Assembly (NCBI RefSeq): GCF_008014675.1
Contig: NZ_VOXD01000021.1
Location: 1 to 64,000 of the forward strand
Direction of reading: 5' to 3'
From: Neolewinella aurantiaca
Lineage (GTDB): Bacteria > Bacteroidota > Bacteroidia > Chitinophagales > Saprospiraceae
Length of the DNA: 64,000 bases
Shown piece after piece: positions 1 through 64,000 of this stretch (positions are counted from its first letter, which is position 1; each line of letters begins with the position of its first letter). The translations under genes and the position numbers were made by a program. Under the pieces are notes generated by a model that was given only the letters and a program-made list of their open reading frames with translations, was not told where the DNA came from and ran no database searches.

Positions 1-137
1 TGAGTACCGGTACGCACCAGCCACAGAATGGCGTCAAGTACATCCCGGAGTTGATGTTTTGTCTTGCGGTTGATTGGTAGATAATCTTTAACTTCGTTCC
101 ACTGGCTGTCAGTCAACCGAGTCCACTGCTTGGTCAT
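1..137 (-). CDS. IS5-family transposase, N-terminal fragment (runs off window start)
   Basis: The minus strand reads from an ATG at 137 into MTKQWTRLTDSQWNEVKDYL and on to a DAILWLVRTGT segment. This is the N-terminal helix-turn-helix-like region (DUF4096) of IS5-group transposases. Only 45 codons are visible and the rest lies left of the window, so intactness cannot be judged. The IS end should fall between 138 and about 230, where an AT-rich stretch with a CTAAA/TTTAG imperfect dyad (187-206) is seen. I could not define the terminal inverted repeat without the other end. Confidence 0.8.
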   Translation of the reverse strand, partial: MTKQWTRLTDSQWNEVKDYLPINRKTKHQLRDVLDAILWLVRTGT

Positions 138-268
138 ATTTGTAGTGTTTAGCGACTTACAAGATACGACTGGCAGCCTTTATATCTAAATTTTCATAAT
201 TTTAGACACGCTCTAAACCACTCCGACTTAGGTATAGAACCGGTATTTCTCGACAATACAAATAACCA

Positions 269-922
269 TCATTTTTCGCCTTTCAGTGTTCTTATATCAG
301 CAATCAATTGATTGACTGAGGTCTTGTTCAAGCCATTGTAAATGCCTCTAATGTGTCGGTCTTTATCGATCAGCACAAAATTCTCGGTGTGGAGAAATTC
401 ATCTTCATCTTTGTTTAACCCCAAGTCTTCTTCTACAAAGTAGTCTTTTCTTCCCAGCTTGTAAATATCACGTTGCTCCCCGGTAACCAGGTGCCACTTA
501 CCTGAAGAAATACCTTTGTCTGCGGCGTATTGCTTGAGAACGGGCACAGAGTCTCTCTCGGGGGTAACAGAGTGTGACATTAACAAAACATCATCATCCT
601 CCAAAAATTCCTCCTGTAATTCCATCATATTGGCAGTCATCCTGGGGCAGATCCCCGGGCAGATGGTGAAGAAAAAGTCTACTATGTAAATTTTGCCCCT
701 AAAACTCTCTTCGGTAATGACCTCTCCTTCCTGATTGATAAAGCTGAATGGCGAAATGCGATGAAAAGTATCCAATACTTCAGCACCAGGGGATATCCAA
801 CGGGGGGTAAAGGTTGCTTCGTTGTAAAAAGGAAGCGTTTCTACCCTGCTTTCATTTGGCAAAGACTCGCTGCAGGACACCAAGCAGATTACTGACAGGA
901 TAAGAAGGATATTAATTCTCAT
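269..922 (-). CDS. SCO1/SenC-family thioredoxin-fold lipoprotein
   Basis: Probable copper chaperone or thiol oxidoreductase of the SCO family, anchored at the membrane by a lipoprotein signal (MRINILLILSVICLVSC). A thioredoxin-like fold carries the CPGIC metal-binding pair near residue 89 and the distal conserved His in LHTENFVLID near residue 177, the three copper ligands of Sco1. Upstream in-frame ATGs exist at 937 and 949. I prefer 922 because it gives a compact lipoprotein signal and an 11-bp overlap with the preceding gene. It is the last gene of a three-gene lipoprotein operon whose first product has a MopE-like metal-binding segment, suggesting copper handling. No cytochrome oxidase genes are nearby. 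Confidence 0.9.
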   Translation of the reverse strand: MRINILLILSVICLVSCSESLPNESRVETLPFYNEATFTPRWISPGAEVLDTFHRISPFSFINQEGEVITEESFRGKIYIVDFFFTICPGICPRMTANMMELQEEFLEDDDVLLMSHSVTPERDSVPVLKQYAADKGISSGKWHLVTGEQRDIYKLGRKDYFVEEDLGLNKDEDEFLHTENFVLIDKDRHIRGIYNGLNKTSVNQLIADIRTLKGEK

Positions 923-1538
923 ACTGAACGTTTTCATCTTCCAGACCATAACAAAGTGCTGCTTTTTTCAAGCCAAAAATCCTCCCCTCTCTGGCTTCAT
1001 AATTGGCGAATAAATTGCCGTTCTTTCTGAACGCCTGTTGAATCCCCTCTTCTCGTCCCATTTTCAGGTTCAGTTTTTTAAACAGTTCGCCGGTCGGATA
1101 CCACTTCTTTTGTTCTCCGTGTGCCTTACCCGAATAAAAATTCAATTGAGCGACTAAAGTATGGTCTGCTCCCGGAGACCACATTTTCTTCTCCCCATGA
1201 AGTTTTCCTTCATGGTAGTTGGCCAATTGTTTGTAGTGCCCGTCCGGATACCATTGAATGGATTGATTCTCTTTTTTCCCGTTAAGGATGCCTACTCTGT
1301 CCTTTAGGGTACTGTCTGGATAAAAACTAACTGCGTAACCTGAATACAGTTCGTCACCTAGGGTCCAAAGCGAAGTCTTGTTGTCGTAGAGAAGAGCTGA
1401 CTCCGCAACCCATTTATCGGGTATATCCATTGTCACCTCGACCGGATCGGGGGGAGGCAGGCTTTTTGTGGCAGTCTGTTCCGCACAACTTACGAGCAGC
1501 AAACTAAGCGATAATAATAGGAAAATAACTGACTTCAT
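912..1538 (-). CDS. MORN-repeat (YwqK-like) lipoprotein
   Basis: A 208-residue lipoprotein; signal peptide MKSVIFLLLSLSLLLVSC with the lipidated Cys near residue 18. The body contains several MORN-like units of the type GKKENQSIQWYPDGHYKQ, EGKLHGEKKMWSPG, GKAHGEQKKWYPTGELFK and GREEGIQQAFRKNGNLF, as in YwqK-type proteins. YwqK homologues are often labelled antitoxins, but there is no toxin gene here, and membrane-associated scaffolding is an equally good reading. A longer frame starts at 1565, but the ATG at 1538 begins the hydrophobic signal directly. It sits between the YHYH gene (87 bp upstream) and the SCO gene (overlapping), so all three are probably cotranscribed. Confidence 0.8.
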   Translation of the reverse strand: MKSVIFLLLSLSLLLVSCAEQTATKSLPPPDPVEVTMDIPDKWVAESALLYDNKTSLWTLGDELYSGYAVSFYPDSTLKDRVGILNGKKENQSIQWYPDGHYKQLANYHEGKLHGEKKMWSPGADHTLVAQLNFYSGKAHGEQKKWYPTGELFKKLNLKMGREEGIQQAFRKNGNLFANYEAREGRIFGLKKAALCYGLEDENVQYEN

Positions 1539-1625
1539 AGTGTCAATTTTACAGAGAGAAATCACCAGAAGTCAGCGTAATCCGACTCCTGGTGATTCCT
1601 TCCGGCATAAGTACCGATTGGCTGA

Positions 1626-2525
1626 TTACATGATCGCATTTGGCGTACCCTGCAGGTCGACTCCGAATAAGAGAATGTAAGAACCAATGTAGAATTCATT
1701 GATAATGTGGCAGTGATAGAACTCTTCTCCATCACTGTGTTGCGTTGAAGAAGTATGTCCGCCAGATTCATCCAGATCAGTCGGGTGGTCTCCTGTGGAA
1801 TTGCATCTCCTGCCATAAATCAAAAAACCATCCTGAAGAATACCAACCAGGGCATCGTCATCATGAGAGAGGAGGGTGTTTTCACTTACGTCCGCCGCTT
1901 CCAGGTGGTAGTGGTAACCCGTAGGCCCCATGTGGCCGCCAGCATAGTCAAAGCCCGACGCCACGTTTTCCGATAAGGCTACGTTAGGCCCCTCTTCATC
2001 GTTGAAAATAGGGGCGCCCGTAATTGAAATACCGATAGCCCCCAGCCCCGTCGCAGAAGTGTTCGAAGCTTTTTGCGGTGAAGCCGGAACGGTAACGGTA
2101 TAACTGCCTTCATTGATTCTACCCGGAGACATTTCCGACTCTACAGCAACCACAGGGTCGATGTACAGGCTATTACTGGCATCCCAGTAAGGCGAAGTGT
2201 GGTGAGGCAGCGCATTTGACTCGATGGTAATCTCATCTCCATCGAAAGATACCGTCACTGCGTCAGCGTTGAAATCGTCAAATGCAGACACCGGCGTACT
2301 ACCTGTTGCTGATGATCCGCCCGTATCATCGCTATCCGAGTTGTCTGCAACGTAGCCTTCCGGTTGGTCACATGCGGATTGGCTCACAGCAGGATTTCCT
2401 AACCCATCGCCGTCAGCATCTTCGTACCAGGTGGTTTCAACGCAAAGTCCCTCGTCGTCCTCACAGGACGAAACAAGAAAGACCACTCCCAGAAGGAGCA
2501 GAAAGGAAAATATTAAGTACTTCAT
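1626..2525 (-). CDS. YHYH-domain lipoprotein with MopE-like metal-binding segment
   Basis: A 299-residue lipoprotein (signal ending LVSSC). Residues ~30-67 contain WYEDADGDGLGNPAVSQSAC followed by DQPEGYVADNSDSDD. This matches the repeat called the putative metal-binding motif of the MopE type, named after a copper-binding surface protein of methanotrophs. The rest is a YHYH domain, with the YHYH tetrad near residue 204 and a His/Cys pair in EEFYHCHIINEFYIG near residue 270. It is the first gene of the operon that ends with a SCO1-type copper chaperone, so a role in extracytoplasmic copper binding is a reasonable inference. The function of YHYH domains themselves is unknown to me. Confidence 0.85.
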   Translation of the reverse strand: MKYLIFSFLLLLGVVFLVSSCEDDEGLCVETTWYEDADGDGLGNPAVSQSACDQPEGYVADNSDSDDTGGSSATGSTPVSAFDDFNADAVTVSFDGDEITIESNALPHHTSPYWDASNSLYIDPVVAVESEMSPGRINEGSYTVTVPASPQKASNTSATGLGAIGISITGAPIFNDEEGPNVALSENVASGFDYAGGHMGPTGYHYHLEAADVSENTLLSHDDDALVGILQDGFLIYGRRCNSTGDHPTDLDESGGHTSSTQHSDGEEFYHCHIINEFYIGSYILLFGVDLQGTPNAIM

Positions 2526-2697
2526 TCTTTGTTTTTTGTTATTAGAAAGCAGGTTTACGGATTGGACACTTCTCCTGACGATTTCCTCCGATCATTCTCA
2601 AGCTTTCTTTTACCGCAGGCAGGGAAGCGGGTCATCTCGTCTCCCAAATCACAATCGCCTGAAACAGGAAAGACAGCTTTTCTCTGTGCCCCTCGAA

Positions 2698-2825
2698 GAA
2701 CCGTCGTGTGTATCACGAGATAAACGGATCCCCCTCTCCCCCGGCCCATCTCCTCGGGAGAGGGGAGACGTGACGAGCGACAAGTTCGTGATAGTAGTGC
2801 ATCTCGTGATACACACGAACCGTCG
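2698..2825. repeat. Nested inverted repeat (17-bp outer arms, 10-bp inner arms)
   Basis: Outer arms CGTGTGTATCACGAGAT (2705-2721) and its exact reverse complement (2801-2817) enclose a GC-rich hairpin, CCCCTCTCCC (2731-2740) and GGGAGAGGGG (2756-2765). The outer arms are bordered on both sides by the same-direction 9-mer GAACCGTCG (2698-2706 and 2817-2825). The inner hairpin resembles a widespread bacterial intergenic repeat that gives SPGPSP peptides when translated. The arrangement looks like one palindromic element placed inside another. Confidence 0.8.
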
Positions 2826-2920
2826 CTGCCGGCAGATTTAATTCCGGTTACGTACATTGCCATCAGTAAATCAACAAAAGACTCAATGCCCACACCTCTA
2901 CGCTGCCTTTCAACGCACCT

Positions 2921-2940
2921 TTGCACCCACGTGCCCGCCC
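2921..2940 (-). repeat. Dispersed GGCGC/GGTGCAA element, diverged copy
   Basis: TTGCACCCACGTGCCCGCCC matches the minus-strand form of the dispersed element with several changes. It lies directly before the preferred ATG (2943) of the amidohydrolase gene. Confidence 0.45.
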
Positions 2941-2942
2941 TT

Positions 2943-4478
2943 ATGTTCCTGCTTATGTTTCTTCCGTTGCTGTTGCTCGCGCAGCCAGAAAAAGCAGCGC
3001 CCCGCGGAACAGATTTTGGCGACGGCCCACACAGTCAGTTGATCCTGCGCGGATTGATTCTGATCAATGGGAACTGCGCTCCGCCCACCGGACCGGTGGA
3101 CATTGTAATTGAAGGAAACAAGATTGTCAGCGCAAGTACCGTTGGTGTTCCCGGCGTTGAAATCAACGAAAGACGCCGACCAAAACTGAAGGCCGGTGGC
3201 AAAGAGATCGACTGCAGCGGCATGTACGCCATGCCCGGCTTCGTGGATATGCACGGGCACATGGGCGGACGGGCCCAGGGCACCACGGCAGATTATGTAC
3301 TAAAACTATGGCTGGGTCACGGAATAACGACTATTCGTGAGCCAGGAAGCTTCAACGGCCTCGAGTGGACACTCGACCACAAAAAACGATCGGCGACCAA
3401 CGAAATAGCCGCTCCCCGAATCCGGGCCTACACAGGCTTCGGGATGGGCCGCGAAGAGCCCTTCACTTCGCCGGCCGAAGTAAAAGAATGGATCATCGCC
3501 AACAAGGCCAAAGGCGCCGATGGCATCAAACTGTTCGGCGCCAGCCCAATGCTTATGCAGGCGGCGCTCGAAACCAATAAGGAAATCGGCCTCCGTTCCG
3601 CCTGCCACCACGCCCAAATGGATGTCGGCCGTTGGAACGTCCTCAAATCAGCCCGCGCCGGACTCACCAGTATGGAACACTGGTACGGACTTCCAGAAGC
3701 AATGTTCGAAAATCAAACAGTTCAGGATTATCCCGTTGATTACAACTACCAAAACGAGCAGGACCGCTTCGGCGAAGCCGGACGCCTGTGGGACCAGGCC
3801 GCTAAACCAGGCTCCGAAAAGTGGAATGCCGTGATGAACGAACTCCTGGAGCTCGACTTCACCATCAACCCTACCTTCAACATCTACGACGCTAACCGCG
3901 ACGTGATGCGGGCACGCAACGCCGACTGGCACGAAGAGTACACCCTGCCTTCGCTGTGGAAATTCTTTCAGCCCAGCCGCGTCAGCCACGGGAGCTACTG
4001 GCACAAATGGGGTACGGAACAGGAAGTGGACTGGAAGAAAAACTACCAGTTGTGGATGGCATTCATCCAGGAATACAAAAACCGGGGCGGCCGGGTTACG
4101 GCGGGGTCCGACTCCGGCTACATCTACCAGACCTACGGATTCGGCTACATCCGCGAACTCGAATTACTGCGCGAAGCAGGGTTCCACCCGCTCGAAGTCA
4201 TTCGCTCAGCCACCCTGTACGGAGCCGAAGCACTCGGGATGGACAACGAAATAGGCACCATCGAACCCGGCAAACTGGCCGATATCGTCATTGTCGGTGA
4301 AAACCCGCTGGCCGACCTGAAGGTGCTCTACGGCACCGGCGCCACACGCCTCGACGACGACGGAGAAGTAACCACAACCAAGGGCATCATTTATACCGTC
4401 AAAGACGGTATCGTGTACGATGCGGTAAAACTCCGTGAAGCCGTCAAGGAAATGGTACGGGAGGCAAAGCGACGCTAA
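2943..4478 (+). CDS. Secreted amidohydrolase-family metal-dependent hydrolase
   Basis: A 511-residue secreted enzyme of the amidohydrolase superfamily (imidazolonepropionase/dipeptidase-like). Visible metal-site elements are HxH in FVDMHGHMGG (residues ~102-106), Lys in DGIKLFGAS (~195), His pairs in ACHHAQMD (~222) and MEHWYG (~245), and Asp in TAGSDSGYIYQ (~389). All expected ligands are present, so it should be active; the substrate cannot be told. The frame opens at 2886, but the ATG at 2943 begins a clear signal peptide (MFLLMFLPLLLLAQ) and the extra N-terminus would be encoded by a diverged repeat copy. It converges with the next gene with only 7 bp between stops. Confidence 0.88.
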   Translation: MFLLMFLPLLLLAQPEKAAPRGTDFGDGPHSQLILRGLILINGNCAPPTGPVDIVIEGNKIVSASTVGVPGVEINERRRPKLKAGGKEIDCSGMYAMPGFVDMHGHMGGRAQGTTADYVLKLWLGHGITTIREPGSFNGLEWTLDHKKRSATNEIAAPRIRAYTGFGMGREEPFTSPAEVKEWIIANKAKGADGIKLFGASPMLMQAALETNKEIGLRSACHHAQMDVGRWNVLKSARAGLTSMEHWYGLPEAMFENQTVQDYPVDYNYQNEQDRFGEAGRLWDQAAKPGSEKWNAVMNELLELDFTINPTFNIYDANRDVMRARNADWHEEYTLPSLWKFFQPSRVSHGSYWHKWGTEQEVDWKKNYQLWMAFIQEYKNRGGRVTAGSDSGYIYQTYGFGYIRELELLREAGFHPLEVIRSATLYGAEALGMDNEIGTIEPGKLADIVIVGENPLADLKVLYGTGATRLDDDGEVTTTKGIIYTVKDGIVYDAVKLREAVKEMVREAKRR

Positions 4479-4485
4479 AAAAAGC

Positions 4486-4926
4486 TTATTCCTTTACGTA
4501 CGAAACCCCGATTTCCGTATCGCCGAGGTAGAATACGAAGGTATCCGGGACCGCCTCTCCGGGCTTCACCAGGTCTTGAGCCGTAAAAGTGAACGTAACG
4601 GTTTCAGTAGCTCCTCCCGCAAGGGTAAGGGAAGTACCCACTTGCGGGCGTTTGATCTGTGCTGCGGATTCATCCTTCAGCATCAGGACGACCTCTTCTG
4701 TTATTTCGTTTTTCTCGGTGTTTTCAACCGTAAGGGAGATGCTGAATTCTTCATCGGCGTAGATCGCCGGATCGCTCAGTTCGAAGTTGGAATACTTAAA
4801 TGATTCCGACTTTAAAACAGACTGGCTGTTGACCAGGGTCGCCCGGGCCGGCTGAGCAGACAGCGTAACGGAAACGATGCAGAATAGTGAAAGGGCCAGC
4901 AGGCCCCGCAGGTGGTTAATTTTCAT
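4486..4926 (-). CDS. Secreted Fn3-like domain protein
   Basis: A 146-residue exported protein (signal peptide ending SVTLSA). Its body resembles the fibronectin-III-like domain found at the C-terminus of family 3 glycoside hydrolases: VENTEKNEITEEVVLMLKD, then a proline-containing linker, then LAGGATETVTFTFTAQDL. Here the domain stands alone without a catalytic part. An adhesion or complex-forming role is possible but not shown. It is a single gene, convergent with the amidohydrolase. Confidence 0.65.
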   Translation of the reverse strand: MKINHLRGLLALSLFCIVSVTLSAQPARATLVNSQSVLKSESFKYSNFELSDPAIYADEEFSISLTVENTEKNEITEEVVLMLKDESAAQIKRPQVGTSLTLAGGATETVTFTFTAQDLVKPGEAVPDTFVFYLGDTEIGVSYVKE

Positions 4927-5006
4927 GGAGAATAAGTATTGTAAAGCTAAAGTTAATAATTTGGTGGTTACCCGCTAAGGAACCGCTACGCGAAGTATGA
5001 ATATAC

Positions 5007-5939
5007 CTACTCAAAGCCCTCCGGAATCCGGTCCGGGTAATCCGTTATGATTCCATCTACCCCGAGTTCCAGTAATTCATTCATCCGTTCGGTGGTATTC
5101 ACCGTCCAGGGCACAACGCGCATACCGAGCGCGCTGGCCTCGGCGATGAGTCCGGCATCGGTGTGGATTTCGTAAGGGCTGTAAATCGGCGGCACGAAAC
5201 CGATCGAATCCATTTTTGATTTGAGGTCTCCGGGGAATTCATCGAGGTAGGCAAGTTGAATCTCGGGGCGCTGTTGCCGGATAACGGCCAGCACCGGCGG
5301 GTCGAAACACTGCAGGGTAACCAGTTCCGGCTTCCCCCAGGCATCGAGGTCGGTTAGGACGAGGTCCACAAAGGTATTGCGATCAGGCACGAACTCCGGC
5401 TCGAGGTCTTCCTCGTATTTCAACTCGATATTGTAGCGCGGTGATGGGCGTCCGTGCTGAACACAGTAGCGATCGACGGCTTCGAAAACCTGTAACAGAG
5501 TCGGCTTAACGGCCGGGCGATTGTCCTGTTCCGGAAACCGCGGATGGGGCAGTTTTCCGCAGTCGTAAGTGGCGATTTCAGCAGCGGTGAGACTCCTGAG
5601 GCTGATTCGGTTGTCGTCCCCTTCGGTTAAGCGTTGGCCGTCTTTTGTTTGGCAGATTTCCGGGGAGAGCCAGGGCTCATGGCTGACGATTACGCGGTCG
5701 TCTGCGGAGATCACGACGTCCAACTCCAGTGTTTTTACGGTGGGGTAATCGAGCGCGCGGAGAAAGGCCGGGATGGTGTTTTCCGGCAAAAGTCCGCGGC
5801 ATCCGCGGTGGCCCTGCCAGTCAATTTCTTTAGTCATGATGGTTTCGTTTTCGGCACGGTTCGTTTTGTTTTCGGGGGCGCGGCCGCAGGTGCAAAGCGC
5901 CGTTAGAAAGAGCAATGAGAGCAGAAATTGTGGTTTCAT
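5007..5939 (-). CDS. Glycerophosphodiester phosphodiesterase lipoprotein
   Basis: A 310-residue enzyme of the GlpQ/UgpQ family that hydrolyses glycerophosphodiesters to glycerol-3-phosphate and an alcohol. Family signatures are DWQGHRGCRGLLPENTIPAF (catalytic His, Arg and Glu), ELDVVISADDRVIVSHEPWL (metal-binding Glu/Asp and second His), the middle motif YNIELKYE, and the C-terminal VVPWTVNTTERM with GVDGIITDYPD. The signal peptide ends in a lipobox around ALCTC. A copy of the dispersed element (5877-5896) lies precisely there, so the lipobox codons are part of the repeat. It is monocistronic. Confidence 0.92.
   Translation of the reverse strand: MKPQFLLSLLFLTALCTCGRAPENKTNRAENETIMTKEIDWQGHRGCRGLLPENTIPAFLRALDYPTVKTLELDVVISADDRVIVSHEPWLSPEICQTKDGQRLTEGDDNRISLRSLTAAEIATYDCGKLPHPRFPEQDNRPAVKPTLLQVFEAVDRYCVQHGRPSPRYNIELKYEEDLEPEFVPDRNTFVDLVLTDLDAWGKPELVTLQCFDPPVLAVIRQQRPEIQLAYLDEFPGDLKSKMDSIGFVPPIYSPYEIHTDAGLIAEASALGMRVVPWTVNTTERMNELLELGVDGIITDYPDRIPEGFE
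5877..5896 (+). repeat. Dispersed element copy inside the lipobox of the phosphodiesterase gene
   Basis: GGCGCGGCCGCAGGTGCAAA matches the consensus GGCGCNNNCGCAGGTGCAA completely. On the minus strand it encodes LCTCGRA, covering the lipoprotein cleavage region. Confidence 0.75.
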
Positions 5940-6114
5940 GGGTGATTAGGGTTATTACCAGCGGCGCGCGTTCAGAAAGCAGAAAGGGTGGCTTTATTTG
6001 TTCAGCGCCCGCAGTAGTAAGTACAAGGAGAAATACGGGAACAGGTTCGCTGTTACCCGTATATCATTTGCAGGAATACGCATAGCCTTTTCGGTTTACC
6101 CGTTTCCGCGCACG

Positions 6115-6780
6115 CTACTTAAAGGTAGCGACCCAGGCGGTATAATCGAAGATTGCCTCACGGCGGAGCACTTCTTCTTTCTCAATGCGCCAACCCCGCT
6201 GCTGCAGGGCCATGCGGTAAGCTTCGGGGCCGTGTTGCTGCGGGTGAAGCACATCTCCCGGCAAAGCCTGGAAAATCGGCAGCAGCAATTTATGGCGGTG
6301 AACATCGGAGGTCATCAACAGCTGGGTGCCCTGTTGGGCGTGAGCCGTCAGGGCATCCAGTGCAGCCGCCCAGTCAGATACGTGGTTGATAGCGTTGAAG
6401 CAATAAATCGCCTCAAAGGTTCCTTCTCCGTCGAAAGCCTGTTCGAGGGGTTGGGCCAGGAAGCGGACACCGGGGTAATCGTTGCGGTCGAAAATGGACA
6501 GTTCCGACTCGTAGCTGTCCAGCAGAGGGTCCAGCGCGGAAACCGATTCTATTTTTTCGAGATAGATATAAACGCCGGCAGGTCCGCACCCGGCGTCCAG
6601 GACTTTGCGCCCCGGTACGGGGGTCCATTCGAGTTGTTCGAGGGTACGTTGCCAGTAAGCCTTTTTGTTGCGGAGATATTCCTCGGGCGATTTACCACGC
6701 AGGTAGCGTTGCCACCACTGGCGCTCAAGGAACTGTGCCACCCGCCAGCGCAGGGTCGGTTTGCTTTGTGTTTCAGACAT
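6115..6780 (-). CDS. Class I SAM-dependent methyltransferase
   Basis: A 221-residue Rossmann-fold methyltransferase. Motif I is KVLDAGCGPAGVYIYL (residues ~60-75). An acidic residue follows in SALDPLLDSYE, and post-I/II elements occur around FEAIYCFNAINHVSDWAAAL. It is a member of the UbiE/Methyltransf_11 type; the substrate is unknown. The predicted -7 promoter box (minus strand, 6786-6793) lies only about five bases upstream of the ATG, so the mRNA may be nearly leaderless. It is monocistronic. Confidence 0.85.
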   Translation of the reverse strand: MSETQSKPTLRWRVAQFLERQWWQRYLRGKSPEEYLRNKKAYWQRTLEQLEWTPVPGRKVLDAGCGPAGVYIYLEKIESVSALDPLLDSYESELSIFDRNDYPGVRFLAQPLEQAFDGEGTFEAIYCFNAINHVSDWAAALDALTAHAQQGTQLLMTSDVHRHKLLLPIFQALPGDVLHPQQHGPEAYRMALQQRGWRIEKEEVLRREAIFDYTAWVATFK

Positions 6781-6785
6781 CGCGG

Positions 6786-6793
6786 CGAAGATA
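6786..6793 (-). promoter_or_regulatory. -7 box (TATCTTCG) for the methyltransferase gene
   Basis: The minus-strand octamer resembles the Bacteroidota -7 consensus TAnnTTTG and ends five bases before the ATG. This implies a leader of at most a few nucleotides. Confidence 0.4.
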
Positions 6794-6862
6794 CTTCTAT
6801 CACGGGAACCGGCTTCCCTTTTCCGGCTTCAAAGCTGGCCCAACCGGAGTTCGGAACCGTTT

Positions 6863-6882
6863 TTGCACCTGCGTCTGCGCCC
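6863..6882 (-). repeat. Dispersed element copy, intergenic
   Basis: TTGCACCTGCGTCTGCGCCC is the minus-strand form of the consensus. It lies between the divergent methyltransferase gene and the small gene ahead of lpxD. Confidence 0.75.
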
Positions 6883-6951
6883 TTATCCTGATCGTAGCTA
6901 TCTTTGGCCGGACAAAAAGAGTTCTCCCTTAAAAAAGTCCAGCAAAGCAAA

Positions 6952-7242
6952 ATGAGGATAATCGGCCGAATCCCCCACCCTACACTTCAGATTACAGTCT
7001 TTGAAAACGACGGCCGTTTCCCTATACAGTTTGAGACGAACGGCCTTAGCCAAATCTACCGTTTCCGTAAAAGTGAAGGTCTCAAAAGCCTTACCGACGT
7101 AAAGAAACTGATCAATGCGGACCTGATAAAGACCGTTCTTGAGCAATTTTCTGTGATGCAGGCCGCACATTCGCGTGCCTTGAATACTTTTGCCCCTCCG
7201 GAGTCTGTTGGTGATACCGACGGGCTACCCGATATTATCTGA
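6952..7242 (+). CDS. Small conserved-looking protein upstream of lpxD
   Basis: A 96-residue protein starting MRIIGRIPHPTLQITVFEND, soluble, with a predicted strand-rich N-terminus and a helical C-terminus (LTDVKKLINADLIKTVLEQF). I do not know its function. It starts at an ATG inside a longer frame (6904); the shorter form fits a normal start because the longer N-terminus crosses a non-coding-looking stretch. It ends 24 bp before lpxD and is probably cotranscribed with it. A small gene of this type next to lpxD in related genomes is my recollection only. Confidence 0.6.
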   Translation: MRIIGRIPHPTLQITVFENDGRFPIQFETNGLSQIYRFRKSEGLKSLTDVKKLINADLIKTVLEQFSVMQAAHSRALNTFAPPESVGDTDGLPDII

Positions 7243-7266
7243 GTGTTTTAACCACCCTTCACCTTT

Positions 7267-8313
7267 ATGAAAATCACTGCCGTTAAACTAGCAGAAATGA
7301 TCGGCGCCACCGTTGAGGGCAACCCCGACGTGATCATATCTTCGCCCGCTAAAATTGAAGAAGCCGGCCCTGGTTCCATTACTTTTCTGGCCAACCCAGC
7401 CTACGAGCATCACCTGTACAATACTGGTGCCTCCGCCGTTTTGGTCAGCCTTGATTTCGCTCCCCGCGAACCCGTGAAGCCTACCCTGCTCCGTGTAGCC
7501 GATGTTTACGGTACGGTAAGTAACCTGCTGGCGGTATACAAACAGGATGAAGCCGCCCAAACCCGTCGTGCCGTCTCGGCCCACGCAGCTGTTGAGGATA
7601 CGGCAACCCTTGGCGATAACGTCCGCATTGGCAAGTTCTCCGTCGTTGAGCAGGGAGCGGTAATTGGTGAAGGAACGGTTATCCTCGATCAGGTCTACAT
7701 CGGGCCTAACGTGACCATCGGTAAAGACTGCGTTTTGTACCCCGGTGTGCGCGTGCTTCGTGACTGTGTACTGGGAGACAACTGTGTTTTGCACGCCAAT
7801 GTGGTCATCGGCGGTGATGGCTTCGGATTTGCCCCCGATCCCGAAACCGGTCGCTATAACAAGGTGCCGCAAATTGGCAATGTCGTACTCCATGACCGGG
7901 TCGAGATTGGCGCCTCCACCACTATCGACCGCGCCACGATGGGTTCCACGGTCATACATTCGGGGGTAAAACTGGACAACCTCATTCAGGTTGCTCACAA
8001 CGTCGAAATCGGCGAGAACACCGTAATCGCCGCACAGGCGGGCATTGCCGGATCCGCTAAAATCGGGAAAAATTGCCGGATTGGCGGACAAGCCGGCATT
8101 GGCGGTCATTGTACCCTTGCCGATGGAACCCAGGTCCAGGCCCAGTCGGGAGTGATCAACAACATCACCAAAAGTGGTGCCAAGTTGGGCGGATCTCCCC
8201 ACATGCATTACCCCGACTATCTTCGTAGCTATGCCGTTTTCAAAAATCTGCCTTCGGTAGTAAATAAACTCCGGAAAGACATTGCGGAACTTCGCCGCCA
8301 GATAGGTCAATAA
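7267..8313 (+). CDS. lpxD: UDP-3-O-(3-hydroxyacyl)glucosamine N-acyltransferase
   Basis: The third step of lipid A synthesis, adding an N-linked hydroxyacyl chain to UDP-3-O-acyl-glucosamine in the cytoplasm. The 348-residue protein has the LpxD N-terminal uridine-binding domain (ITFLANPAYEHHLYNTGASAVLV). This is followed by a left-handed beta-helix of hexapeptide repeats (residues ~105-310), with the catalytic His in QVAHNVEIGENT (~243) and the family motif FGFAPDPETGRYNKVPQIG. The C-terminal helix (VVNKLRKDIAELRRQI) is typical. It heads a lipid A block with lpxC-fabZ and lpxA. Confidence 0.97.
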   Translation: MKITAVKLAEMIGATVEGNPDVIISSPAKIEEAGPGSITFLANPAYEHHLYNTGASAVLVSLDFAPREPVKPTLLRVADVYGTVSNLLAVYKQDEAAQTRRAVSAHAAVEDTATLGDNVRIGKFSVVEQGAVIGEGTVILDQVYIGPNVTIGKDCVLYPGVRVLRDCVLGDNCVLHANVVIGGDGFGFAPDPETGRYNKVPQIGNVVLHDRVEIGASTTIDRATMGSTVIHSGVKLDNLIQVAHNVEIGENTVIAAQAGIAGSAKIGKNCRIGGQAGIGGHCTLADGTQVQAQSGVINNITKSGAKLGGSPHMHYPDYLRSYAVFKNLPSVVNKLRKDIAELRRQIGQ

Positions 8314-8428
8314 TCAACCGAACTCCTCAACTAAACCTGCTAAAGAAAGCGACCGACCAACCACCCGTGCTACCCGGATGAGCCAGGATGGTGAAAGCCG
8401 GGACTCGCGCGCCGGGTATGGTGACGAA

Positions 8429-8458
8429 TTGTCTATTTGACTATTTAACTTACCTTTG
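8429..8458 (+). promoter_or_regulatory. Bacteroidota-type promoter for lpxC-fabZ
   Basis: TTG at 8429-8431 and TACCTTTG at 8451-8458 are separated by 19 bp. This agrees with the Bacteroidota sigma consensus TTTG/TTG, N~19, TAnnTTTG. The ATG is 40 bp downstream, so lpxC-fabZ-lpxA can be transcribed separately from lpxD. Confidence 0.65.
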
Positions 8459-8497
8459 CGCTCAATTTAGCCCCTCCAACACAGCCAAGTAATCATA

Positions 8498-9889
8498 ATG
8501 ACAAACCAACGCACTATAGCGAATCCCTTTTCCCTTAAAGGGGTGGGCCTGCACAGCGGCGCGGAAGTAAAGCTGAACTTCAAGCCGGCCTCGGAAGGCC
8601 ACGGCGTAAAATTTCAGCGGATTGACCTTGAAGGCCAACCGGTGATCAATGCTGATGTCAACCGGGTAATCAGTACCGACCGCTCTACGACCATCGGGAC
8701 CGGCGACGCTACTGTATCTACCGTAGAACACCTGCTTTCGGCTGTATCCGGGCTACAAATAGACAACCTCCTCGTGGAGATCGACGGGCCGGAAATTCCG
8801 ATCCTCGACGGCAGCGCCAGCCCCTTCATTGAGCCCTTGCTGGAGGCAGGAGTTACAGACCAGGACGCCAACCGGGAGTACTTCATCGTGGAAGAACCGA
8901 TTACCTACCGCGACGAAGAAACCGGCTCCGAACTGGTAGCTCTGCCTTACGACGGCTTCGAGGTGGTAAGTATGATCGACTTCGACAGCCCCGTACTCGG
9001 TCAGCAATATGCTACGCTGCGTGGCTACGAAGACTACGCAACGGAGATTGCTCCCTGCCGGACGTTTGTCTTCCTCCACGAACTCGAGTTGCTCTTCGAG
9101 CATGACCTCATCAAGGGAGGGGACCTTACGAATGCTATCGTGATTGCCGACCGGGTCGTTCCTCAGGAACGCCTCGACAAACTCGCAAAGCGTATGGGCA
9201 AAGAGACCGTAGAGGTTACCAAAGCCGGTATCCTGAATACGCTCGACCTCAAGTTTCACAACGAGCCTGCCCGCCACAAATTACTCGACGTGATTGGAGA
9301 CATCAGCCTTCTGGGTGTTCCCATCCGTGGGCGGATTCTCGCCACCAAGCCCGGTCACGGCAGCAACGTAGCCTTCACTAAGTTGCTCAAAAAGGCTTAC
9401 CTCGAACAGCGCCGGCTTAAGGGCCGGCCCCGTTACAACCCCAACGATACGCCGGTATTCAATACCGAACAGATTCAGGAGATCATGCCTCACCGCTATC
9501 CGATGCTCCTGATCGATAAGATCATTGAAATGGGAGAAGGCTACATTGTCGGCCTTAAGAACCTCACCATTAACGAAGACTTTTTCCAGGGTCACTTCCC
9601 CGGAAACTACGTGATGCCCGGCGTCCTGCAAATGGAAGCCATGGCACAAACCGGCGGATTGCTGGTCCTGACGATGCAGGAGGACCCGATCGGCTGGGAT
9701 ACCTATTTTCTCAAAATTGATAACGCAAAATTCAAGAATTTCGTTGTTCCCGGAGATACTGTCCTCTTCAAGATGGAGCTTGTTGCCCCCATCCGTCGGG
9801 GCTTGTGCCAAATGCGGGGAACCGCTTACGTTGGCAATAAGATTGTTTCCGAAGCCGACCTTGTAGCTCAGATTGTAAAGCGCCCCTGA
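8498..9889 (+). CDS. lpxC/fabZ: Bifunctional LpxC deacetylase / FabZ hydroxyacyl-ACP dehydratase
   Basis: A fusion of the committed lipid A deacetylase and the fatty-acid dehydratase, a known Bacteroidota/Chlorobi arrangement. LpxC (residues ~1-305) shows the zinc His in STVEHLLSAVSGLQIDN and the HKLLDVIGD motif (His and Asp zinc ligands near 265-270). FabZ (residues ~325-463) shows the active-site His in MPHRYPMLLIDKI and the Glu in VLQMEAMAQTGG. The single 463-residue chain couples hydroxyacyl supply to lipid A synthesis. It is followed by lpxA two bases after its stop. Confidence 0.97.
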   Translation: MTNQRTIANPFSLKGVGLHSGAEVKLNFKPASEGHGVKFQRIDLEGQPVINADVNRVISTDRSTTIGTGDATVSTVEHLLSAVSGLQIDNLLVEIDGPEIPILDGSASPFIEPLLEAGVTDQDANREYFIVEEPITYRDEETGSELVALPYDGFEVVSMIDFDSPVLGQQYATLRGYEDYATEIAPCRTFVFLHELELLFEHDLIKGGDLTNAIVIADRVVPQERLDKLAKRMGKETVEVTKAGILNTLDLKFHNEPARHKLLDVIGDISLLGVPIRGRILATKPGHGSNVAFTKLLKKAYLEQRRLKGRPRYNPNDTPVFNTEQIQEIMPHRYPMLLIDKIIEMGEGYIVGLKNLTINEDFFQGHFPGNYVMPGVLQMEAMAQTGGLLVLTMQEDPIGWDTYFLKIDNAKFKNFVVPGDTVLFKMELVAPIRRGLCQMRGTAYVGNKIVSEADLVAQIVKRP

Positions 9890-9891
9890 TT

Positions 9892-10686
9892 ATGTCCATG
9901 CATTCCTTAAGTGTCGTTCATCCGAACGCAAAAATTGCTCCGGGCGTAACGGTCGGCCCTTTTACCACTATCGAAGATGATGTGGAAATCGGAGAAGGTT
10001 CAATTATTGGTTCCAACGTAACCATCTTCTCAGGATCACGAATCGGCAAGAACGTCGAAGTATTCCCGGGAGCGGTTATTGGTGGTAAACCGCAGGACCT
10101 GAAGTTTGCCGGAGAGTACACCACTACCCACGTTGGTGACAATACCACCGTTCGTGAGTACGTGACCATCAACCGTGGTACGGTTGCCGCAGGCAAAACC
10201 GTTGTTGGCAAGAACTGCCTGCTGATGGCCTACGTGCACGTTGCGCACGATTGTATCCTCGGTGATAACATTATCCTGGCCAACAACGTCAACCTTGCCG
10301 GGCACGTTGAGCTCGAAGACTTTGTGATCATCGAAGGTCAGGTGGGTGTCCAGCAGTTTGTCCGCATCGGTAAGCACAGTTTTATTGCCGGAGGAAGCCT
10401 GGTGCGTAAAAGCGTACCGCCTTATATCCGTGCAGCCCGCGAGCCCCTGAGCTATATTGGTGTTAACCGCATCGGCCTGCAACGCCGTGGCTTTGCCATC
10501 GAACGGATCAATAACATTCACGAGATTTACAGAATCCTTTTCGTTAAAGGTCTGAACCTCACCAATGCCATCACTGAAATCGAGACTACCGTTCCGGTGT
10601 GTGACGAACGGGATGAAGTCGTGAAGTTTATCGCAGAAACCGAGCGTACCGGAATCATTCGCAGCTTCCAGGGCCTGAATGACTAA
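9892..10686 (+). CDS. lpxA: UDP-N-acetylglucosamine acyltransferase
   Basis: The first step of lipid A synthesis, transferring 3-hydroxyacyl from ACP to UDP-GlcNAc. A 264-residue left-handed beta-helix of hexapeptide repeats; the catalytic His is in YVHVAHDCILG (~118), with family motifs GGKPQDLKF, TTVREYVTINRGT and IGLQRRGFAIERI. The gene begins two bases after the lpxC-fabZ stop and is translationally close to it. Like other LpxA proteins it ends with an alpha-helical domain (INNIHEIYRILFVKGLNLTN). Confidence 0.97.
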   Translation: MSMHSLSVVHPNAKIAPGVTVGPFTTIEDDVEIGEGSIIGSNVTIFSGSRIGKNVEVFPGAVIGGKPQDLKFAGEYTTTHVGDNTTVREYVTINRGTVAAGKTVVGKNCLLMAYVHVAHDCILGDNIILANNVNLAGHVELEDFVIIEGQVGVQQFVRIGKHSFIAGGSLVRKSVPPYIRAAREPLSYIGVNRIGLQRRGFAIERINNIHEIYRILFVKGLNLTNAITEIETTVPVCDERDEVVKFIAETERTGIIRSFQGLND

Positions 10687-10691
10687 CAGCT

Positions 10692-11306
10692 ATGCACCCG
10701 GTCACCCTCAAACTCGATAAAGCGGGCAAACGTTTCGGACGTCACTGGATTATCAGGGACTTCACGGATACGTTCTCCGGTGGTGAGTTGATCGGGATAA
10801 AAGGGCGTAACGGCTCGGGCAAATCAACTTTACTGCGCCTTTTGTGCGGCCAGCTGACGCCGTCGCGTGGCAGTTCAGTTTGCACCATTGGGGGAAAAGA
10901 AGTTGCTCCCGCAGTACGGTACAAGCACGTTGCGTGGACCGGGCCGTACCTCGAAATTGTGGAAGAACTCACCATAGTGGAGTTTCTGCAATTCCACTTT
11001 GCGCTCAAACCGATGTTGCCCGGCTTAACCCTGACGGACATTCCTCAGCGTTTGGAACTCGACCATGTGCGTAACCGAAAAATAACGGACTGCTCCTCCG
11101 GTATGCGGCAACGGGTTTTACTGGGCAGCGCGCTGTACGCTGCCACTGAAATCCTGCTCCTCGATGAACCCACCGTAACCCTCGATGAAGAAGCAGCCGA
11201 ATGGTTTCACTCCGAATTACGTAAATTCCGCCATGAGCGTCTTGTATTCATCGCCAGCAACGACCCCGATGACCTCAGAGATTGTACCCGGATGGTAACA
11301 CTCTGA
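10692..11306 (+). CDS. ABC transporter ATP-binding protein (CcmA-like, single domain)
   Basis: A 204-residue nucleotide-binding domain: Walker A GRNGSGKST (residues ~38-46), signature DCSSGMRQR (~136), Walker B EILLLDEPT (~153-161). The signature Ser-Ser-Gly-Met-Arg-Gln departs slightly from LSGGQ, as is common in CcmA-like proteins. There is no permease next to it. It begins five bases after lpxA and probably belongs to the same transcript, so a link to envelope assembly is possible but unproven. Confidence 0.88.
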   Translation: MHPVTLKLDKAGKRFGRHWIIRDFTDTFSGGELIGIKGRNGSGKSTLLRLLCGQLTPSRGSSVCTIGGKEVAPAVRYKHVAWTGPYLEIVEELTIVEFLQFHFALKPMLPGLTLTDIPQRLELDHVRNRKITDCSSGMRQRVLLGSALYAATEILLLDEPTVTLDEEAAEWFHSELRKFRHERLVFIASNDPDDLRDCTRMVTL

Positions 11307-11350
11307 CAATCTTCATGCCTGGCCGGGAAGATCAAGCCATCTAATCTGAC

Positions 11351-11358
11351 TACCTTTA
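11351..11358 (+). promoter_or_regulatory. -7 box (TACCTTTA) for the Bpt-like gene
   Basis: An octamer close to the TAnnTTTG consensus, 33 bases before the ATG at 11392. I see no convincing -33 element. Confidence 0.4.
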
Positions 11359-11391
11359 CGTCAAAAGCAAACTATCGCCCTGAGAAACCCC

Positions 11392-12483
11392 ATGCTGTTC
11401 CCCTACGTAGATAAAGAAACCCCCTTCGTCCTCAGTCCTGAAAGCCTGGACTGGTACCTCAGTAGGGGCTGGTACCGCATGGGAGGGCATATCTTCACGA
11501 CGCACTTCCTCTTTTTCAATGATTCGCCCTATTCTGCCGTCTGGATTCGGCAGGACCTGACCGTTCATACATTCTCCCGCAGCCAGCGTAAACTGATGCG
11601 CAAGAACGCCAAGCTGTTCGAGATTGCAACTGGTCCCAGGGTCATCGATGAAGAGCGGGAAGAACTCTACCTGCGCTATGCCGATAACTTCGACGGCCGC
11701 CTCTCGCCAACGATCGCGGAAAGCCTCGAAGACTTCGGCGACTCCACCAGTATTTTCAATACCTGGGAGACCACTATCCGTGACAAAGTGAGTGGCAAGC
11801 TGGTCGGAATAAGCTACTTCGACCTGGGGGATGACTCCGCAGCCAGTATCCTCGGCATCTACGATCCGTTGCTCAGCTCATTCAGCCTCGGCTACTATAC
11901 GATGCTGCTGGAGATGGATTTCTGCCGTTCCCGCGGAGTAGACTATTACTACCCCGGCTACGTAGTGCCCGGCTACAAACGTTTCGACTATAAGCTCCGG
12001 TTGGGCTTTAACGAATACTATGACCTGCGCTCAGAGAGCTGGCTTCCTTACAACCGGGAAGAAATAGACGTGTATGGCCCCGTGGAATCTCAGCAAAGAA
12101 AGCTCAAAGACCTCGCTTCCCTGCTCCATCCCGAAGGCCCCGCGGGTACCGGATTGTACATTTACCCGCTCTTCGAGGCAAAGCTCTACGACCCCAGTAC
12201 CGACAACTACCTCGCTTACCCGTACTTCGTGCCGCTTGGCCGTGATTCGGAGAACACCCTGGTGCTGGTGACCTATGATCCGTCGGAAGAGGTCTTCCTC
12301 GTTCTGCACTGTTCGCTGGTGCGTAATGCCATGCTATCCTTCAAATTATCTCACCTGAACGAGTCGACGGAATCCAACTACTTTACCGACCTTTTACAGG
12401 TTGAGAAGCTACTGTTACGTGGCAAATCAATTGAGGCCATTTACGGGCTGTTACTTCAGGCTTCGCAGAAGGCCAATTCTTAA
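11392..12483 (+). CDS. Bpt/Ate1-like aminoacyl-tRNA--protein transferase
   Basis: Probably transfers an amino acid from aminoacyl-tRNA to protein N-termini (N-degron tagging). The GNAT-like core of the arginyl/leucyl-protein transferase family is visible: SRSQRKLMRKNAKLFE, YLRYADNFDG, KLVGISYFDLGDDSAASILG, and YYTMLLEMDFCRSRGVDYYY with PGYVVPGYKRFDYKLRLG. Bacterial Bpt proteins are usually about 240-270 residues. This one is 363, with a ~110-residue C-terminal extension that I do not recognise. The N-terminal Cys cluster of Bpt/Ate1 (CPYL-type) is not evident, so the substrate rule may differ. It is followed 24 bp later by a TPR lipoprotein. Confidence 0.75.
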   Translation: MLFPYVDKETPFVLSPESLDWYLSRGWYRMGGHIFTTHFLFFNDSPYSAVWIRQDLTVHTFSRSQRKLMRKNAKLFEIATGPRVIDEEREELYLRYADNFDGRLSPTIAESLEDFGDSTSIFNTWETTIRDKVSGKLVGISYFDLGDDSAASILGIYDPLLSSFSLGYYTMLLEMDFCRSRGVDYYYPGYVVPGYKRFDYKLRLGFNEYYDLRSESWLPYNREEIDVYGPVESQQRKLKDLASLLHPEGPAGTGLYIYPLFEAKLYDPSTDNYLAYPYFVPLGRDSENTLVLVTYDPSEEVFLVLHCSLVRNAMLSFKLSHLNESTESNYFTDLLQVEKLLLRGKSIEAIYGLLLQASQKANS

Positions 12484-12507
12484 TCAGTAATATTCAATTT
12501 CATTCGT

Positions 12508-13107
12508 ATGCGTATCACGACTCCATTCTACTCAGCTCTATTTGCAATTGTTTTATCGGGATGTGCGGGCAACGATGCGCCGCCTGCCGAACAAACGCCA
12601 GTGGTTGAAAATACTTACCAGGCCGCAGAGGATGCCCTCGAAAACGGAAAAAACGCCGCAACGGTCAGTAAATTACTGATGGATAATTTTGAAGCGGTAA
12701 GCGATTCCAATACCGGGAAACTCAATATGCAGGCCAGCCAGGATTTTTCGAGAATTGCCCGGGAACTGGCCGATAAGTTCCCCGAAGACACGATGGCTGC
12801 CATGCCCTTCTACCGTTCCGCCGAAGTCGTACGCGCAATGAACGACCCTAAAAGAGCTGCAGCCATTTACCGTGACGTCTACGAGCGCTACCCTGCTTTC
12901 AGCAAAAGCCCGGAAGCATTATTTATGCTCGCGTTCACGTACGATGAAGACCTGAAGGATCTCGACGCTGCCCGTTCGGCATATAATGATTTCCTGGAAA
13001 GTTACCCAACCCACTCCTTCGCAGACGATACGGAAATGTTACTCAAAAACCTGGGAAAATCCGACGAGGAAATTCTCAAAGAGCTGGAAGCCAAGACCGG
13101 GGAATAG
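12508..13107 (+). CDS. TPR-containing lipoprotein
   Basis: A 199-residue lipoprotein (signal ending LSGCAGND) with tetratricopeptide-like helices: AMPFYRSAEVVRAMNDPKRAAAIYRDVYERYP and KSPEALFMLAFTYDEDLKDLDAARSAYNDFLESYPTH, resembling the BamD/YbgF style of repeat. A role in envelope assembly is plausible. It lies 24 bp behind the Bpt-like gene, so the two may form an operon. Confidence 0.75.
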   Translation: MRITTPFYSALFAIVLSGCAGNDAPPAEQTPVVENTYQAAEDALENGKNAATVSKLLMDNFEAVSDSNTGKLNMQASQDFSRIARELADKFPEDTMAAMPFYRSAEVVRAMNDPKRAAAIYRDVYERYPAFSKSPEALFMLAFTYDEDLKDLDAARSAYNDFLESYPTHSFADDTEMLLKNLGKSDEEILKELEAKTGE

Positions 13108-13214
13108 CAATCCGGAGCCCTTTTATCGTAAGCGGAGTGTTTCGGCTCTTTTGGGTGAGCCTTGCCCGTTTGGGTACAATGTGACCGGTAGAGAGATGTG
13201 CCGCTTAACCCGTT

Positions 13215-13233
13215 TTGCACCTGCGTGCGCGCC
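13215..13233 (-). repeat. Dispersed element copy, intergenic
   Basis: TTGCACCTGCGTGCGCGCC is an exact minus-strand match to the consensus and the left partner of an inverted pair. Confidence 0.8.
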
Positions 13234-13352
13234 GGGTACGCATGCTCCTGCAACTGCTACGGACTTTCAGTTCTCCAGGGCATATCAGGCCGCTAAGCGA
13301 CACAGGAGTCCGAAGCAGAAGTCAATATAATTTTACCGATCCATTCTATCCG

Positions 13353-13378
13353 GGCGCCGGAGCGCAGGTGCAATGGAG
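13353..13378 (+). repeat. Dispersed element copy, intergenic
   Basis: A match with two extra bases in the variable centre (GGCGCCGGAG then CGCAGGTGCAA), continuing TGGAG as in the copy at 39638. It is the right partner of an inverted pair. Confidence 0.75.
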
Positions 13379-13415
13379 CGGTTTGATAAAACCGGAATTA
13401 AAGCGAAAGCTTTGT

Positions 13416-13631
13416 TTACTTCACCTGCGGCATATCGGGCATCTTACATTCTTCGTTCGGGTTCTTACCGCAAACCTCACATGTACCAACTTTATTGGTC
13501 AGCATAGGGTTATTGCTCGCGCAAGTACCTCTGAATTCATTGCCCGTTACAAGATGACGGATGTTGATCAGCACAAAAGCAGCACCGAAAACGGCGAAGA
13601 TTACAGTAAAGAGGTATAGGAAATTTGACAT
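13416..13631 (-). CDS. Small Cys-rich membrane protein
   Basis: A 71-residue protein with one N-terminal membrane segment (LYLFTVIFAVFGAAFVLINI). A short soluble tail has four Cys in GTCASNNPML, then TCEVCGKNPNEEC. The layout (one transmembrane helix, then a GTC/GSC motif and a CxxCG pair) recalls NqrM-like small metal-binding membrane proteins, but no Nqr genes are here. I treat it as an unidentified, possibly metal-binding protein. A -7-like box TATCTTTG (minus, 13652-13659) precedes it. Confidence 0.7.
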   Translation of the reverse strand: MSNFLYLFTVIFAVFGAAFVLINIRHLVTGNEFRGTCASNNPMLTNKVGTCEVCGKNPNEECKMPDMPQVK

Positions 13632-13722
13632 TTGGCATCATTTTGAAGGCACAAAGATAACAGTTTAATACCGGCAAAGTTGTTAAGCAACAAGCTTTCG
13701 CGGCAGTCTCACGACAAAACGG

Positions 13723-13766
13723 AAAGCCCCGTCAGGAAATGAATCCGACGGGGCTTTACCGATAGT
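13723..13766 (-). terminator. Intrinsic terminator of the cold-shock gene
   Basis: AAAGCCCCGTC (13723-13733) and GACGGGGCTTT (13747-13757) form a perfect 11-bp stem with a 13-nt loop. It lies 32 bp past the cold-shock stop on the minus strand, and CCGTTTTG follows in that direction. Confidence 0.8.
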
Positions 13767-13788
13767 GGGGTAGTCTAAAAATTTATAT

Positions 13789-13980
13789 CTAGAGTACGCG
13801 TACCTCGATGGCCGCTGGGCCTTTCTTGGTATCTTCGACTTCAAAGCTCACTTTGTCGCCTTCCTGGATGTCGTCGATAAGTCCACTAACGTGTACGAAC
13901 ACGTCTTTGCTACCGTCTTCCGGGGCGATAAATCCGAAACCCTTCGTATCGTTGAAGAATTTAACTGTTCCTTCAATCAT
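13789..13980 (-). CDS. Cold-shock domain protein
   Basis: A 63-residue single-domain CspA-family RNA chaperone with both RNP motifs: [10 protein letters not shown] (RNP1, residues ~13-22) and VFVHVS (RNP2, ~27-32). It binds single-stranded RNA/DNA and melts structure. The 5' leader between the probable -7 box (14015-14022) and ATG is about 30 nt, too short for the long thermoregulated leader of E. coli cspA. A strong terminator follows. Confidence 0.95.
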
Positions 13981-14014
13981 TGTCTTGCGATTTTTAAGGA
14001 GATGAAATAATGGA

Positions 14015-14022
14015 CAAAGGTA
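14015..14022 (-). promoter_or_regulatory. -7 box (TACCTTTG) for the cold-shock gene
   Basis: A perfect match to TAnnTTTG on the minus strand, 34 bases before the ATG at 13980. Confidence 0.5.
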
Positions 14023-14129
14023 GTTCCAATTAGTTCCCCCGGCGCGTTTATTTCACAAATGTAGAAATTGATTATAGATTTCAGCGTCCGGCCAGCGTTT
14101 CGTGCCAGCGCTGCCATCTAACTGGTTTT

Positions 14130-16856
14130 CTATATTTTGTAGTGGAAAGTTCCCAGGAAGTAGCGCCCGAGGCCATCACTGGTGGTCTCACGCGTCAGGA
14201 AGCTGTTGACCGAACGGTTGATGATCGTGTTCTGATCGAACAAGTCTGAAGCAGAGATACGGAAGAAGTGACGCTTCTTACGGAACGGGCGTAGCTCCAG
14301 GCTGAGGCGCAGGTCGGGGATGTTCTCCTCGGCCGAGAAATCAGAAGCGGCGTAGATGCTGTACAGGAAGCGGCTTTCGAAGCGCCATTTAGGGCTTACT
14401 TCAAGTTCAAACTGCGCCAGCAGGTTGTGCGTAAGCTGCGTTACATCGGTACTGACACCACCGTCTTCCCCTTCGAAGGAGTTGATGTAGTTATTCAGGT
14501 CGTAGCCTAGCTTCAGGTAGCTGTCTTCGTTCAGTTCCGTGGTGATGTTGGCACCAACCGTTGTGCTGAGGGAGGTATTGAGTTGTTCTACCGCGTCAAC
14601 GAATCCGGTACCCCGGCTACCGTTCACACTACCTTCCAGTCTGAGTTCACCGTTGATGGCGTTGATGCCGAGCGTGACGCCCGAGAACACACTCCCCTGC
14701 CACGCGTGGCCTACGTTGACGGGGCGGTAAATCTGCTGACCGTCGGTGAACGTCACTGCGTTACCGAATGCATTGTCGGTGTACGTAACGTTGAAGTTTA
14801 CGTTCGCACTGATAGCACGGAACTGATCGTTGAACCACAAGAAGGTATTGAAACGGGTGTTTCTTGCGGGTTCGAGATCAGGATTACCTACCGAGGAGCG
14901 ACCGTTGGCCGAAGGCTCAACGATGGTCTGAAGCTGGCTGATGCTGGGAGCACTGGAGCTCGTGGTGATATTGGCACTGAAGAAGCCTTTCTTGAACCGG
15001 CTACGCAGGCGGATGTACGGGAGGAGGTAGTTGTAATTATCGTCCAGCGAATCATCGCCTTCAACTTTGAGGTTGTTCGCCTCGTAAGTTGTACCGACGG
15101 AAATGTTGCCGCCCTTCCCCAAAGTACGAATCAATGAAACATCCCCTTCCAGGGTAGACCAGTCACGGTCGAGCAGGTTGATGGTCTCGTCTTCCTGGAA
15201 AAGGAAGCGGTAGTCTCCTTCATCACGGTCGAGGCCGTAACCACCACCCAGGCGGAGACGCCAGTTTTGTCCGAGCGGTTCGGTGTACCGCAGGTTTCCG
15301 GAAAGGTTGGTAGAATTAGTTACCCGGTTCTGCAACTGCGTACCGTTGATCAAAGCGCCGAGGAGCTCGCTGTTGGAGGTCTCGTCCAGACCTTCGGTGA
15401 GTAAATCCAGATCAGTTTGGTTCTTTTCATAAGAGGCATTGGCACTGGCTTCGAAAGTGCGCCGTGGGCCGCCCTGAGGCGGGCCGCCCGGGCCTCTGCG
15501 TCCGCCGCTCTCGCCGCGGTTGTAGCTCAGGGAGATCTCTCCTCCGGGTTGTTCGTTGGTGTTCAGTTCCCGGACGTTGTAATCGTCCACAAATTCACCG
15601 TCGTTCTTCACGGTGGTGAAGGCCTGGGTTTCGTTATCTCCGCCAACGATGTAAGCTGAACCGTTAATCCGGATGCGTGAGGTAGAATCTACCTTTTGGC
15701 GGAACTCGAAGCCGAGTTTATGGCTATACTGGCTGGTTGCGTTGCCTTCCAGGGTTTCCACCACCCGCTGGTCGGCAGCACGGTTGTAAGCTTCCAATGA
15801 GGTAGACTGCTGTACCTGGTTTCGATCGAAGAGGGCGTAGTCGGCCGTCAACTGCCCGTTCTTACCGATGCTTTGTCCGAAGTTAAGTCCGGTGGCGATG
15901 CTTCGGTTTTGCCCCGTAGCGTTGCCACTGTCAAAAGGCAGGCTTCCGTCGTTGCCTCCGTAACGGAAACCTCCGCCCCGGCCGGAACTGCCGTTGAATC
16001 CCGAAATTTCATTGCCGGAGAAACCGACTTTATTTACGTTGTTGATCGTGCCCAAAAGGCCAATCTGAGTTTCATCACTGATCCGGAAGACCTTTCCCCC
16101 GCCCTGGTACCGGTCGTTGGTACCATAGCCGGCATAAACTTCGCCGAAAACTTTGGCCTTAAACTCGTCTTTCATCTCGAGGTTAACGGTCATGTTTTCG
16201 GTTCCGTCGTCTACCCCGCTGATTTCTTCAGAGTCGGTCTTTTGGTCAAAGACTTCAACGTTCGTGATGGCCTTTGCATCGAGGTTCTGCGTGAGCAGGG
16301 TTGAGTTGCCGGCAAAGAACGGTTTACCGTTGATCATTACTTCGTTGATGGCCTTACCACGCCAGGTGATTTGTCCGCTGGCGTCAACGCTCATCCCCGG
16401 CAGGCGACGAATAAGGTCTTCGACTACTGCGTTTTCGCCAACGGCAAAAGCGTCAGCGTCGTAGAGCATCGTATCCCCTTTCATGCGGATGGGAATCCGA
16501 TCTGCCTTCACTTCTATCCCGTTGAGGAAGAAACCGGCAGGGTACATCTTCAGATCACCGAGGCCAAGGTACTGGTCGTCTTTAGTAATCTTGATGGTTT
16601 GATCGGGACGTTCGTAGCCCAGGAAAGTGATCCGCAGGAGGTAATCTCCCGAAGGAACGTTCTGCATCCTGAACACACCGTTATTATCGGTGGTACCGAA
16701 ACTGGTGAGCAGGCTGTCCGCCGAGCGCAAAAGCACTGCGTTGGCTCCTGGTAAAGTAGTACCGGTGGAGTCCGTTACGGTAGCAACTATTTCAGCCTGA
16801 GCGGAGACTACTCCGCTGATAAACAGGCAGAAAACTAATATGTACAGGTATTTCAT
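14130..16856 (-). CDS. Outer-membrane beta-barrel protein with N-terminal regulatory-like domain
   Basis: A 908-residue outer-membrane protein. After a signal peptide (ending GVVSA) comes a carboxypeptidase-regulatory-like beta-sandwich (residues ~20-105: TVTDSTGTTLPGANAVLL). A TonB-plug-like segment follows (LIRRLPGMSVDASGQITWRGKAINEVMINGKPFF), then a large beta-barrel of the OMP_b-brl_3 type ending in FHYKI. A Gly/Pro/Arg-rich loop (~455-475) is probably surface exposed. No TonB box or SusD partner is visible. It is the third gene after two GLPGLI genes on the same strand, a pairing common in Bacteroidota. Confidence 0.88.
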   Translation of the reverse strand: MKYLYILVFCLFISGVVSAQAEIVATVTDSTGTTLPGANAVLLRSADSLLTSFGTTDNNGVFRMQNVPSGDYLLRITFLGYERPDQTIKITKDDQYLGLGDLKMYPAGFFLNGIEVKADRIPIRMKGDTMLYDADAFAVGENAVVEDLIRRLPGMSVDASGQITWRGKAINEVMINGKPFFAGNSTLLTQNLDAKAITNVEVFDQKTDSEEISGVDDGTENMTVNLEMKDEFKAKVFGEVYAGYGTNDRYQGGGKVFRISDETQIGLLGTINNVNKVGFSGNEISGFNGSSGRGGGFRYGGNDGSLPFDSGNATGQNRSIATGLNFGQSIGKNGQLTADYALFDRNQVQQSTSLEAYNRAADQRVVETLEGNATSQYSHKLGFEFRQKVDSTSRIRINGSAYIVGGDNETQAFTTVKNDGEFVDDYNVRELNTNEQPGGEISLSYNRGESGGRRGPGGPPQGGPRRTFEASANASYEKNQTDLDLLTEGLDETSNSELLGALINGTQLQNRVTNSTNLSGNLRYTEPLGQNWRLRLGGGYGLDRDEGDYRFLFQEDETINLLDRDWSTLEGDVSLIRTLGKGGNISVGTTYEANNLKVEGDDSLDDNYNYLLPYIRLRSRFKKGFFSANITTSSSAPSISQLQTIVEPSANGRSSVGNPDLEPARNTRFNTFLWFNDQFRAISANVNFNVTYTDNAFGNAVTFTDGQQIYRPVNVGHAWQGSVFSGVTLGINAINGELRLEGSVNGSRGTGFVDAVEQLNTSLSTTVGANITTELNEDSYLKLGYDLNNYINSFEGEDGGVSTDVTQLTHNLLAQFELEVSPKWRFESRFLYSIYAASDFSAEENIPDLRLSLELRPFRKKRHFFRISASDLFDQNTIINRSVNSFLTRETTSDGLGRYFLGTFHYKI

Positions 16857-16904
16857 TTGGTTCTATGGATTAATGGATAGACTATGGTTAAAGATCGAGA
16901 AAGT

Positions 16905-16981
16905 CAGGAGCCGGAAACTGAAAAATCGAGCGTACGGGATCCCGGTCTTATGCCAGGGTTTTGCGCTACTTCCGGCTCCTG
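16905..16981 (-). terminator. Possible hairpin after the first GLPGLI gene
   Basis: CAGGAGCCGGAA (16905-16916) and its exact complement (16970-16981) enclose a small CGGGATCCCG palindrome (16935-16944). It lies just past the stop at 16990. The T-tract is weak, so this may be an attenuator or an RNA-stability element between the GLPGLI and barrel genes. Confidence 0.4.
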
Positions 16982-16989
16982 CTTAATGA

Positions 16990-17733
16990 CTATCCTCTTG
17001 AGCGTTCCCAACCGCGACGACGGCGCTCCATCATTTCAGTTGCACGTTTCATATGTTTGTCGAACTCTTTACGAGTGATTACCTTTTCATCGGCGGGTTT
17101 TTCCATGTCCAGCTCGGCGTTGGGCTGCATGGTTGTCATTTTGTATTCGGTCGTGCGGCCATCGCGCTGAACTTTCAGGTAAACGATAGCTCCAGGCAGT
17201 CCTCCGTAGCCACGGGGGCCAATACCAAGCGGAATGCTGGGCGTAAAGTATGCCGTAAGCGTGTCTCCCTCAATGGATACCGAGGTAGCCAGCTGGGTGG
17301 GTAACGGAATCTCTTTCATCCCTACTTTCATATTGGCGATGTTCCACTTCGGAGCAACCCACTTGTCTTCCATGATGAACGATTGGTCCATCACCTGCCG
17401 GCGATCGGTGACCGTACTATCCTTTATGCTGGTGAAGAAGATGTCCGGGTTTTCGTTGAATCGCCCCCAGCGCCCGCCTCCGGAACTGTTTTCGTCAACT
17501 ACCTGAGAGTAGCTGAAAGCATCAGCGGTGAACTGAAGGCGTCCCGTCCGGTCGAATTCACCGCTGGCCATCCGCTTTTTCATTTCTTCCTTACGGTCTT
17601 TTGGCATCCAGTCCCCGAAATCGAAGGTGAAGCTTTCGTTGTAATCGATGGTACCGCTGGTAATCTGAGCGGAGAGTACACCCGTGAATCCCAAAAAGAG
17701 GAGGGCGAAGAGGAATCGGAACTGAAATTGCAT
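16990..17733 (-). CDS. GLPGLI family protein
   Basis: A 247-residue exported protein (signal ending TGVLSA). It contains the family-defining segment GPRGYGGLPGAIVYLKVQRDG (residues ~185-205) and the upstream pattern IDYNESFTFDFGDW. GLPGLI proteins are Bacteroidota secreted proteins of unknown function, often beside outer-membrane barrels, as here. The C-terminus is Arg/Met rich (KHMKRATEMMERRRRG). It shares the minus-strand cluster with a second, diverged GLPGLI paralogue and the 908-residue barrel. Confidence 0.9.
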   Translation of the reverse strand: MQFQFRFLFALLFLGFTGVLSAQITSGTIDYNESFTFDFGDWMPKDRKEEMKKRMASGEFDRTGRLQFTADAFSYSQVVDENSSGGGRWGRFNENPDIFFTSIKDSTVTDRRQVMDQSFIMEDKWVAPKWNIANMKVGMKEIPLPTQLATSVSIEGDTLTAYFTPSIPLGIGPRGYGGLPGAIVYLKVQRDGRTTEYKMTTMQPNAELDMEKPADEKVITRKEFDKHMKRATEMMERRRRGWERSRG

Positions 17734-17885
17734 AGTATGTTTTAAGGTTGTTTTGGTTTTATTACCACGAAGTACGACAATTGTTGTAATTCATAGGATA
17801 TTTAACCCGCCCGCATCGACAGATGCCCTTATTCTTTCGACAGATTGGGATTCTAAAGGTTTAAAACGCCCTCCTGATTTTTTCA

Positions 17886-18641
17886 CTAATCGATGTTGAA
17901 CCTTCGCTTCATCATCTTTTGCTTTTTCGCCTTTTCCGAACGGAACTTCGTGAGCGATATCTTTTTCCCTTCAGCAGGCTTCGCGATCTTTAAGGGCTCG
18001 CTGCTTACGGATAGCGACGTAGCACGGTAAACCGAAGCCCCATTTGCCCCCGGTATGCGGAGCGTTATGATTGCGCCCGGCAGTCCGTAATAGTTTAGCG
18101 GGCCCACTTCGATAGGCAAAGAAGGCGCATAACCAGCCGTAACGGTATCACCCGCAGCGGTAATTGCGGTAGCAACTCTGAGGTCCAGGCCCGCAGTTGC
18201 CTCGCTCGGCGGGATGGTCTCGTCGGTCAGGGTCCAGTTGAGTTGTTCGGCGTCTCCTTCCACCAGAAATCCTTTATCGAAAATGAAATCATGATTGACG
18301 ACTTTACCTGCCTTCGTATCTGTATAGTATGAGGAAGGTTCTTCACCTCCGGTCTCCATGATCATTATCCCACCACCCGCAAGTTCGGTCTGGACGGAAA
18401 CCACTTCTTTAGGAACTTCCACGAAACTGAAAGCATCGGGAGAGAAAGTTGCTTTGAAGTTAGCGCTGAAGGCCCCCGCAGCGGCCATTTGTTCGTGCAG
18501 ACTTTCCGCGACCTTATCGGGGAAGTCTCCCTTTGGCAAAGACATCTCGGTCGTGCGCACGTAGTCTATGGTGCCGTATTGTACCTGCGCCTGCAGACCG
18601 ATCGAGAAACATATAAAAAGTAAGAAAGTAAAGTATTTCAT
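17886..18641 (-). CDS. GLPGLI family protein (second paralogue)
   Basis: A 251-residue exported protein (signal ending SIGLQA) with the family motif GPLNYYGLPGAIITLRIPG and the typical opening VQYGTIDYVRTTEM. The C-terminal tail is basic (RSEKAKKQKMMKRRF), like its neighbour. It is the first gene of the barrel/GLPGLI cluster; a minus-strand -7-like box at 18738-18745 could drive all three. Divergence between the two paralogues suggests separate ligands or a hetero-pair, which is inference. Confidence 0.9.
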   Translation of the reverse strand: MKYFTFLLFICFSIGLQAQVQYGTIDYVRTTEMSLPKGDFPDKVAESLHEQMAAAGAFSANFKATFSPDAFSFVEVPKEVVSVQTELAGGGIMIMETGGEEPSSYYTDTKAGKVVNHDFIFDKGFLVEGDAEQLNWTLTDETIPPSEATAGLDLRVATAITAAGDTVTAGYAPSLPIEVGPLNYYGLPGAIITLRIPGANGASVYRATSLSVSSEPLKIAKPAEGKKISLTKFRSEKAKKQKMMKRRFNID

Positions 18642-18682
18642 TGCGTAGTGTAGTTGATTACAAAATACCCTTCTCTTCAGGC

Positions 18683-18699
18683 GGCGCTGACGCAGGTGC
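18683..18699 (+). repeat. Dispersed element copy, intergenic
   Basis: GGCGCTGACGCAGGTGC, in the divergent promoter region between GLPGLI and the histidine kinase. It shares at least seven further upstream bases (TTCAGGC) with the copy at 39638. Confidence 0.75.
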
Positions 18700-18737
18700 C
18701 GGGGTGGTTAAGCAGCAGTGCTCCTTCGGGGGTAATG

Positions 18738-18745
18738 CAAAGATA
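18738..18745 (-). promoter_or_regulatory. -7 box (TATCTTTG) for the GLPGLI/barrel cluster
   Basis: A perfect TAnnTTTG match on the minus strand, ~97 bp before the ATG at 18641, with a dispersed-element copy lying in the leader. Confidence 0.4.
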
Positions 18746-18845
18746 GGAGCGCTATCCCGCCCTGTTGTTAGCCCCGGCTAATGATGGTTAATTAAGGTTA
18801 AGCAGCTTGTACACTGTGGCTTACCGAACGTTCTTTGTATTACCA

Positions 18846-20375
18846 ATGAAGCATTTACTGTACGTATTCTCTTTCATCATGCTCCTGATGTCCTGTTTGC
18901 TGGGCACCTGGTGGTACCAGTCCTATGAACACGATAGAAGTGAGCTCCGAAAACAGGTCGAACGTGATCTCGATGACCTGCTGGTCAACAACGTCTTCCG
19001 CAAAGCAGTCCCCTTCTTCATGCGCGGTGGCCCGGTATGGGAAGGCGGAGACCCCATCGAGCGCCTCCAGCGTAACGAGGCTTACCTCGAGTATAGCATC
19101 AGCTCGATGCGTAAAAACGCACGCATCATCGTGGAGGCAATGCCCGAGAGTCAGAGACAGTCACCGATCATCCTCAGGTTTCCGGATGATCACACGGATA
19201 AAAAAAACGACCATAAACGTCTTGAGAAAATGCTCTCTGGCGGCAAGGGGGAAACCTTCACTTTCCCGGAGAAAAATAACAGAGATTACAGTTACGAATT
19301 CCCACGGCACATCACCATCAAGGATAATCCTTTCCGGGCTGACTCCCAGACCTTCACTTTTCACTTTCAGGACGATGGGTTCACCCTCGGCAGTATGCCC
19401 GCTGAAGTGCTTGACACCCTCCGCTACCGACACAAGGTCAACCTCACTCCTTTGCGCTTCAGCGATAAAACCGGAAGACTTCTAACCAACAGCGCCGATA
19501 TGCGGGTTAAAACGGAACTCATCAATACCGGCCTGCACAAAGATCCGTCCTACTTCGAGATCACGAATTACCGGTCAACGGTACTTCTGGGCTTATTGCC
19601 GGAATTTTTCTTTGGTTTCCTTCTTTTTGGTGCAACGGGCTTTGCTTTTTTCACCGCCTACCGAAACCTCCACGAACAGGAAAAGCAACTAAAACAAAAG
19701 GACGCCCTGGTGGCCAACGTTGCCCACGAACTAAAAACCCCCATTGCAACCGTAGGCGTTGCCCTGGAGGCTCTCAACCTGTTCGGAGCAGACGAAGACC
19801 CCGCCCGACGGCAGGAGTACCTGGCCATCGGCCAGTCCGAACTGAAGAGGCTGGACCAAATGGCCGACCGCGCCATAGACTCTCTCCAGGCCGGAGACCT
19901 GAGCCAACGGCTTCGCTTCCAGAAAACCAACCTCACAAATGCAGTGGTCGATGCCTGGCGGGGCCTGTCCTTACGGTACAATTTGCCCGAAGAAGCCTTA
20001 ACGCTGCACATCCACGGAGACGTAGACGCTGACGTAGACCCCCACTACTGGCACCACCTTGTATATAACCTGTTAGACAATGCTTGCAAATACGGAGGTT
20101 CACCCGCAAAAATTGAGGTGGCGGTCTCCGGTCAGGCGCACGACACAGTGCTTACCATTTCTGACAATGGGCCCGGCATAGCGAGCTGCGAACGGGAAAA
20201 CATTTTTAAACGCTTCTACCGGATTACCCGCCCCGGCGAAGGACATGCGGTTAAGGGGCACGGCCTGGGGCTCACTTTTGTCCGTCAGGTGGCCGAGGCC
20301 CACGGAGGCTCGGTCAAGGTAGATAACACCTCTGCTGGCGGAGCTCGCTTTACGGTCAAAATTCCGCGAAATTAG
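18846..20375 (+). CDS. Two-component sensor histidine kinase
   Basis: A 509-residue membrane kinase. A first membrane helix (residues ~3-23), a ~220-residue periplasmic sensor region and a second helix (TVLLGLLPEFFFGFLLFGATGFAFF) precede the HisKA dimerisation domain with the phospho-acceptor His in VANVAHELKTPIATVG. The ATPase domain has the N box LLDNACKYGG, G1 DNGPGI and G2 GHGLGLTF. There is no HAMP domain. The ATG at 18846 is preferred over the frame's upstream TTG at 18807 because the hydrophobic helix begins right there. It is followed after 177 bp by its probable response regulator. Confidence 0.93.
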   Translation: MKHLLYVFSFIMLLMSCLLGTWWYQSYEHDRSELRKQVERDLDDLLVNNVFRKAVPFFMRGGPVWEGGDPIERLQRNEAYLEYSISSMRKNARIIVEAMPESQRQSPIILRFPDDHTDKKNDHKRLEKMLSGGKGETFTFPEKNNRDYSYEFPRHITIKDNPFRADSQTFTFHFQDDGFTLGSMPAEVLDTLRYRHKVNLTPLRFSDKTGRLLTNSADMRVKTELINTGLHKDPSYFEITNYRSTVLLGLLPEFFFGFLLFGATGFAFFTAYRNLHEQEKQLKQKDALVANVAHELKTPIATVGVALEALNLFGADEDPARRQEYLAIGQSELKRLDQMADRAIDSLQAGDLSQRLRFQKTNLTNAVVDAWRGLSLRYNLPEEALTLHIHGDVDADVDPHYWHHLVYNLLDNACKYGGSPAKIEVAVSGQAHDTVLTISDNGPGIASCERENIFKRFYRITRPGEGHAVKGHGLGLTFVRQVAEAHGGSVKVDNTSAGGARFTVKIPRN

Positions 20376-20552
20376 CAATATTCCCAATCTAAGAAAATAT
20401 CGGATGAGTAAATTAAATCCAAACTTCTGTATTTGATTTCTTAAGTTTATCGTTTTGGTCGGTCTTTCATTTGCGAGCGACCTTTCAGTCCCCGTCAGGC
20501 CGGCGCATTTCCGGTTCTTCTACCCTGTCGTTCACCCAATACCACACACTTT

Positions 20553-21278
20553 ATGAAAGTCCTTTACCTGGAAGACGAGCCCTTATTGGCCCGCATCGTC
20601 AAAGAATCGCTGGAAAGCCGAGACTGTGAGATCGACTGGTTTACCGACGGCAAAAGCGCCAGCAAGGCGCTCGCCGAAGCGGACGAATACGACATTGCCG
20701 TACTCGATGTTCAGCTGCCGGGGGAAGACGGCTTTACGATCGGGACGCGCCTGCACGAGCAATTCCCCCGTTTGCCCATTCTTTACCTCACGGCCAGGAC
20801 CCAGGCGAAGGATGTCCTTGCCGGATTCGATGCCGGAGGTAACGATTATGTCCGTAAGCCATTCAGCATGGAGGAATTACTGGTAAGAATGAAAAACCTG
20901 GTCTCGTTGAGTGAAGGCGGCCCTGCTCCATCAACCGAAACGGCACCTGCGCACCGTCGCCCCGAAACGGCTTCTGAACTTTACGAATTCGGCGATTTCT
21001 TCTTCGACTACCCTAACCTTCGTCTTAGCTTTCGGAACGAAAAACGGTACGAGCTCAGTCACCGGGAAGCCGAGCTGCTCCGCCTCTTCGTCCGCGCCCA
21101 GGGGCAAACGGTGATTGATCGCAAACAAATTCTCCTTGAACTCTGGAACGATGACGGGTTCTTTAATTCCCGTAACCTCGATGTGTACGTACGTAAGCTG
21201 CGGGCGATGCTGGAGAATGACCCACGGGTAAGAATTATAACGCTGCGGGGTGTCGGGTACCGGTTCGTCGTGGAATGA
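20553..21278 (+). CDS. OmpR-family response regulator
   Basis: A 241-residue regulator with a receiver domain (acidic pair EDEPL, phospho-acceptor Asp in IAVLDVQLPGEDG near residue 52, Thr in ILYLTARTQ, Lys in VRKPFS). A linker follows, then a winged-helix Trans_reg_C domain (SHREAELLRLF, NSRNLDVYVRKLRAML, ITLRGVGYRFVVE). It is the likely partner of the kinase upstream. The target genes cannot be told from the window. Confidence 0.93.
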   Translation: MKVLYLEDEPLLARIVKESLESRDCEIDWFTDGKSASKALAEADEYDIAVLDVQLPGEDGFTIGTRLHEQFPRLPILYLTARTQAKDVLAGFDAGGNDYVRKPFSMEELLVRMKNLVSLSEGGPAPSTETAPAHRRPETASELYEFGDFFFDYPNLRLSFRNEKRYELSHREAELLRLFVRAQGQTVIDRKQILLELWNDDGFFNSRNLDVYVRKLRAMLENDPRVRIITLRGVGYRFVVE

Positions 21279-21420
21279 GGCTCATTGAAGTCAACTGTCC
21301 GCGGAGCGTCATCTCTGCCCCGCCAGCGGGAAAAGTCGCAGTACTCTTTCGCACAGAATCGTCTCAGGCCAACTACCCAGTCATAAAAAACGTTACCTTT
21401 ATCCTGAACAAATCATCCCC

Positions 21421-21669
21421 ATGACGCCGGACGAAAAACAAGACTGGATAGCCAAAGTAGATATAGCCCTCGACGACGTTCGTCCTCACCTCGCCATCGA
21501 CGGCGGGAACATTGAAGTAGTCAATATTTCCGAAGGAAAAATCGTAGAAATAAAATGGCTCGGAGCCTGTAACGGATGCTCCATGACCGCTATGACAATG
21601 AAGGCCGGTGTTGAAGAAGCACTAAGACGTAGAGTACCCGAAATTGCGGGAGTTGTTGCCGTTAATTAG
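21421..21669 (+). CDS. NifU C-terminal (Nfu) domain iron-sulfur scaffold/carrier
   Basis: An 82-residue stand-alone Nfu domain. The CxxC cluster ligand is in EIKWLGACNGCSMTAMTMKAGVE (residues ~46-49), preceded by the family motif RPHLAIDGGNIEVV. It delivers Fe-S clusters to apoproteins. A -7-like TACCTTTA box lies ~25 bp upstream. It is followed by rsmE 47 bp later. Confidence 0.93.
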   Translation: MTPDEKQDWIAKVDIALDDVRPHLAIDGGNIEVVNISEGKIVEIKWLGACNGCSMTAMTMKAGVEEALRRRVPEIAGVVAVN

Positions 21670-21716
21670 TACGCCGGATCGGTGGTCCGTTTTACTCATT
21701 TTCAGAATTTACGTCC

Positions 21717-22421
21717 GTGCAATTATTCTATGATCCCGATCTGCAGCCAGGAACCCATCCGCTGCGGGAAGTCGAAGCAAGACATGCCTTTCAGGTCCTT
21801 AGAAAAAAAGTCGGGGACCGCATCAATCTGGTAAATGGCCGTGGGAGTTGGTTTTCCGCTGAAGTGGCAGCTATATCGAAAAGAGAATGTCTCCTCGATG
21901 TTTCTCTCGTTCGTGAACCACAACCCAGGGCAAAACACCAGCTTCACCTGCTGGTTGCCCCTACCAAGAACATTGACAGGTTCGAGTGGATACTGGAAAA
22001 AGCAACCGAGATCGGAATCGATTTTATCCAGCCGATCCTGACCGAACACTCCGAACGAAAACGCATCCGTACCGACCGTCTGGAGCGGGTCCTCGAAGCA
22101 GCTATGAAGCAAAGCCTCCGGGCCTGGAAACCTGAACTCGGCGAATTGCTCCCCTTCGAAAGAGCAATGGAATTAACCAACCCCGATCACGACCGCTTCC
22201 TCGCTTACCTCGGTGCCGACGGTACGCCGCTCCTCCACGAATCCTGTCGGAAAAATACGTCTGTAACCATCGCCATCGGCCCCGAAGGAGGTTTCAGCCC
22301 GGCCGAAGCCGAAATGGCACGGTCTCACGGCTATAAATACGCCAGCCTGGGTCCGAATCGTTTACGTACCGAAACTGCGGCCATCGCCGCGGTTCACACC
22401 ATCGAACAACTGAATTGGTAA
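21717..22421 (+). CDS. rsmE: 16S rRNA (uracil-1498-N3)-methyltransferase
   Basis: A 234-residue SPOUT-class enzyme that methylates U1498 of 16S rRNA. Family signatures are EARHAFQVLRKKVGD, KNIDRFEWILEKATEIGIDFIQPILTEHSER, and the knot sequence AIGPEGGFSPAEAEMA with LGPNRLRTETAAIAAVH. The start codon is GTG, since no ATG is available near the conserved N-terminus (QLFYDPDL). It is followed 42 bp later by a DUF4159 gene. Confidence 0.95.
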   Translation: MQLFYDPDLQPGTHPLREVEARHAFQVLRKKVGDRINLVNGRGSWFSAEVAAISKRECLLDVSLVREPQPRAKHQLHLLVAPTKNIDRFEWILEKATEIGIDFIQPILTEHSERKRIRTDRLERVLEAAMKQSLRAWKPELGELLPFERAMELTNPDHDRFLAYLGADGTPLLHESCRKNTSVTIAIGPEGGFSPAEAEMARSHGYKYASLGPNRLRTETAAIAAVHTIEQLNW

Positions 22422-22463
22422 AAGGAACGTACCGCTCCGCAAGCTGGAGGAAATAAAATATTT

Positions 22464-23132
22464 ATGAAAAAGTTATTCTCTCTTATTGCCCTGTTTTCCG
22501 TCCTCTGTCTTTCTTCAGTTTCGGCACCGGCAACGACATCGCCTCTTCGCCTTGGCCTCCTGAAGTACAACGGCGGCGGAGACTGGTACTCCAACCCCAC
22601 CGCCCTGCCCAACCTGGCGGCGTTTTGCAACGACCAGCTGGGAACCGACTTCGATATTGATTACGGCACCGTAGAAGTGGGAAGCGCCGAGCTCTACAAT
22701 TACCCGTGGGTGCACATGACCGGCCACGGCAACGTTGTCTTCAGCGCCGTTGAAGCAGAAAACCTGCGCAACTACCTCATGGGCGGAGGCTTTTTACACA
22801 TCGACGATAATTACGGCATGGACCCCTACGTGAGGTTGGCAATGGAACAAGTATTTCCGGACCTCGCCCTTGTCGAACTACCCTACAGCCATCCCGTCTA
22901 CCATCAGTCTTTCGACTTCACCAATGGCCTCCCGAAAATCCATGAGCACGACGGCGAAGCCCCCGTCGGTTATGGTATTTTTTATGAAAACCGTCTGGTT
23001 GTTTACTATTCCTTCCAGAGTGACCTCGGTGATGGCTGGGAGGACGAATCGGTTCACAATGATCCTCCCGAAATCAGACAAGCCGCCCTCAGAATGGGCG
23101 CAAATCTGATTCAATACGCCTTTGAGCAGTAA
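22464..23132 (+). CDS. DUF4159 secreted protein
   Basis: A 222-residue exported protein (signal ending SSVSA) made of one DUF4159 domain: LKYNGGGDWYSNPTALPNLAAF, YPWVHMTGHGNVVFS, LRNYLMGGGFLHIDDNYGMD. The fold is expected to be glutamine-amidotransferase-like, with a sheet-forming GHG and DDN turn. The function is unknown. It probably shares a transcript with rsmE. Confidence 0.88.
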   Translation: MKKLFSLIALFSVLCLSSVSAPATTSPLRLGLLKYNGGGDWYSNPTALPNLAAFCNDQLGTDFDIDYGTVEVGSAELYNYPWVHMTGHGNVVFSAVEAENLRNYLMGGGFLHIDDNYGMDPYVRLAMEQVFPDLALVELPYSHPVYHQSFDFTNGLPKIHEHDGEAPVGYGIFYENRLVVYYSFQSDLGDGWEDESVHNDPPEIRQAALRMGANLIQYAFEQ

Positions 23133-23291
23133 CCAAAGCCAGGAGTGATGCTCTAAAGCAACAGCGCCTGAGGTGCAGGAATCTACTTGACAAGACAGCA
23201 GTCATCTATCGCATTAACGACACCTGGGCGTTTCTGCCGTTCGTTGTCTTAATGCGGCCCTTATCTTAGCGGTCTAAACCACCCAACGTTT

Positions 23292-23975
23292 ATGAAATTT
23301 CTGCTTTCTCTCCTGCCTGTCATCCTCTTCACAGCCTGTATCGGTGAGGATATTGTGGATGACTATGTCCAGCCGGTTATCCGCATTCAGAACATCGCAT
23401 CTTCGATAGAGCAGGGAACCTCCCATCAGTTCGGCCAGCAGTTCATCAATAATGTAGGCCAAATGGAAGAGGTTGCGGGAAACTGGAGCTCAGCCGATCC
23501 GGAAATACTGAGCATTTCGGAAACTGGATTGGCTACCGGGCTGGCCGAAGGCCAAACGACCATCACGCTCTCTTATACCGATGAATTTGGTGAGACTGCT
23601 TCGGCTTCCGAAGCCGTTGAGGTAGGTCCTTCCACCGTAATAATCGAAGAGCCCATGATGAAGTCAGGAACAGTAAGTACTACCAGTAGTTATGACCTGA
23701 CTGGGCAGTTCACTCTGTCGGAAATCCCCGATTCTGAAGATCTCCAGCTCACCTTCGGAGGTGACTACATTGCTGACGACGGGCTCCCAGGCCTCTACGT
23801 TTACCTCAGCAACAACCCCAACAGCAGCAGCGGTGCTTTGGAGATCGGAGCCGTACAGGTTTTCAGCGGTGCGCACGAGTACACAATTTCAGGAGCAGAC
23901 CTCGAGTCTTACGCTTACGTGCTTTACTTCTGTAAGCCCTTCAACGTGAAAGTGGGGCACGGCGCTATAGAATAA
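23292..23975 (+). CDS. Lipoprotein with Ig-like (BIG2-type) and DM13-like domains
   Basis: A 227-residue lipoprotein (signal LPVILFTAC). Residues ~35-120 look like a bacterial Ig-like domain (SSADPEILSISETGLATGLAEGQTTI). Residues ~125-227 match the DM13 pattern: SGTVSTTSSYDLTGQFTL, LPGLYVYLSNNP, LEIGAVQVFSGAHEYTISGADLESYAYVLYFCKPFNVKVGHG. The single Cys in YFCKPF corresponds to the conserved DM13 Cys proposed to act in redox or electron transfer. A strong terminator follows. The DM13 assignment is by eye. Confidence 0.72.
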   Translation: MKFLLSLLPVILFTACIGEDIVDDYVQPVIRIQNIASSIEQGTSHQFGQQFINNVGQMEEVAGNWSSADPEILSISETGLATGLAEGQTTITLSYTDEFGETASASEAVEVGPSTVIIEEPMMKSGTVSTTSSYDLTGQFTLSEIPDSEDLQLTFGGDYIADDGLPGLYVYLSNNPNSSSGALEIGAVQVFSGAHEYTISGADLESYAYVLYFCKPFNVKVGHGAIE

Positions 23976-23998
23976 GCGCTCAAAAACTTGAGTAAAAC

Positions 23999-24070
23999 GC
24001 CCCGGACGTTACAACCAATAAACTTCTTTCTGCAAGTACACTGGTGGTAACGCCCGGGGCATCTTGTTTT
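23999..24070 (+). terminator. Strong terminator after the DM13 lipoprotein gene
   Basis: A 19-bp stem with two mismatches (23999-24017 with 24042-24060) and a 24-nt loop, followed by ATCTTGTTTT. It starts 24 bp past the stop. Confidence 0.75.
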
Positions 24071-24170
24071 ACCGAAAGTCTTGATGGCTGAATTTACAGC
24101 CACTTTAGGCTCAGCGGAGAGGGGACCAAACCTCGAAGAAGCCGCAAAGCGAAATGTCCAGTAGTATGGG

Positions 24171-24767
24171 TTAATACTTTGGTTTGGTACTTACCACGTA
24201 GGTCTCGGCAAGGATATCGTGTGCAGCCTGCTTCTTTTTGTTACCCAAAACGAACAGGGTCGAAACAAGAGGAAGTAACCCGATGAGACTCTGAACGATA
24301 GAGAGCATTATCCCTCCGTTCTCAATTTGGTATTCCTGTACCATGCGCGAATAGTCGGCAAAGCCATCATTGTCTTCGATGCCGGGAATCTGAAATGCAT
24401 TATACTGCATGTACACATTGAAAAGTGCCCCAACCAACCACGGCAGGTAGCGCATAATTGCCTGCCCCCAACTCAGGGCAACGCCTCCTTTACCGACTAC
24501 TTTCATTTTCAGGATCAGTTTGCCGGGCGTACCTCCCAGTACTTTTTCGCAAACCGGCTTGTACAGTATACTGACTAAGATCAGCAGGAAGTAAACATTT
24601 ACGTTCATAGAAATGGCCGAGAAGTAAATTGCTGCTCCTGTAACCGGAATCATGATCAGCACATCGAGTAGTGCCGCGCCAAAGCGCGGGCCAAAGCCGA
24701 CAAAAGTGGGCTGCACCTCATCGGGGCTTAGGAAATCGGAGTCGATTGTTTCGTCGGAAGAGTACAT
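24171..24767 (-). CDS. RDD family membrane protein
   Basis: A 198-residue protein with RDD features: GFGPRFGAALLDVLIMIPVTGA (Arg and Asp in the first helix), VCEKVLGGTPGKLILKMKVV, and SWGQAIMRYLPWLVG, with about four membrane segments. RDD proteins are integral membrane proteins; some act in Na+/H+ exchange, but most have no assigned role. It is monocistronic and divergent from the cobalamin leader. Confidence 0.88.
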   Translation of the reverse strand: MYSSDETIDSDFLSPDEVQPTFVGFGPRFGAALLDVLIMIPVTGAAIYFSAISMNVNVYFLLILVSILYKPVCEKVLGGTPGKLILKMKVVGKGGVALSWGQAIMRYLPWLVGALFNVYMQYNAFQIPGIEDNDGFADYSRMVQEYQIENGGIMLSIVQSLIGLLPLVSTLFVLGNKKKQAAHDILAETYVVSTKPKY

Positions 24768-24949
24768 AATGTAGTGTTTTTGCTTGCCACGAATATAAGT
24801 ATAGCCATGACAACGTGTGTGAAGAAATAAGCAGGTTCGTGCCAGAGTGGATCAATCAGGCCCGCTACCTTTCTGCAATAAGTATAGCCGCGCAAAACGG
24901 GCTGGTATATTATTGTAGACAAATGCAGATGCCCTATCGACAAAAGCAC

Positions 24950-24957
24950 TATGTTTG
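24950..24957 (+). promoter_or_regulatory. -7 box (TATGTTTG) for the cobalamin leader
   Basis: A perfect TAnnTTTG match ~45 bp before the riboswitch aptamer, so transcription would begin near 24961. I see no -33 TTTG at standard spacing. Confidence 0.45.
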
Positions 24958-24999
24958 CGCCGCCAAAGGGTAGTATTCAGCGCCCGTAGTTCATCGGTC

Positions 25000-25190
25000 G
25001 GCCTCTGCGCCGACTACTGAGCAGCAACTGCTGAAAACTTTAAAATGGGAATCCGGTGAAAATCCGGAGCTATCCCCGTAGCTGTAAATCCGTGTTGAAG
25101 CGGGTACCAAACAACGTCACTGGAATCGACTTCCGGGAAGGCAGGTACCCGATGAGCGAAGGAGCCAGAAGACCTGCCCGGCGGCGTCAT
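25000..25190 (+). ncRNA. Cobalamin (B12) riboswitch
   Basis: Hallmarks of the adenosylcobalamin aptamer appear in order: AATGGGAATCCGGTGAAAAT (from 25044), CCGGAGCTATCCCCGTAGCTG, a paired CACTGG, CGGGAAGG, and GATGAGCGAAGGAGCCAGAA followed by GACCTGCC (ending 25178). The B12 box GCCAGAAGACCTGCC is intact. It sits in the leader of a BtuB-like receptor gene, so B12 should repress that gene. The distance to the start codon is unusually long (~325 nt). Confidence 0.93.
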
Positions 25191-25283
25191 ACTTATTTTG
25201 CCCCTCGGTGGAAGAGGCGGGATGAAAGCGAACATATGGCTTGCTGCTCAGATCATTCTGTGCAGCCAAGACATTGCTTATGC

Positions 25284-25302
25284 GGCGCGAACGCAGGTGC
25301 AA
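25284..25302 (+). repeat. Dispersed element copy inside the riboswitch leader
   Basis: GGCGCGAACGCAGGTGCAA, an exact consensus match, between the B12 aptamer and the receptor gene, within the transcribed leader. Confidence 0.8.
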
Positions 25303-25468
25303 CGATGGTTAAAGGGCAATGCTCTTCACTCCAACACTTCCTGCTGCGGGCCCTACCCTGCTTTTCTCTCTACTCTTCAGCGCGGTGCTTCACTGACGAC
25401 GTACATCAAATCGTACGCTCCTCCCAATCCTTCACTGGTATAGCGGATGAGCGTTTGGTGTAGGTTGG

Positions 25469-25491
25469 TGACCTGGCTTCAGGTCATTTTT
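25469..25491 (+). terminator. Hairpin with T-run just before the BtuB-like start (possible expression platform)
   Basis: TGACCTG, loop GCTT, CAGGTCA (25469-25486) is a perfect 7-bp stem followed at once by a T-run. It ends 13-18 bases before the ATG at 25504. It could be the riboswitch-controlled terminator or a translation-blocking hairpin. Confidence 0.5.
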
Positions 25492-25503
25492 GCCCTTTTG
25501 TTT

Positions 25504-27417
25504 ATGAACCGTATTCACTTATCTACATTATTACTCCTTTTCGTAACTGGTAGCCTACTGGCCCAAACAGAAGGGGAACAACTCATTTCCACCTCCGCTG
25601 AGGAGGTTGTTGTCACCGGCGCTAAATTTGCCCAACTGCAAAGCGACAGCCCGCAAAACGTGAGCGTGATCGATTCCGCTACCGTCGCGCGGTCTACGGA
25701 CCTGGGTCAGTTGCTCAACGAGCAGGCCGGTATTGTCATCAACGGCGCTTACAGTAACCCGGGTAAAGACAAGTCCGTCTTCCTGCGCAACGGCGCTAAC
25801 CAGTACACCCTTATTTTGCTCGACGGGCAGCCCCTGCTCGACCCCAGCTCCCTTGGCGGAGCGGTTGACTTGCGCTTACTCTCTCTGGACGGAATCGAAC
25901 GGATCGAGATTCTGCGCGGCCCTCAGTCTTTGCTTTACGGTTCAGATGCCGTAGCCGGAGTGATCAATCTCATCTCGAAGAAGGGTGCCGAGAACCCTGC
26001 TTCTCCGAAAAGACCAGCTCTGCACCTGCGCGCCGCCGCCCAAAACTACGGTACTCTGGACGGCGGAATCAGCGTCTCCGGCCACAGCCAAAAACTAGAC
26101 TACCAGGTAGGCTACGACTACTTCAAAACCGACGGCATCAGCGAAGCTGTGGAGCCCGAAGGCAGCACCGCCGAATACAACGAAGACGGCGCAAAGCGCC
26201 AAACCGTGAACGGTAGCGTTACCTACCGCCCCACCCCAAACCTGAGCCTTCGGCCCGCACTGCGCTACGCAACCTTTGACGGAGATTATGACGCCGGTTC
26301 TTTCCAGGACGGAGCGAACACCTACACCAATGAAATGCTGATGCCCAGCATAGCCGTCGACTACTCGAAAAACAAGCTCAGCCTGGGCGGAAGGTACAGT
26401 TACACAAAATCGGATCGTGCCTTTAACGATGCAGTATTTGGAACTTCTAATTTCAACGCAAGCTCTCAGCAAACCGACGTCTTCGGGACCTGGCTCCCTA
26501 CCGAAAAAACCTATTTAACGGCTGGAGTACAACATCGCGACGAACGCCTCCGTCCCGAAGATCCCGGCACCAACGGCCAACCGGGCATGGCCACCACCAG
26601 CCCCTATCTGCAATTGGGAGTCCAGCTTACGCCAATTCTGCTCACCGAAGCAGGCTACCGCTTCAACAGCCGTTCCGGCTACGACGCCCAGAGCAACTAC
26701 TCTCTGGCGCTGATGCTGCAGGCATCCGAAACTTTCAGTGCAAGGGCCAGTCTTTCCAGCGCTTACCAAAACCCAACCATCGACCAACTTGAAGGCCCCT
26801 TCGGAGCTAACCCCGACCTGCAACCACAGGTAGCTACCTCCGTAGATGCGGGCGTAGTATTGCGCGAACCCGATGGCGATTACAGTCTGAATTTCAACGT
26901 GTTCCGCCGAATCATTAAAGACGTGGTCACCTACGATTTCGCCCTCGGATACCAGAACCGGGATGAGTTGTCAGATATAGGCTTCGAACTCTCCGGAACC
27001 GGCACTATTTCTCCACGTCTGGCCGTAAACGGCAACGTGAGCTACGTGAAGGGCAAGCTGAGCCAACCCGATGGAAACGGAGGGACAACGGAAACGGATG
27101 ATTTTTACCGCCGACCCCGCACTACCGGTATGCTGGGGCTTACCTACACTGGTTACGCTCCTTTCCTGGTACGTCTCTCCGCTCACTACACCGGTGAACG
27201 CCCCGACATTTACTTTGACGAGAATTTTTCTTCCTTCGAAGTAGAATTGGATCCTTACCTGATCGTGAATGCCTACGCTGAATACCGCCTCCTGAAACGC
27301 GAAAACCTCCGCTTGTTTGTCGATGTAAAAAACCTGACAAATACCGATTTCGTAGAAGTTACCGGCTTCGGAGTGCTGGGTACTACCGCCAGAATTGGCG
27401 CATCGCTGACGCTTTAG
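25504..27417 (+). CDS. TonB-dependent receptor, BtuB-like (probable corrinoid uptake)
   Basis: A 637-residue outer-membrane receptor that should import cobalamin or related corrinoids using TonB energy. After the signal peptide (MNRIHLSTLLLLFVTGSLLA) comes a TonB-box-like EEVVVTGAKF, the plug (LGQLLNEQAGIVINGAYSNP, KSVFLRNGANQYTLILLDGQP, IERIEILRGPQSLLYGSDAVAGVINLI) and a 22-strand-type barrel (residues ~200-637). The substrate call rests on the B12 riboswitch upstream and on the compact BtuB-like length. The frame opens at 25447, but the ATG at 25504 starts the signal peptide. No btuCDF genes follow. Confidence 0.93.
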   Translation: MNRIHLSTLLLLFVTGSLLAQTEGEQLISTSAEEVVVTGAKFAQLQSDSPQNVSVIDSATVARSTDLGQLLNEQAGIVINGAYSNPGKDKSVFLRNGANQYTLILLDGQPLLDPSSLGGAVDLRLLSLDGIERIEILRGPQSLLYGSDAVAGVINLISKKGAENPASPKRPALHLRAAAQNYGTLDGGISVSGHSQKLDYQVGYDYFKTDGISEAVEPEGSTAEYNEDGAKRQTVNGSVTYRPTPNLSLRPALRYATFDGDYDAGSFQDGANTYTNEMLMPSIAVDYSKNKLSLGGRYSYTKSDRAFNDAVFGTSNFNASSQQTDVFGTWLPTEKTYLTAGVQHRDERLRPEDPGTNGQPGMATTSPYLQLGVQLTPILLTEAGYRFNSRSGYDAQSNYSLALMLQASETFSARASLSSAYQNPTIDQLEGPFGANPDLQPQVATSVDAGVVLREPDGDYSLNFNVFRRIIKDVVTYDFALGYQNRDELSDIGFELSGTGTISPRLAVNGNVSYVKGKLSQPDGNGGTTETDDFYRRPRTTGMLGLTYTGYAPFLVRLSAHYTGERPDIYFDENFSSFEVELDPYLIVNAYAEYRLLKRENLRLFVDVKNLTNTDFVEVTGFGVLGTTARIGASLTL

Positions 27418-27432
27418 GTCAACGGCAACGAG

Positions 27433-27488
27433 CCTCCCGGTCCCGACACCCAGCGCATACCGCTCTGGCGCCGGACCGGGAGGTTTTC
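27433..27488 (+). terminator. Terminator after the BtuB-like gene
   Basis: CCTCCCGGTCC (27433-27443) and GGACCGGGAGG (27473-27483) form a perfect 11-bp stem, followed by TTTTCC. It begins 15 bp past the stop. Confidence 0.8.
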
Positions 27489-27590
27489 CGTTCTATACCT
27501 CCCCGGTCACATGAGGGGAATATAACAAACCATAAAAATGTCTTGTATCCGGACGACCGCAGGAACCGGATTTCGACGTTTGCCGACGGC

Positions 27591-29453
27591 TTACATCCGC
27601 TCCGGCACCTGAATGCCGAGCAGGTTCATGCCTGACTGTAAGGTATTCCCAACCGCTTTACACAACTGCAGGCGGAAGGCAATGGCCGCCGGAGTTTCGG
27701 CGCTCAGGATGCTATGGTCGTGCCAGAACTTATGCAGGTTCTTTGCCAGTTCGTAGCAGAACATCGCGATAAGACTCGGATCGTAGCTTTCGGCGGCGGT
27801 CTTAACGAGTTCCGGAAAGCCATAGAGCTGGTGAACAAGTTCCCGCTCAGCGGGAGCGAGATCGGTGTAATCTTTAGCCAGGTCGAGATCAGCGCTGGCA
27901 CCGGTTTCATCGGCTTTCCTCCAAACAGCACGCGTACGGACGTAGGCATTCTGCACGTAGGGGCCGGTCTGGCCCTGCATATCAACCGATTCTTTGGGGT
28001 CGAAAGTCATCCGCTTTTGTGGTCCGACCTTGATGATGTGGAACTTCAGAGCTGCCAGACCAATCTGCCGGATGATCGCGTCCTGATCTTCCTGGCTGAG
28101 ACCTTCGGTTGCAGCGCGCTCCTGGCTTACCAGCCGTGCTTCATGAATGACCTCCTTCATCAGGTCATCGGCATCGACGACGGTTCCTTCGCGTGATTTC
28201 ATTCTTCCGCTGGGCAGATCCACCATGCCGTAGCTTAGGTGGTACAGGCCGTCTGCGTAGGGTTCCTCGAGGCGCTTGAGCAACTCGAAGAGCGTAGCAA
28301 AGTGATGGTTTTGCTCATCGGCCACGGTGTAGAGCATCCGCTTCGCTCCGAAATCATCGTAGCGCAGGCGTGCAGTGCCGAGATCCTGAGTGATGTAGAT
28401 GCTGGTACCATCGGCCCGCATCAGGGTCTTTTCCGAAAGCTTGGCGTCGGTCAGGTCAGCATAAACAGAACCATCCTCGCGGGTGTGGAAGACGTCCATT
28501 TCGAGACCTTTATCGACCATATCCTTACCGAGTACGTAGGTGTTAGACTCGTAGTAAAGTTTATCGAAGGTAACACCGAGCGCGGCGTAGGTTTCTTCGA
28601 AACCAGCATACACCCAGTTGTTCATTTTTTCCCACAGCGCACGAACTTCGGGGTCGTTCGCTTCCCACCTCAGCAGCATTTCGCGGGCTTGCTCGCCCAA
28701 CTTGCTGTAGTCGTTGAAGTATTTTTTGCTGTAGCTCTTGAAGAAAGCTTCAGCGCTGAGGCCTTCTTTGGCAGACTTCCCGAAGATTGCCTGAGCTTCC
28801 TCGCTCTGCTGCCAGAGCTTGTATTCCTCCTGAAATTTTTGCTCGAACAACACGTAAAAATCACCAACGAAATGGTCAGATTTTTTACCTGTGCTTTCGG
28901 GCGTTGCGCCGTCGCCGAAGAGTTGCCAGGCCAGCATCGATTTGCAGATCGCAATACCGCGATCGTTGATGATCTGTACTTTCTTTACGTCGTAGCCAGC
29001 CATTTCGAGCAACTGGCTGGCGGACCATCCCAGGAGAATGTTCCGGACGTGCCCGAGGTGGAGCGGCTTGTTGGTATTCGGGCTGGAGAACTCAACCACT
29101 ACGGTTTCACCGTTAGCGGAAGCCTTACCGAAATCATCGGCTACGGCGCTGCTCAGCAGAAACTCCTTCCAGTAATTATCCTGAATAACAAGGTTAAGGA
29201 ACCCCTTAATGACGTTGAAATCGGCTACCTCGTCGACCTTTTCTTTGAGGTACTCGCCCAGGTCATTGGCAATTTCGTCCGGTTTCTTTTTTGCTACCCG
29301 GGTAAGGGGGAAAGTCACCACTGTGAACTCTCCTTCAAACTCCTTGCGGGTAGCTTGCAGGGTGATGGTCTGAGCGGCGCCGTCGGCGCCGTAGAGATCA
29401 GAAATTGCGGCCTGGACGCCGGCTTCGATAATTTGGGGAAGAGAATCTTTCAT
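27591..29453 (-). CDS. argS: Arginyl-tRNA synthetase
   Basis: A 620-residue class I synthetase charging tRNA-Arg. Visible are the ArgS N-terminal additional domain (EVADFNVIKGFLNLVI), the HIGH motif in NKPLHLGHVRNILLGWS, the arginine-binding LYYESNTY, the KMSKS-equivalent MKSREGTVVDADDL, and a DALR anticodon-binding domain ending NLLGIQVPERM. I use the ATG at 29453 because the nine upstream codons are not conserved-looking. A -7 box TACTTTTG (minus, 29463-29470) lies nine bases before the ATG. Confidence 0.97.
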   Translation of the reverse strand: MKDSLPQIIEAGVQAAISDLYGADGAAQTITLQATRKEFEGEFTVVTFPLTRVAKKKPDEIANDLGEYLKEKVDEVADFNVIKGFLNLVIQDNYWKEFLLSSAVADDFGKASANGETVVVEFSSPNTNKPLHLGHVRNILLGWSASQLLEMAGYDVKKVQIINDRGIAICKSMLAWQLFGDGATPESTGKKSDHFVGDFYVLFEQKFQEEYKLWQQSEEAQAIFGKSAKEGLSAEAFFKSYSKKYFNDYSKLGEQAREMLLRWEANDPEVRALWEKMNNWVYAGFEETYAALGVTFDKLYYESNTYVLGKDMVDKGLEMDVFHTREDGSVYADLTDAKLSEKTLMRADGTSIYITQDLGTARLRYDDFGAKRMLYTVADEQNHHFATLFELLKRLEEPYADGLYHLSYGMVDLPSGRMKSREGTVVDADDLMKEVIHEARLVSQERAATEGLSQEDQDAIIRQIGLAALKFHIIKVGPQKRMTFDPKESVDMQGQTGPYVQNAYVRTRAVWRKADETGASADLDLAKDYTDLAPAERELVHQLYGFPELVKTAAESYDPSLIAMFCYELAKNLHKFWHDHSILSAETPAAIAFRLQLCKAVGNTLQSGMNLLGIQVPERM

Positions 29454-29609
29454 AGCGGGCGGCAAAAGTACGTAATTCAAGCCGTTTAGACTTTCCTAAT
29501 CCGACCTGAATATTCGGGGAAGGTGCATTTTCCGGAGTAAACGCCGGGAATCAGCCAGAACCCCAAATCAGGTACCGGCATCAGGTACGAAAACGGAGAA
29601 TGAAGACGC

Positions 29610-30278
29610 CTATCCAACTGCCATCAGAAGGATCAGCAGGTAGAGGAAAAACGCAAGAACGAAGATGAAAATGATGCTACTCTCGAGCTGAGCCCGGAGC
29701 TCAGCTCCGGCGGGCTCGTTCCGATCAAAAAGCACAGCCTCCGAATTGAGGGGAGGGAGGATGTCCATTTCACTGAAGAAGCGGCGGATAAAAATCTTCT
29801 TGTTCGACGCGTTAATTTCCTTGTTGTAAAAAGGTAGTTCGCCGGAATCCAGAAGGTTGAGGTCTTCATCCAGTTCGCTGAGCCCGGTGAGCTGAATGCC
29901 ATTGAGGTCGTAAGCAAGCGGACGAACCTGTGCGAACGCTGCTTCCGGAGTAATCTTGTCGGCGAGAACGCGGGTGCGAAGATCGTTGAGGTACGCAGAA
30001 ACCGCGGTGAATTCATCGAAGCTGACCGCAATGTTATTCACCAAAACGACCGTGCCGAATTGATTAAGGATATCTTCCCGGCCTGAACGATCCATACCCG
30101 AAAGTACGGTCAATTCTTTCTCACTCTTACCCTGCTGCACCAAAGATTTGGCCCAGTCTACAAGTACCTGGCTATCCCAGGGATGCAGGTAAAATTTACC
30201 AAGAGCGGTTTGAGCGGGAAGGTTGGATGTGAATGTTTGCACAGCTGTTCGATTATCAGTCAATAGTCTGTGTAGCAA
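29610..30278 (-). CDS. Uncharacterised protein with C-terminal membrane anchor
   Basis: A frame of 222 codons with no recognisable family. It is mostly soluble and helical; the last ~23 residues form a hydrophobic tail (IIFIFVLAFFLYLLILLMAVG), giving a tail-anchored layout. No ATG exists near the 5' end; candidate starts are TTG (30278, 30263) or GTG (30242), so the true N-terminus is uncertain. Motif-like stretches include FYLHPWDSQVLVDWAKSLVQQGKSEKEL. It lies alone between argS and a HAD hydrolase. It is likely real because the frame is long and codon use resembles its neighbours. Confidence 0.6.
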   Translation of the reverse strand: MLHRLLTDNRTAVQTFTSNLPAQTALGKFYLHPWDSQVLVDWAKSLVQQGKSEKELTVLSGMDRSGREDILNQFGTVVLVNNIAVSFDEFTAVSAYLNDLRTRVLADKITPEAAFAQVRPLAYDLNGIQLTGLSELDEDLNLLDSGELPFYNKEINASNKKIFIRRFFSEMDILPPLNSEAVLFDRNEPAGAELRAQLESSIIFIFVLAFFLYLLILLMAVG

Positions 30279-30438
30279 ACGCTTCCTCCCGCAGTAAAAG
30301 TTGTTCGGATATAGTTAAATTCCGCACCAGAAAAGCAGGTTTTACAGAGCGCAAACCAGATTATCGCTCCCTAGTCTTCCCACATCGCCACGCTGGGGCG
30401 GAGCAACCGCGACAACCTGATTTGCGCCAGTTTTACAC

Positions 30439-31149
30439 TCAGAGGTTATTCAGCACAAACCGGGTTAATTCTTTAACCCCTCCATCCGGAGCCCAGTAGC
30501 TTGGTCGGTCTTCATCCGGGGCCGCTTCGTGGTGCCAGGTGTACTTATAGGGAATATGAACGGCCTGCCCCCCGATCTCCACGATTGGAAATACATCGGA
30601 CTTCAGGCTGTTGCCGAGCATCAGGAAGCTCTCCGGAGCAATTCCGTGCCGTCTGAGCAGGTTCCGGTAGGTATCGGGGTCTTTCTCGGAAACTATTTCA
30701 ACGATGTCGAACTCAGGCCCCAGCCCGCTGCGGGCTATTTTATTCTCCTGAGCAAAGAGATCTCCCTTCGTGATGATCATCAGCTTGAAGTGAGGTTGGA
30801 AAGCAGCTATCGCCTCCGGGATACCGGGCAACAAGTCTATTTCGTGCATCAGCATTTCTTTACCCAGGTCGATGATTTGCTGAATCTCTGCTCCCCGGAC
30901 CTTTCCTTCGGAGAGCTCGATGGCGGTTTCGATCATGGAAAGAGAGAAGCCTTTCACACCATAACCGAATATTTTGAGATTTTTCCGTTCAAAAGCGTAG
31001 AGCTCCTGCTCAAGATCCATTCCCGGTTTGATGTAGGGTTGGAGTAATTCGAGGCAGCGGGCTTTTGCGTCTACGAAAACGTGTTCGTGCCCCCATAAGG
31101 TGTCATCGGCATCAAAAGCGATGTGGGTAATATTGTCGAGCTTGATCAT
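30439..31149 (-). CDS. HAD-family hydrolase
   Basis: A 236-residue phosphatase-like HAD protein: motif I IAFDADDTLWGHE (nucleophile Asp), motif II in LMIITKGD, a conserved Lys around the KDPDTYRNLL region, and motif IV in LMLGNSLKSDVFPIVEIGG. The cap insertion after motif I is helical. The substrate is unknown; a small phosphometabolite is the usual case. It is monocistronic. Confidence 0.88.
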   Translation of the reverse strand: MIKLDNITHIAFDADDTLWGHEHVFVDAKARCLELLQPYIKPGMDLEQELYAFERKNLKIFGYGVKGFSLSMIETAIELSEGKVRGAEIQQIIDLGKEMLMHEIDLLPGIPEAIAAFQPHFKLMIITKGDLFAQENKIARSGLGPEFDIVEIVSEKDPDTYRNLLRRHGIAPESFLMLGNSLKSDVFPIVEIGGQAVHIPYKYTWHHEAAPDEDRPSYWAPDGGVKELTRFVLNNL

Positions 31150-31412
31150 CTACGGAGGTATAATTGAGCGCACAATATCGGCAAGGAACGGGGAATGAAG
31201 GGAGAGAATGTTTATTTGAAGCATTGAGCTTTCAGGGCTCCTGGGATGAAGGATTTATGGGGATTGGTTTATACTGAGAGGGATGTGTATGCATCGCTGG
31301 CTCTGCGCCAGAAAAGGTGTGAATCACCAAATGCACAACGAAAACGTGGGGGGGGCAAGACGTAGCTCGCCAATTTCAACGAACCGACCAGCTTTAAGGC
31401 AATTAAGAGAGC

Positions 31413-31616
31413 GCCGACGCGAGTTTTTCCATTTTAGGCGTCAAAAATTGGATTCCACGATCAGCCGGTGGCACAGCCCTGAATTTTTGGTTCGTTTTTT
31501 ATCAAGAAAAAAATGAACGGACAAAACGGGAAGAAGCGCAGTCCTCAGGCACCGGTAGCAGGCACGCTTTACCGCCCGTCTCACCTTGCCTGCTGGCGGC
31601 CTTCTTTCGCTGCGCG
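31413..31616. repeat. Long direct repeat, copy 1
   Basis: About 204 bp, differing from copy 2 (32233-32436) at roughly ten positions plus one single-base indel. It begins GCCGACGCGAGTTTTTCCAT and ends in CTTCTTTCGC. The minus strand reads a peptide with FFLDKKRTKN, probably not a real protein. Confidence 0.85.
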
Positions 31617-32232
31617 GCTTCTGCGAGGTGACGGGGCAAAGAAGCAAACCCCTCGGGCTGTGTCTCCGGCTGATCACTAATTCGGCCACTGCTGGCCTAA
31701 AAAGCAAAAACTCGCCATCAACCTTGCCCTTCGAAGTCTTGGAACCGTCGAATTTAATAGCCTTTCGGAAATGCAGCCGCTCCGTTTTGACTCATACAGC
31801 TTAATTTTTTTACGGCCACCAGCAACCGGATTAGTGGCCGGAGCCAAGGCCGAAGCTGCTTCGCAATGAAAATAACTAAAGGCACCGCTGGAGAAGTTCT
31901 ACTCCGACTGAACCTTTTCTTGCCAATTGCGCGACCGGAGGTCGCTCATCCCCGCTATTCTCCGGAGGTGAAGGCAGCCAGGCTAAGGCCGAAATTGTTG
32001 CGCAGAGGAGAACAGCTGACGGCCGAACAAAAGCTTATCCTAAATGCTCCAAAGCTCTGAAATTGGCAGCAAAGCACGGAACTGAGACGTTCCGGCTTCG
32101 GCCTTGGCACCGGCAGTGGAATCCGATTTTTGAAGCCGTTTAAAAATGGAAACTGTCTGAGCGTTCCTTCAGCCCCGAAATCAACATCAGAGACTTCGAC
32201 CAACTCACGAGCCTCGAAGCAACCCAACCAAT

Positions 32233-32436
32233 GCCGACGCGAGTTTTTCCATTTTAGGCGTCAAAAATTGGATTCCACGATCAGCCGGTGGCACAGCCTT
32301 GATTTTTTGGTTCGTTTTTTATCAAGAAAAAATGAACGGACAAAACGGGAACAAGCGCAGTCCTCGGGCACTGGTAGCAAGCACGCTTTACCGCCCCTCT
32401 CACCTTGCCTGCTGGCGGCCTTCTTTCGCTTCGCGT
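32233..32436. repeat. Long direct repeat, copy 2
   Basis: Same orientation as copy 1, ~95% identical by eye. The flanking sequence differs on both sides, so the repeat unit has defined ends. Confidence 0.85.
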
Positions 32437-32499
32437 CTACAGCGTGTGGGGCCAGAGTTACCTAATATCGTAGCGGACCATTCTTACACACCCATAAAC

Positions 32500-32614
32500 A
32501 GGGCAAACGCATCGTATTGTTCATCACACCTCCGATGCAGGGTGTTCAGAATATTTGACACTGCCATTAGCTGTTTAAGATTAAGCAACTTTTTGTTTTG
32601 ATGCGTTTGCCCTA
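32500..32614. repeat. 14-bp perfect inverted repeat enclosing 87 bp
   Basis: AGGGCAAACGCATC (32500-32513) and GATGCGTTTGCCCT (32601-32614). The 115-bp unit has no coding content and lies just upstream of the phosphatase promoter. It is the size and shape of a small non-autonomous element, but I see no clear target-site duplication. Confidence 0.65.
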
Positions 32615-32656
32615 TACCCTGAAAAGTTATGTACCCGACATAAACTGAACGTTAAC

Positions 32657-32664
32657 TATTTTTG
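32657..32664 (+). promoter_or_regulatory. -7 box (TATTTTTG) for the phosphatase lipoprotein gene
   Basis: A perfect TAnnTTTG match six bases before the ATG at 32671, implying an mRNA with almost no leader. Confidence 0.45.
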
Positions 32665-32670
32665 CGACCT

Positions 32671-33201
32671 ATGCTACAACGTTTGACGCTACTACTACTA
32701 ACCGTTACATTCCTGTTTCTCTCTTCCTGTACTTCGGCCCGCAAGGCAGCCCAGGAGCAATTCGGTGATGAGAAGGTCACGACCTTTTACCTGGTTCGCC
32801 ACGCAGAAAAAGACTTCGGTGACGATCCGATTCTGACCCCACAGGGAACGGAACGCGCTGAGCGCCTTAAGGAAATCATGAAAAACGTAGACCTGGCAGC
32901 TGTGTACAGCACGGATACGAAAAGAACCCAGCTCACAGCCAAGCCAACGGCAGATGACCACGGCCTCAAGATAGTTTCCTACCGTCCTACCCTGCTCAAG
33001 GAACTGTCAGAAAAGCTCAGATCGCTCTACCGGGGTAAGGTCGTGCTGATTGTTGGCCACAGCAACACGACGCCGGCCATGACGAATTACCTTACGGACT
33101 CTAACGTACACCCGCGCTTCAGCGAACTGGATTACACTAACTTTTACCTGGTTACGCTGCCGAGAATCGGAGCACCCGACGTGCAGAAACTCCGTTATTA
33201 A
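32671..33201 (+). CDS. Histidine phosphatase family lipoprotein
   Basis: A 176-residue lipoprotein (signal MLQRLTLLLLTVTFLFLSSC) with a phosphoglycerate-mutase-like fold. The catalytic RHG-type motif reads VRHAEKD, with conserved Arg in YSTDTKRTQLTA and the second His in VLIVGHSNTTP. RHA instead of RHG is common in this Bacteroidota subgroup. It is probably a periplasmic phosphatase of unknown substrate. ATG 32671 is preferred to the in-frame TTG at 32662, which lies inside the promoter box. Confidence 0.88.
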   Translation: MLQRLTLLLLTVTFLFLSSCTSARKAAQEQFGDEKVTTFYLVRHAEKDFGDDPILTPQGTERAERLKEIMKNVDLAAVYSTDTKRTQLTAKPTADDHGLKIVSYRPTLLKELSEKLRSLYRGKVVLIVGHSNTTPAMTNYLTDSNVHPRFSELDYTNFYLVTLPRIGAPDVQKLRY

Positions 33202-33267
33202 AGACAAAGGTTTGGGTAGGGCCCAACGACCGGAGTATTCCGTGAGCACCTTGCTTTCATCCATTTT

Positions 33268-33289
33268 TTGCATCCTGCGGCCGCGCCCC
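33268..33289 (-). repeat. Dispersed element copy at the start of the DUF819 gene
   Basis: TTGCATCCTGCGGCCGCGCC, the minus form with two extra bases (TTGCA, TC, CTGCG...). It encodes MHPAAAP and supplies the TTG start. Confidence 0.65.
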
Positions 33290-34458
33290 GAAACAACACT
33301 CAGTTCGTTCGGGTCGCCGCTGCCACTTACCTTGGCGGCATGATTGCATCGATCGTTCTCTGTATCGCGTTTCCTTTTTTTGCCCGCTTTGCCGACCGTA
33401 AAGGTCTGTTTCCCGCATGGCTGAGTTCTATTATCGCTTGTTACCTGGTCGGGATCCTGGTCAGTAACCTTCGGCTCTGGGAAGTCGATAACGAGCTGAT
33501 GGAATCGGTAGCCGGAGCCAGTATGCTGATCGGTTTACCACTCCTGCTCTTTGCGGTCAGGATACGGGAAAGCCTTAAGTATGCGGGTCAGATGCTTTTC
33601 GGTTTCGTACTCTGCTGCCTTGCAGGATTACTCTGCACCGGCGTCGTTGGCTACCTGATGAGTGGCCAGATCGAGGATTCCTGGAAAATTGCCGGCATGC
33701 TCGTTGGGCTTTATACCGGCGGAACACCTAACGTACAGGCGATTGGCCTGGCGCTCGACGCTCCATCGGAATACCTGGTTCTGGTTCAGGCCGCAGACGT
33801 GCTGCTGGGTGGCAGCTATCTGTTGGGACTGGTAACCTTCTTACCCGCAGTTTTTGCGCGGTTTTACCGCGCTTCAGAAACAACAAGCCACGAAACACCG
33901 ACGGAGGAAGAGGACCAGATCGGGTTGCCCCGACAACTGGTACAACTCGGCACCGCACTGGGAGTGACCGCGGCTAGTGTGGGTGTAACTTACCTGCTGA
34001 CCGGAGGAATGAAAGACCTCACCGTATTGATACTGGTGCTCACTACCCTGTCGTTGGTTGTTGCCACCAGCCCCCTATCCGACCGGATCGGGAACAGTTA
34101 CCCCCTTGGCGAGTACTTTATTCTGGTCTTTTGTGTGGCCCTCGGCCTGATGGCCGATTTCAGAGCGCTGGCTGCGGACGGGATGGACCTGCTTTACTTT
34201 TCGGCCCTTGCGCTTGTTTCCACCACGCTTCTGCACCTGCTTCTGTGCAAGCTGTTCGACGTTGACCGCGACACGATGATCCTTAGCTACGTTGCGGGCT
34301 TCTACGGTCCTGTTTTTGTGGTTCAGGTAGCGGCGGCACTACGGAACAAGCGGCTCCTTGCTGCTGGTATTGCTGTCTCGCTTTTTGGCTTTGGGATCGG
34401 TAATTACCTCGGGATTGGCCTTGCTTACCTTATTGACTACCTTACGGCTCTTAGCTAA
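33268..34458 (+). CDS. DUF819 family membrane protein
   Basis: A 396-residue integral membrane protein with ~11 hydrophobic segments. The DUF819 core appears as LVGLYTGGTPNVQAIGLALDAPSEYLVLVQAADVLLGGSYLLGL and its C-terminal mirror ILSYVAGFYGPVFVVQVAAALRNKRLLAAGI, with ending FGIGNYLGIGLAYLI. It is probably a transporter of unknown substrate. The only usable start is TTG (33268), because an in-frame stop lies at 33217 and the next ATG (33340) is inside the first helix. That TTG is the first codon of a dispersed-element copy. The 3' end overlaps the converging AI-2E gene by 120 bp. Confidence 0.82.
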   Translation: MHPAAAPRNNTQFVRVAAATYLGGMIASIVLCIAFPFFARFADRKGLFPAWLSSIIACYLVGILVSNLRLWEVDNELMESVAGASMLIGLPLLLFAVRIRESLKYAGQMLFGFVLCCLAGLLCTGVVGYLMSGQIEDSWKIAGMLVGLYTGGTPNVQAIGLALDAPSEYLVLVQAADVLLGGSYLLGLVTFLPAVFARFYRASETTSHETPTEEEDQIGLPRQLVQLGTALGVTAASVGVTYLLTGGMKDLTVLILVLTTLSLVVATSPLSDRIGNSYPLGEYFILVFCVALGLMADFRALAADGMDLLYFSALALVSTTLLHLLLCKLFDVDRDTMILSYVAGFYGPVFVVQVAAALRNKRLLAAGIAVSLFGFGIGNYLGIGLAYLIDYLTALS

Positions 34459-35601
34459 CCGGGGCTGGGTAAGGATGTAATTTTTCTTATTGAACAGACT
34501 TGTTACCCGATACTCTGGCTTGTGGAACTCTGTAAGAAAGATATCGGAATGATCGTACAAGTCGTCGCTGAGCAGCAGCGCGATTGGCTTCAGGGGCTTG
34601 ATATGGTCAAGGATGATGCGTAGCATCGCCAGAAGCGGAATGGCCAGAACGAGGCCCGCAAGCCCCCAAAAGGCCGCGCCAAGGATAAGGGCAATGATCG
34701 CCGCCAAGGCGTTAATCTTGACGCTGTTTCCTACGATTTTGGGTGTAATCATGTTCCCCTCTACAAACTGAACGGAAGTGTACAGAACCACTACCGCAGC
34801 GGGTTGCCAGAGCGTGGTGGTGGTTGCAATCGCATAAAGCAAAGGGAGCAGCCCCCCCAGAGTAGTCCCTACATAAGGGATAATGGCGAGCAACGCGCCG
34901 AGAAAACCCCAGACCAAAGGATATTGAATACCGATTATCCATAAGCCGAGGCTGTTGAGTACCCCCAGCACGAGCATCACAATCAGCATTCCGCTCAGGT
35001 AATCAGTGGCGACGTGCTGAATTTCCTTAATGGTGTGTTCTCCCTCCGCCTGGGAAGCATCCCCGAACTGACCAATGAGGAAGTTCTTGAAAGCAGAACG
35101 GTACAGCAGAAAAAAGAAAGTATAAAGAATTGTGAGCAGAAAGTTACCGATCACGTAGCCCGAAGCCGTAAGCCCCGAAGTCAGAATCGGGAAGGGCTCC
35201 AGAACTGAGTTCATGAAGTTTTCGTCGAAATAGCGGGTAGTTTCACGTGAGGTCATTCCGAACCAGGCTCCGCATCTGTTCAGCACCTCAGTAATAGTAT
35301 CCTGCAGGTTCAGCACGATGTTGTCAGCTTCATTAACAACGGCGCTTACCCGGATAAAGAAAAAAGAAAAGATACTGCCGATCAGCAAGCCAACGATCAG
35401 TAACGTAAGGAGGATCGCCAATACCCGGCTGCGGACTACATCTTCAATACGATCGCAGACAGGCTTCAGCATAAAAGCAAACAAAACACCAAAAGTGATA
35501 GGCACAAAAAAACCACTGCCTATGTACAACACGTAAAGCGCTATACACAGGCAGATTAAGGCGTAGGCCAGCTTTTGAATACTGAATTGGACGTTACTCA
35601 T
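34339..35601 (-). CDS. AI-2E family transporter-like membrane protein
   Basis: A 420-residue membrane protein with about eight transmembrane helices. The family hallmarks are LYIGSGFFVPITFGVLFAFMLKPVCDRIE and the central region YPLVWGFLGALLAIIPYVGTTLGGLLPLLYAI with VQFVEGNMITPKIVGNSVKINALAAIIALILGAAFWG. Members export small molecules or act as Na+/H+ antiporters; the substrate is unknown. The last ~40 residues are Lys/Ser rich and are encoded opposite the end of the DUF819 gene. It begins three bases after the DUF4199 stop, so the two form an operon. Confidence 0.9.
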   Translation of the reverse strand: MSNVQFSIQKLAYALICLCIALYVLYIGSGFFVPITFGVLFAFMLKPVCDRIEDVVRSRVLAILLTLLIVGLLIGSIFSFFFIRVSAVVNEADNIVLNLQDTITEVLNRCGAWFGMTSRETTRYFDENFMNSVLEPFPILTSGLTASGYVIGNFLLTILYTFFFLLYRSAFKNFLIGQFGDASQAEGEHTIKEIQHVATDYLSGMLIVMLVLGVLNSLGLWIIGIQYPLVWGFLGALLAIIPYVGTTLGGLLPLLYAIATTTTLWQPAAVVVLYTSVQFVEGNMITPKIVGNSVKINALAAIIALILGAAFWGLAGLVLAIPLLAMLRIILDHIKPLKPIALLLSDDLYDHSDIFLTEFHKPEYRVTSLFNKKNYILTQPRLAKSRKVVNKVSKANPEVITDPKAKKRDSNTSSKEPLVP

Positions 35602-35604
35602 ATA

Positions 35605-36120
35605 TTAATCTTCTGGAGATCCTTTATCCTTCAAGCCTTGCAGAATCACGAAGCCGATGATCATGACGAAAACAACAGTCTCAAAGATAAGCAGACCACT
35701 GTTTATCGTTGCGCTGAGAAAGTCTGCCCCTTCGTTCATAAACTGCTCAAAAGAAGAGGAAGTTGCAAGGTAGAAGATAAGGTTCGCCAGCCCGATCGTT
35801 GCGGCGGTCCATACTGCTATGTAACACAGGAGTATCAGTCCGCCCTTAAAGATATGCCCTTTGGGCATCGTTCTTGCAAAAGACCTGAGCGCCAGGTAAA
35901 GCACAGGGATGATAAGGAGGTGCTTGGAGAACCTGATCCCCAGCGGGACGCTGAGTTGGTCACCGCCGTTGCCTCCGTAAATCATGTTTATCACGATCAG
36001 GAAAGCGGAGGTGATGAGACCAAGGACAATACCGTAGTTGCGGCTGGCCGATGCAGTGTCAAAACTGCTCAGTACGTCATTATGTAATTTAGGTGGGTTT
36101 GTTTTGCTAGTGGTAATCAT
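35605..36120 (-). CDS. DUF4199-like membrane protein
   Basis: A 171-residue protein with four hydrophobic segments and a polar N-terminus. It matches the general DUF4199 plan of Bacteroidota (NYGIVLGLITSAFLIVINMIYG, then a large C-terminal membrane helix VVFVMIIGFVIL). The function is unknown. It is tightly coupled to the AI-2E gene, which starts three bases on. Confidence 0.65.
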   Translation of the reverse strand: MITTSKTNPPKLHNDVLSSFDTASASRNYGIVLGLITSAFLIVINMIYGGNGGDQLSVPLGIRFSKHLLIIPVLYLALRSFARTMPKGHIFKGGLILLCYIAVWTAATIGLANLIFYLATSSSFEQFMNEGADFLSATINSGLLIFETVVFVMIIGFVILQGLKDKGSPED

Positions 36121-36201
36121 TGTAGTTCATTTTGGTTAATTAGAAAGTTATCCGGACCGAAGTCTTTTCGTAGGCCTGCTCATTTGCCGAAGGCTGATGC
36201 C

Positions 36202-36894
36202 CTAACCTACGTAGCGGGCCCGCAAGCGTTCGAGCTCGCGGACTTTGCTTTCCAGCTCCTGGGCTCGCTTCGCTTTTTCTTCAGCGGTTTCAAGATCGCT
36301 GCCGACTTCATTTCTCATCTTCTCGATTTTTTCCTGGTACTTTTCGATTTTCGATTCGTACTTCTCGATCTTAGACCGGGCCTTCTCTGCATCCTTACTT
36401 GCGTCAGAACTATCGTCCCGGATATCGTCTAAGTCTTCTCGCGCTTTCTCGAGTTTCTCGTCGAAGTATTGGGTATAGAAGAAAGTGCGGAACTCGAGCA
36501 TAATGGCACGGGCGGCTTCGTACTGTTTAGGGTGAGCCTCTTCGGTCACTACATCGTTGGCGGTATAAGCGATTGCGAAACTGACTCTGGCAGATTCCGT
36601 TGTACCTCCGAATTTGGCGTAAAGGTCAGCGTTCTTCTGGCTGATGATCGGTACGACTGCCTGTTCTGCCTCATAGGAGATAGAACTGCGGTTTTTATTC
36701 AATTTGTCGAAATCGACGTCGTAACGGTCTTTCCAGAAGTCTTCCCAGACATCGGCGACTTCTTCGTAGTCAGCGTCGAGGTCCATTGATAAGGAAGACA
36801 TAGATGTTTTATCGAATTCGGTAATGCCCGATTTTACCTGGGCGTTAAGCATGAAGCCATATGCCGTAAAAAGGAGGATGAATAGATATTTCAT
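36202..36894 (-). CDS. Secreted coiled-coil protein, unknown function
   Basis: A 230-residue exported protein (signal MKYLFILLFTAYGFMLNA). The N-terminal ~130 residues are mixed. The rest is a highly charged coiled coil (EKLEKAREDLDDIRDD, KYESKIEKYQEKIEKMRNEV, RAQELESKVRELERLRARYVG). I do not recognise the globular part. ATG 36894 is used rather than the frame start 36951, because the signal begins there. It lies downstream of a small coiled-coil lipoprotein gene from which a terminator separates it. Confidence 0.7.
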   Translation of the reverse strand: MKYLFILLFTAYGFMLNAQVKSGITEFDKTSMSSLSMDLDADYEEVADVWEDFWKDRYDVDFDKLNKNRSSISYEAEQAVVPIISQKNADLYAKFGGTTESARVSFAIAYTANDVVTEEAHPKQYEAARAIMLEFRTFFYTQYFDEKLEKAREDLDDIRDDSSDASKDAEKARSKIEKYESKIEKYQEKIEKMRNEVGSDLETAEEKAKRAQELESKVRELERLRARYVG

Positions 36895-36919
36895 AGTAGA
36901 TATATAGTTTTCTTTAAAT

Positions 36920-36956
36920 AAAAATGCCCGGTGAGTGTTGTTCACAATCACCGGGC
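36920..36956 (-). terminator. Terminator of the coiled-coil lipoprotein gene
   Basis: GCCCGGTGA (36926-36934) and TCACCGGGC (36948-36956) form a perfect 9-bp stem. In the minus direction ATTTTTATTT follows. Confidence 0.75.
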
Positions 36957-37006
36957 TAGCTTATAATTACTTGTCTGGTGGTTTAAAGCCACAAGAGATT
37001 TACCTT

Positions 37007-37471
37007 TTAGTCAAGGTCTCCTTCTGGATCGGTGGCGCGTTCCACATCTTTGAGGAACTGCTTGGACTCGTTGGTGAAGTCTTTCCAGCCTTTCTTGACG
37101 TCGCCTTTGAAGTTCTTCCAGCCAGACTCCATGTTGTCGCCAACCCGGTTCATGCGATCGTCGAGATCATTGCTGTAGGACTCCAGCTCTTCCCATTCTT
37201 TCTTGAGCTCTTCCTTGGCATCATCCGATGCAGTTTCCATTTCGGCCTCGATGGCTTCCATACGTGCATCGATGTTCATACGGGCTTCTCTGAATTCGCG
37301 GTCGAGCTCATTGCTCTCGTCTTTGATTTCAGCGCCCATTTCGGACATGGCGTTTTGTGTTTCGTTTACCATTTCATCCGTTGCACGGTCGGCGTCAGAA
37401 TTTTCAGCACAGCTGTAAAAAGCACCTGCAATGGCAAAAAGAAGGGTGAGGGTGAGAATGCGGATTTTCAT
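37007..37471 (-). CDS. Coiled-coil lipoprotein
   Basis: A 154-residue lipoprotein (signal ending AGAFYSC), then an almost entirely helical acidic/amphipathic chain (ESNELDREFREARMNIDARMEAIEAEME, GWKNFKGDVKKGWKDFTNE) reminiscent of apolipoprotein-like or Lpp-type envelope helices. The repeated GWKxFKGDVKKGWKDF pattern suggests membrane- or wall-adjacent binding. The function is unknown. Confidence 0.75.
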   Translation of the reverse strand: MKIRILTLTLLFAIAGAFYSCAENSDADRATDEMVNETQNAMSEMGAEIKDESNELDREFREARMNIDARMEAIEAEMETASDDAKEELKKEWEELESYSNDLDDRMNRVGDNMESGWKNFKGDVKKGWKDFTNESKQFLKDVERATDPEGDLD

Positions 37472-37550
37472 AATAAAATGTTTTTTTTTGGTTAAAAAGG
37501 ACGTTAGTCCGATAAGGTGTGATAGTCTACCGAAGGTTACAATCCCTCGT

Positions 37551-38537
37551 CTATTTATTAGAACGGGAAGCGTTTATTGCGTGTTCGCTTCCGTTGGATT
37601 TTGAAGATTTTTTTTGGATATTTTTTTCATTAATGCCTTTCAACATCCCGGAGAGTTTTTCACCTCCCTTAATACCGAAGTCGAGTGTACGGATCGGGAA
37701 CGGAATCATGATATCGTTGTCGTTATAAGCGGTCATAATGGCCATGATCGCATCACTCTGGGCGGCCAGGAAATCAGCCTGTCCGGTTTTACGCTGATCG
37801 AGCCAAAACCGCAGGGTATAGTTGACCGAACTACCGCCGAACTCGTTGAAGAACAGCTGTACATCTTTAGCCTCGTCGTGCGCTACGTTGTCTTTGATGG
37901 CTTTTATGGTTACATCTTTTACCTTGGCGAGGTCGTCACCGTAGCTTACACCACAGGCGATATCCACCCTTCTTTTTTTCAACAAGTCGTAATTCTTAAG
38001 GGGGCTTTGAGCGACAATTTTGTTCGGAATCATCACTTCCTGCCCTTGTAGGGTTTCCAGTGCTGTGTGGCGAAGGGTTATCTCTCTGACCTTACCGAGA
38101 TGGCCGTCTACTTCGATGAGGTCACCAACACGAAATAAAGAACGGACGGTAAGGATGACACCGCTGAAGAAGTTCAGGATCGGGTCCTGGAAGGCCAAAC
38201 CAACGGCAAGTCCTACCACCCCCGCACCGGCAACGATTTTGTTTACTGCGCCATCCAGCTGCAGTACCGAAAGGACCAGTAAGCCAAACATCGCAACCAC
38301 CAGAATAGTGAGCAAGGTGCTGATCAGGTTAGCAATTTTGCCGTCCCGCACCAGTTTCCGGCTCAGTTTATCGAAGTATTTCTTCAGAAACCGGGTGACC
38401 ACCCAACCGATCAATGCGATGATGATCGCCAGCAGCATATTAGGAAGAAGCTTGAGGAAGCTCGTCCACCAACTCTTGATCTCAAGAAAAAGTGGATCAA
38501 GGTCAAAAGTAATTCCGAAGATTTCAAATAATAACAT
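37551..38537 (-). CDS. Small-conductance mechanosensitive channel (MscS family)
   Basis: A ~328-residue channel opened by membrane tension. Three membrane helices are followed by the pore-lining TM3 (NKIVAGAGVVGLAVGLAFQDPILNFFSGVIL) and the MscS beta domain (FRVGDLIEVDGHLGKVREITLRHTALETLQGQEVMIPN), with a C-terminal alpha/beta domain (VSYGDDLAKVKDVTIKAI). The frame starts at 38579; I choose the ATG at 38537 as the more typical N-terminus, but the longer form is possible. The C-tail is Lys/Ser rich. Confidence 0.92.
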   Translation of the reverse strand: MLLFEIFGITFDLDPLFLEIKSWWTSFLKLLPNMLLAIIIALIGWVVTRFLKKYFDKLSRKLVRDGKIANLISTLLTILVVAMFGLLVLSVLQLDGAVNKIVAGAGVVGLAVGLAFQDPILNFFSGVILTVRSLFRVGDLIEVDGHLGKVREITLRHTALETLQGQEVMIPNKIVAQSPLKNYDLLKKRRVDIACGVSYGDDLAKVKDVTIKAIKDNVAHDEAKDVQLFFNEFGGSSVNYTLRFWLDQRKTGQADFLAAQSDAIMAIMTAYNDNDIMIPFPIRTLDFGIKGGEKLSGMLKGINEKNIQKKSSKSNGSEHAINASRSNK

Positions 38538-38653
38538 ACTTAGCAGGAGTGGTTTGGTAATAAAACCGCCAGCGATCATGTGGTGTTCGTTTGCAGGAGA
38601 AAGCGGAAAGCCCCTTGTACCGCTAAAACCCTACGTTCGGATCATCCGCAAAC

Positions 38654-38661
38654 TACCTTCG
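38654..38661 (+). promoter_or_regulatory. -7 box (TACCTTCG) for the pseudouridine synthase gene
   Basis: A near-consensus -7 octamer whose last base is only five bases from the ATG (38666). The transcript would be essentially leaderless. Confidence 0.4.
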
Positions 38662-38665
38662 CCAT

Positions 38666-39268
38666 ATGCCATGTTACTACCTTATCAACAAGCCCTACGG
38701 GATGCTCAGCCAGTTCACCCGCGAAGCGCCCGGGCACCGGGTGCTTGGTGATCTGTTCCCGTTTCCGAAGGATGTTTACCCCGTCGGCCGTCTTGATCGT
38801 GACAGCGAGGGGCTGCTTATACTTACCAACGACCGTAAGCTGAACGAAGCCCTGCTGCACCCTAAAAACAAACATGGTCGTACTTACTGGGCGAGAGTAG
38901 AAGGCGTGCCTGATCCCGAAAAGCTACGGGAACTGGAGCGCGGCGTCACCATCAGGGCTAAGGGGAAAACCCACCAGTGCGCTCCTTTACGAACCCGGAT
39001 ACTCAGCGATGAAGAAACCGAAAACCTGCCCGAACGGGTTCCGCCGGTGCGTTACCGCAAAAGCGTACCCGATGCCTGGCTCGAACTGACGCTGACGGAA
39101 GGGAAAAACCGGCAAGTTCGCAAAATGTGTGCAGCCGTCGGCCTGCCGGTACTGCGCCTGATCCGGGTCGGAATCGAGTCGCTCAGCCTCAGCGAACTTG
39201 CCGGAGAAACCGTAAAAGAGGTGGATTCTGGCTGGTTGATGCCAAAAATTGGCCTCAAAACTCCTTGA
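38666..39268 (+). CDS. Pseudouridine synthase, RluE/RsuA type (no S4 domain)
   Basis: A 200-residue synthase isomerising a uridine in rRNA. The catalytic segment VGRLDRDSEGLLILTND contains the nucleophilic Asp. Supporting motifs are YYLINKPYGMLSQFT, KTYWARVEG-like GRTYWARVEGVP, and LTLTEGKNRQVRKMCAAVGLPVLRLIRVGI. The absence of an S4 domain and the size fit RluE (23S U2457), but the exact target is not certain. It is divergent from mscS. Confidence 0.93.
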   Translation: MPCYYLINKPYGMLSQFTREAPGHRVLGDLFPFPKDVYPVGRLDRDSEGLLILTNDRKLNEALLHPKNKHGRTYWARVEGVPDPEKLRELERGVTIRAKGKTHQCAPLRTRILSDEETENLPERVPPVRYRKSVPDAWLELTLTEGKNRQVRKMCAAVGLPVLRLIRVGIESLSLSELAGETVKEVDSGWLMPKIGLKTP

Positions 39269-39372
39269 TTTTGAACTACCGGGAGAAAAAAATTATTACC
39301 TTGCCCGTAGAGCTGATGAAGGAAATCTCCTCATTCACCAACTCCAAATCGTTGCATAAGTAAGTTAACTAC

Positions 39373-39591
39373 ATGGACATTTTACGCAATAAGGTAGAAC
39401 GCGTCGCCTTCGGGGTGTGCGCCTGGATGGCTGACCGTATGGGCATTCAGCGCAGGCGCGTTCGCATGTATTTCATCTACCTTTCCTGCCTTTCCCTTGG
39501 GTCATCGGTCCTGTTTTACCTCTTCGCAGCCTTCTGGCTCAACGTCCGTGAATATATGCGGGAAGGAAAACGAAGATTGATCCGGCCGTAA
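39373..39591 (+). CDS. PspC-domain membrane protein
   Basis: A 72-residue protein made of one PspC domain: FGVCAWMADRMGIQRRRVRMYFIYLSCLSLGSSVLFYLFAAFWLN. Two membrane helices follow a basic amphipathic N-terminus. PspC proteins take part in envelope-stress sensing; there are no other psp genes here. It could be cotranscribed with the upstream pseudouridine synthase gene (105-bp gap). Confidence 0.85.
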   Translation: MDILRNKVERVAFGVCAWMADRMGIQRRRVRMYFIYLSCLSLGSSVLFYLFAAFWLNVREYMREGKRRLIRP

Positions 39592-39637
39592 TTGCGACAA
39601 TAAGCAGTAGTTACTGGCTCAATAATCTGATTCAGGC

Positions 39638-39656
39638 GGCGCTGACGCAGGTGCAA
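39638..39656 (+). repeat. Dispersed element copy, intergenic
   Basis: GGCGCTGACGCAGGTGCAA, an exact consensus match followed by TGGAGG, between pspC-like and Smr genes. Its upstream flank TTCAGGC is shared with the copy at 18683. Confidence 0.8.
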
Positions 39657-39714
39657 TGGAGGTTCATACAAAAGCAATGTGAATTAAAACAACCTCTTTA
39701 GTCCACCCGGGCTC

Positions 39715-39722
39715 TACCTTCG
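39715..39722 (+). promoter_or_regulatory. -7 box (TACCTTCG) for the DUF2027/Smr gene
   Basis: A near-consensus octamer ending four bases before the ATG (39727), another nearly leaderless arrangement. Confidence 0.4.
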
Positions 39723-39726
39723 CACC

Positions 39727-40740
39727 ATGAAGTTTACAATCGGACAAAAAGTGCGCATGAAGCGCACCGAGAATTACGGCGAGGTAACCAAGCTCTTACC
39801 CGGAGACCTGGTTCAGGTAAAACTGGACGGAGGCCTCGGCCATATACCTATCCCTACTGAAGCATTGGAACCCGCTGAAACCAGGGTCGTCCCGCCCCGG
39901 CACAGCCCCCCACCCCAGCAAAGAAGCAATGCTGAAGTCTCGGGTGGCAACGGCGTTCAAATTGCTTTCGATACCGTTTTGAGCAACGAAGCCATGCCCG
40001 TCGCCTACGAAGTCTATCTGCTCAACAGTACGCCCCATAAGATCATCTATGAGTGTAAGGTTCTCACCCATGCCGACCGCAGGTGGATCAAGGTAGGCCA
40101 GATGGAGCCCAACACCAAAAAACGCCTCGACCCCGTAGAGTACGGCTGGCTCAACGAAAAACTGAGCGTCGAACTCGATGTGCGCACCATCATACCCGGA
40201 GGAACCGGGCCACGGCATTTTCAAAAAGTAAGCATCAAAGGCAAACAATTTTTCAATAAGCTGACCGAGGTGCCCGAGCTTTACCGCGAAGCGCATCTCT
40301 ACGTTGTATTCCCGGAACTCAAAAAACCGACCACGGCACCTGCTGCCGAGCCCAAAGGCCCCACCCTTAAAGCACTGACCCGCGAAGTGATGGCCAAAAA
40401 TCCCCCTCCAAAACCTGCGGAGAAGCCAGGCCGGACCAATCTCCGGGCTAAGATGGATTTCGAAAACACCATCGATCTTCACCTCGAAGCGCTCGTCCGC
40501 GACCCTGGAGAAGTTCCGCGCGATCAGGTGCTCAGCACCCAGATTCGCCACTTCGAGAACTACCTGAGTATGGCACTTAAGCTCGGCGTCGACAATATTT
40601 TCGTCATCCACGGCGTCGGCGACGGCATTCTGAAACGGGAGGTACACAAGGTCCTGAGCAAAACCCGATACGTACGTAAGTTCAAGAACGAATACAACAA
40701 AAAATACGGGTACGGAGCAACCGAAGTCATCTTCGATTAA
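39727..40740 (+). CDS. DUF2027/Smr-domain protein
   Basis: A 337-residue cytoplasmic protein: an N-terminal SH3-like region (IGQKVRMKRTENYGEVTKLLPGDLVQVKLDGG), a DUF2027 beta domain (~75-210), a Pro/Ala linker, and a C-terminal Smr domain (~250-337). The Smr domain has the conserved DLHLEAL and HGVGDGILKREVHKVL motifs. Smr domains nick DNA or RNA, for example at collided ribosomes; the catalytic HGxG is intact. This Bacteroidota architecture lacks MutS2. Confidence 0.92.
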   Translation: MKFTIGQKVRMKRTENYGEVTKLLPGDLVQVKLDGGLGHIPIPTEALEPAETRVVPPRHSPPPQQRSNAEVSGGNGVQIAFDTVLSNEAMPVAYEVYLLNSTPHKIIYECKVLTHADRRWIKVGQMEPNTKKRLDPVEYGWLNEKLSVELDVRTIIPGGTGPRHFQKVSIKGKQFFNKLTEVPELYREAHLYVVFPELKKPTTAPAAEPKGPTLKALTREVMAKNPPPKPAEKPGRTNLRAKMDFENTIDLHLEALVRDPGEVPRDQVLSTQIRHFENYLSMALKLGVDNIFVIHGVGDGILKREVHKVLSKTRYVRKFKNEYNKKYGYGATEVIFD

Positions 40741-40860
40741 GACCTCATTCACCCCACTAAAACGGAATCTTTAATGTCTTACCGACGCACCGGTGCGGTA
40801 GGCAAACACAACACCACACCCCGGAAAGCGTTAATTCACCAGATCAAACTAACTACTGAA

Positions 40861-41646
40861 ATGAGAACCACACTAACCATCACACTGCTCAGCCTGCTGT
40901 TTCTGACGTCCTGCAATCAGGCTAAGGTCAAAGAGCTCGAAGTAAAACTCAGCTCCAGTGAACAGCAACGTGAGATGCTGGCCACCCAGCTGGAAAGCGT
41001 TCAACGCACCAACGGAGACCTGCTTAACCGCATGGAAGATCTTTCCGTAATCAGCAAAGAAGGCGCAACTTCTATACGTGAAAGTCTGCAGAGCATCAGT
41101 GGCCAAACGAGCTACATCCGTGACCTCAACACCTCCATTCAGCGCAAAGACAGCCTCAACCTGGCGCTGGTGATGAACCTGAAGCGCTCACTCGACGATG
41201 TTGGCGGCGAAGACATCGACGTCGAAGTACGTGGCGGTAAGGTGCACGTCAGCATCTCCGATAAAATGCTCTTCAACTCGGGCTCCGCCCGCGTAAATGC
41301 TACCGCCGAGCGGGTGCTGGAAAACATCAGCACGGTCCTCAACGATCACCGCGACCTCAACGTCATCGTTGAAGGCCATACCGACAATGTCCCCGTTAAC
41401 ATCAACGGTGTTCAGGACAACTGGGAACTTTCTACCCGCCGCGCCACTGCGGTAGTACGCAAGCTTGTCGACAAATTTTACGTCGATCCCGCCCGTCTCT
41501 CGGCCTCCGGCCGCGCTGAATTCGACCCACGCGGAGATAATACCACCGCCGAAGGCCGTGCCAAAAACCGTCGCACCGAGATCGTCATCACGCCTAACCT
41601 CGACGAGTTCTTCCAGCTCGCAAAAGACAACGGCGTAGCCGGGTAA
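40861..41646 (+). CDS. OmpA-family lipoprotein with coiled coil
   Basis: A 261-residue outer-membrane lipoprotein (signal ending LLFLTSC). An N-terminal coiled coil (AKVKELEVKLSSSEQQREMLATQLESVQ) is followed by a C-terminal OmpA peptidoglycan-binding domain (residues ~140-250: FNSGSARVNATAERVLENI, VEGHTDNVPV, LSTRRATAVVRKL, NRRTEIVI). It anchors the outer membrane to the cell wall, like Pal or MotB-type modules. ATG 40861 is preferred to the frame start 40774 because the lipoprotein signal begins there. Confidence 0.93.
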   Translation: MRTTLTITLLSLLFLTSCNQAKVKELEVKLSSSEQQREMLATQLESVQRTNGDLLNRMEDLSVISKEGATSIRESLQSISGQTSYIRDLNTSIQRKDSLNLALVMNLKRSLDDVGGEDIDVEVRGGKVHVSISDKMLFNSGSARVNATAERVLENISTVLNDHRDLNVIVEGHTDNVPVNINGVQDNWELSTRRATAVVRKLVDKFYVDPARLSASGRAEFDPRGDNTTAEGRAKNRRTEIVITPNLDEFFQLAKDNGVAG

Positions 41647-41652
41647 CCCTAC

Positions 41653-41718
41653 CGGTGGAGGGGTTGCGACTGAAAACCAGCGCCGGCACACCGGCTAACA
41701 ATTCCTCCACCGCTTTTT
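41653..41718 (+). terminator. Terminator after the OmpA-family gene
   Basis: CGGTGGAGG (41653-41661) and CCTCCACCG (41704-41712) form a stem that encloses a second hairpin, GCCGG-CACA-CCGGC (41682-41695), followed by CTTTTTA. It ends at the recN stop codon. Confidence 0.6.
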
Positions 41719-43378
41719 ATCCCTCAACCAGTTCCCGGGCGTTCTCCAGGGCACCGTCTGAAGGCGGGTTCTGCGACAGCATCACCGCGATGCTACGGAT
41801 GCGCTCTTCCTGGTTGAGTTCGCGCACCTTTGTGATGGTCCGGGCCGCATCGTCGTGGTCTTGCTTGTACACGAAGTAATGGCGATCGGCACGGCTGGCC
41901 ACCTGCGGGCTGTGCGTGATGACCACGACCTGATGATGCTGGCTGAGATCGGTCAGGATCTTACCCATTTTCTGGGCTACGTCTCCGGATACTCCGGAGT
42001 CAATTTCATCGAAAATGAGGGTAGGCAGTTCCATCGCTGAAGCGACGAGGGACTTTGTCACCAGTGCCAAACGGCTCATTTCTCCGCCCGAAGCGGCGGC
42101 TTTGATGGTCTGGAGTCTTCCGCCTTTGTTGGCGCTGAAAAGGAATTGTACGTCATCGAGACCGTGTGGTCCCGGCTCCGCGAGTTCCTTGAAGTCGACC
42201 ACGAGCTGAGCATTTTCCATGCTGAGCTCAGCGAGTTGCTCCTGAACCTGCTTTCCGAATTGAGGAGCCACTTTCTTGCGGCCCTTGCGCAACTGAAGAC
42301 CTGACTTTTGCAGTGCTTCAGTAATCGTTTTCTGCTCCGCGGTCAGTTTCTCGATCTCTCCACCAAGATCAGCGAAATGGCCCAGACGACCGGAAAGCTC
42401 CTCATAGATAGCCAGTAACTCCCCGACGGAGGTTACCGAGTGCTTATTCTGAAGGCGGTAGATGAGATTGATACGTTCCTCCACTTCTTCGAGTCGTTCC
42501 GGGTTGACCTCAGTATCGTCGCCGAAGGCTTCGAGGTCCGATGCGACCTCATCCAACTCGAGGCGGATACCCTCGAATCGGTCGTAGATGTCTTTGAGTT
42601 TAGGGTCTCCGGCAGCGAGCGGCAGAAGCTTATGCCCGATGGAGAGGAGTTGGTCCGTTACGGCATTGTCGTCTTCGGAGAGATAATGAAACACACCGTT
42701 CGTGAGTTGCTTGATCTCATCGGCGTTACTCAGGCGGTGGCGCTCACCTTCCAGTTCTTCCTGCTCTCCGGCGAGGAGGGCGGCTTCATCGAACTCATTG
42801 ACCTGAAACTCGATGAACTCCTGCTCGCGACGCGCCTGAGCAGCTTCCTCGTTGAGCTGGTTGAGACGGCGACGATTGGCCTGCAGTGTGGCGTACTGCT
42901 TCCGATAAACGGCCACTGCATCCCGCTGCCGAGCCAGCGCATCCAACAGTTCCAGCTGAAACTCAGCGTTGTTGATATAAAGCGTATCGAACTGCTGGTG
43001 CAGATCAATCAACGTATTGCCCAGTTGCTGCAACACTTTCAGGTTGGCCGGCGTATCGTTCACGAAGGCACGGCTTTTACCCGAGGGCGTAATCTCCCGA
43101 CGTATGATCAACTCGGTATCGTAATCCAGGTCCTGCTCCTCGAAGAAAGCTTTGAGGTTGTAGGCAGAGATATTGAATCGTCCTTCTATGATACACTTTT
43201 TACCGGTATCAAAAAGCGTCTTGCCGTCGGCCCTTCCCCCCAAAATGAGGCTCAAAGCTCCAAGAACAATAGATTTGCCGGCACCGGTTTCGCCGGTAAT
43301 GATGCTCAGGCCCTCCGCAAAATCGAGCTGGAGTTCTTCGATGATCGCGTAATTGCGGATGTGAAGGCGTTGAATCAT
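41717..43378 (-). CDS. recN: DNA repair protein RecN
   Basis: A 553-residue SMC-like ATPase for double-strand-break repair: Walker A GETGAGKSIV (residues ~31-38), a long coiled-coil middle (~150-360) with the RecN-specific QFDTLYINNAEFQLELLD, the signature ASGGEMSRLALVTKSL, and Walker B LIFDEIDSGVSGDVAQKMG. Length agrees with the family. Convergent with ompA. A minus-strand TAAATTTG box (43401-43408) may be the promoter. Confidence 0.96.
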   Translation of the reverse strand: MIQRLHIRNYAIIEELQLDFAEGLSIITGETGAGKSIVLGALSLILGGRADGKTLFDTGKKCIIEGRFNISAYNLKAFFEEQDLDYDTELIIRREITPSGKSRAFVNDTPANLKVLQQLGNTLIDLHQQFDTLYINNAEFQLELLDALARQRDAVAVYRKQYATLQANRRRLNQLNEEAAQARREQEFIEFQVNEFDEAALLAGEQEELEGERHRLSNADEIKQLTNGVFHYLSEDDNAVTDQLLSIGHKLLPLAAGDPKLKDIYDRFEGIRLELDEVASDLEAFGDDTEVNPERLEEVEERINLIYRLQNKHSVTSVGELLAIYEELSGRLGHFADLGGEIEKLTAEQKTITEALQKSGLQLRKGRKKVAPQFGKQVQEQLAELSMENAQLVVDFKELAEPGPHGLDDVQFLFSANKGGRLQTIKAAASGGEMSRLALVTKSLVASAMELPTLIFDEIDSGVSGDVAQKMGKILTDLSQHHQVVVITHSPQVASRADRHYFVYKQDHDDAARTITKVRELNQEERIRSIAVMLSQNPPSDGALENARELVEG

Positions 43379-43545
43379 TGGCTGTTTTGTTGGGAAAGTG
43401 CAAATTTACAAACAACTAAAGAATAATTAGCAGTCGGCATTGATTTTGTTCGGCTGGGCCGGCTTTTCGGAGCCCGGAAAATCTTCGTTGTCGGGCCATT
43501 ACCCACATTCTGATTTTCCACCTCAGCCTCCGTCCTTTCCAGCAA

Positions 43546-43564
43546 GCTGCGCCTGAGGCGCAGC
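43546..43564. repeat. Perfect 8-bp hairpin, intergenic
   Basis: GCTGCGCC-TGA-GGCGCAGC, between recN and the small lipoprotein gene. The following CAGCGGAGAG...ACCAAA is also found at 24112-24130, suggesting a second, weaker dispersed motif. Confidence 0.5.
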
Positions 43565-43674
43565 GGAGAGAGAACCAAAAACGTCCAACAATGTGGCCAT
43601 TGCCAATAATATTTCCGGAAATGCCCGTTAATGCCGCGGGGTAACCTAGTTTTGCGGAGCAAAAAAACCAACCT

Positions 43675-44154
43675 ATGCGCATCCTCTGCTCAATGTTTCT
43701 TACCCTCGTTCTGTTTTCATGCGGTGCCGATTCCGATGCCGGCAAGTGGAAACCACTTGACCTGATGAAGTACAACATCCCCGTGACGATTGCCGCACCC
43801 GACAGTGCGAAAGTCTCTGCCACTAACCTCTCCGGAATAATGCAAGACGTCACGATCAAGAGCGCAGACGATCGTTACTCCGTCCAGGTGCTTGCCAGCA
43901 GGGCGGCATCCAACGACATGGCCAAACTTAAAGCCGAACAGTTGGACCTTGTCCGTGACAATCGTTATTTCGAGAGCATCGTCCGGGAAGAAGAGGACGG
44001 GTTTATCTTCCAGAATATGATTGACTCCACTTCTCTCTACGGGTTCCGGTACATTATCTACCAGGGCGACCAGGAGTTCGTTTTCCAAAATGCATTCGAC
44101 GGTACTTTCAATCTCGCTGAGATCGAAGCCATGTACGAAGCGGTAAAGCAATGA
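43675..44154 (+). CDS. Small lipoprotein, unknown function
   Basis: A 159-residue lipoprotein (signal MRILCSMFLTLVLFSC). The rest is a mixed alpha/beta domain with a regular pattern (DLMKYNIPVTIAAPDSAKV, GFRYIIYQGDQEFVFQNAFDG) that I do not recognise. A -7-like TAGTTTTG box lies ~20 bp upstream. It is followed 100 bp later by the popT-like gene. Confidence 0.75.
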   Translation: MRILCSMFLTLVLFSCGADSDAGKWKPLDLMKYNIPVTIAAPDSAKVSATNLSGIMQDVTIKSADDRYSVQVLASRAASNDMAKLKAEQLDLVRDNRYFESIVREEEDGFIFQNMIDSTSLYGFRYIIYQGDQEFVFQNAFDGTFNLAEIEAMYEAVKQ

Positions 44155-44254
44155 TAAAGTCTGGCAAACAGAGCCCGGAGGAAACGTAAAAACTGCGTCC
44201 CTCTGAAACTCGAGCGGACAATAGCACTTTTCAGACCTCAAGACCAGAAGATAA

Positions 44255-45208
44255 ATGAGTATATCAACAATTCTAAAAGGCATGGCCATGGGAATGGCGG
44301 AAGCCATACCCGGTGTCAGTGGCGGTACCATTGCCTTCATCACCGGCATTTATGCCCGCTTACTGGAAGCTATCGGAGGCATCCTCGGTCCCAGGGTATT
44401 GGGAGCATTGCGCAAAGAAGGTATAGCAGCTGCCTGGAAGGCTGCCGACGGCGGTTTTATCCTGCAACTGGGCATCGGGATGGTAGTCGGCCTGGGCATT
44501 GCGGTATTCTCGATTACAGAATTGCTGGAACTTTACCCTCCGGTGGTCTGGGCCTTTTTCTTCGGGCTCATCATCGCTTCGGCGGTTTACATTGGTAAAC
44601 AAATCACACAGTGGAGTTTTGCGGCAATTGCGCTGCTCATCTTCGGCACAGCCTTTGCTTTCTGGCTAACTACCATTAACCCGATGGCGGGAAGTACCAG
44701 CCCTGTGCTGGTGTTTCTTGCGGGTATGATCGCTATTTCGGCACTGATTTTACCCGGCATTTCTGGCTCATTCATTCTTCTTTTGCTGGGTATGTACACT
44801 CCGGTATTTACAGCTGTTCGGAATATGGCCGGAGGGGATACGGGAGCCTTGCTGACCGTCGCCATCTTCGCGTTTGGCTGCCTGGCGGGTCTCGCTGTTT
44901 TCAGCCGGGTCATCACCTACACATTCAAGACATTCCCGAACCAGACCATGGCTTTACTGACTGGTTTCATGCTCGGTTCATTGCGTACGCTGTGGCCATG
45001 GCAAAACGTGCTCTCCACGCGCATCGACAGTTCGGGCGAAGAGGTTCCGTTGTTGCAAAAGCCCGTCCTCCCCGCATCGTACGAAGGTGACTCCACCTTC
45101 CTCGTGGGTGTTATTCTTGCTTTCCTCGCTGGTCTCGCCATCGTTTACGTGATGGACCGTTTTGCTCCTCCCGTAGAAGAGGAAGTTGAAGTACTGGAAG
45201 AAGTTTAA
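44255..45208 (+). CDS. DUF368 (PopT-type) undecaprenyl-phosphate translocase
   Basis: A 317-residue polytopic membrane protein. The two duplicated DUF368 motifs, EAIPGVSGGTIAFITGIYARL (near residue 15) and ALILPGISGSFILLLLGMYTPV (near residue 165), form the inverted-repeat core. DUF368/PopT proteins recycle undecaprenyl phosphate across the membrane for cell-wall and envelope glycan synthesis. The C-terminus is acidic. A dispersed-element copy abuts its stop codon. Confidence 0.9.
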   Translation: MSISTILKGMAMGMAEAIPGVSGGTIAFITGIYARLLEAIGGILGPRVLGALRKEGIAAAWKAADGGFILQLGIGMVVGLGIAVFSITELLELYPPVVWAFFFGLIIASAVYIGKQITQWSFAAIALLIFGTAFAFWLTTINPMAGSTSPVLVFLAGMIAISALILPGISGSFILLLLGMYTPVFTAVRNMAGGDTGALLTVAIFAFGCLAGLAVFSRVITYTFKTFPNQTMALLTGFMLGSLRTLWPWQNVLSTRIDSSGEEVPLLQKPVLPASYEGDSTFLVGVILAFLAGLAIVYVMDRFAPPVEEEVEVLEEV

Positions 45209-45226
45209 GGCGCGGCCGCAGGTGCC
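45209..45226 (+). repeat. Dispersed element copy directly after the popT-like stop
   Basis: GGCGCGGCCGCAGGTGCC begins at the base after TAA (45206-45208). Confidence 0.75.
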
Positions 45227-45387
45227 AGGCTGAGCTTTTAGAAGTTGGAGTCTACGAAGTATTGCCACCGGCAGAATCAATATAATCGTGTTTCTTGTGA
45301 TGCACTCGTTTTGGTGCACCTCTCAATCGACTGCACGAAGTACCTCCGAAGCACACCAACAAAAGAGAACACAGAACTAAACTTTCA

Positions 45388-46188
45388 ATGACCTACGGAC
45401 TAATTGGCTTCCCTCTTTCCCACTCCTTCAGCCAGGGCCATTTCACCGAGAAGTTCACCAAGCTTGGCCTTGCGGATACGCATCAGTACCTGAACTTCGC
45501 CATAGAAGACTTTAAGGGCTTCGACGACCTGCGGGCTCAACACCCCGACCTTAAGGGCATCAATGTTACTATCCCGCATAAGCAGAACGTGATCCCTTAC
45601 CTCGATCGCCTGGATCCTGCTGCGAAGAACATCGGGGCAGTGAACTGCATCCGCATCGAAAAAGACGGAACGCTGACCGGGTATAACACCGATTACCTCG
45701 CCTTCCAAACCGACTTACTGGAATTTCTGCGGGAGTACAACTGGACCGAACACGCTTATGGCCTCCCCCACGACGAAGACCTGCTGGAAACCTTCCTCAA
45801 AGAAACCAACGCGCTGGTGCTTGGCACCGGCGGTGCGTCTCTGGCCGTACACGAAGCCCTGCAGGAGTTGGGCGTTACCACTCAGGCCGTAAGTCGTTCT
45901 GCGGGCAAAAACCGGATCACTTACTCCGACCTTAGCCCCGCGCTCATTCAGGACTACCACATTATCGTAAATACAACTCCACTGGGCATGTACCCCAACG
46001 CAGACGCCTGCCCGGACCTCCCCTACGAAGCGCTGGGGCCAGCACATTTCTGTTATGACCTCGTGTACAACCCGAACCCTACCCTGTTCCTGCAAAAGGC
46101 CGCAGCGGCCGGAGCAGGCACCGGAGCCGGGATACGAATGCTGGTGCACCAGGCAGAAGCCGGATGGCGGATCTGGGGCGAAGGCTAG
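45388..46188 (+). CDS. aroE: Shikimate dehydrogenase
   Basis: A 266-residue NADP-dependent enzyme of aromatic amino acid synthesis (3-dehydroshikimate to shikimate). Shikimate site: FPLSHSFSQGHF and the catalytic Lys in INVTIPHKQNVIPYL (~65). The conserved Asp is in YNTDYLAF (~110). Dinucleotide loop: VLGTGGASLAVH (~148). Ending: MLVHQAEAGWRIW. It carries an ~20-residue insertion between the catalytic and nucleotide domains compared with the shortest family members. It is monocistronic. Confidence 0.95.
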   Translation: MTYGLIGFPLSHSFSQGHFTEKFTKLGLADTHQYLNFAIEDFKGFDDLRAQHPDLKGINVTIPHKQNVIPYLDRLDPAAKNIGAVNCIRIEKDGTLTGYNTDYLAFQTDLLEFLREYNWTEHAYGLPHDEDLLETFLKETNALVLGTGGASLAVHEALQELGVTTQAVSRSAGKNRITYSDLSPALIQDYHIIVNTTPLGMYPNADACPDLPYEALGPAHFCYDLVYNPNPTLFLQKAAAAGAGTGAGIRMLVHQAEAGWRIWGEG

Positions 46189-46245
46189 TGGACCAGCCAG
46201 CAAATATCGTCACACTCCAAGCTGAGTTTTTTCATCCTGCTACAG

Positions 46246-47274
46246 CTAACTATTCCTGCGTAGAATTTTTACAATTCGACTGAACACAATTTCCGAAAGG
46301 TTCCATTCGTAACCATTAAAGTCGGTAGTATTGATGAACTGCACAACGACTGCGTCGATGTCCTTATGGTACGCTGCGAGGCTCTGGTAACCGACCACCA
46401 GACCTCCATGATTGTATTCATAGGGATATATCTCCTGTTCTCCTTCTTCGAATACTGACCCGTCGTTCAGGGCGCGCAAGAACCTACCCACATCTTCTGC
46501 CGTGGCCAGCATTCCGTTTTCATTCTCCTTGAAATCATCATCGTCACCTACGTAATATCCGCTCATAACGTCGTCTAAGTTTACCTCAGAAGTCGAGAAG
46601 AAGGTATTTTCCAACTTAAGGAGAACGAGGATTTCAGCCTTGATGTACTCATGATGATTGTAGCCCAGAACGTTGTCCATAATCCTTCTGAGGAGTAGAT
46701 AATTAGTGTTTGAATAACCATATCCCTGATCCGGCTTAAACTCTGCTGGCAGATCGAGAGCGAAATTCAGGGCGTCTTTGCTGTTTTCCTGCTCATTGAC
46801 CCAGTAAGCAGGATCGTCCGTAAAATTTGGAATTCCGGACCGATGCTGAATCATCATCCTTAGGGTGATTTTCTCTGAATTTTCGATCCGCCCCTTTAAT
46901 TCCGGAAGGTAATCTGCCAGTGACTTATCAAAATCCAAACGATTTTCCCTGACCAACTTAGTGGCCGCCACAGCCGTGTACAGCTTGCTGATGCTGGCTA
47001 TTTTGAACAATGATTCCGGGTCGGCAGGTATCTTCTCTTTTCTGTCCTTCCAGCCACCGGTATAAAATGCTGGTGGCTTCCCGGCCTGGTCTACGTAAAC
47101 AATCATCCCGTCAAATCCGTGTCCGATTGCCTCGTCTACTTGCTCTTGAACGGTATCAGGGATTGGCAGAATCCACACCTTTACCAGAATCCACGGAACG
47201 AAATACAACGAAACTAGTGTCCCTACGAGCAGTATTCCCCTCACGATCCATTTGGCTTTCTTATTCTTTATCAT
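46246..47274 (-). CDS. Serine beta-lactamase-fold hydrolase (class C type)
   Basis: A 342-residue membrane-anchored serine hydrolase with one N-terminal helix. Catalytic SxxK is in FKIASISKLYTAVAATKL (Ser near residue 93), the YxN motif is in GYGYSNTNYLLLRRIM, and an HGG-like third motif is in YEYNHGGLVVGYQSLA. It is probably a DD-peptidase or esterase rather than a resistance enzyme. It shares a 4-bp overlap (ATGA) with the upstream DUF2200 gene, so the two are translationally coupled. Confidence 0.88.
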   Translation of the reverse strand: MIKNKKAKWIVRGILLVGTLVSLYFVPWILVKVWILPIPDTVQEQVDEAIGHGFDGMIVYVDQAGKPPAFYTGGWKDRKEKIPADPESLFKIASISKLYTAVAATKLVRENRLDFDKSLADYLPELKGRIENSEKITLRMMIQHRSGIPNFTDDPAYWVNEQENSKDALNFALDLPAEFKPDQGYGYSNTNYLLLRRIMDNVLGYNHHEYIKAEILVLLKLENTFFSTSEVNLDDVMSGYYVGDDDDFKENENGMLATAEDVGRFLRALNDGSVFEEGEQEIYPYEYNHGGLVVGYQSLAAYHKDIDAVVVQFINTTDFNGYEWNLSEIVFSRIVKILRRNS

Positions 47275-47645
47275 TTTACTTCCCGTAGTATCTTTTCCAT
47301 CTTTCTGCCTCTTGCCAATTCATCGATCAGCTTTTCCATACGTCTGCATTGCTTGTACACTTCGAACTCGTCTTCGATCTCCTCAATACGGTACCCGCAG
47401 ACCACGCCTTTAATGAGACCGGCGTTGGGGTGTATTGTAGCTTTTTGAAAGAAGGTTCTGAAGGTTACTTTTTCGTCGATAAGTGTCTGTAATTCTTTTT
47501 CATCAAGGCCGGTAAACCATCCTAAAACCTGATCGATTTCTTGTTTTGTCCTGCCATTCTTCTCCACCCTTTTTAAGTAATGTGGATAAATGGAGCCAAA
47601 TATCATTTCAGCTACTTTCTCATTTTTCTCGGCGGTAACTTTCAT
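47271..47645 (-). CDS. DUF2200 protein
   Basis: A 124-residue soluble protein matching DUF2200: AEMIFGSIYPHYLKRVEKNGRTKQEIDQVLGWFTG, FFQKATIHPNAGLIKGVVCGYRIEEIEDE, and a basic helical C-terminus. The function is unknown. The stop overlaps the start of the serine hydrolase gene by four bases. Confidence 0.85.
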   Translation of the reverse strand: MKVTAEKNEKVAEMIFGSIYPHYLKRVEKNGRTKQEIDQVLGWFTGLDEKELQTLIDEKVTFRTFFQKATIHPNAGLIKGVVCGYRIEEIEDEFEVYKQCRRMEKLIDELARGRKMEKILREVK

Positions 47646-48048
47646 CTCTATTTGATTTACGTCGGTTTAAATAATTTTCGTGTGAGTTACGGATACAAAA
47701 TTCTCTCCCGGCATCCCGCCTGGAGGGCCCAAAGCAGTAGGCGACGTGTTGATCACAAAATACACCTAAAACTACGGTTATTCTGGCTTTGATGTTACGG
47801 TAAAGTAGGTTAACAACATACGAATCACTCTTTAAGCAGACAGCTCTGAACAGATGCAACCGATAGATGGCAGGCATCTCTCCGGCGAGCGTTTGGGAAG
47901 CTAGCTAAAGCCTCCTTGCCTCAAAAGCATTTATTGCACCCGCGGCCGCGCCCGCAGAAAGCGTAAGAGACCACCGTGTATATGATTACTCAGGAGCGGC
48001 AATTTGTCCTTCTAAAACCCAGACAATAACATATCGCTAAAAACACGT
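47646..48048. other. Divergent intergenic region
   Basis: About 400 bp between divergent genes with no credible ORF. It contains a dispersed-element copy (47934-47953) and the promoter-proximal sequence of the ABC exporter gene. Confidence 0.6.
47934..47953 (-). repeat. Dispersed element copy, intergenic
   Basis: TTGCACCCGCGGCCGCGCCC, the minus form with one substitution (CC for CT), ~110 bp before the ABC exporter gene. Confidence 0.75.
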
Positions 48049-48056
48049 TATCTTTA
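48049..48056 (+). promoter_or_regulatory. -7 box (TATCTTTA) for the C39 ABC exporter gene
   Basis: A near-consensus octamer seven bases before the ATG at 48064, implying a very short leader. Confidence 0.4.
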
Positions 48057-48063
48057 CATCAAT

Positions 48064-50259
48064 ATGTTAGGGTTTACCTATTATCAGCAACTCGAGGAAA
48101 TGGATTGCGGTGCTGCCTGTCTGCGGATGGTAGCACGTCACCACGGCCGTTATTACAGCCTGGAGCACTTGCGCGAAAAAACACGCATCAGCCGCGAGGG
48201 GGTCAGTTTGCTGGGGATCAGTGAAGGCGCTGAGGCCATTGGCCTGCAGACCCTTGCCCTCCCCGTGACCCTAGACCAGCTGGAAGAAGAAATTCCGCTG
48301 CCCTGTATCCTTCCCTGGGACGAAGAGCATTTTGTTGTTCTTCACCGCGTTCGTAACGGGCGCTACTTTGTTGCCAATCCCGATCCTGCTTTCGGAAAAA
48401 TGGAGTTGAGCCGTTCTGATTTCCGTCAGCACTGGGCCACCACACAACAGCCTAACGGACGCCCGATCGGTAACGTACTCGTACTGGAAAGTACGCCTGA
48501 CTTTTTCGCCAAAGACCGCGAAGGCATCGATAAAAGCAGCTGGACCTACGTTGCCGAATACTTCCGCAACTACAGCGGCCTGCTCTGGCAGTTCGGTGCC
48601 GGTCTGTTGCTGGCCAGCATGCTTCAGATCGTGATGCCCTACCTGCTGAAGAACATGGTAGACTTCGGCATCGTCCATGACGATTACAACTTCATCGTTC
48701 TCGTGGTCATCGCCCAGGGTGTTTTATTGCTTTCTACTACCCTGCTCGGCGCTCTGCGCCGCTACATCATGTTGCACATCGGGGGGCGCGTCAATGTTGG
48801 CCTGGTAAGCGATTACATCAAGAAACTAACCCAATTGCCCCTCGAGTTCTTCGATAGCCGCAGCCGGGGCGATCTGCTGCAACGCATCAATGACCACGAG
48901 CGGCTTCAGAATTTCCTGACGGGCCCCACGCTTGTCAGGGTCTTCAGCATGATCAATTTCGTGGCTTTTGCCGTCGTGCTCGCGCTGTGGAGTACAACGC
49001 TGTTTTTCATCTTTCTTACCGGCACGTTGCTCAATGTTTTGTGGGTCAGCTATCAGGAAAGTCGCAAGCGCGACCTCGACTTCAAGCTGTTCGAGCAAAG
49101 CGCGGCCGGTAAAGAGCAGTTGATGGAGATCATCGACGGTATGCAGGAAATAAAACAGGGTAACGCCGCGCGGCAAAAACGCTGGGCCTGGGAACGGAAG
49201 CGTTCGGGGCAGTACCGCACCAGAGTACGCCTCAGTCATATCAACCAGTGGCAAACCACCGGTGGTACGGCCATTAATCAGCTGAAGAACCTAATGATCA
49301 CACTGGTAGCGGCGACTGCTGTTTTGCAGGGCCAGCTCAGCATCGGGACACTCGTGGCTATTCACTACATTCTGGCCCAGCTCGACAGTCCGATCGAAGA
49401 CTTCACCGAGTTCGTCCGTGGTTACCGCGAAAGTATGATCAGTCTTGAACGGATGAACGAGATCCACAATAAGTCGGACGAACAAGACACGAACCACCGG
49501 TTGAGTGTGGTGCCCGGCAACGGAAACATTCAGCTCAAAGAGGTTGGCTTTCACTACAACCTGCCCAATGCTCCTCAGGTGCTGCGCAACATCAATGCCA
49601 TCATCCCTGCGGGAAAAGTAACTGCCATCGTTGGCACCTCAGGCAGCGGAAAGTCTACCTTGCTCAAGCTGTTGCAAGGCTTCTATACGCCCAGCGAGGG
49701 AGAAATCATGGTAGGCGGCACCAATCTCTCCACCCTCAACAAAACGTTCTGGAGGTCGATATCAGGTGTCGTTTCACAGGATGGCTACATCTTCAGTGAC
49801 ACTATCGCCAGAAACATCGCCCTGGGCGAGGAATACATCGATCAGGCACGTCTCATCCGGGCCGTAAAAATTGCCCAGATAGAACGATTCATCGATCGTT
49901 TACCGCAGGGCTACGGAACCATCATCGGAGAAGCCGGAGCCGGGCTCAGCCGGGGGCAGCAGCAACGCCTGCTGATTGCCCGCGCTATCTACCACCAGCC
50001 GAAGTACCTCTTTCTCGACGAAGCCACCACCGGGCTCAACGCCTTCACAGAGGTAACGATCATGGATGAGCTTTTTGAGTACATGGAGGGTTCAACGATC
50101 GTTATCGTTGCCCACCGCCACTCCACTTTCGAGCGGGCCGATCACATCATCGTCGTTAACGACGGCGAAATCGTCGAGCAGGGCAGCCACCGCGAACTCA
50201 TGGCTACCCGGTCTAACTATTTCCGGTTGGTCAGGAACCAAACCCTTCTGGGAAACTGA
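48064..50259 (+). CDS. C39-peptidase ABC exporter (bacteriocin/peptide processing and export)
   Basis: A 731-residue peptidase-containing ABC transporter that cleaves double-Gly-type leaders and exports the product. The C39 peptidase domain (~1-130) has Cys15 in EEMDCGAACLRM, His89 in EEHFVVLHRV and Asp107 in ANPDPAFGK, all present. Membrane domain ~165-440 (six helices) includes the helix-loop REQ-like segment QLPLEFFDSRSRGDLLQRIND. ATPase: Walker A GTSGSGKST (~523), signature LSRGQQQRL, Walker B YLFLDEAT, switch His IVAHRHST. It is followed by its HlyD-type partner; no precursor peptide gene with a GG leader is evident nearby. Confidence 0.95.
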   Translation: MLGFTYYQQLEEMDCGAACLRMVARHHGRYYSLEHLREKTRISREGVSLLGISEGAEAIGLQTLALPVTLDQLEEEIPLPCILPWDEEHFVVLHRVRNGRYFVANPDPAFGKMELSRSDFRQHWATTQQPNGRPIGNVLVLESTPDFFAKDREGIDKSSWTYVAEYFRNYSGLLWQFGAGLLLASMLQIVMPYLLKNMVDFGIVHDDYNFIVLVVIAQGVLLLSTTLLGALRRYIMLHIGGRVNVGLVSDYIKKLTQLPLEFFDSRSRGDLLQRINDHERLQNFLTGPTLVRVFSMINFVAFAVVLALWSTTLFFIFLTGTLLNVLWVSYQESRKRDLDFKLFEQSAAGKEQLMEIIDGMQEIKQGNAARQKRWAWERKRSGQYRTRVRLSHINQWQTTGGTAINQLKNLMITLVAATAVLQGQLSIGTLVAIHYILAQLDSPIEDFTEFVRGYRESMISLERMNEIHNKSDEQDTNHRLSVVPGNGNIQLKEVGFHYNLPNAPQVLRNINAIIPAGKVTAIVGTSGSGKSTLLKLLQGFYTPSEGEIMVGGTNLSTLNKTFWRSISGVVSQDGYIFSDTIARNIALGEEYIDQARLIRAVKIAQIERFIDRLPQGYGTIIGEAGAGLSRGQQQRLLIARAIYHQPKYLFLDEATTGLNAFTEVTIMDELFEYMEGSTIVIVAHRHSTFERADHIIVVNDGEIVEQGSHRELMATRSNYFRLVRNQTLLGN

Positions 50260-50289
50260 TGCAACGATCAGGCGCCCCGGTTCTCATCT

Positions 50290-50307
50290 GGCGCGAACGC
50301 AGGTGCA
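50290..50307 (+). repeat. Dispersed element copy, between exporter genes
   Basis: GGCGCGAACGCAGGTGCA, an exact match lacking the final A, in the 250-bp gap between the ABC and HlyD genes. Confidence 0.8.
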
Positions 50308-50509
50308 GTGAGAGGTTCAAGGAGTCCGGTAAGAAAAAGGGAAGTCCTTCTGCTCATACTGCTTGCCGACAAAGTGGCAACATGCTTTGTACACCGTCGT
50401 TTACAGATATTAGCATACGGCTCCAGTAGGCCACAATTCTATCGTCCCGCAGCTGGCAGTTTGCTTTACTTAAATTGCTTTACTTTACATCTCCAGCCAA
50501 AACCAGGCC

Positions 50510-51787
50510 ATGCAGGAAACAAAACAAGACTGGCAGTACGCTCCCCGGAGCCAGGACATGGAGGAAATCATCAACAGGCCTCCGTCCTGGATAACACTCT
50601 ACGGCACCATCTTTATGGTGGTGTGCATCTTTGGCCTGGCACTGATCAGCTATCTGTATGAGTACCCCGACACGGTTACCGGCGACCTTGTACTCACCAC
50701 CATTGATCCGCCACGGCCACTGGAAGCCCCCGACGACTTCCCTATTGCACGCCTTCTCGTTGCGCACGAAGACTCAGTGCGTGCGCGCGAAGTTCTTATG
50801 GTTGCCCGCAGCCTTGCTACCTTCGATGATGTTTTTGAACTCTCCGAACGCCTCAGTTCCAATCAGGATCAATCCGATGCCGGCCTTTCCAACTTCTTCA
50901 TCCCCCCCAACTGGAACCTCGGCGAGATTCAGGAGGCGGTGTATGAGCTACAGGAGAAACAGGAGATGTACCGCAATCTGCGCGACCGCCGGCTAGATGG
51001 ACTCACTACCAGAGAGCTGGAAAGCCGGATCACCCGCCAGGAGCGTTTCATCCGCGAACAACGCCAGCTCCAGAGCCGGCTGGAAGACCGGCTGGTACGA
51101 AACCGCGCCAAACTCGAACAGGAAGAACAACTCAATACGGACGGAGTAGACAACCGTTCCGGGCTCATCACCGCCCGCCGTAACGTTGAACGAACCGAAG
51201 ATGAACTCAACGCCAGCCGCAGTGAAGTCCGTGCTGCAAGCTTCGATATCGAGTTGATGCGCAACCAGATCGACAGCTACCGCGGCGGCCTGCCCAGCAG
51301 CCTCAATCAGGCCGGAGAAGACCTCCGCAATGCTTACGACGGCCTGAAAGCAGCCGTAGCCGGCTGGGAGAACAATTACACTATCACCAGCCCGGTGGAT
51401 GGGCTGGTTCTCCTACAGCGCGACATCCGCCCGGGGCGGACCCTCCTGCGCGGCACAAGCATCGGCATGGTCCTGCCAGCCAACGCCGGCGGCATCATCG
51501 GCCGGATCGACCTGCCCAATAAAGGCTCGGGAGCGGTGGCCGTTGGCCAGCGTGTCCTCGTCCGCTTCGATAGCTATCCTTACCTCGAGTACGGCTCCGT
51601 TGAGGGCGAAGTCATCAGCATCGGACGCCTGCCAACCGGCGGCATCACCACGGTGGAAGTCACCTTCCCTAACGAACTGAACACCACTACCGGTAACCAC
51701 CTCGAGCCCGGCCCGCTCATGGAAGGCGAAGCCAGTATCATCACTGAGTCTCGGTCGTTGTTACAACGGTTTTTCAAACGCTGGTAG
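50510..51787 (+). CDS. HlyD-family membrane fusion protein
   Basis: A 425-residue periplasmic adaptor. A cytoplasmic N-terminus and one membrane helix (WITLYGTIFMVVCIFGLALISYLY) are followed by a biotinyl-lipoyl-like half-motif, a long alpha-helical hairpin (~130-290: RQLQSRLEDRLVRNRAKLEQEEQL), and the second lipoyl and beta-barrel part (ITSPVDGLVLLQRDIRPG, VAVGQRVLVRFDSYPYLEYGSVEGEV). It partners the C39 ABC exporter upstream to bridge to an outer-membrane TolC-like channel, which is not in the window. Confidence 0.92.
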   Translation: MQETKQDWQYAPRSQDMEEIINRPPSWITLYGTIFMVVCIFGLALISYLYEYPDTVTGDLVLTTIDPPRPLEAPDDFPIARLLVAHEDSVRAREVLMVARSLATFDDVFELSERLSSNQDQSDAGLSNFFIPPNWNLGEIQEAVYELQEKQEMYRNLRDRRLDGLTTRELESRITRQERFIREQRQLQSRLEDRLVRNRAKLEQEEQLNTDGVDNRSGLITARRNVERTEDELNASRSEVRAASFDIELMRNQIDSYRGGLPSSLNQAGEDLRNAYDGLKAAVAGWENNYTITSPVDGLVLLQRDIRPGRTLLRGTSIGMVLPANAGGIIGRIDLPNKGSGAVAVGQRVLVRFDSYPYLEYGSVEGEVISIGRLPTGGITTVEVTFPNELNTTTGNHLEPGPLMEGEASIITESRSLLQRFFKRW

Positions 51788-51993
51788 CCTGTTTACCGTG
51801 AACCCGGCCTTCTCAACCCAATCTGGCAACAAGCAAAAACAGCAACCTCCAATAGCATAATTAAATCGATAAAGATTACCGGAGCGAAACTCTGCCACCT
51901 CGCGGCCTCTTCCAACTTTTTGCCTGTCCAGTAGTTTTGGTCTACGCCCCACCGCCCACCAGATCATCCCTACCTTGCATCCTACAACCTGCT

Positions 51994-53166
51994 ATGATCC
52001 GTAACTTTTTTCTCTTCCTTCTTTCGTTATTTCTGTTCACCGCTTGCTCCGCCACGGAAATTCCCGACGAACCCTCCGCCAGCACTTCGGAGCGAATGCT
52101 TCAGCCCTGGCAGGGCGACGTAAATTGGTGGAGCTGGGACGGAGAAAACCCCGAACTGCTCCTCGGTGGTAGCAGTTTCGAAGCTCCTTTCCTGGAAGAC
52201 AACTGGAAAGAAGACCTCAACTACCTTCATAAAGCAGGAGGCAATTACATCCGGATTTCGCTACCTGCCTTCAGCGGGCCGCAGGCCCCGCCCGTTTTTG
52301 CGGCCGACAGTTCATCCGCCGGAGCGAAAGATTACTGGAGCAAACTCGAAGAGTTTGTCCGCTACGCGGAGGCCAAAGGCGTCGTTGTCGAGATAACAGT
52401 CTGGGACCTCGATAACATCAGTACTATGTGGGACAGTACCATTTGGGCCGGAGCACTCGATTATCTTGGCAAGGATTATCTGGAAGGAGAACACCCTTTC
52501 TTCAGAACTGTACCCGGCTCGATGGGATATAAAGACATTTACGTTGAAACCATAGCGACGCAAACTCTTTTTGTCGACCAGCTTCTTTCCGCAACGCTGT
52601 TTGCCCATAACGTCATCTACAACGTTCAGGTACCCGAGAACACGCTCATCCCCTGGATGGTCTACTGGGCCAAATACATCGAAGCTGATGCCCGGGAGCA
52701 GGGCCGGGTAGCCAACGTCAACGCCGGGATTGTGCCGCAAAGGCGCATTAGTGTTGCTGCCTTTAACCAAAGCATTCTGCAGGGGGCCAGCGTCGCCTTC
52801 CATCGTCCCAAGCCCAACGGGAACGGGTTGAACGGTTTGGCACAGGCCAGTATCAGGGGCATCAGAGTGGTGGAGCGGCACCTTAAGTTCCACGAATTGA
52901 GGCCCGCCCCCGGATTGTTACAGGAAGACAATACCGCGGCCATGGCCGCTACGGACGGCGAAGGGAGTTACCTGATATACCTCCCATCAGCCGGCCAGGT
53001 GAACCTCTCGCCCGACTGGGAAGACCAGGTGCCCGTAAAAGTCACCGTAGTTGGCTACCTTGGCACGCAACGATCCGAAATCCTGCAGCCTCCCTACGGA
53101 GACAGCTTCCGCCTTTATACCGAAGAAGAGAAAGGAGGATGGATGATCCTAAAGCCTGAACAATAA
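51994..53166 (+). CDS. Glycoside-hydrolase-like lipoprotein with collagen-binding-like C-terminus
   Basis: A 390-residue lipoprotein (signal ending LFTAC). The N-terminal ~290 residues look like a TIM-barrel hydrolase (NWWSWDGENPELLLGGSSFE, YIRISLPAF, AKGVVVEITVWDLD, VIYNVQVPENTLIPWM). The C-terminal ~95 resemble a putative collagen-binding beta domain (LRPAPGLLQ, GSYLIYLPSAGQVNLSPDW). The usual Asn-Glu acid/base pair of clan A is PE here, so activity is uncertain. Substrate unknown. The frame opens at 51937, but ATG 51994 begins the signal. Its stop overlaps the next start (TAATG). Confidence 0.65.
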   Translation: MIRNFFLFLLSLFLFTACSATEIPDEPSASTSERMLQPWQGDVNWWSWDGENPELLLGGSSFEAPFLEDNWKEDLNYLHKAGGNYIRISLPAFSGPQAPPVFAADSSSAGAKDYWSKLEEFVRYAEAKGVVVEITVWDLDNISTMWDSTIWAGALDYLGKDYLEGEHPFFRTVPGSMGYKDIYVETIATQTLFVDQLLSATLFAHNVIYNVQVPENTLIPWMVYWAKYIEADAREQGRVANVNAGIVPQRRISVAAFNQSILQGASVAFHRPKPNGNGLNGLAQASIRGIRVVERHLKFHELRPAPGLLQEDNTAAMAATDGEGSYLIYLPSAGQVNLSPDWEDQVPVKVTVVGYLGTQRSEILQPPYGDSFRLYTEEEKGGWMILKPEQ

Positions 53167-53525
53167 TGGTAGAATTCTGGACTAACCTAACCTACGCCAC
53201 GAAATTTTCCGCCATTGGGTTTGTCGGCAGTTTCATCCTTGGCTTCGTGAGTATGGGGATTTTAGGTGCTGCTTTGTACTACCCGGTATCCTTTTTGTTT
53301 CGGGCCTACCCCGCCCTGAACGATTGGCAAGGAGACTGGGTTTGGCCAGCTATGATTATGGCGGGCATGATGTGGTCCTTCGGCTTTATCCTGGCGGGTT
53401 TTGCCTGGCATTTTCTCGAGGCGCACGTTTCTTCCGTTATCGTTTTGCGGTGCATCTACGGTTTTGTGCTTTGGGGCTGGGCAGCAATTGTGTGGTTTGG
53501 TATCATCCGGATGAATGTTGCTTAG
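53166..53525 (+). CDS. Small membrane protein
   Basis: A 119-residue protein with about three membrane segments (FSAIGFVGSFILGFVSMGILGAALYY, WPAMIMAGMMWSFGFILAGFAWHF, VIVLRCIYGFVLWGWAAIVWFGII). No family recognised. Its start overlaps the upstream glycosidase-like stop by one base (TAATG), so expression is coupled. Confidence 0.7.
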   Translation: MVEFWTNLTYATKFSAIGFVGSFILGFVSMGILGAALYYPVSFLFRAYPALNDWQGDWVWPAMIMAGMMWSFGFILAGFAWHFLEAHVSSVIVLRCIYGFVLWGWAAIVWFGIIRMNVA

Positions 53526-53660
53526 GGGCAAGGAGCGGTAGCTGACCAATACTTTTAATCCGGCGAAAGCCGCGTTAAATCGGGCTTTCCGATTTTCGTC
53601 TTTGCACTCCATTGTGCGCACAACAAATTTTGAATAGTAAAGGAGGTTCCCTTCAAGAGG

Positions 53661-54599
53661 CTACTTTAAACCTTCCAGATCAACAGCTACTACCCCGCTC
53701 TTCGCAATCACCTGAGCACCAGCCTTATTAGAAAGCTTTGCGATATCCTCCAACGACATACCTGCGGCGAGGCCACAAGCGGCAACGGAAATTACGGTGT
53801 CCCCGGCTCCGCTCACGTCGCGGACTTTTTTGGCGTCGGTCGGGTAAATAGCGGATTTTTTTCCGGCGCTGACGTAGATGCCATGTTCGCTAAGCGTAAT
53901 CATCACCGCCGAGCATTGCAGGCGGTCAAATAGTACGTTGGCGGCCTTATCCAGGTCCTCCAGTACAGGACGAACGGGAAAGTCTACCTGCTGCTGTATT
54001 TCCCGGAGGTTTGGCTTGAAGAGTGTACAGTCCGTAAAAGCCATAAAGTTGCGGTCTTTGGGGTCTACCGCGGTCGGAACATTGTGTTCCTGCGTGAGCG
54101 CAATAACGCTCCTGATCACATCGGCGGAGAGCACGCCTTTGTTGTAGTCCTGAAACAACAGGAGGTCGACGGAGCCCTCAGCCAGCATTGCTTTCACCGC
54201 GTCTTGCAGTGCACCTGCGGCCGCGCCCTGAACGTCGTGCGTATCCTCGCGGTCGACCCGCATAAGCTGTTGTCCTCCAGCTACCAGCCTCGTCTTGACG
54301 GTCGTGCAGCGATCCGGGTCGGTAACGATCAAATCGGAGGAAAGGCCAAGCCCTTCCATCAGTTCCCGGAAAACGACGCCGTTGGCGTCGTCGCCAACCA
54401 GGCCCGCCAACAACGGTGTGGCGCCGAGGGCCTTCAGGTTCAACGCTACGTTGGCTGCTCCTCCCAGTCTGTTTTCTTCATCGCTCAACCGCATAACGGG
54501 TACCGGCGCTTCAGGGCTGATGCGCTCGACCTTACCGTCCAGGTACCGATCAATCATTACGTCGCCAAGGACGAGGATCCGGAGAGAAGAAAAGTCCAT
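53661..54599 (-). CDS. HldE-type D-glycero-beta-D-manno-heptose-7-phosphate kinase domain (PfkB family)
   Basis: A 312-residue sugar kinase of the RfaE/HldE N-terminal domain type, for ADP-heptose in LPS core. Family motifs: VLGDVMIDRYLDGKVERISPEAPVPV, NRLGGAANVALNLKALGA, LLFQDYNKGVLS and, for catalysis, the anion-hole DVSGAGDTVISV. Only the kinase half is present; the nucleotidyltransferase half of E. coli HldE is absent. ATG 54599 is preferred to 54647. A dispersed-element copy (54210-54228) lies in frame and encodes Ala/Gly residues of QGAAAGALQ. Confidence 0.9.
   Translation of the reverse strand: MDFSSLRILVLGDVMIDRYLDGKVERISPEAPVPVMRLSDEENRLGGAANVALNLKALGATPLLAGLVGDDANGVVFRELMEGLGLSSDLIVTDPDRCTTVKTRLVAGGQQLMRVDREDTHDVQGAAAGALQDAVKAMLAEGSVDLLLFQDYNKGVLSADVIRSVIALTQEHNVPTAVDPKDRNFMAFTDCTLFKPNLREIQQQVDFPVRPVLEDLDKAANVLFDRLQCSAVMITLSEHGIYVSAGKKSAIYPTDAKKVRDVSGAGDTVISVAACGLAAGMSLEDIAKLSNKAGAQVIAKSGVVAVDLEGLK
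54210..54228 (-). repeat. Dispersed element copy inside the hldE-like gene
   Basis: TGCACCTGCGGCCGCGCCC, an exact minus-form match; in the coding strand it encodes an Ala-rich surface segment. Confidence 0.7.
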
Positions 54600-54702
54600 A
54601 ATGGTTAAGAGGAAACAGGGCTTAGGGGCCAAGGGACCAGAAGTCATGAAGTCAGAGATATAGTCTTCTGGTTCATGACTTCTGGTTTCAGATCCTTACG
54701 GT

Positions 54703-55125
54703 TTATGCAAACACGTCAGTGCCGGCAAAGTGGAAGCTGCCTTCGATGGCTGCATTCTCGTCGCTGTCAGAACCGTGAACGGCGTTCTCGCCGATGCTGG
54801 TAGCGAAACGCTTACGGATGGTGCCTTCGGCAGCATCAGCGGGGTTGGTCGCACCGATCAGGGTACGGAAATCGGCAACAGCGTTGTCTTTTTCCAGGAT
54901 AGCCGCAACGATGGGGCCGCTGCTCATGAACTCAACGAGTTCGCCGTAGAACGGACGCTCAGCGTGAACGGCGTAGAATTCTCCAGCCTTTTCAGCGCTG
55001 AGTTTGGTGTACTTCATTGCCACGATCTTGAAGCCTCCTGCGTTGATTTGCTCGAGGATAGCACCGATGTGTCCGTTACGAACTGCGTCGGGCTTAATCA
55101 TGGTGAAAGTGCGGTTGGTAGCCAT
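54703..55125 (-). CDS. ndk: Nucleoside-diphosphate kinase
   Basis: A 140-residue enzyme balancing NTP pools by phosphate transfer through a His intermediate. Catalytic His is in [16 protein letters not shown] (~118). Conserved N-terminus: [17 protein letters not shown]. Family motifs: [31 protein letters not shown] perfect -7 box TACCTTTG (minus, 55157-55164) lies 31 bp upstream. Confidence 0.97.
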
Positions 55126-55156
55126 AGTTAATTTTGGTTTTTATGGTTTGAGGCCG

Positions 55157-55164
55157 CAAAGGTA
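55157..55164 (-). promoter_or_regulatory. -7 box (TACCTTTG) for ndk
   Basis: A perfect TAnnTTTG match on the minus strand, 31 bp before the ndk ATG. Confidence 0.5.
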
Positions 55165-55347
55165 GTTAATTAGTCTTTTACTCAGGCACCCAATATCAGG
55201 AGTGCTTAAGCTGAACAGTCTCGAACAGCAACGTAAAATCGCCGCACGCATTTAATAATTCAACAACTACTACTTCAGAAACCACCAATACTGATGATTA
55301 CCTGTTCCTGCTACCGCAAAGACTACATAACTGACTGACTAAATGAC

Positions 55348-55355
55348 TACCTTTG
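55348..55355 (+). promoter_or_regulatory. -7 box (TACCTTTG) for the DHH phosphoesterase gene
   Basis: A perfect TAnnTTTG match, 27 bp before the ATG at 55383. It also supports that ATG over the upstream frame start at 55353. Confidence 0.5.
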
Positions 55356-55382
55356 CCCGTCTTTTGCGAAAGAACCCCCTGT

Positions 55383-56411
55383 ATGGAACCAAACATAGAT
55401 GAAGTCAAAGCGCTGCTCGCCAGCCCGAAAGATGTTGTTATCTTCAGTCACCGTAATCCGGATGGCGATGCTGTCGGGTCGAGCCTTGGCCTCTTCCATT
55501 ACCTGCAAAGCCAGGGGCATCAGGTAAAAGTTGTTCTTCCTTCGGATTATCCAGACTTTCTTGCTTTCCTGCCCGATGTAAGCGACATCATCATATATGA
55601 CGATGAAGAAGAGCTGGCCCGCAAGGCGATCGACAATGCAGGCATCTTTTTTATTCTCGATCTCAATTCATTTGACCGAATAGACAAAGTGGCCGCCGGA
55701 CTGGACAAAGACTCCCGTCCCCGCATCATGATCGACCATCACCTTTTCCCTGAGCCTATCGCCGATTTCATGTTCTCTGACCCGTCCTCCAGTTCAACCT
55801 GCGAGATGGTCTACAAATTCATCGCTGACCTTGGCCACGCCGGCTGGGTGACACCAGAGATCGCTGAGTGCCTGTACACCGGCATCGTTACCGACACGGG
55901 TGGTTTCAAATTCAGCACCTCCCCCGCTCTGTTCCGCACCGTCGCCAAACTTCTGGAAGCCGGAGCCGACGACTACAAGATTCAGGACAACATCTGGAAC
56001 AGCATGACCGAGAAGCAGCTGCGCATTCTTGGTCATTGCCTGGTGAACATGGAGATCCTTCCCGAGTTCCGTACAGGTATATTGTGGCTCTCCAAAGAAG
56101 ACTACAAACATTTTGACATTCAGCGCGGAGATACCGAAGGTATCGTGAACTACGTTCTCCGCATGCCGGGAATGATGATTGCGGCGTTCATTCACGAACA
56201 GCCAACCATCGTTAAGATGTCGCTCCGCTCTAAGGGAGCAATGGACGTACAGCAAATCTGTAAGTCTCACTTCAGAGGCGGTGGCCACAAAAATGCTGCA
56301 GGAGGAGCCAGCTTTGCTCCCCTCGGCACGACGATCAAGAAATTTAAAAATCTATTACCAGAATATGCCGCTGAAATTGATGCGGCCTACCACGAATTTA
56401 ACAACCAATAA
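55383..56411 (+). CDS. DHH-family phosphoesterase (NrnA-like oligoribonuclease/pAp phosphatase)
   Basis: A 342-residue DHH/DHHA1 enzyme degrading nano-RNA or pAp. Motifs: SHRNPDGDAVGSSLGL (motif I), FFILDLNSFDRID (II), RIMIDHHLFPE (the DHH motif), YTGIVTDTGGFKFSTS (IV), and the DHHA1 GGxH-type ending HFRGGGHKNAAGGAS. ATG 55383 is preferred because the frame start at 55353 lies in the promoter box. It probably shares a transcript with the FKBP gene that follows two bases later. Confidence 0.93.
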   Translation: MEPNIDEVKALLASPKDVVIFSHRNPDGDAVGSSLGLFHYLQSQGHQVKVVLPSDYPDFLAFLPDVSDIIIYDDEEELARKAIDNAGIFFILDLNSFDRIDKVAAGLDKDSRPRIMIDHHLFPEPIADFMFSDPSSSSTCEMVYKFIADLGHAGWVTPEIAECLYTGIVTDTGGFKFSTSPALFRTVAKLLEAGADDYKIQDNIWNSMTEKQLRILGHCLVNMEILPEFRTGILWLSKEDYKHFDIQRGDTEGIVNYVLRMPGMMIAAFIHEQPTIVKMSLRSKGAMDVQQICKSHFRGGGHKNAAGGASFAPLGTTIKKFKNLLPEYAAEIDAAYHEFNNQ

Positions 56412-56413
56412 TT

Positions 56414-57325
56414 ATGCGTTCATTATTATTTCTGCTGCTTGCAGGCTCTGTATTTTACGCCTGCGAGAAGGATGGTGGCAGTACTGCCATGCAGTCTACC
56501 GAGCTTGGCAACCGCTATCAACTTTTCACTGCTGGCGGCAGTGGTGACATGGTACAGCCCGGCGATTTTGTCTACTTCCACGCTGCTATGCGCACGGAAG
56601 GTGACAGTACGCTGTTCAGCACCCGCACCGGTGGAGGCGAACTCCCCGTTATCCAGGCTGCCGAAACAACCGCAACCGCTGATGAAATCGGCCCCGTTGA
56701 AGACGTAGTGCGCAACATGCGCGTAGGAGACAGTGCCGTCGTTCGTGTAAACATCGATGCGTTCCCAGCCAAGCCCCCGGGCATGGAGAACGACTCTGTT
56801 GTTCTTTACGACGTAATCGTTACCGAAATCGTTTCTGAGGCAGACTTCACCGCTCGCCAGGAAGCCAAACAAGCCGAGGCAGCCGCAAAAGCTGAGAAGA
56901 TTCGCGCACTCGAGCCCGAGCGTCTTGCTTTCGCAGCAAAAGTCGTTACTGACTACCGTGCCGGCAAACTGGATGGTGACATTAAAGCCACCGAATCAGG
57001 CCTGAAATACATCATTCACGAAGAAGGCACCGGCCCCCAGGCTGAAGCTGGTAAAGGAGTAGTGGTTCAGTACATTGGTCAACTCGCTAAAGACGGCGAA
57101 GTATTCGACCAGTCGTTCGGCCGCGGAGAAGGTATTCCCTTCCAGCTTGGTACCGGTCGCGTCATCCGCGGTTGGGATGAAGGTATCGCTCTGCTGAAGG
57201 AAGGAGCAAAAGCAACTTTCTTCATTCCTGCTGAGCTCGGTTACGGTGCTCAGGGTACACCAGACGGCAGCATCCCCGCCAACTCCGAACTCGTGTTTTA
57301 CGTTGAGCTGGAAGAAGTACAGTAA
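56414..57325 (+). CDS. FKBP-type peptidyl-prolyl isomerase lipoprotein
   Basis: A 303-residue lipoprotein (signal ending GSVFYAC) with two FKBP-like parts. The N-terminal one (~30-140: QPGDFVYFHAAMRTEGDST, VVRNMRVGDSAVVRV) is degenerate. The C-terminal one (~190-303) is a full FKBP domain (VVVQYIGQLAKDGEVFDQSFGRGEGIPFQLGTGRVIRGWDEGI, FIPAELGYGAQG, NSELVFYVELEEV). It assists folding of envelope proteins. It begins two bases after the DHH gene stop; a strong terminator follows. Confidence 0.95.
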   Translation: MRSLLFLLLAGSVFYACEKDGGSTAMQSTELGNRYQLFTAGGSGDMVQPGDFVYFHAAMRTEGDSTLFSTRTGGGELPVIQAAETTATADEIGPVEDVVRNMRVGDSAVVRVNIDAFPAKPPGMENDSVVLYDVIVTEIVSEADFTARQEAKQAEAAAKAEKIRALEPERLAFAAKVVTDYRAGKLDGDIKATESGLKYIIHEEGTGPQAEAGKGVVVQYIGQLAKDGEVFDQSFGRGEGIPFQLGTGRVIRGWDEGIALLKEGAKATFFIPAELGYGAQGTPDGSIPANSELVFYVELEEVQ

Positions 57326-57350
57326 GCTGTATTCCCCTTGGTTCAATCAA

Positions 57351-57392
57351 AAAACGGCTGATCTCCAGGCAAGGAGATCAGCCGTTTTTTTT
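57351..57392 (+). terminator. Strong bidirectional terminator
   Basis: A perfect 16-bp stem (57351-57366 with 57373-57388) with a 6-nt loop and a T-run on the plus side and A-run on the left, between converging FKBP and crotonase genes. Confidence 0.9.
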
Positions 57393-57421
57393 ATGGATAA
57401 AATGCAAATTACCCATCCATT

Positions 57422-58204
57422 CTATTTCCCCTTGAAGTCCGCTTTACGCTTCTCAACAAAGGCAGAAGCACCTTCCATAAAGTCTTCAGTAGAAGATGCC
57501 CGGCCGAAGGCTTCAGCTTCAGCCACGAAATCGCTGCTGGCATAGTAAGCGTTGATGGCCCGGATGGACTCCTCGATCGCAACGGGACCTTTGGTCCCGA
57601 TCGTTTGGAGCAACTCCAGCGCCTTGGCCATTGCCTCTCCGGCGGGGAGGCAGTAGTTCACAAGGCCGAGCGTATGTGCTTCGACGGCGTTGATCATGTT
57701 ACCCGTCAGGGTAAGTTCCATTGCTTTCCCTTTACCGATCAACTGATTGAGTCGTTGGGTACCGCCGTAGCCGGGGATGATGCCGAGGTTCACTTCGGGC
57801 TGACCAAAGCGGGCAGTTTCGTGGGCAATCCGCATATGACAGGCCATCGCCAGTTCACAACCTCCGCCGAGGGCAAAACCATTAACCAGGGCAAGCACCG
57901 GACGGTGAAAATTCTCGATAAGGAAGAAAACGTCCTGCCCGCGGGTAGCCATCTCCTTGCCGGAGCCTTCGGAGGCAACGCCGATGAATTCTTTAATGTC
58001 GGCTCCGGCAACAAAGGCACGGTCTCCTGATCCGGTCAGCAGTACACCGATGATGTCCTTACGGTCGGCGTAGTCCTTCCCGAACAATTGCTCGAGTTCA
58101 CTCATCGTCTGCTGATTCAGCGCGTTGAGGGCTTTGGGGCGGTTGATCGTTACGTGAAGGATGTTCTCTTTTTCCTCGACGAGGAGGTTTTCGTACTTTA
58201 GCAT
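57422..58204 (-). CDS. Enoyl-CoA hydratase/isomerase (crotonase) family protein
   Basis: A 260-residue acyl-CoA enzyme. Oxyanion-hole elements are in DRAFVAGADIKEF and NGFALGGGCELAMACH; catalytic acidic residues are in GQPEVNLGIIPGYGGTQRL. The C-terminal helix (FMEGASAFVEKRKADFKGK) is typical. It is likely an enoyl-CoA hydratase of fatty-acid oxidation; substrate chain length not determined. It is monocistronic. Confidence 0.92.
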   Translation of the reverse strand: MLKYENLLVEEKENILHVTINRPKALNALNQQTMSELEQLFGKDYADRKDIIGVLLTGSGDRAFVAGADIKEFIGVASEGSGKEMATRGQDVFFLIENFHRPVLALVNGFALGGGCELAMACHMRIAHETARFGQPEVNLGIIPGYGGTQRLNQLIGKGKAMELTLTGNMINAVEAHTLGLVNYCLPAGEAMAKALELLQTIGTKGPVAIEESIRAINAYYASSDFVAEAEAFGRASSTEDFMEGASAFVEKRKADFKGK

Positions 58205-58318
58205 GAGTTAGATATTAAGCTATTTGATGATTGATTTTTGGTTTGCCGGAAGCGTAACTTCCAACCTGGCCGAAGCGAAACCCGCCGGAGGTGACGAACG
58301 GCAAGGTTGCAACTGGTT

Positions 58319-59236
58319 TTATTTGCCCGGAAGGAAAATTTCGGAGATCATACAACGTGCGCTTCCACCGCCATATTTCTCGATCACGGGCAATGCTGCG
58401 TGTATGATCGGCGCTCCGAGGGCTTCTTTCTGAGCCGGATCAAGGGCATTAAATGCCGTCGTTGACATCACCCAGGCTGGTCCGTTCGGTGTAGTGACTT
58501 CCAGTGCGTTGCCGGCAAAGTTGTCTACCTGATCGAGTGAAAGACCGATAATTTTCTTTCCCGTCAGGGCGAGGCTCTCCGTCAGTTTGGATTTTTCGGC
58601 GGGGTCACGGACGCTGTCCAGACACACCAGCGCGACATCTGTGCCTACGGCAAGCATCACGTTAGTGTGGTAAATCACTCCTCCGCGTTTATCCAGAGCG
58701 TCGAAAGTAATCGGAGCGTAGTCCATCGCCATGCACCAGTCTGCGATGGCAGCAGGAGTAGCCCGCTCCGAGTGGCAGGCGTAGGCGATCCGGTTCTGAC
58801 GATCAAGGACGAGACTGCCCGTTCCTTCCAGGATTCGTCCGTCGTTTTCCCAGTGTTCCAGCGCCAGTGTACGGTTGATGGTGTGGTCACGGTCCAGCAC
58901 TTCGAGCACGTCTTGTCTGCGCTCGATCCGACGTTGTGGCCAGAACATAGGGTAGGTTACGTACAGGCCATCATCGTGGGTACTGAACCAATTGTTGGGG
59001 AATACGGAATCGGGAGTGGGGATGCCCTCCTGATCGTCCATTACGGTTATGCGCAGGCCATTGGCCCGTAAAACTTCAACGTAGTTATCGAACTCTTTCT
59101 GCGCAGCGGCGGCGATCTCGCGCTGGTGCTCAGGCGGAGCAATTTCCTGGAAGAGGTTATCGATGTGCGTAGGACTACCGATGGCGAAGTCGCGCGGGCG
59201 GACCATCAGCAGGTGGTGGGTGGATTGTTTGGTCAT
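58319..59236 (-). CDS. CtlX-like arginine deiminase-related hydrolase
   Basis: A 305-residue amidinotransferase-fold enzyme of the citrulline/N-omega-modified arginine hydrolase type. Motifs: PDSVFPNNWFSTH, RILEGTGSLVLDR (Glu), GGVIYHTNVMLAVG (His), and GGGSARCMISEIF (nucleophile Cys). All catalytic groups are present. Related proteins hydrolyse citrulline to ornithine or dimethylarginine; the exact substrate is not certain. It is monocistronic. Confidence 0.88.
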   Translation of the reverse strand: MTKQSTHHLLMVRPRDFAIGSPTHIDNLFQEIAPPEHQREIAAAAQKEFDNYVEVLRANGLRITVMDDQEGIPTPDSVFPNNWFSTHDDGLYVTYPMFWPQRRIERRQDVLEVLDRDHTINRTLALEHWENDGRILEGTGSLVLDRQNRIAYACHSERATPAAIADWCMAMDYAPITFDALDKRGGVIYHTNVMLAVGTDVALVCLDSVRDPAEKSKLTESLALTGKKIIGLSLDQVDNFAGNALEVTTPNGPAWVMSTTAFNALDPAQKEALGAPIIHAALPVIEKYGGGSARCMISEIFLPGK

Positions 59237-59322
59237 TGGCTTGGTTAAGGCTCTTTAAGGACAGGTAAGGTAAGTTGGTTCTTTGGTTCGTTATGATCTG
59301 AGGTAGCGCGTCGCGCGCAGGA

Positions 59323-60447
59323 CTACTGCAGCAAGGAAAGTACCTTTTCGCGCTCCTCCTTCGTATTGGCGTTGGTGAAAGGGGCTTCGTTTTCCACTAC
59401 CAACTCTTTTACATCGCTATTGATCAATACTTTACGCGGGCAGGCATACCCCATGGCCAGGAATTGCAATAACCGCGGGTAAGCCTTCGGTTCGTAGATG
59501 GCAACGAGAGGTTCAGGAAATCGCTGGGACGAAAGCTGGTAGGCTGTGGCGAGTTTGCCGGAGGCTCGGGCTTCGATCAATGCAGAAATTTGTTCTTTTT
59601 CGAGCAGAGGAAGGTCGCAGGCGAGCACGAGCCAGGCGGCGTTGGGATCGGTAAGGAAGGCGGTGGCAATGGCGCCGGCGGCGCCCAGGCCGGGGAAGCG
59701 ATCAGCCAGGTTAGGGAAATTGCCCACGGGCTCCTGCCCGGGTTCAGCGACGGAGATATGGACACTTCCGGGGAGTAATTCATCACAGATAGATGCCAGG
59801 CGTTCGGCTTCCGTCTGGCCATCGGAACGGTAAACGAGGTCGGCTTTACGTTCGCCCATCCGTTCACTTTTGCCGCCGGTAAGGATGAGGGTTTTCAGGG
59901 CGGGGACGCGGGTGCCAAGTAAGTTGAGAAGCAGGGGTAAGACCATGTTTTCTGCTTCCGACAGCGTGCAGACCAGCGGAGCGGGCCGATCGGCCAATTG
60001 TTCCTCCAACCAAGCCGGCACCTGCTGCCGAGCCTCATCTACCATCACGATCGCCGACACATCAGTCAGTTGCTCTTGGCGGCGCTCCAGGGTACTCGCT
60101 TTCTGCTCGTCGACGAACACGATCTGGTGCGCGGCGGGATAATGATTTCCGTTGACGAGGGCACAATCATAGTGGCCGCGCTGAAGCCGTTCGTCGTACT
60201 CATTCCAGCCTTCGGCTGGCGTACCGAAGCGCTTATTGCCCGTTTGGAACAACTTGCCGGCAAGCGGATCAGCATGGTCTCCGATCACCGTAAGGGTATT
60301 GTGATCGGGCTGAAGTTTTTCGGCCCATTCAACGATGAGCTTATCCATTACAGCGCAGGTGGAACCAACAAGGGCTATATCCGTACGGGCGTAATGATCG
60401 CCTTCAGGACGGGTCAGGGGCGGATGTTTCTGGTGTGGCTTTTTCAT
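59323..60447 (-). CDS. MobB-like/MobA-like fusion (molybdenum cofactor nucleotidyltransferase)
   Basis: A 374-residue protein. The C-terminal half (~185-374) is a MobA-type nucleotidyltransferase (LILTGGKSERMGERKADLVY, PGLGAAGAIATAFL, WLVLACDLPLLEKEQI, FPEPLVAIYEP), which attaches a nucleotide to molybdopterin. The N-terminal half resembles MobB (CALVNGNHYPAAHQIVFVDEQK, DVSAIVMVDE), but its P-loop reads VGSTCAVMDKLI, lacking GKT/GKS, so it probably cannot bind GTP normally. It overlaps the stop of moeA by four bases (ATGA). Confidence 0.83.
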   Translation of the reverse strand: MKKPHQKHPPLTRPEGDHYARTDIALVGSTCAVMDKLIVEWAEKLQPDHNTLTVIGDHADPLAGKLFQTGNKRFGTPAEGWNEYDERLQRGHYDCALVNGNHYPAAHQIVFVDEQKASTLERRQEQLTDVSAIVMVDEARQQVPAWLEEQLADRPAPLVCTLSEAENMVLPLLLNLLGTRVPALKTLILTGGKSERMGERKADLVYRSDGQTEAERLASICDELLPGSVHISVAEPGQEPVGNFPNLADRFPGLGAAGAIATAFLTDPNAAWLVLACDLPLLEKEQISALIEARASGKLATAYQLSSQRFPEPLVAIYEPKAYPRLLQFLAMGYACPRKVLINSDVKELVVENEAPFTNANTKEEREKVLSLLQ

Positions 60448-61634
60448 AGAATCTTATCGAAAGGAATAAACGGAAAAGCCTCGCCGGCCTTAAAAGTTGA
60501 ACGTTCGCGCGGTAAAACCAGCAACCCATCGGCCCTCAGCATGCTGGACGCATCGCCCGATCCTGCGTTGGCAACTGGTTGTACGCACTGGGTCGCAGGA
60601 TCGGTTGATACGACCTGAAAGAGCGTGAGGTCTTTGCCGAACGAAAAATCCATTGCTAGGGACCTGAGCTCTTCACGAGTGGCAATGCCCAGGTTTTGGC
60701 GCAGAAACGGGCCTACGTAAGCGAGCAACCCCGTTAGGCTCGAAACCGGATTCCCCGGCAGACCGAAGACCATCGTTTCGTCGGTTCGCCCTACCCAAAT
60801 CGGTTTACCGGGTCGCTGAGCAACCCGGTGCAACAGTTTCCGGACGCCGAGATTCGCCAGCACTTCGGGGAGAAAGTCGTATTTCCCCTTCGAGACCCCG
60901 CCGCTGAAAATGAGGACATCGTTCCGGGCAAGTAAGGTTGTGATCGCAGTAGTGAGCTCGGCCTTATCGTCGGCCAAATGATGAGTCGAAGCTTCGATGC
61001 CAGCCGTTGCCAGCTGGTGCCGGAGATGAAATACGTTCGACATCCGAATCTGGTGTGGCAGGGGCTTTTCTGCTACCCCGACAAGTTCGTCGCCGGTGGC
61101 GATGATGGCTACACGGGGTAGTTTTTTTACGCGTACGTCGGCGTAGCCGCAGCCCGCCAGAAGATTGATAGCTGCACCACCGATGCGCGCGCCGGGAGAG
61201 AGCAGTTCCTGCCCCTCTTCGACATCGCTGCCCCGCCAGTGGATGTTTTTACTATCCTCAATTCCTTCCGGAAGTAAGAATTCCGAACCTTTACGGACCA
61301 GGTCTTCATAGCGAATGACGGTAGTTGTTCCGGGTGGAAGCACCGCCCCCGTCATTACTTCGAGGCAGCCACCGGGATCGGTCAGTGTAACCGGTTTGGT
61401 TCCCGCAGCAACGATGCCGGCAACGGGGAAGCTGCGCTTCCCTGAAGCATAGGCGGCGTAGTGGATGGCGATGCCATCCATCGTTACCCGGTCGTAAGGC
61501 GGTTGAGGGCGGTCGGTCAGGAGTGGCGCGGCAAGAATGCGGCCTCCGGCCGCAGCCAGCCGGACGTCTTCTTCGCCCCAGCAGAAGTCCTGAGAGAGCG
61601 TTATGTCTTTTGCGTTGTGATAGTCGGTCAACAT
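60444..61634 (-). CDS. moeA: Molybdopterin molybdotransferase MoeA
   Basis: A 396-residue enzyme inserting molybdate into adenylated molybdopterin. Motifs: the N-terminal PYDRVTMDGIAIHYA, IIATGDELV, SGGVSKGKYDFLPEVL and GLPGNPVSSLTG. Length agrees with the family. The frame opens at 61643; ATG 61634 gives a typical start (MLTDYHNAKDITL). It is coupled to the MobB/MobA-like gene, so both supply molybdenum cofactor; no moaABCDE or molybdoenzyme genes are in the window. Confidence 0.95.
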   Translation of the reverse strand: MLTDYHNAKDITLSQDFCWGEEDVRLAAAGGRILAAPLLTDRPQPPYDRVTMDGIAIHYAAYASGKRSFPVAGIVAAGTKPVTLTDPGGCLEVMTGAVLPPGTTTVIRYEDLVRKGSEFLLPEGIEDSKNIHWRGSDVEEGQELLSPGARIGGAAINLLAGCGYADVRVKKLPRVAIIATGDELVGVAEKPLPHQIRMSNVFHLRHQLATAGIEASTHHLADDKAELTTAITTLLARNDVLIFSGGVSKGKYDFLPEVLANLGVRKLLHRVAQRPGKPIWVGRTDETMVFGLPGNPVSSLTGLLAYVGPFLRQNLGIATREELRSLAMDFSFGKDLTLFQVVSTDPATQCVQPVANAGSGDASSMLRADGLLVLPRERSTFKAGEAFPFIPFDKIL

Positions 61635-61819
61635 AGGAGGCAAGGTAACTCAGATCGGTGGCATTTTTGGCTTCTGCGGCGCGATCCTGCGACAATGTTA
61701 CGGTGTTTTCTTTTTTGAAGAGAAGTGCCCGGACTCAGTCGTTGAGCAGGATGCAACCCTTGGATACCGGGATCGTCATTCTTGTAAGAACAGGTCTGGG
61801 CAGGATTCCTTAAAGTCCT

Positions 61820-61827
61820 TATTTTTG
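61820..61827 (+). promoter_or_regulatory. -7 box (TATTTTTG) for the coiled-coil gene
   Basis: A perfect TAnnTTTG match, 22 bp before the ATG at 61850. Confidence 0.45.
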
Positions 61828-61849
61828 TATTCACCACAACCAATCAACC

Positions 61850-62881
61850 ATGAAACTGTATTTCACCCTATTTGGTCTGCTGCTAAGCGTAGCAACCATT
61901 TCTGCTGCGGAGAGCGATGCTCTTTCAACTTTCTCTGCACCTGCGGCAGCGGCTACTCAAATCGACAGTTTGCCCGGCGGGCGCCATAAAGTGAGTTCGT
62001 ACCGCAATGGATCTTCGATTGAATTTACCGTAGAGGACCATGAAATCAAATCGCTGAAAGTTGACGGAGAGGAGGTTCCGGCCAGTAAATACGACCAGTA
62101 TATGGACCGGGTCGAGAATCTGCTGGGTACCGGTACCGACAATCAGCATATCGGCTCTGGCATGGGCATGTTCTCCGATGAGGAGTCATTGCAAAAAATG
62201 GAAGAGCATTTCGAAAAATTGGGCGAGAGCTTCGAATTACGTTTCGAAAACCTGGGCGAAGACTTCGAACGGATGGGTGAACGCCTTGGCGAAAGCATCG
62301 AACGAATGTTCGAGTTCGATGGAAACGGCAACACCATGCGTTTCGAATTCCGGGGCGATGACGGTAGCTGGTTCATTGACAGTACCGGCATCGACGAATC
62401 GTTTGAATGGCACTCCAACGGGATGGACCCCAAAGGGCTGAATCAGGACATACCCACCGGAGAGCACCACCAGGCCGAAGAAGAAATTCGGGAAATGGAG
62501 ACGATGATTGAGCAGTTAGAGCGCAAAAAGGCCCGCATGAAGGCCGACCTGGAGCGCCAGGAAAGAGACATTGAACTGCAGCAACGGGACATGGAACGGC
62601 AGGAGCGCAGCGCAGCACGCGAGCTGCGCAGTATCGAGCGTCAAGAGATGAGAATGGAGCGCCGCGAAGCCAGCTACGAAGTGCTGGTGGAACAACTTCA
62701 GCGCGAAGGCCTGATCGAAGGCAACGATCTACTGAGGAAACTTTCCGTTGATGCTCAGAAGTTGAAAGTGAACGGTAAGAAGGTCTCTGAGGAAGGCCAC
62801 GCCCGCTTTCTGGAACTTTACGAGCAACAGACCGGCCGGGCGATTAACGGCAAAACATCCATCTCGATCACGATGGATTGA
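61850..62881 (+). CDS. Secreted coiled-coil protein, unknown function
   Basis: A 343-residue exported protein (signal ending TISA). After a ~65-residue beta-like region comes an acidic helical repeat segment with a recurring pattern (FEKLGESFELRFENLGEDFERMGERLGESIERMFEF), a short domain, then a Glu/Arg/Gln-rich coiled coil (EMETMIEQLERKKARMKADLERQERDIEL). The C-terminal ~60 residues (LKVNGKKVSEEGHARFLELYEQQTG) resemble C-terminal segments seen in some BlaR1/M56-associated envelope proteins, which is a weak guess. A dispersed-element copy (61936-61953) lies in frame near the N-terminus (FSAPAAAATQ). Confidence 0.75.
   Translation: MKLYFTLFGLLLSVATISAAESDALSTFSAPAAAATQIDSLPGGRHKVSSYRNGSSIEFTVEDHEIKSLKVDGEEVPASKYDQYMDRVENLLGTGTDNQHIGSGMGMFSDEESLQKMEEHFEKLGESFELRFENLGEDFERMGERLGESIERMFEFDGNGNTMRFEFRGDDGSWFIDSTGIDESFEWHSNGMDPKGLNQDIPTGEHHQAEEEIREMETMIEQLERKKARMKADLERQERDIELQQRDMERQERSAARELRSIERQEMRMERREASYEVLVEQLQREGLIEGNDLLRKLSVDAQKLKVNGKKVSEEGHARFLELYEQQTGRAINGKTSISITMD
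61936..61953 (-). repeat. Dispersed element copy inside the coiled-coil gene
   Basis: TGCACCTGCGGCAGCGGC, a partial minus-form match encoding Ala residues of APAAAA, just after the signal peptide. Confidence 0.45.
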
Positions 62882-62940
62882 GTTTGGGCCTAAAAGATTG
62901 AAGGTCTGGCGTAAGGGCTGAGTTGGAGGTAATCTCCGGC

Positions 62941-63324
62941 TCAGCCCTTGCCAATTACGCGGATACGTCTGAATAGTTCTTCGCGGCAATTCCGGGAGAG
63001 TGGCAGGGTTTTCTTGCCGGTACGAAGGGCCTTGTCTCCGATTCCATCAATATGAAGAACGTTGGCCAGGTAAGAGCGATGGATACGTATGATATTGCCC
63101 TGAGGCAGTTGGCGCTCCAGGGCGCCAAGGGAAAGAGAGAGGGTGAATTCACGACCGTCGGTAGTAACCAGGTGGCAATAGGCTCGATTGGCTTCTACGT
63201 AGCGGATTTCGGAGGTCATGATTCGCGTCATTCGTTTTTTGTAGTGCACGTAGATCCGATCCCGACGCGGGTCGGGAGATCGTGGGTCGCTGGTGATGGT
63301 GAGTTGTCCGGATTGAAAAGCCAT
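62941..63324 (-). CDS. LytTR-domain DNA-binding protein (no receiver domain)
   Basis: A 127-residue protein that is essentially one LytTR DNA-binding domain: RIYVHYKKRMTRIMTSEIRYVEANRAYCHLVTTDGREFTL, then SLGALERQLPQGNIIRIHRSYLANVLHIDGI. The receiver domain of AlgR/LytR regulators is missing. ATG 63324 is preferred to the frame start 63375. It is 96 bp downstream of a HisKA_2 histidine kinase gene on the same strand, so it may be its output partner despite lacking a phospho-acceptor. Confidence 0.85.
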   Translation of the reverse strand: MAFQSGQLTITSDPRSPDPRRDRIYVHYKKRMTRIMTSEIRYVEANRAYCHLVTTDGREFTLSLSLGALERQLPQGNIIRIHRSYLANVLHIDGIGDKALRTGKKTLPLSRNCREELFRRIRVIGKG

Positions 63325-63420
63325 AGCGTATGAGTTGTGTTCTGGTCCAAAACTCAGGACTGAAGTGAACGGCAACGAATGGTTCTTTCCGAAGGGTGGC
63401 TTTCCCTTTCCGAAGGGGAG

Positions 63421-64000
63421 TCAGGATGGTCGTTCATTGAACCGCAACTCTGTTTTGAGTCCTCCATCATTTACTTCGTTGAGGGTTCCTCCCAACTGCC
63501 GGGAAAGGAGGTCTACCAGGCGGGTACCGAAGCCGGATCCGGTGGCCGGCGCGTCGAAGTCTTTGCCGGAGCCGTTGTCTTTGACCCGAAGGAGGTAACT
63601 GTTTCCTTCCTTGCTCAGCCCGACTTCCACTGCACCTGCGGCCTCGCCCTCAGCAGCCGAGCCAAACGCATACTTGATGGTGTTGGTGAGCAGTTCGTTG
63701 ACGATTAAACCGAGGGGGACGGCGGTATCGACATCCAGTTCCAGAGGGGACATTTTGACGTCGACCTTGATTCGTTCTTCTGCTTCGTAGGTTTCCAGTA
63801 AGCTTTCTGCGAGGTTATTGAAATAGTCTTCCATCTCAATGGCCGCCAGGTTATCTCCCTGGTACAGTTTCTGGTGCAAGAGGCCCATGCTTTGCACCCG
63901 GCTTTGTCCGGCCTGCATGGCGTCACGTGCATCTGAATCGGCGAGTCCTACCGACTGCAGTTCCAGAAGGCTGGAAACGACCTCGAGGTTATTTTTTACG
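63421..64000 (-). CDS. HisKA_2-type sensor histidine kinase, C-terminal part (runs off window end)
   Basis: The C-terminal part of a kinase. The partial DHp region begins at the edge as VKNNLEVVSSLLELQS, which is the sequence right after the HisKA_2 phospho-acceptor His (HRVKNNL). An HATPase domain follows (LIVNELLTNTIKYAFG, VKDNGSGKDFD, GSGFGTRLVDLLSRQLGGTL). The sensor part lies beyond 64000. A dispersed-element copy (63631-63649) encodes part of EGEAAGAVE. Confidence 0.88.
   Translation of the reverse strand, partial: VKNNLEVVSSLLELQSVGLADSDARDAMQAGQSRVQSMGLLHQKLYQGDNLAAIEMEDYFNNLAESLLETYEAEERIKVDVKMSPLELDVDTAVPLGLIVNELLTNTIKYAFGSAAEGEAAGAVEVGLSKEGNSYLLRVKDNGSGKDFDAPATGSGFGTRLVDLLSRQLGGTLNEVNDGGLKTELRFNERPS
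63631..63649 (-). repeat. Dispersed element copy inside the HisKA_2 kinase gene
   Basis: TGCACCTGCGGCCTCGCCC, the minus form with one change, encoding Gly/Ala residues in a loop of the ATPase domain. Confidence 0.6.

Follow-up and report, generated by a model that had tools for sequence, protein, structure and literature searches.

The 64,000-nucleotide stretch of DNA analysed here (the window), from the marine bacterium Neolewinella aurantiaca, carries copies of a genuine dispersed element family that extends well beyond the window and whose same-orientation copies exclude one another over ~2–3 kb. This strand-specific exclusion is a new observation. We regard it as an even call whether the element is a self tag resembling uptake sequences, maintained through molecular drive and with each strand read separately, a proposal in which we infer uptake, the reader, single-strand reading and drive.

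Extent and sequence of the element family

The N. aurantiaca genome (6.0 Mb) holds 1094 pattern matches at ≤1 mismatch, divided into 540 and 554 copies on the two strands, and the reversed control gave 0. Within the window, a search with GGCGCNNNCGCAGGTGCAA at ≤3 mismatches returned 17 matches against 0.85 expected and a largest count of 4 in 100 dinucleotide shuffles. A profile search of 855,532 bp of the same genome yielded 289 copies, or ~1 per 3 kb, compared with 1 copy in one Markov-2 control. Codon usage is ruled out as the source of the copies, since predicted coding DNA has 71 matches at ≤1 mismatch and 20 synonymous shuffles gave a mean of 2.3 and a maximum of 5. The counts lie far above both the shuffled and the codon-shuffled controls and confirm the original prediction of a ~19-bp family recurring beyond chance.

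That unit length proved too short: the profile from the 855 kb places the conserved unit at ~35 bp, continuing downstream to about position 33–38 (extended consensus GGCGCGGMCGCAGGTGCAADGnAnGKTTnnnRG), with about 16 well-conserved positions and a weakly T-rich region just upstream. The tag is roughly 19–37 letters long. The window profile set comprises 19 copies (Table 1) and takes in 16 of the 17 mismatch-search copies (the one at 53865 was left out) plus those at 33268, 40334 and 60016; the copy at 33268 carries a one-base insertion (GGCGCGGCCGCAGGATGCAA) and was recovered by the profile. Of 16 positions predicted from the window alone, 14 appear in the mismatch list and 33268 in the profile set, whereas 26021 is absent from the profile set and was left out of the copy count. 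The predicted coordinates were mostly exact, 13353 being 13355 and 54210, 61936 and 63631 being off by one, and the shared TTCAGGC is indeed present upstream of both 18683 and 39638.

Table 1. Profile copies of the element in the window.
Feature	Position	Strand	Score and remarks
Element copy	2921..2939	-	26.2 bits; 3 mismatches
Element copy	5877..5895	+	39.8 bits; 0 mismatches
Element copy	6863..6881	-	30.1 bits; conserved in L032
Element copy	13215..13233	-	32.9 bits; also mismatch search
Element copy, first half shifted	13355..13373	+	20.6 bits; also mismatch search
Element copy	18683..18701	+	30.5 bits; also mismatch search
Element copy	25284..25302	+	35.2 bits; also mismatch search
Element copy within predicted gene	29961..29979	+	24.0 bits; also mismatch search
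Element copy, one-base insertion (AGGATGCAA)	33268..33287	-	20.1 bits; profile match at 33269-33287
Element copy	39638..39656	+	35.4 bits; also mismatch search
Diverged element copy within predicted gene	40334..40352	-	26.0 bits; profile
Element copy, adjoins predicted stop codon on 3' side	45209..45227	+	33.0 bits; also mismatch search
Element copy	47934..47952	-	36.5 bits; also mismatch search
Element copy	50290..50308	+	38.3 bits; also mismatch search
Element copy within predicted gene	54209..54227	-	30.5 bits; also mismatch search
Element copy within predicted gene, convergent with 60016	59899..59917	+	35.0 bits; also mismatch search
Diverged element copy, convergent with 59899	60016..60034	-	22.1 bits; profile
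Element copy within predicted gene	61935..61953	-	33.3 bits; also mismatch search
Element copy within predicted gene	63630..63648	-	32.7 bits; also mismatch search

Gene calls, made by hexamer-based choice of open reading frames without annotation and with uncertain start codons, place 9 of the 19 window copies and 141 of the 286 classified copies of the 855-kb sample (3 of the 289 being unclassified) in intergenic DNA. The expectation that most copies lie between genes was therefore too strong, but it captured a real preference, as intergenic DNA makes up 13–16% of the sequence and copies are enriched there ~3.5-fold. The sample contains 26 convergent pairs less than 210 bp apart, an arrangement that could suit transcription terminators. 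We find it very improbable that this is the main role of the inverted pairs: convergent genes flank only 2 of the 26, divergent genes 7 and co-directed genes 13, with 4 in genes, and the majority of copies lie outside such pairs.

Species spellings and turnover of copies

Among 298 genomes of the family, 6 belonging to the genus Neolewinella hold 85–1117 copies and the other 292 hold 0–4. A wider pattern matches in all 21 genus genomes (3 to 1346 matches each), and the 7 genus genomes sampled show six spellings, each at one copy per 2.6–5.2 kb, with small dialect samples in G305 (23 sites), G006 (34) and G276 (42). The spelling of G303, GGCTANCAAAGTAGCAATG (≤2 mismatches), occurs 848 times in that genome, and the counts in the remaining 20 are 0–5 per genome. 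Related species thus have dialects, as is the case with the DUS and USS uptake sequences, and the positions and orientation of copies are conserved between species. As a raw count, matches are also present in at least 80 stretches of viral contigs; among those listed, 79 carry a single match and 1 carries two, and two of the stretches come from one contig.

Our comparisons show that most copies originate through base substitutions at the site rather than by insertion. Alignable relatives were available for 24 of the 130 in-gene copies and gave 75 comparisons, in which the copy was present in 23, absent without a gap in 36, absent with a small or other gap in 13 and absent with a gap of ≥5 residues in 3. 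The 52 lacking comparisons include 24 from two element copies within one gene and 9 from another gene, and lacking was scored with the profile of N. aurantiaca itself, such that a copy in a relative's own spelling could count as lacking. At the DNA level, 4 of 67 lacking comparisons had a gap of ≥15 bases. At orthologous loci copies are present in some relatives and absent from others, mostly without a gap or with a small one; gain and loss by substitution in place, tolerated within genes, is as for DUS and USS.

These data bear on the predicted REP-like mobile unit. A REP- or MITE-like repeat spread by a transposase would be in keeping with the high copy number, the excess of inverted pairs 60–200 bp apart and the few large gaps (3 of 52 and 4 of 67 lacking comparisons). 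The element also resembles REP/BIME sequences with RAYT in being dispersed, often intergenic and arranged in inverted pairs, and the stop codon of a Y1 transposase gene in G303 lies no more than 10 bp from a dialect copy. We nevertheless consider this origin scarcely credible. Where relatives lack a copy, their alignments mostly run across the site ungapped or with a small gap, leaving no consistent insertion footprint against empty sites, the position and orientation of copies are kept between species, and half of the copies are genic. Two Y1 queries found no match in 855 kb of N. aurantiaca DNA, ~14% of its 6.0 Mb; in the sampled stretches of relatives, the G303 gene was the sole significant match, and a further match in G305 (E 0.19) was at chance level. 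Finally, the one palindromic stem that can be drawn lacks covariation. A hairpin on single-stranded DNA (GCGC/GTGC, or GCTA/TAGC in G303) was rejected owing to this lack and to frequent breaks at position 5, where 75 of 323 copies have G or A facing G14.

Strand-specific spacing

In N. aurantiaca, same-orientation pairs closer than 1.5 kb number 2 against 73.6 expected, and the same-strand observed/expected ratio is 0.29, 0.49, 0.70, 0.97 and 0.77 in bins starting at 1.5, 2, 2.5, 3 and 4 kb. Opposite-orientation copies show no such exclusion. Neighbours are oppositely oriented in 222 of 284 cases (144 ± 8.6 after shuffling, with a maximum of 173 in 2000 shuffles) and the spacing along each strand is even (CV 0.47 and 0.54). 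Six other genus genomes also lean toward opposite neighbours; with looser site sets, G193 and G303 have 11 same-strand pairs under 1.5 kb against 35.4 expected and 7 against 15.6, respectively. Divergent pairs are mildly depleted in N. aurantiaca (21 versus 36.6 under 1.5 kb) and convergent pairs enriched (25 versus about 5 under 200 bp). One run of a toy model of turnover in which redundancy is strand-specific, a rule built in by construction, gave a similar but sharper curve, whereas one run of a strand-blind model excluded opposite pairs too and did not fit.

Neisseriaceae DUS occur in thousands of copies, on both strands and in genic and intergenic DNA. We used as controls the Neisseria genomes G699 and G462, two of 8 with >1,800 DUS copies; L085, labelled Neisseriaceae, has 0 DUS core copies, with 0–3 per genome in its family. 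The two controls display no long-range strand-specific exclusion. Their neighbours are mostly opposite too (206 of 296 and 141 of 230), largely because of convergent pairs under 50 bp, and alternation alone is therefore not special; the kilobase range is. Beyond very close pairs, spacing is orientation-blind in these two genomes, a property of the pair and not a formal definition of DUS, and the Neolewinella element departs from it.

Same-strand exclusion could instead reflect the purging of direct repeats, with recombination deleting the intervening DNA and inverted copies being harmless, while the tag itself has another role. This would yield a dependence on orientation and distance, and gene order around copies does vary among relatives, one gene beside a conserved copy being inverted in G116. 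We judge it unlikely given that the copies are short and imperfect and that the ratio is still 0.29 at 1.5–2 kb, which is far for deletion between short repeats. The lack of a long-range orientation effect in Neisseria also speaks against it, as a weak control, DUS being shorter.

The element may alternatively be a binding site for nucleoid or replication functions, as also predicted, or for repair. Were it a signal of the resident chromosome read on one strand, even per-strand spacing and strand-specific redundancy could be selected by a polar reader that travels along the DNA. It would then be either a Chi-like recombination/repair or DNA-processing site or a polar attachment point for a loop-forming or nucleoid protein, with a site needed every few kilobases on each strand; pilus machinery would not be required. 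Chi sites of RecBCD/AddAB are polar, dispersed and read on one strand, as the element possibly is, but known Chi sites have only 5–8 bases against about 16 well-conserved positions here. Moreover, the 78 Chi sites in a 350-kb sample of E. coli K-12 sequence do not exclude one another on the same strand (10 pairs closer than 500 bp versus 6.2 expected). The element is thus too long for the short octamer class, and the strand or replication skew that was looked for did not appear, orientation having no evident bias against GC skew by eye in 20-kb steps. Selection alone would also find it hard to replace a thousand sites per spelling. Altogether, a resident signal strikes us as rather doubtful.

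Relation to uptake sequences and a proposed self tag

Of the roles considered for the element, DNA uptake or self-recognition is the best supported. Very high copy number on both strands of a single lineage is shared with DUS and USS. Like Neisseriaceae DUS, the element is confined to one lineage with species dialects (passages of PMC3630211), has copies on both strands in and between genes (passages of PMC1939737) and forms inverted pairs, which we observed in the Neisseria control genomes. DUS are described as 10–12-bp words bound by ComP (PMC3630211), a type IV minor pilin (PMC12061091). The element differs in its length of ~19–35 bp, its phylum, the lack of a convincing type IV pilus ATPase and, as far as the two genomes tested go, its strand-specific exclusion over kilobases. 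Like Pasteurellaceae USS, it is dense and dispersed without orientation bias round the chromosome, according to passages of PMC1939737 and PMC7811141, which also record differing views on USS spacing, fairly even in some accounts and of limited evenness in others. The element is longer than the 9-bp USS core (PMC1626085), and USS uptake is reported to be orientation-independent (PMC1939737); USS were compared by these published descriptions only.

ComEC (PF03772) is present in 21 of 21 genus genomes but also in 10 of 14 control genomes; so widespread a protein offers weak support for uptake. The type IV pilus ATPase (PF00437) had no convincing match in the 21 genus genomes, and, as judged by this ATPase, the pilus machinery that in DUS and USS systems goes with a minor-pilin receptor was not detected in them, for which reason we do not class the element as a classical DUS/USS. 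Weak PF00437 matches occur in 20 of the 21, 11 of them nominally at or ≤0.6 bits over the 24.9-bit cut-off, those of N. aurantiaca falling under it (23.4 and 21.6 bits). They are partial, mostly at positions 139–222 or about 120–174 of 370, and lie mostly in frames of 886–1074 or 631–737 residues that are probably other ATPases.

In the self-tag proposal, a sequence-specific reader would act on DNA entering, or about to enter, the cell, tagged DNA would be favoured in transport or recombination, and tagged alleles would displace untagged ones, that is, by molecular drive, with tags building up by point mutation wherever tolerated. Because only same-strand tags look mutually redundant, over ~2–3 kb, the reader would see one strand at a time, either as single strands at the ComEC channel or beyond it or through a strand-fixed import direction, rather than pilus-bound duplex; tag and reader would co-evolve into species dialects. 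Several observations run against an uptake tag: a simple model does not explain divergent depletion and convergent enrichment, the predicted foreign islands devoid of copies were not evident in 855 kb (longest gap 10.9 kb), same-strand exclusion is weaker in the relatives G193 and G303, and the two Neisseria genomes lack it at long range.

Uptake sequences are described in Pasteurellaceae and Neisseriaceae (PMC7811141), where they are tied to type IV pili, and the literature searched, mostly at the level of listings, contained none for Bacteroidota. We tentatively raise the broader possibility of pilus-independent self-recognition for DNA exchange in Bacteroidota, with single-stranded tag reading, per-strand tag sets and dialect barriers to gene flow. 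If true, a further, independent and pilus-free origin would suggest that molecular drive generally leads to self-tagging of DNA. As a quantitative fingerprint, strand-specific exclusion is informative about the DNA form seen by the reader, and thereby makes the old question of drive versus function testable; each dialect offers a ready cross-species test.

A scan of 18 orthologous loci together with the window detected inverted blocks in 11 locus pairs, every one involving L039, and one case is suggestive of a local inversion between convergent copies.

Recurrence and placement of the element

The dispersed element recurs far beyond chance, in agreement with the original prediction: the window contains 17 matches to GGCGCNNNCGCAGGTGCAA at up to three mismatches versus 0.85 in shuffles, and the two strands of its 6.0-Mb genome contain 540 and 554 matches at up to one mismatch, with none for the reversed pattern. 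A position profile (>14 bits) detected 289 copies in 855,532 bp (the window plus 791,532 bp of the same genome) and 1 copy in one Markov-2 control, which extrapolates to roughly 2,000 copies genome-wide. The profile consensus, GGCGCGGMCGCAGGTGCAADGnAnGKTTnnnRG, is preceded by a weak T-rich stretch and its information reaches background level by about position 39. Part of the copies carry one inserted base or a shifted first half, and no covariation was seen at the sole stem that can be drawn.

Copies had been described as lying mostly between genes, which holds for about half of them: among 286 classified copies in the 855-kb sample, 141 are intergenic and 145 fall within predicted genes (71 sense, 74 antisense), the predicted coding share of the sequence being 84-87%. 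Coding DNA contains 71 matches at up to one mismatch versus a mean of 2.3 in 20 synonymous shuffles, the codon-shuffled control named at the outset, so that protein sequence does not explain the coding copies and this origin was rejected. Element orientation showed no bias relative to GC skew, as judged by eye. The LpxC protein shares 93% identity with that of N. persica, 88% with that of N. agarilytica and 94-96% with those of three metagenome-assembled genomes (two labelled Lewinella, one Bacteroidia), which places the host genome among Neolewinella/Lewinella.

Spellings across the genus

Among 298 family genomes, the 6 of this genus hold 85 to 1117 copies and the other 292 hold 0-4. GGCGSNNNCGCAGGTGCAA at up to one mismatch has 3 to 1346 matches per genome in all 21 genus genomes, the low counts reflecting, at least partly, other spellings. 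These were obtained by motif refinement on stretches of seven genomes, seeded with each genome's own over-represented 10-mers, and occur once per 2.6-5.2 kb. The G303 form, either homologous or of independent origin, is present in 848 copies in that genome, whereas each of the other 20 has 0-5.

Spellings from motif refinement and orientation of copies (G000, the window's genome; others, relatives; refinement samples of G305, G006 and G276 are small)
Genome	Spelling	Refinement sites	Neighbours same/opposite	Same-strand pairs <1.5 kb, observed/expected
G000	GGCGCGGMCGCAGGTGCAA
G193	GGCGCGGMCGCAGGTGCAA		36/99	11/35.4
G242	GGCGCTGCCGCAGGTGC		14/44	2/12.9
G276	CGCAGGTGCC	42	9/32	1/6.6
G006	GGGGGCGCAGGAGCA-like	34	9/24	2/6.1
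G305	GGCGGCGGAGCGCAGG	23	5/17	1/3.3
G303	GGCTANCAAAGTAGCA		21/30	7/15.6

Over 80 kb of G303:C59 (L239-L242; 21 copies), high-scoring dialect copies are often about 5 kb apart, close pairs aside; a second G303 stretch (6 copies) is without this spacing. G193 and G242 (L213-L232, L253-L262) carry other abundant repeats, TTGCAGGGGTTGCA-like and TTTGGTGCTTTG-like, which, unlike the element, are closely clustered and in one orientation.

Strand-specific spacing and a putative uptake role

Neighbouring copies in the window's genome have opposite orientations in 222 of 284 cases, versus 144 ± 8.6 expected (2,000 shuffles, maximum 173), and 2 same-strand pairs lie within 1.5 kb versus 73.6 expected. 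Beyond this distance, the same-strand ratio is 0.29, 0.49 and 0.70 in three consecutive 500-bp bins, then 0.97 between 3 and 4 kb and 0.77 between 4 and 5 kb; pooling with G193, whose site set used a looser threshold, yields 0.11, 0.08, 0.17, 0.28, 0.36, 0.61 and 0.92 in successive 500-bp bins. Opposite-strand pairs at 1.5-3 kb showed no clear exclusion in the window's genome, where convergent pairs exceed expectation below 200 bp (25 vs about 5) and divergent ones fall short of it below 1.5 kb (21 vs 36.6). The counts from six relatives indicate that the direction of exclusion is common and that its strength differs.

The DNA uptake sequence (DUS) of Neisseriaceae behaves differently in two DUS-rich Neisseria genomes (200 kb each; 297 sites in G699, 231 in G462): exclusion extends only over about 100-500 bp, alike in all orientations, in the former and is absent from the latter. 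Both genomes have a strong excess of convergent DUS pairs closer than 50 bp, so that opposite neighbours prevail there too (206/296 and 141/230). In a toy birth-death model that removes any site redundant within a fragment (one run per version), strand-specific redundancy with 2.5-kb fragments gave a curve similar to that observed, albeit sharper, whereas strand-blind redundancy did not fit; the modeled agreement amounts to consistency with strand-specific redundancy, not proof.

The same-strand rule points to single-stranded DNA or a fixed import direction. We see an even chance that the element is an uptake-sequence-like tag, which molecular drive would keep in the genome and a reader would take one strand at a time, in either of these two ways. 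Fixed import direction alone would explain the data incompletely because, as we reason, either convergent or divergent pairs should then be excluded too. The main rival, in which the element serves the resident chromosome as a polar site, appears less likely to us; Chi in E. coli K-12 exhibits no exclusion (78 sites, 350 kb). Regarding an uptake tag, ComEC is encoded by 21/21 genus genomes and 10/14 control genomes. Searches of the 21 genomes for a type II/IV pilus ATPase returned short marginal matches only, which nominally reached or barely exceeded the cut-off in 11 and fell below it in the window's genome. The element is not described in the mostly open-access literature surveyed (PMC1939737, PMC7811141, PMC3630211, PMC5217627 and further abstracts).

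Gain and loss of copies

Nucleotide alignments of orthologous loci gave 184 comparisons for 49 copies, including weak sites >13 bits that are possibly chance matches; 117 were conserved, and the copy was lacking with no gap in 20, small gaps in 43 and a gap of at least 15 bases in 4. Among the 130 in-gene copies, 24 could be compared as protein, and 23 of 75 comparisons retained the copy. The remaining 52 lack it: 36 align without a gap, 13 have a gap that is small or of another kind and 3 a gap of at least five residues. Two element copies within a single gene account for 24 of the 52, and a further gene for 9. Per copy, 13/24 were missing without a gap from one or more relatives, and 3/24 only with large gaps. 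Absence was scored with the window genome's profile, which a relative's own spelling may escape. In a signal-peptide case, the element is present in G000 and G307, and 11 of 14 lacking comparisons are gap-free. The presence/absence comparison proposed in the original prediction thus returned mainly absences with no or small gaps and few large gaps, and these alignments indicate that substitution accounts for most gains and losses of copies. Between species, some copies have retained both their position and their orientation.

In relatives, the matches to one 20-kb stretch of the window's genome are spread over several contigs. A Y1-type transposase gene of G303 has a dialect copy at most 10 bp from its stop codon and, 286 bp further on, a convergent one.

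Coordinates of individual features (L-numbers, stretches of the genomes compared)
Stretch	Positions	Feature
Window	8498-9889	Single gene, LpxC fused to a FabA-type domain
Window	25012-25195	Cobalamin riboswitch (scoring 87.4 bits), upstream of the receptor gene below
Window	25447-27417	TonB-dependent receptor gene
L039	14582-14622	Inverted pair of variant copies (GGCGTGGCCGCAGGTGCAA) separated by three bases, arranged so that a hairpin could form
L239 (G303)	8047-8700	217-aa Y1-type transposase, PF01797, 28 bits
L319 (G116); L123	5475-5870; 11304-11705	Gene lying between two convergent copies in the window's genome: inverted in G116, where a conserved copy adjoins it, and elsewhere in G193
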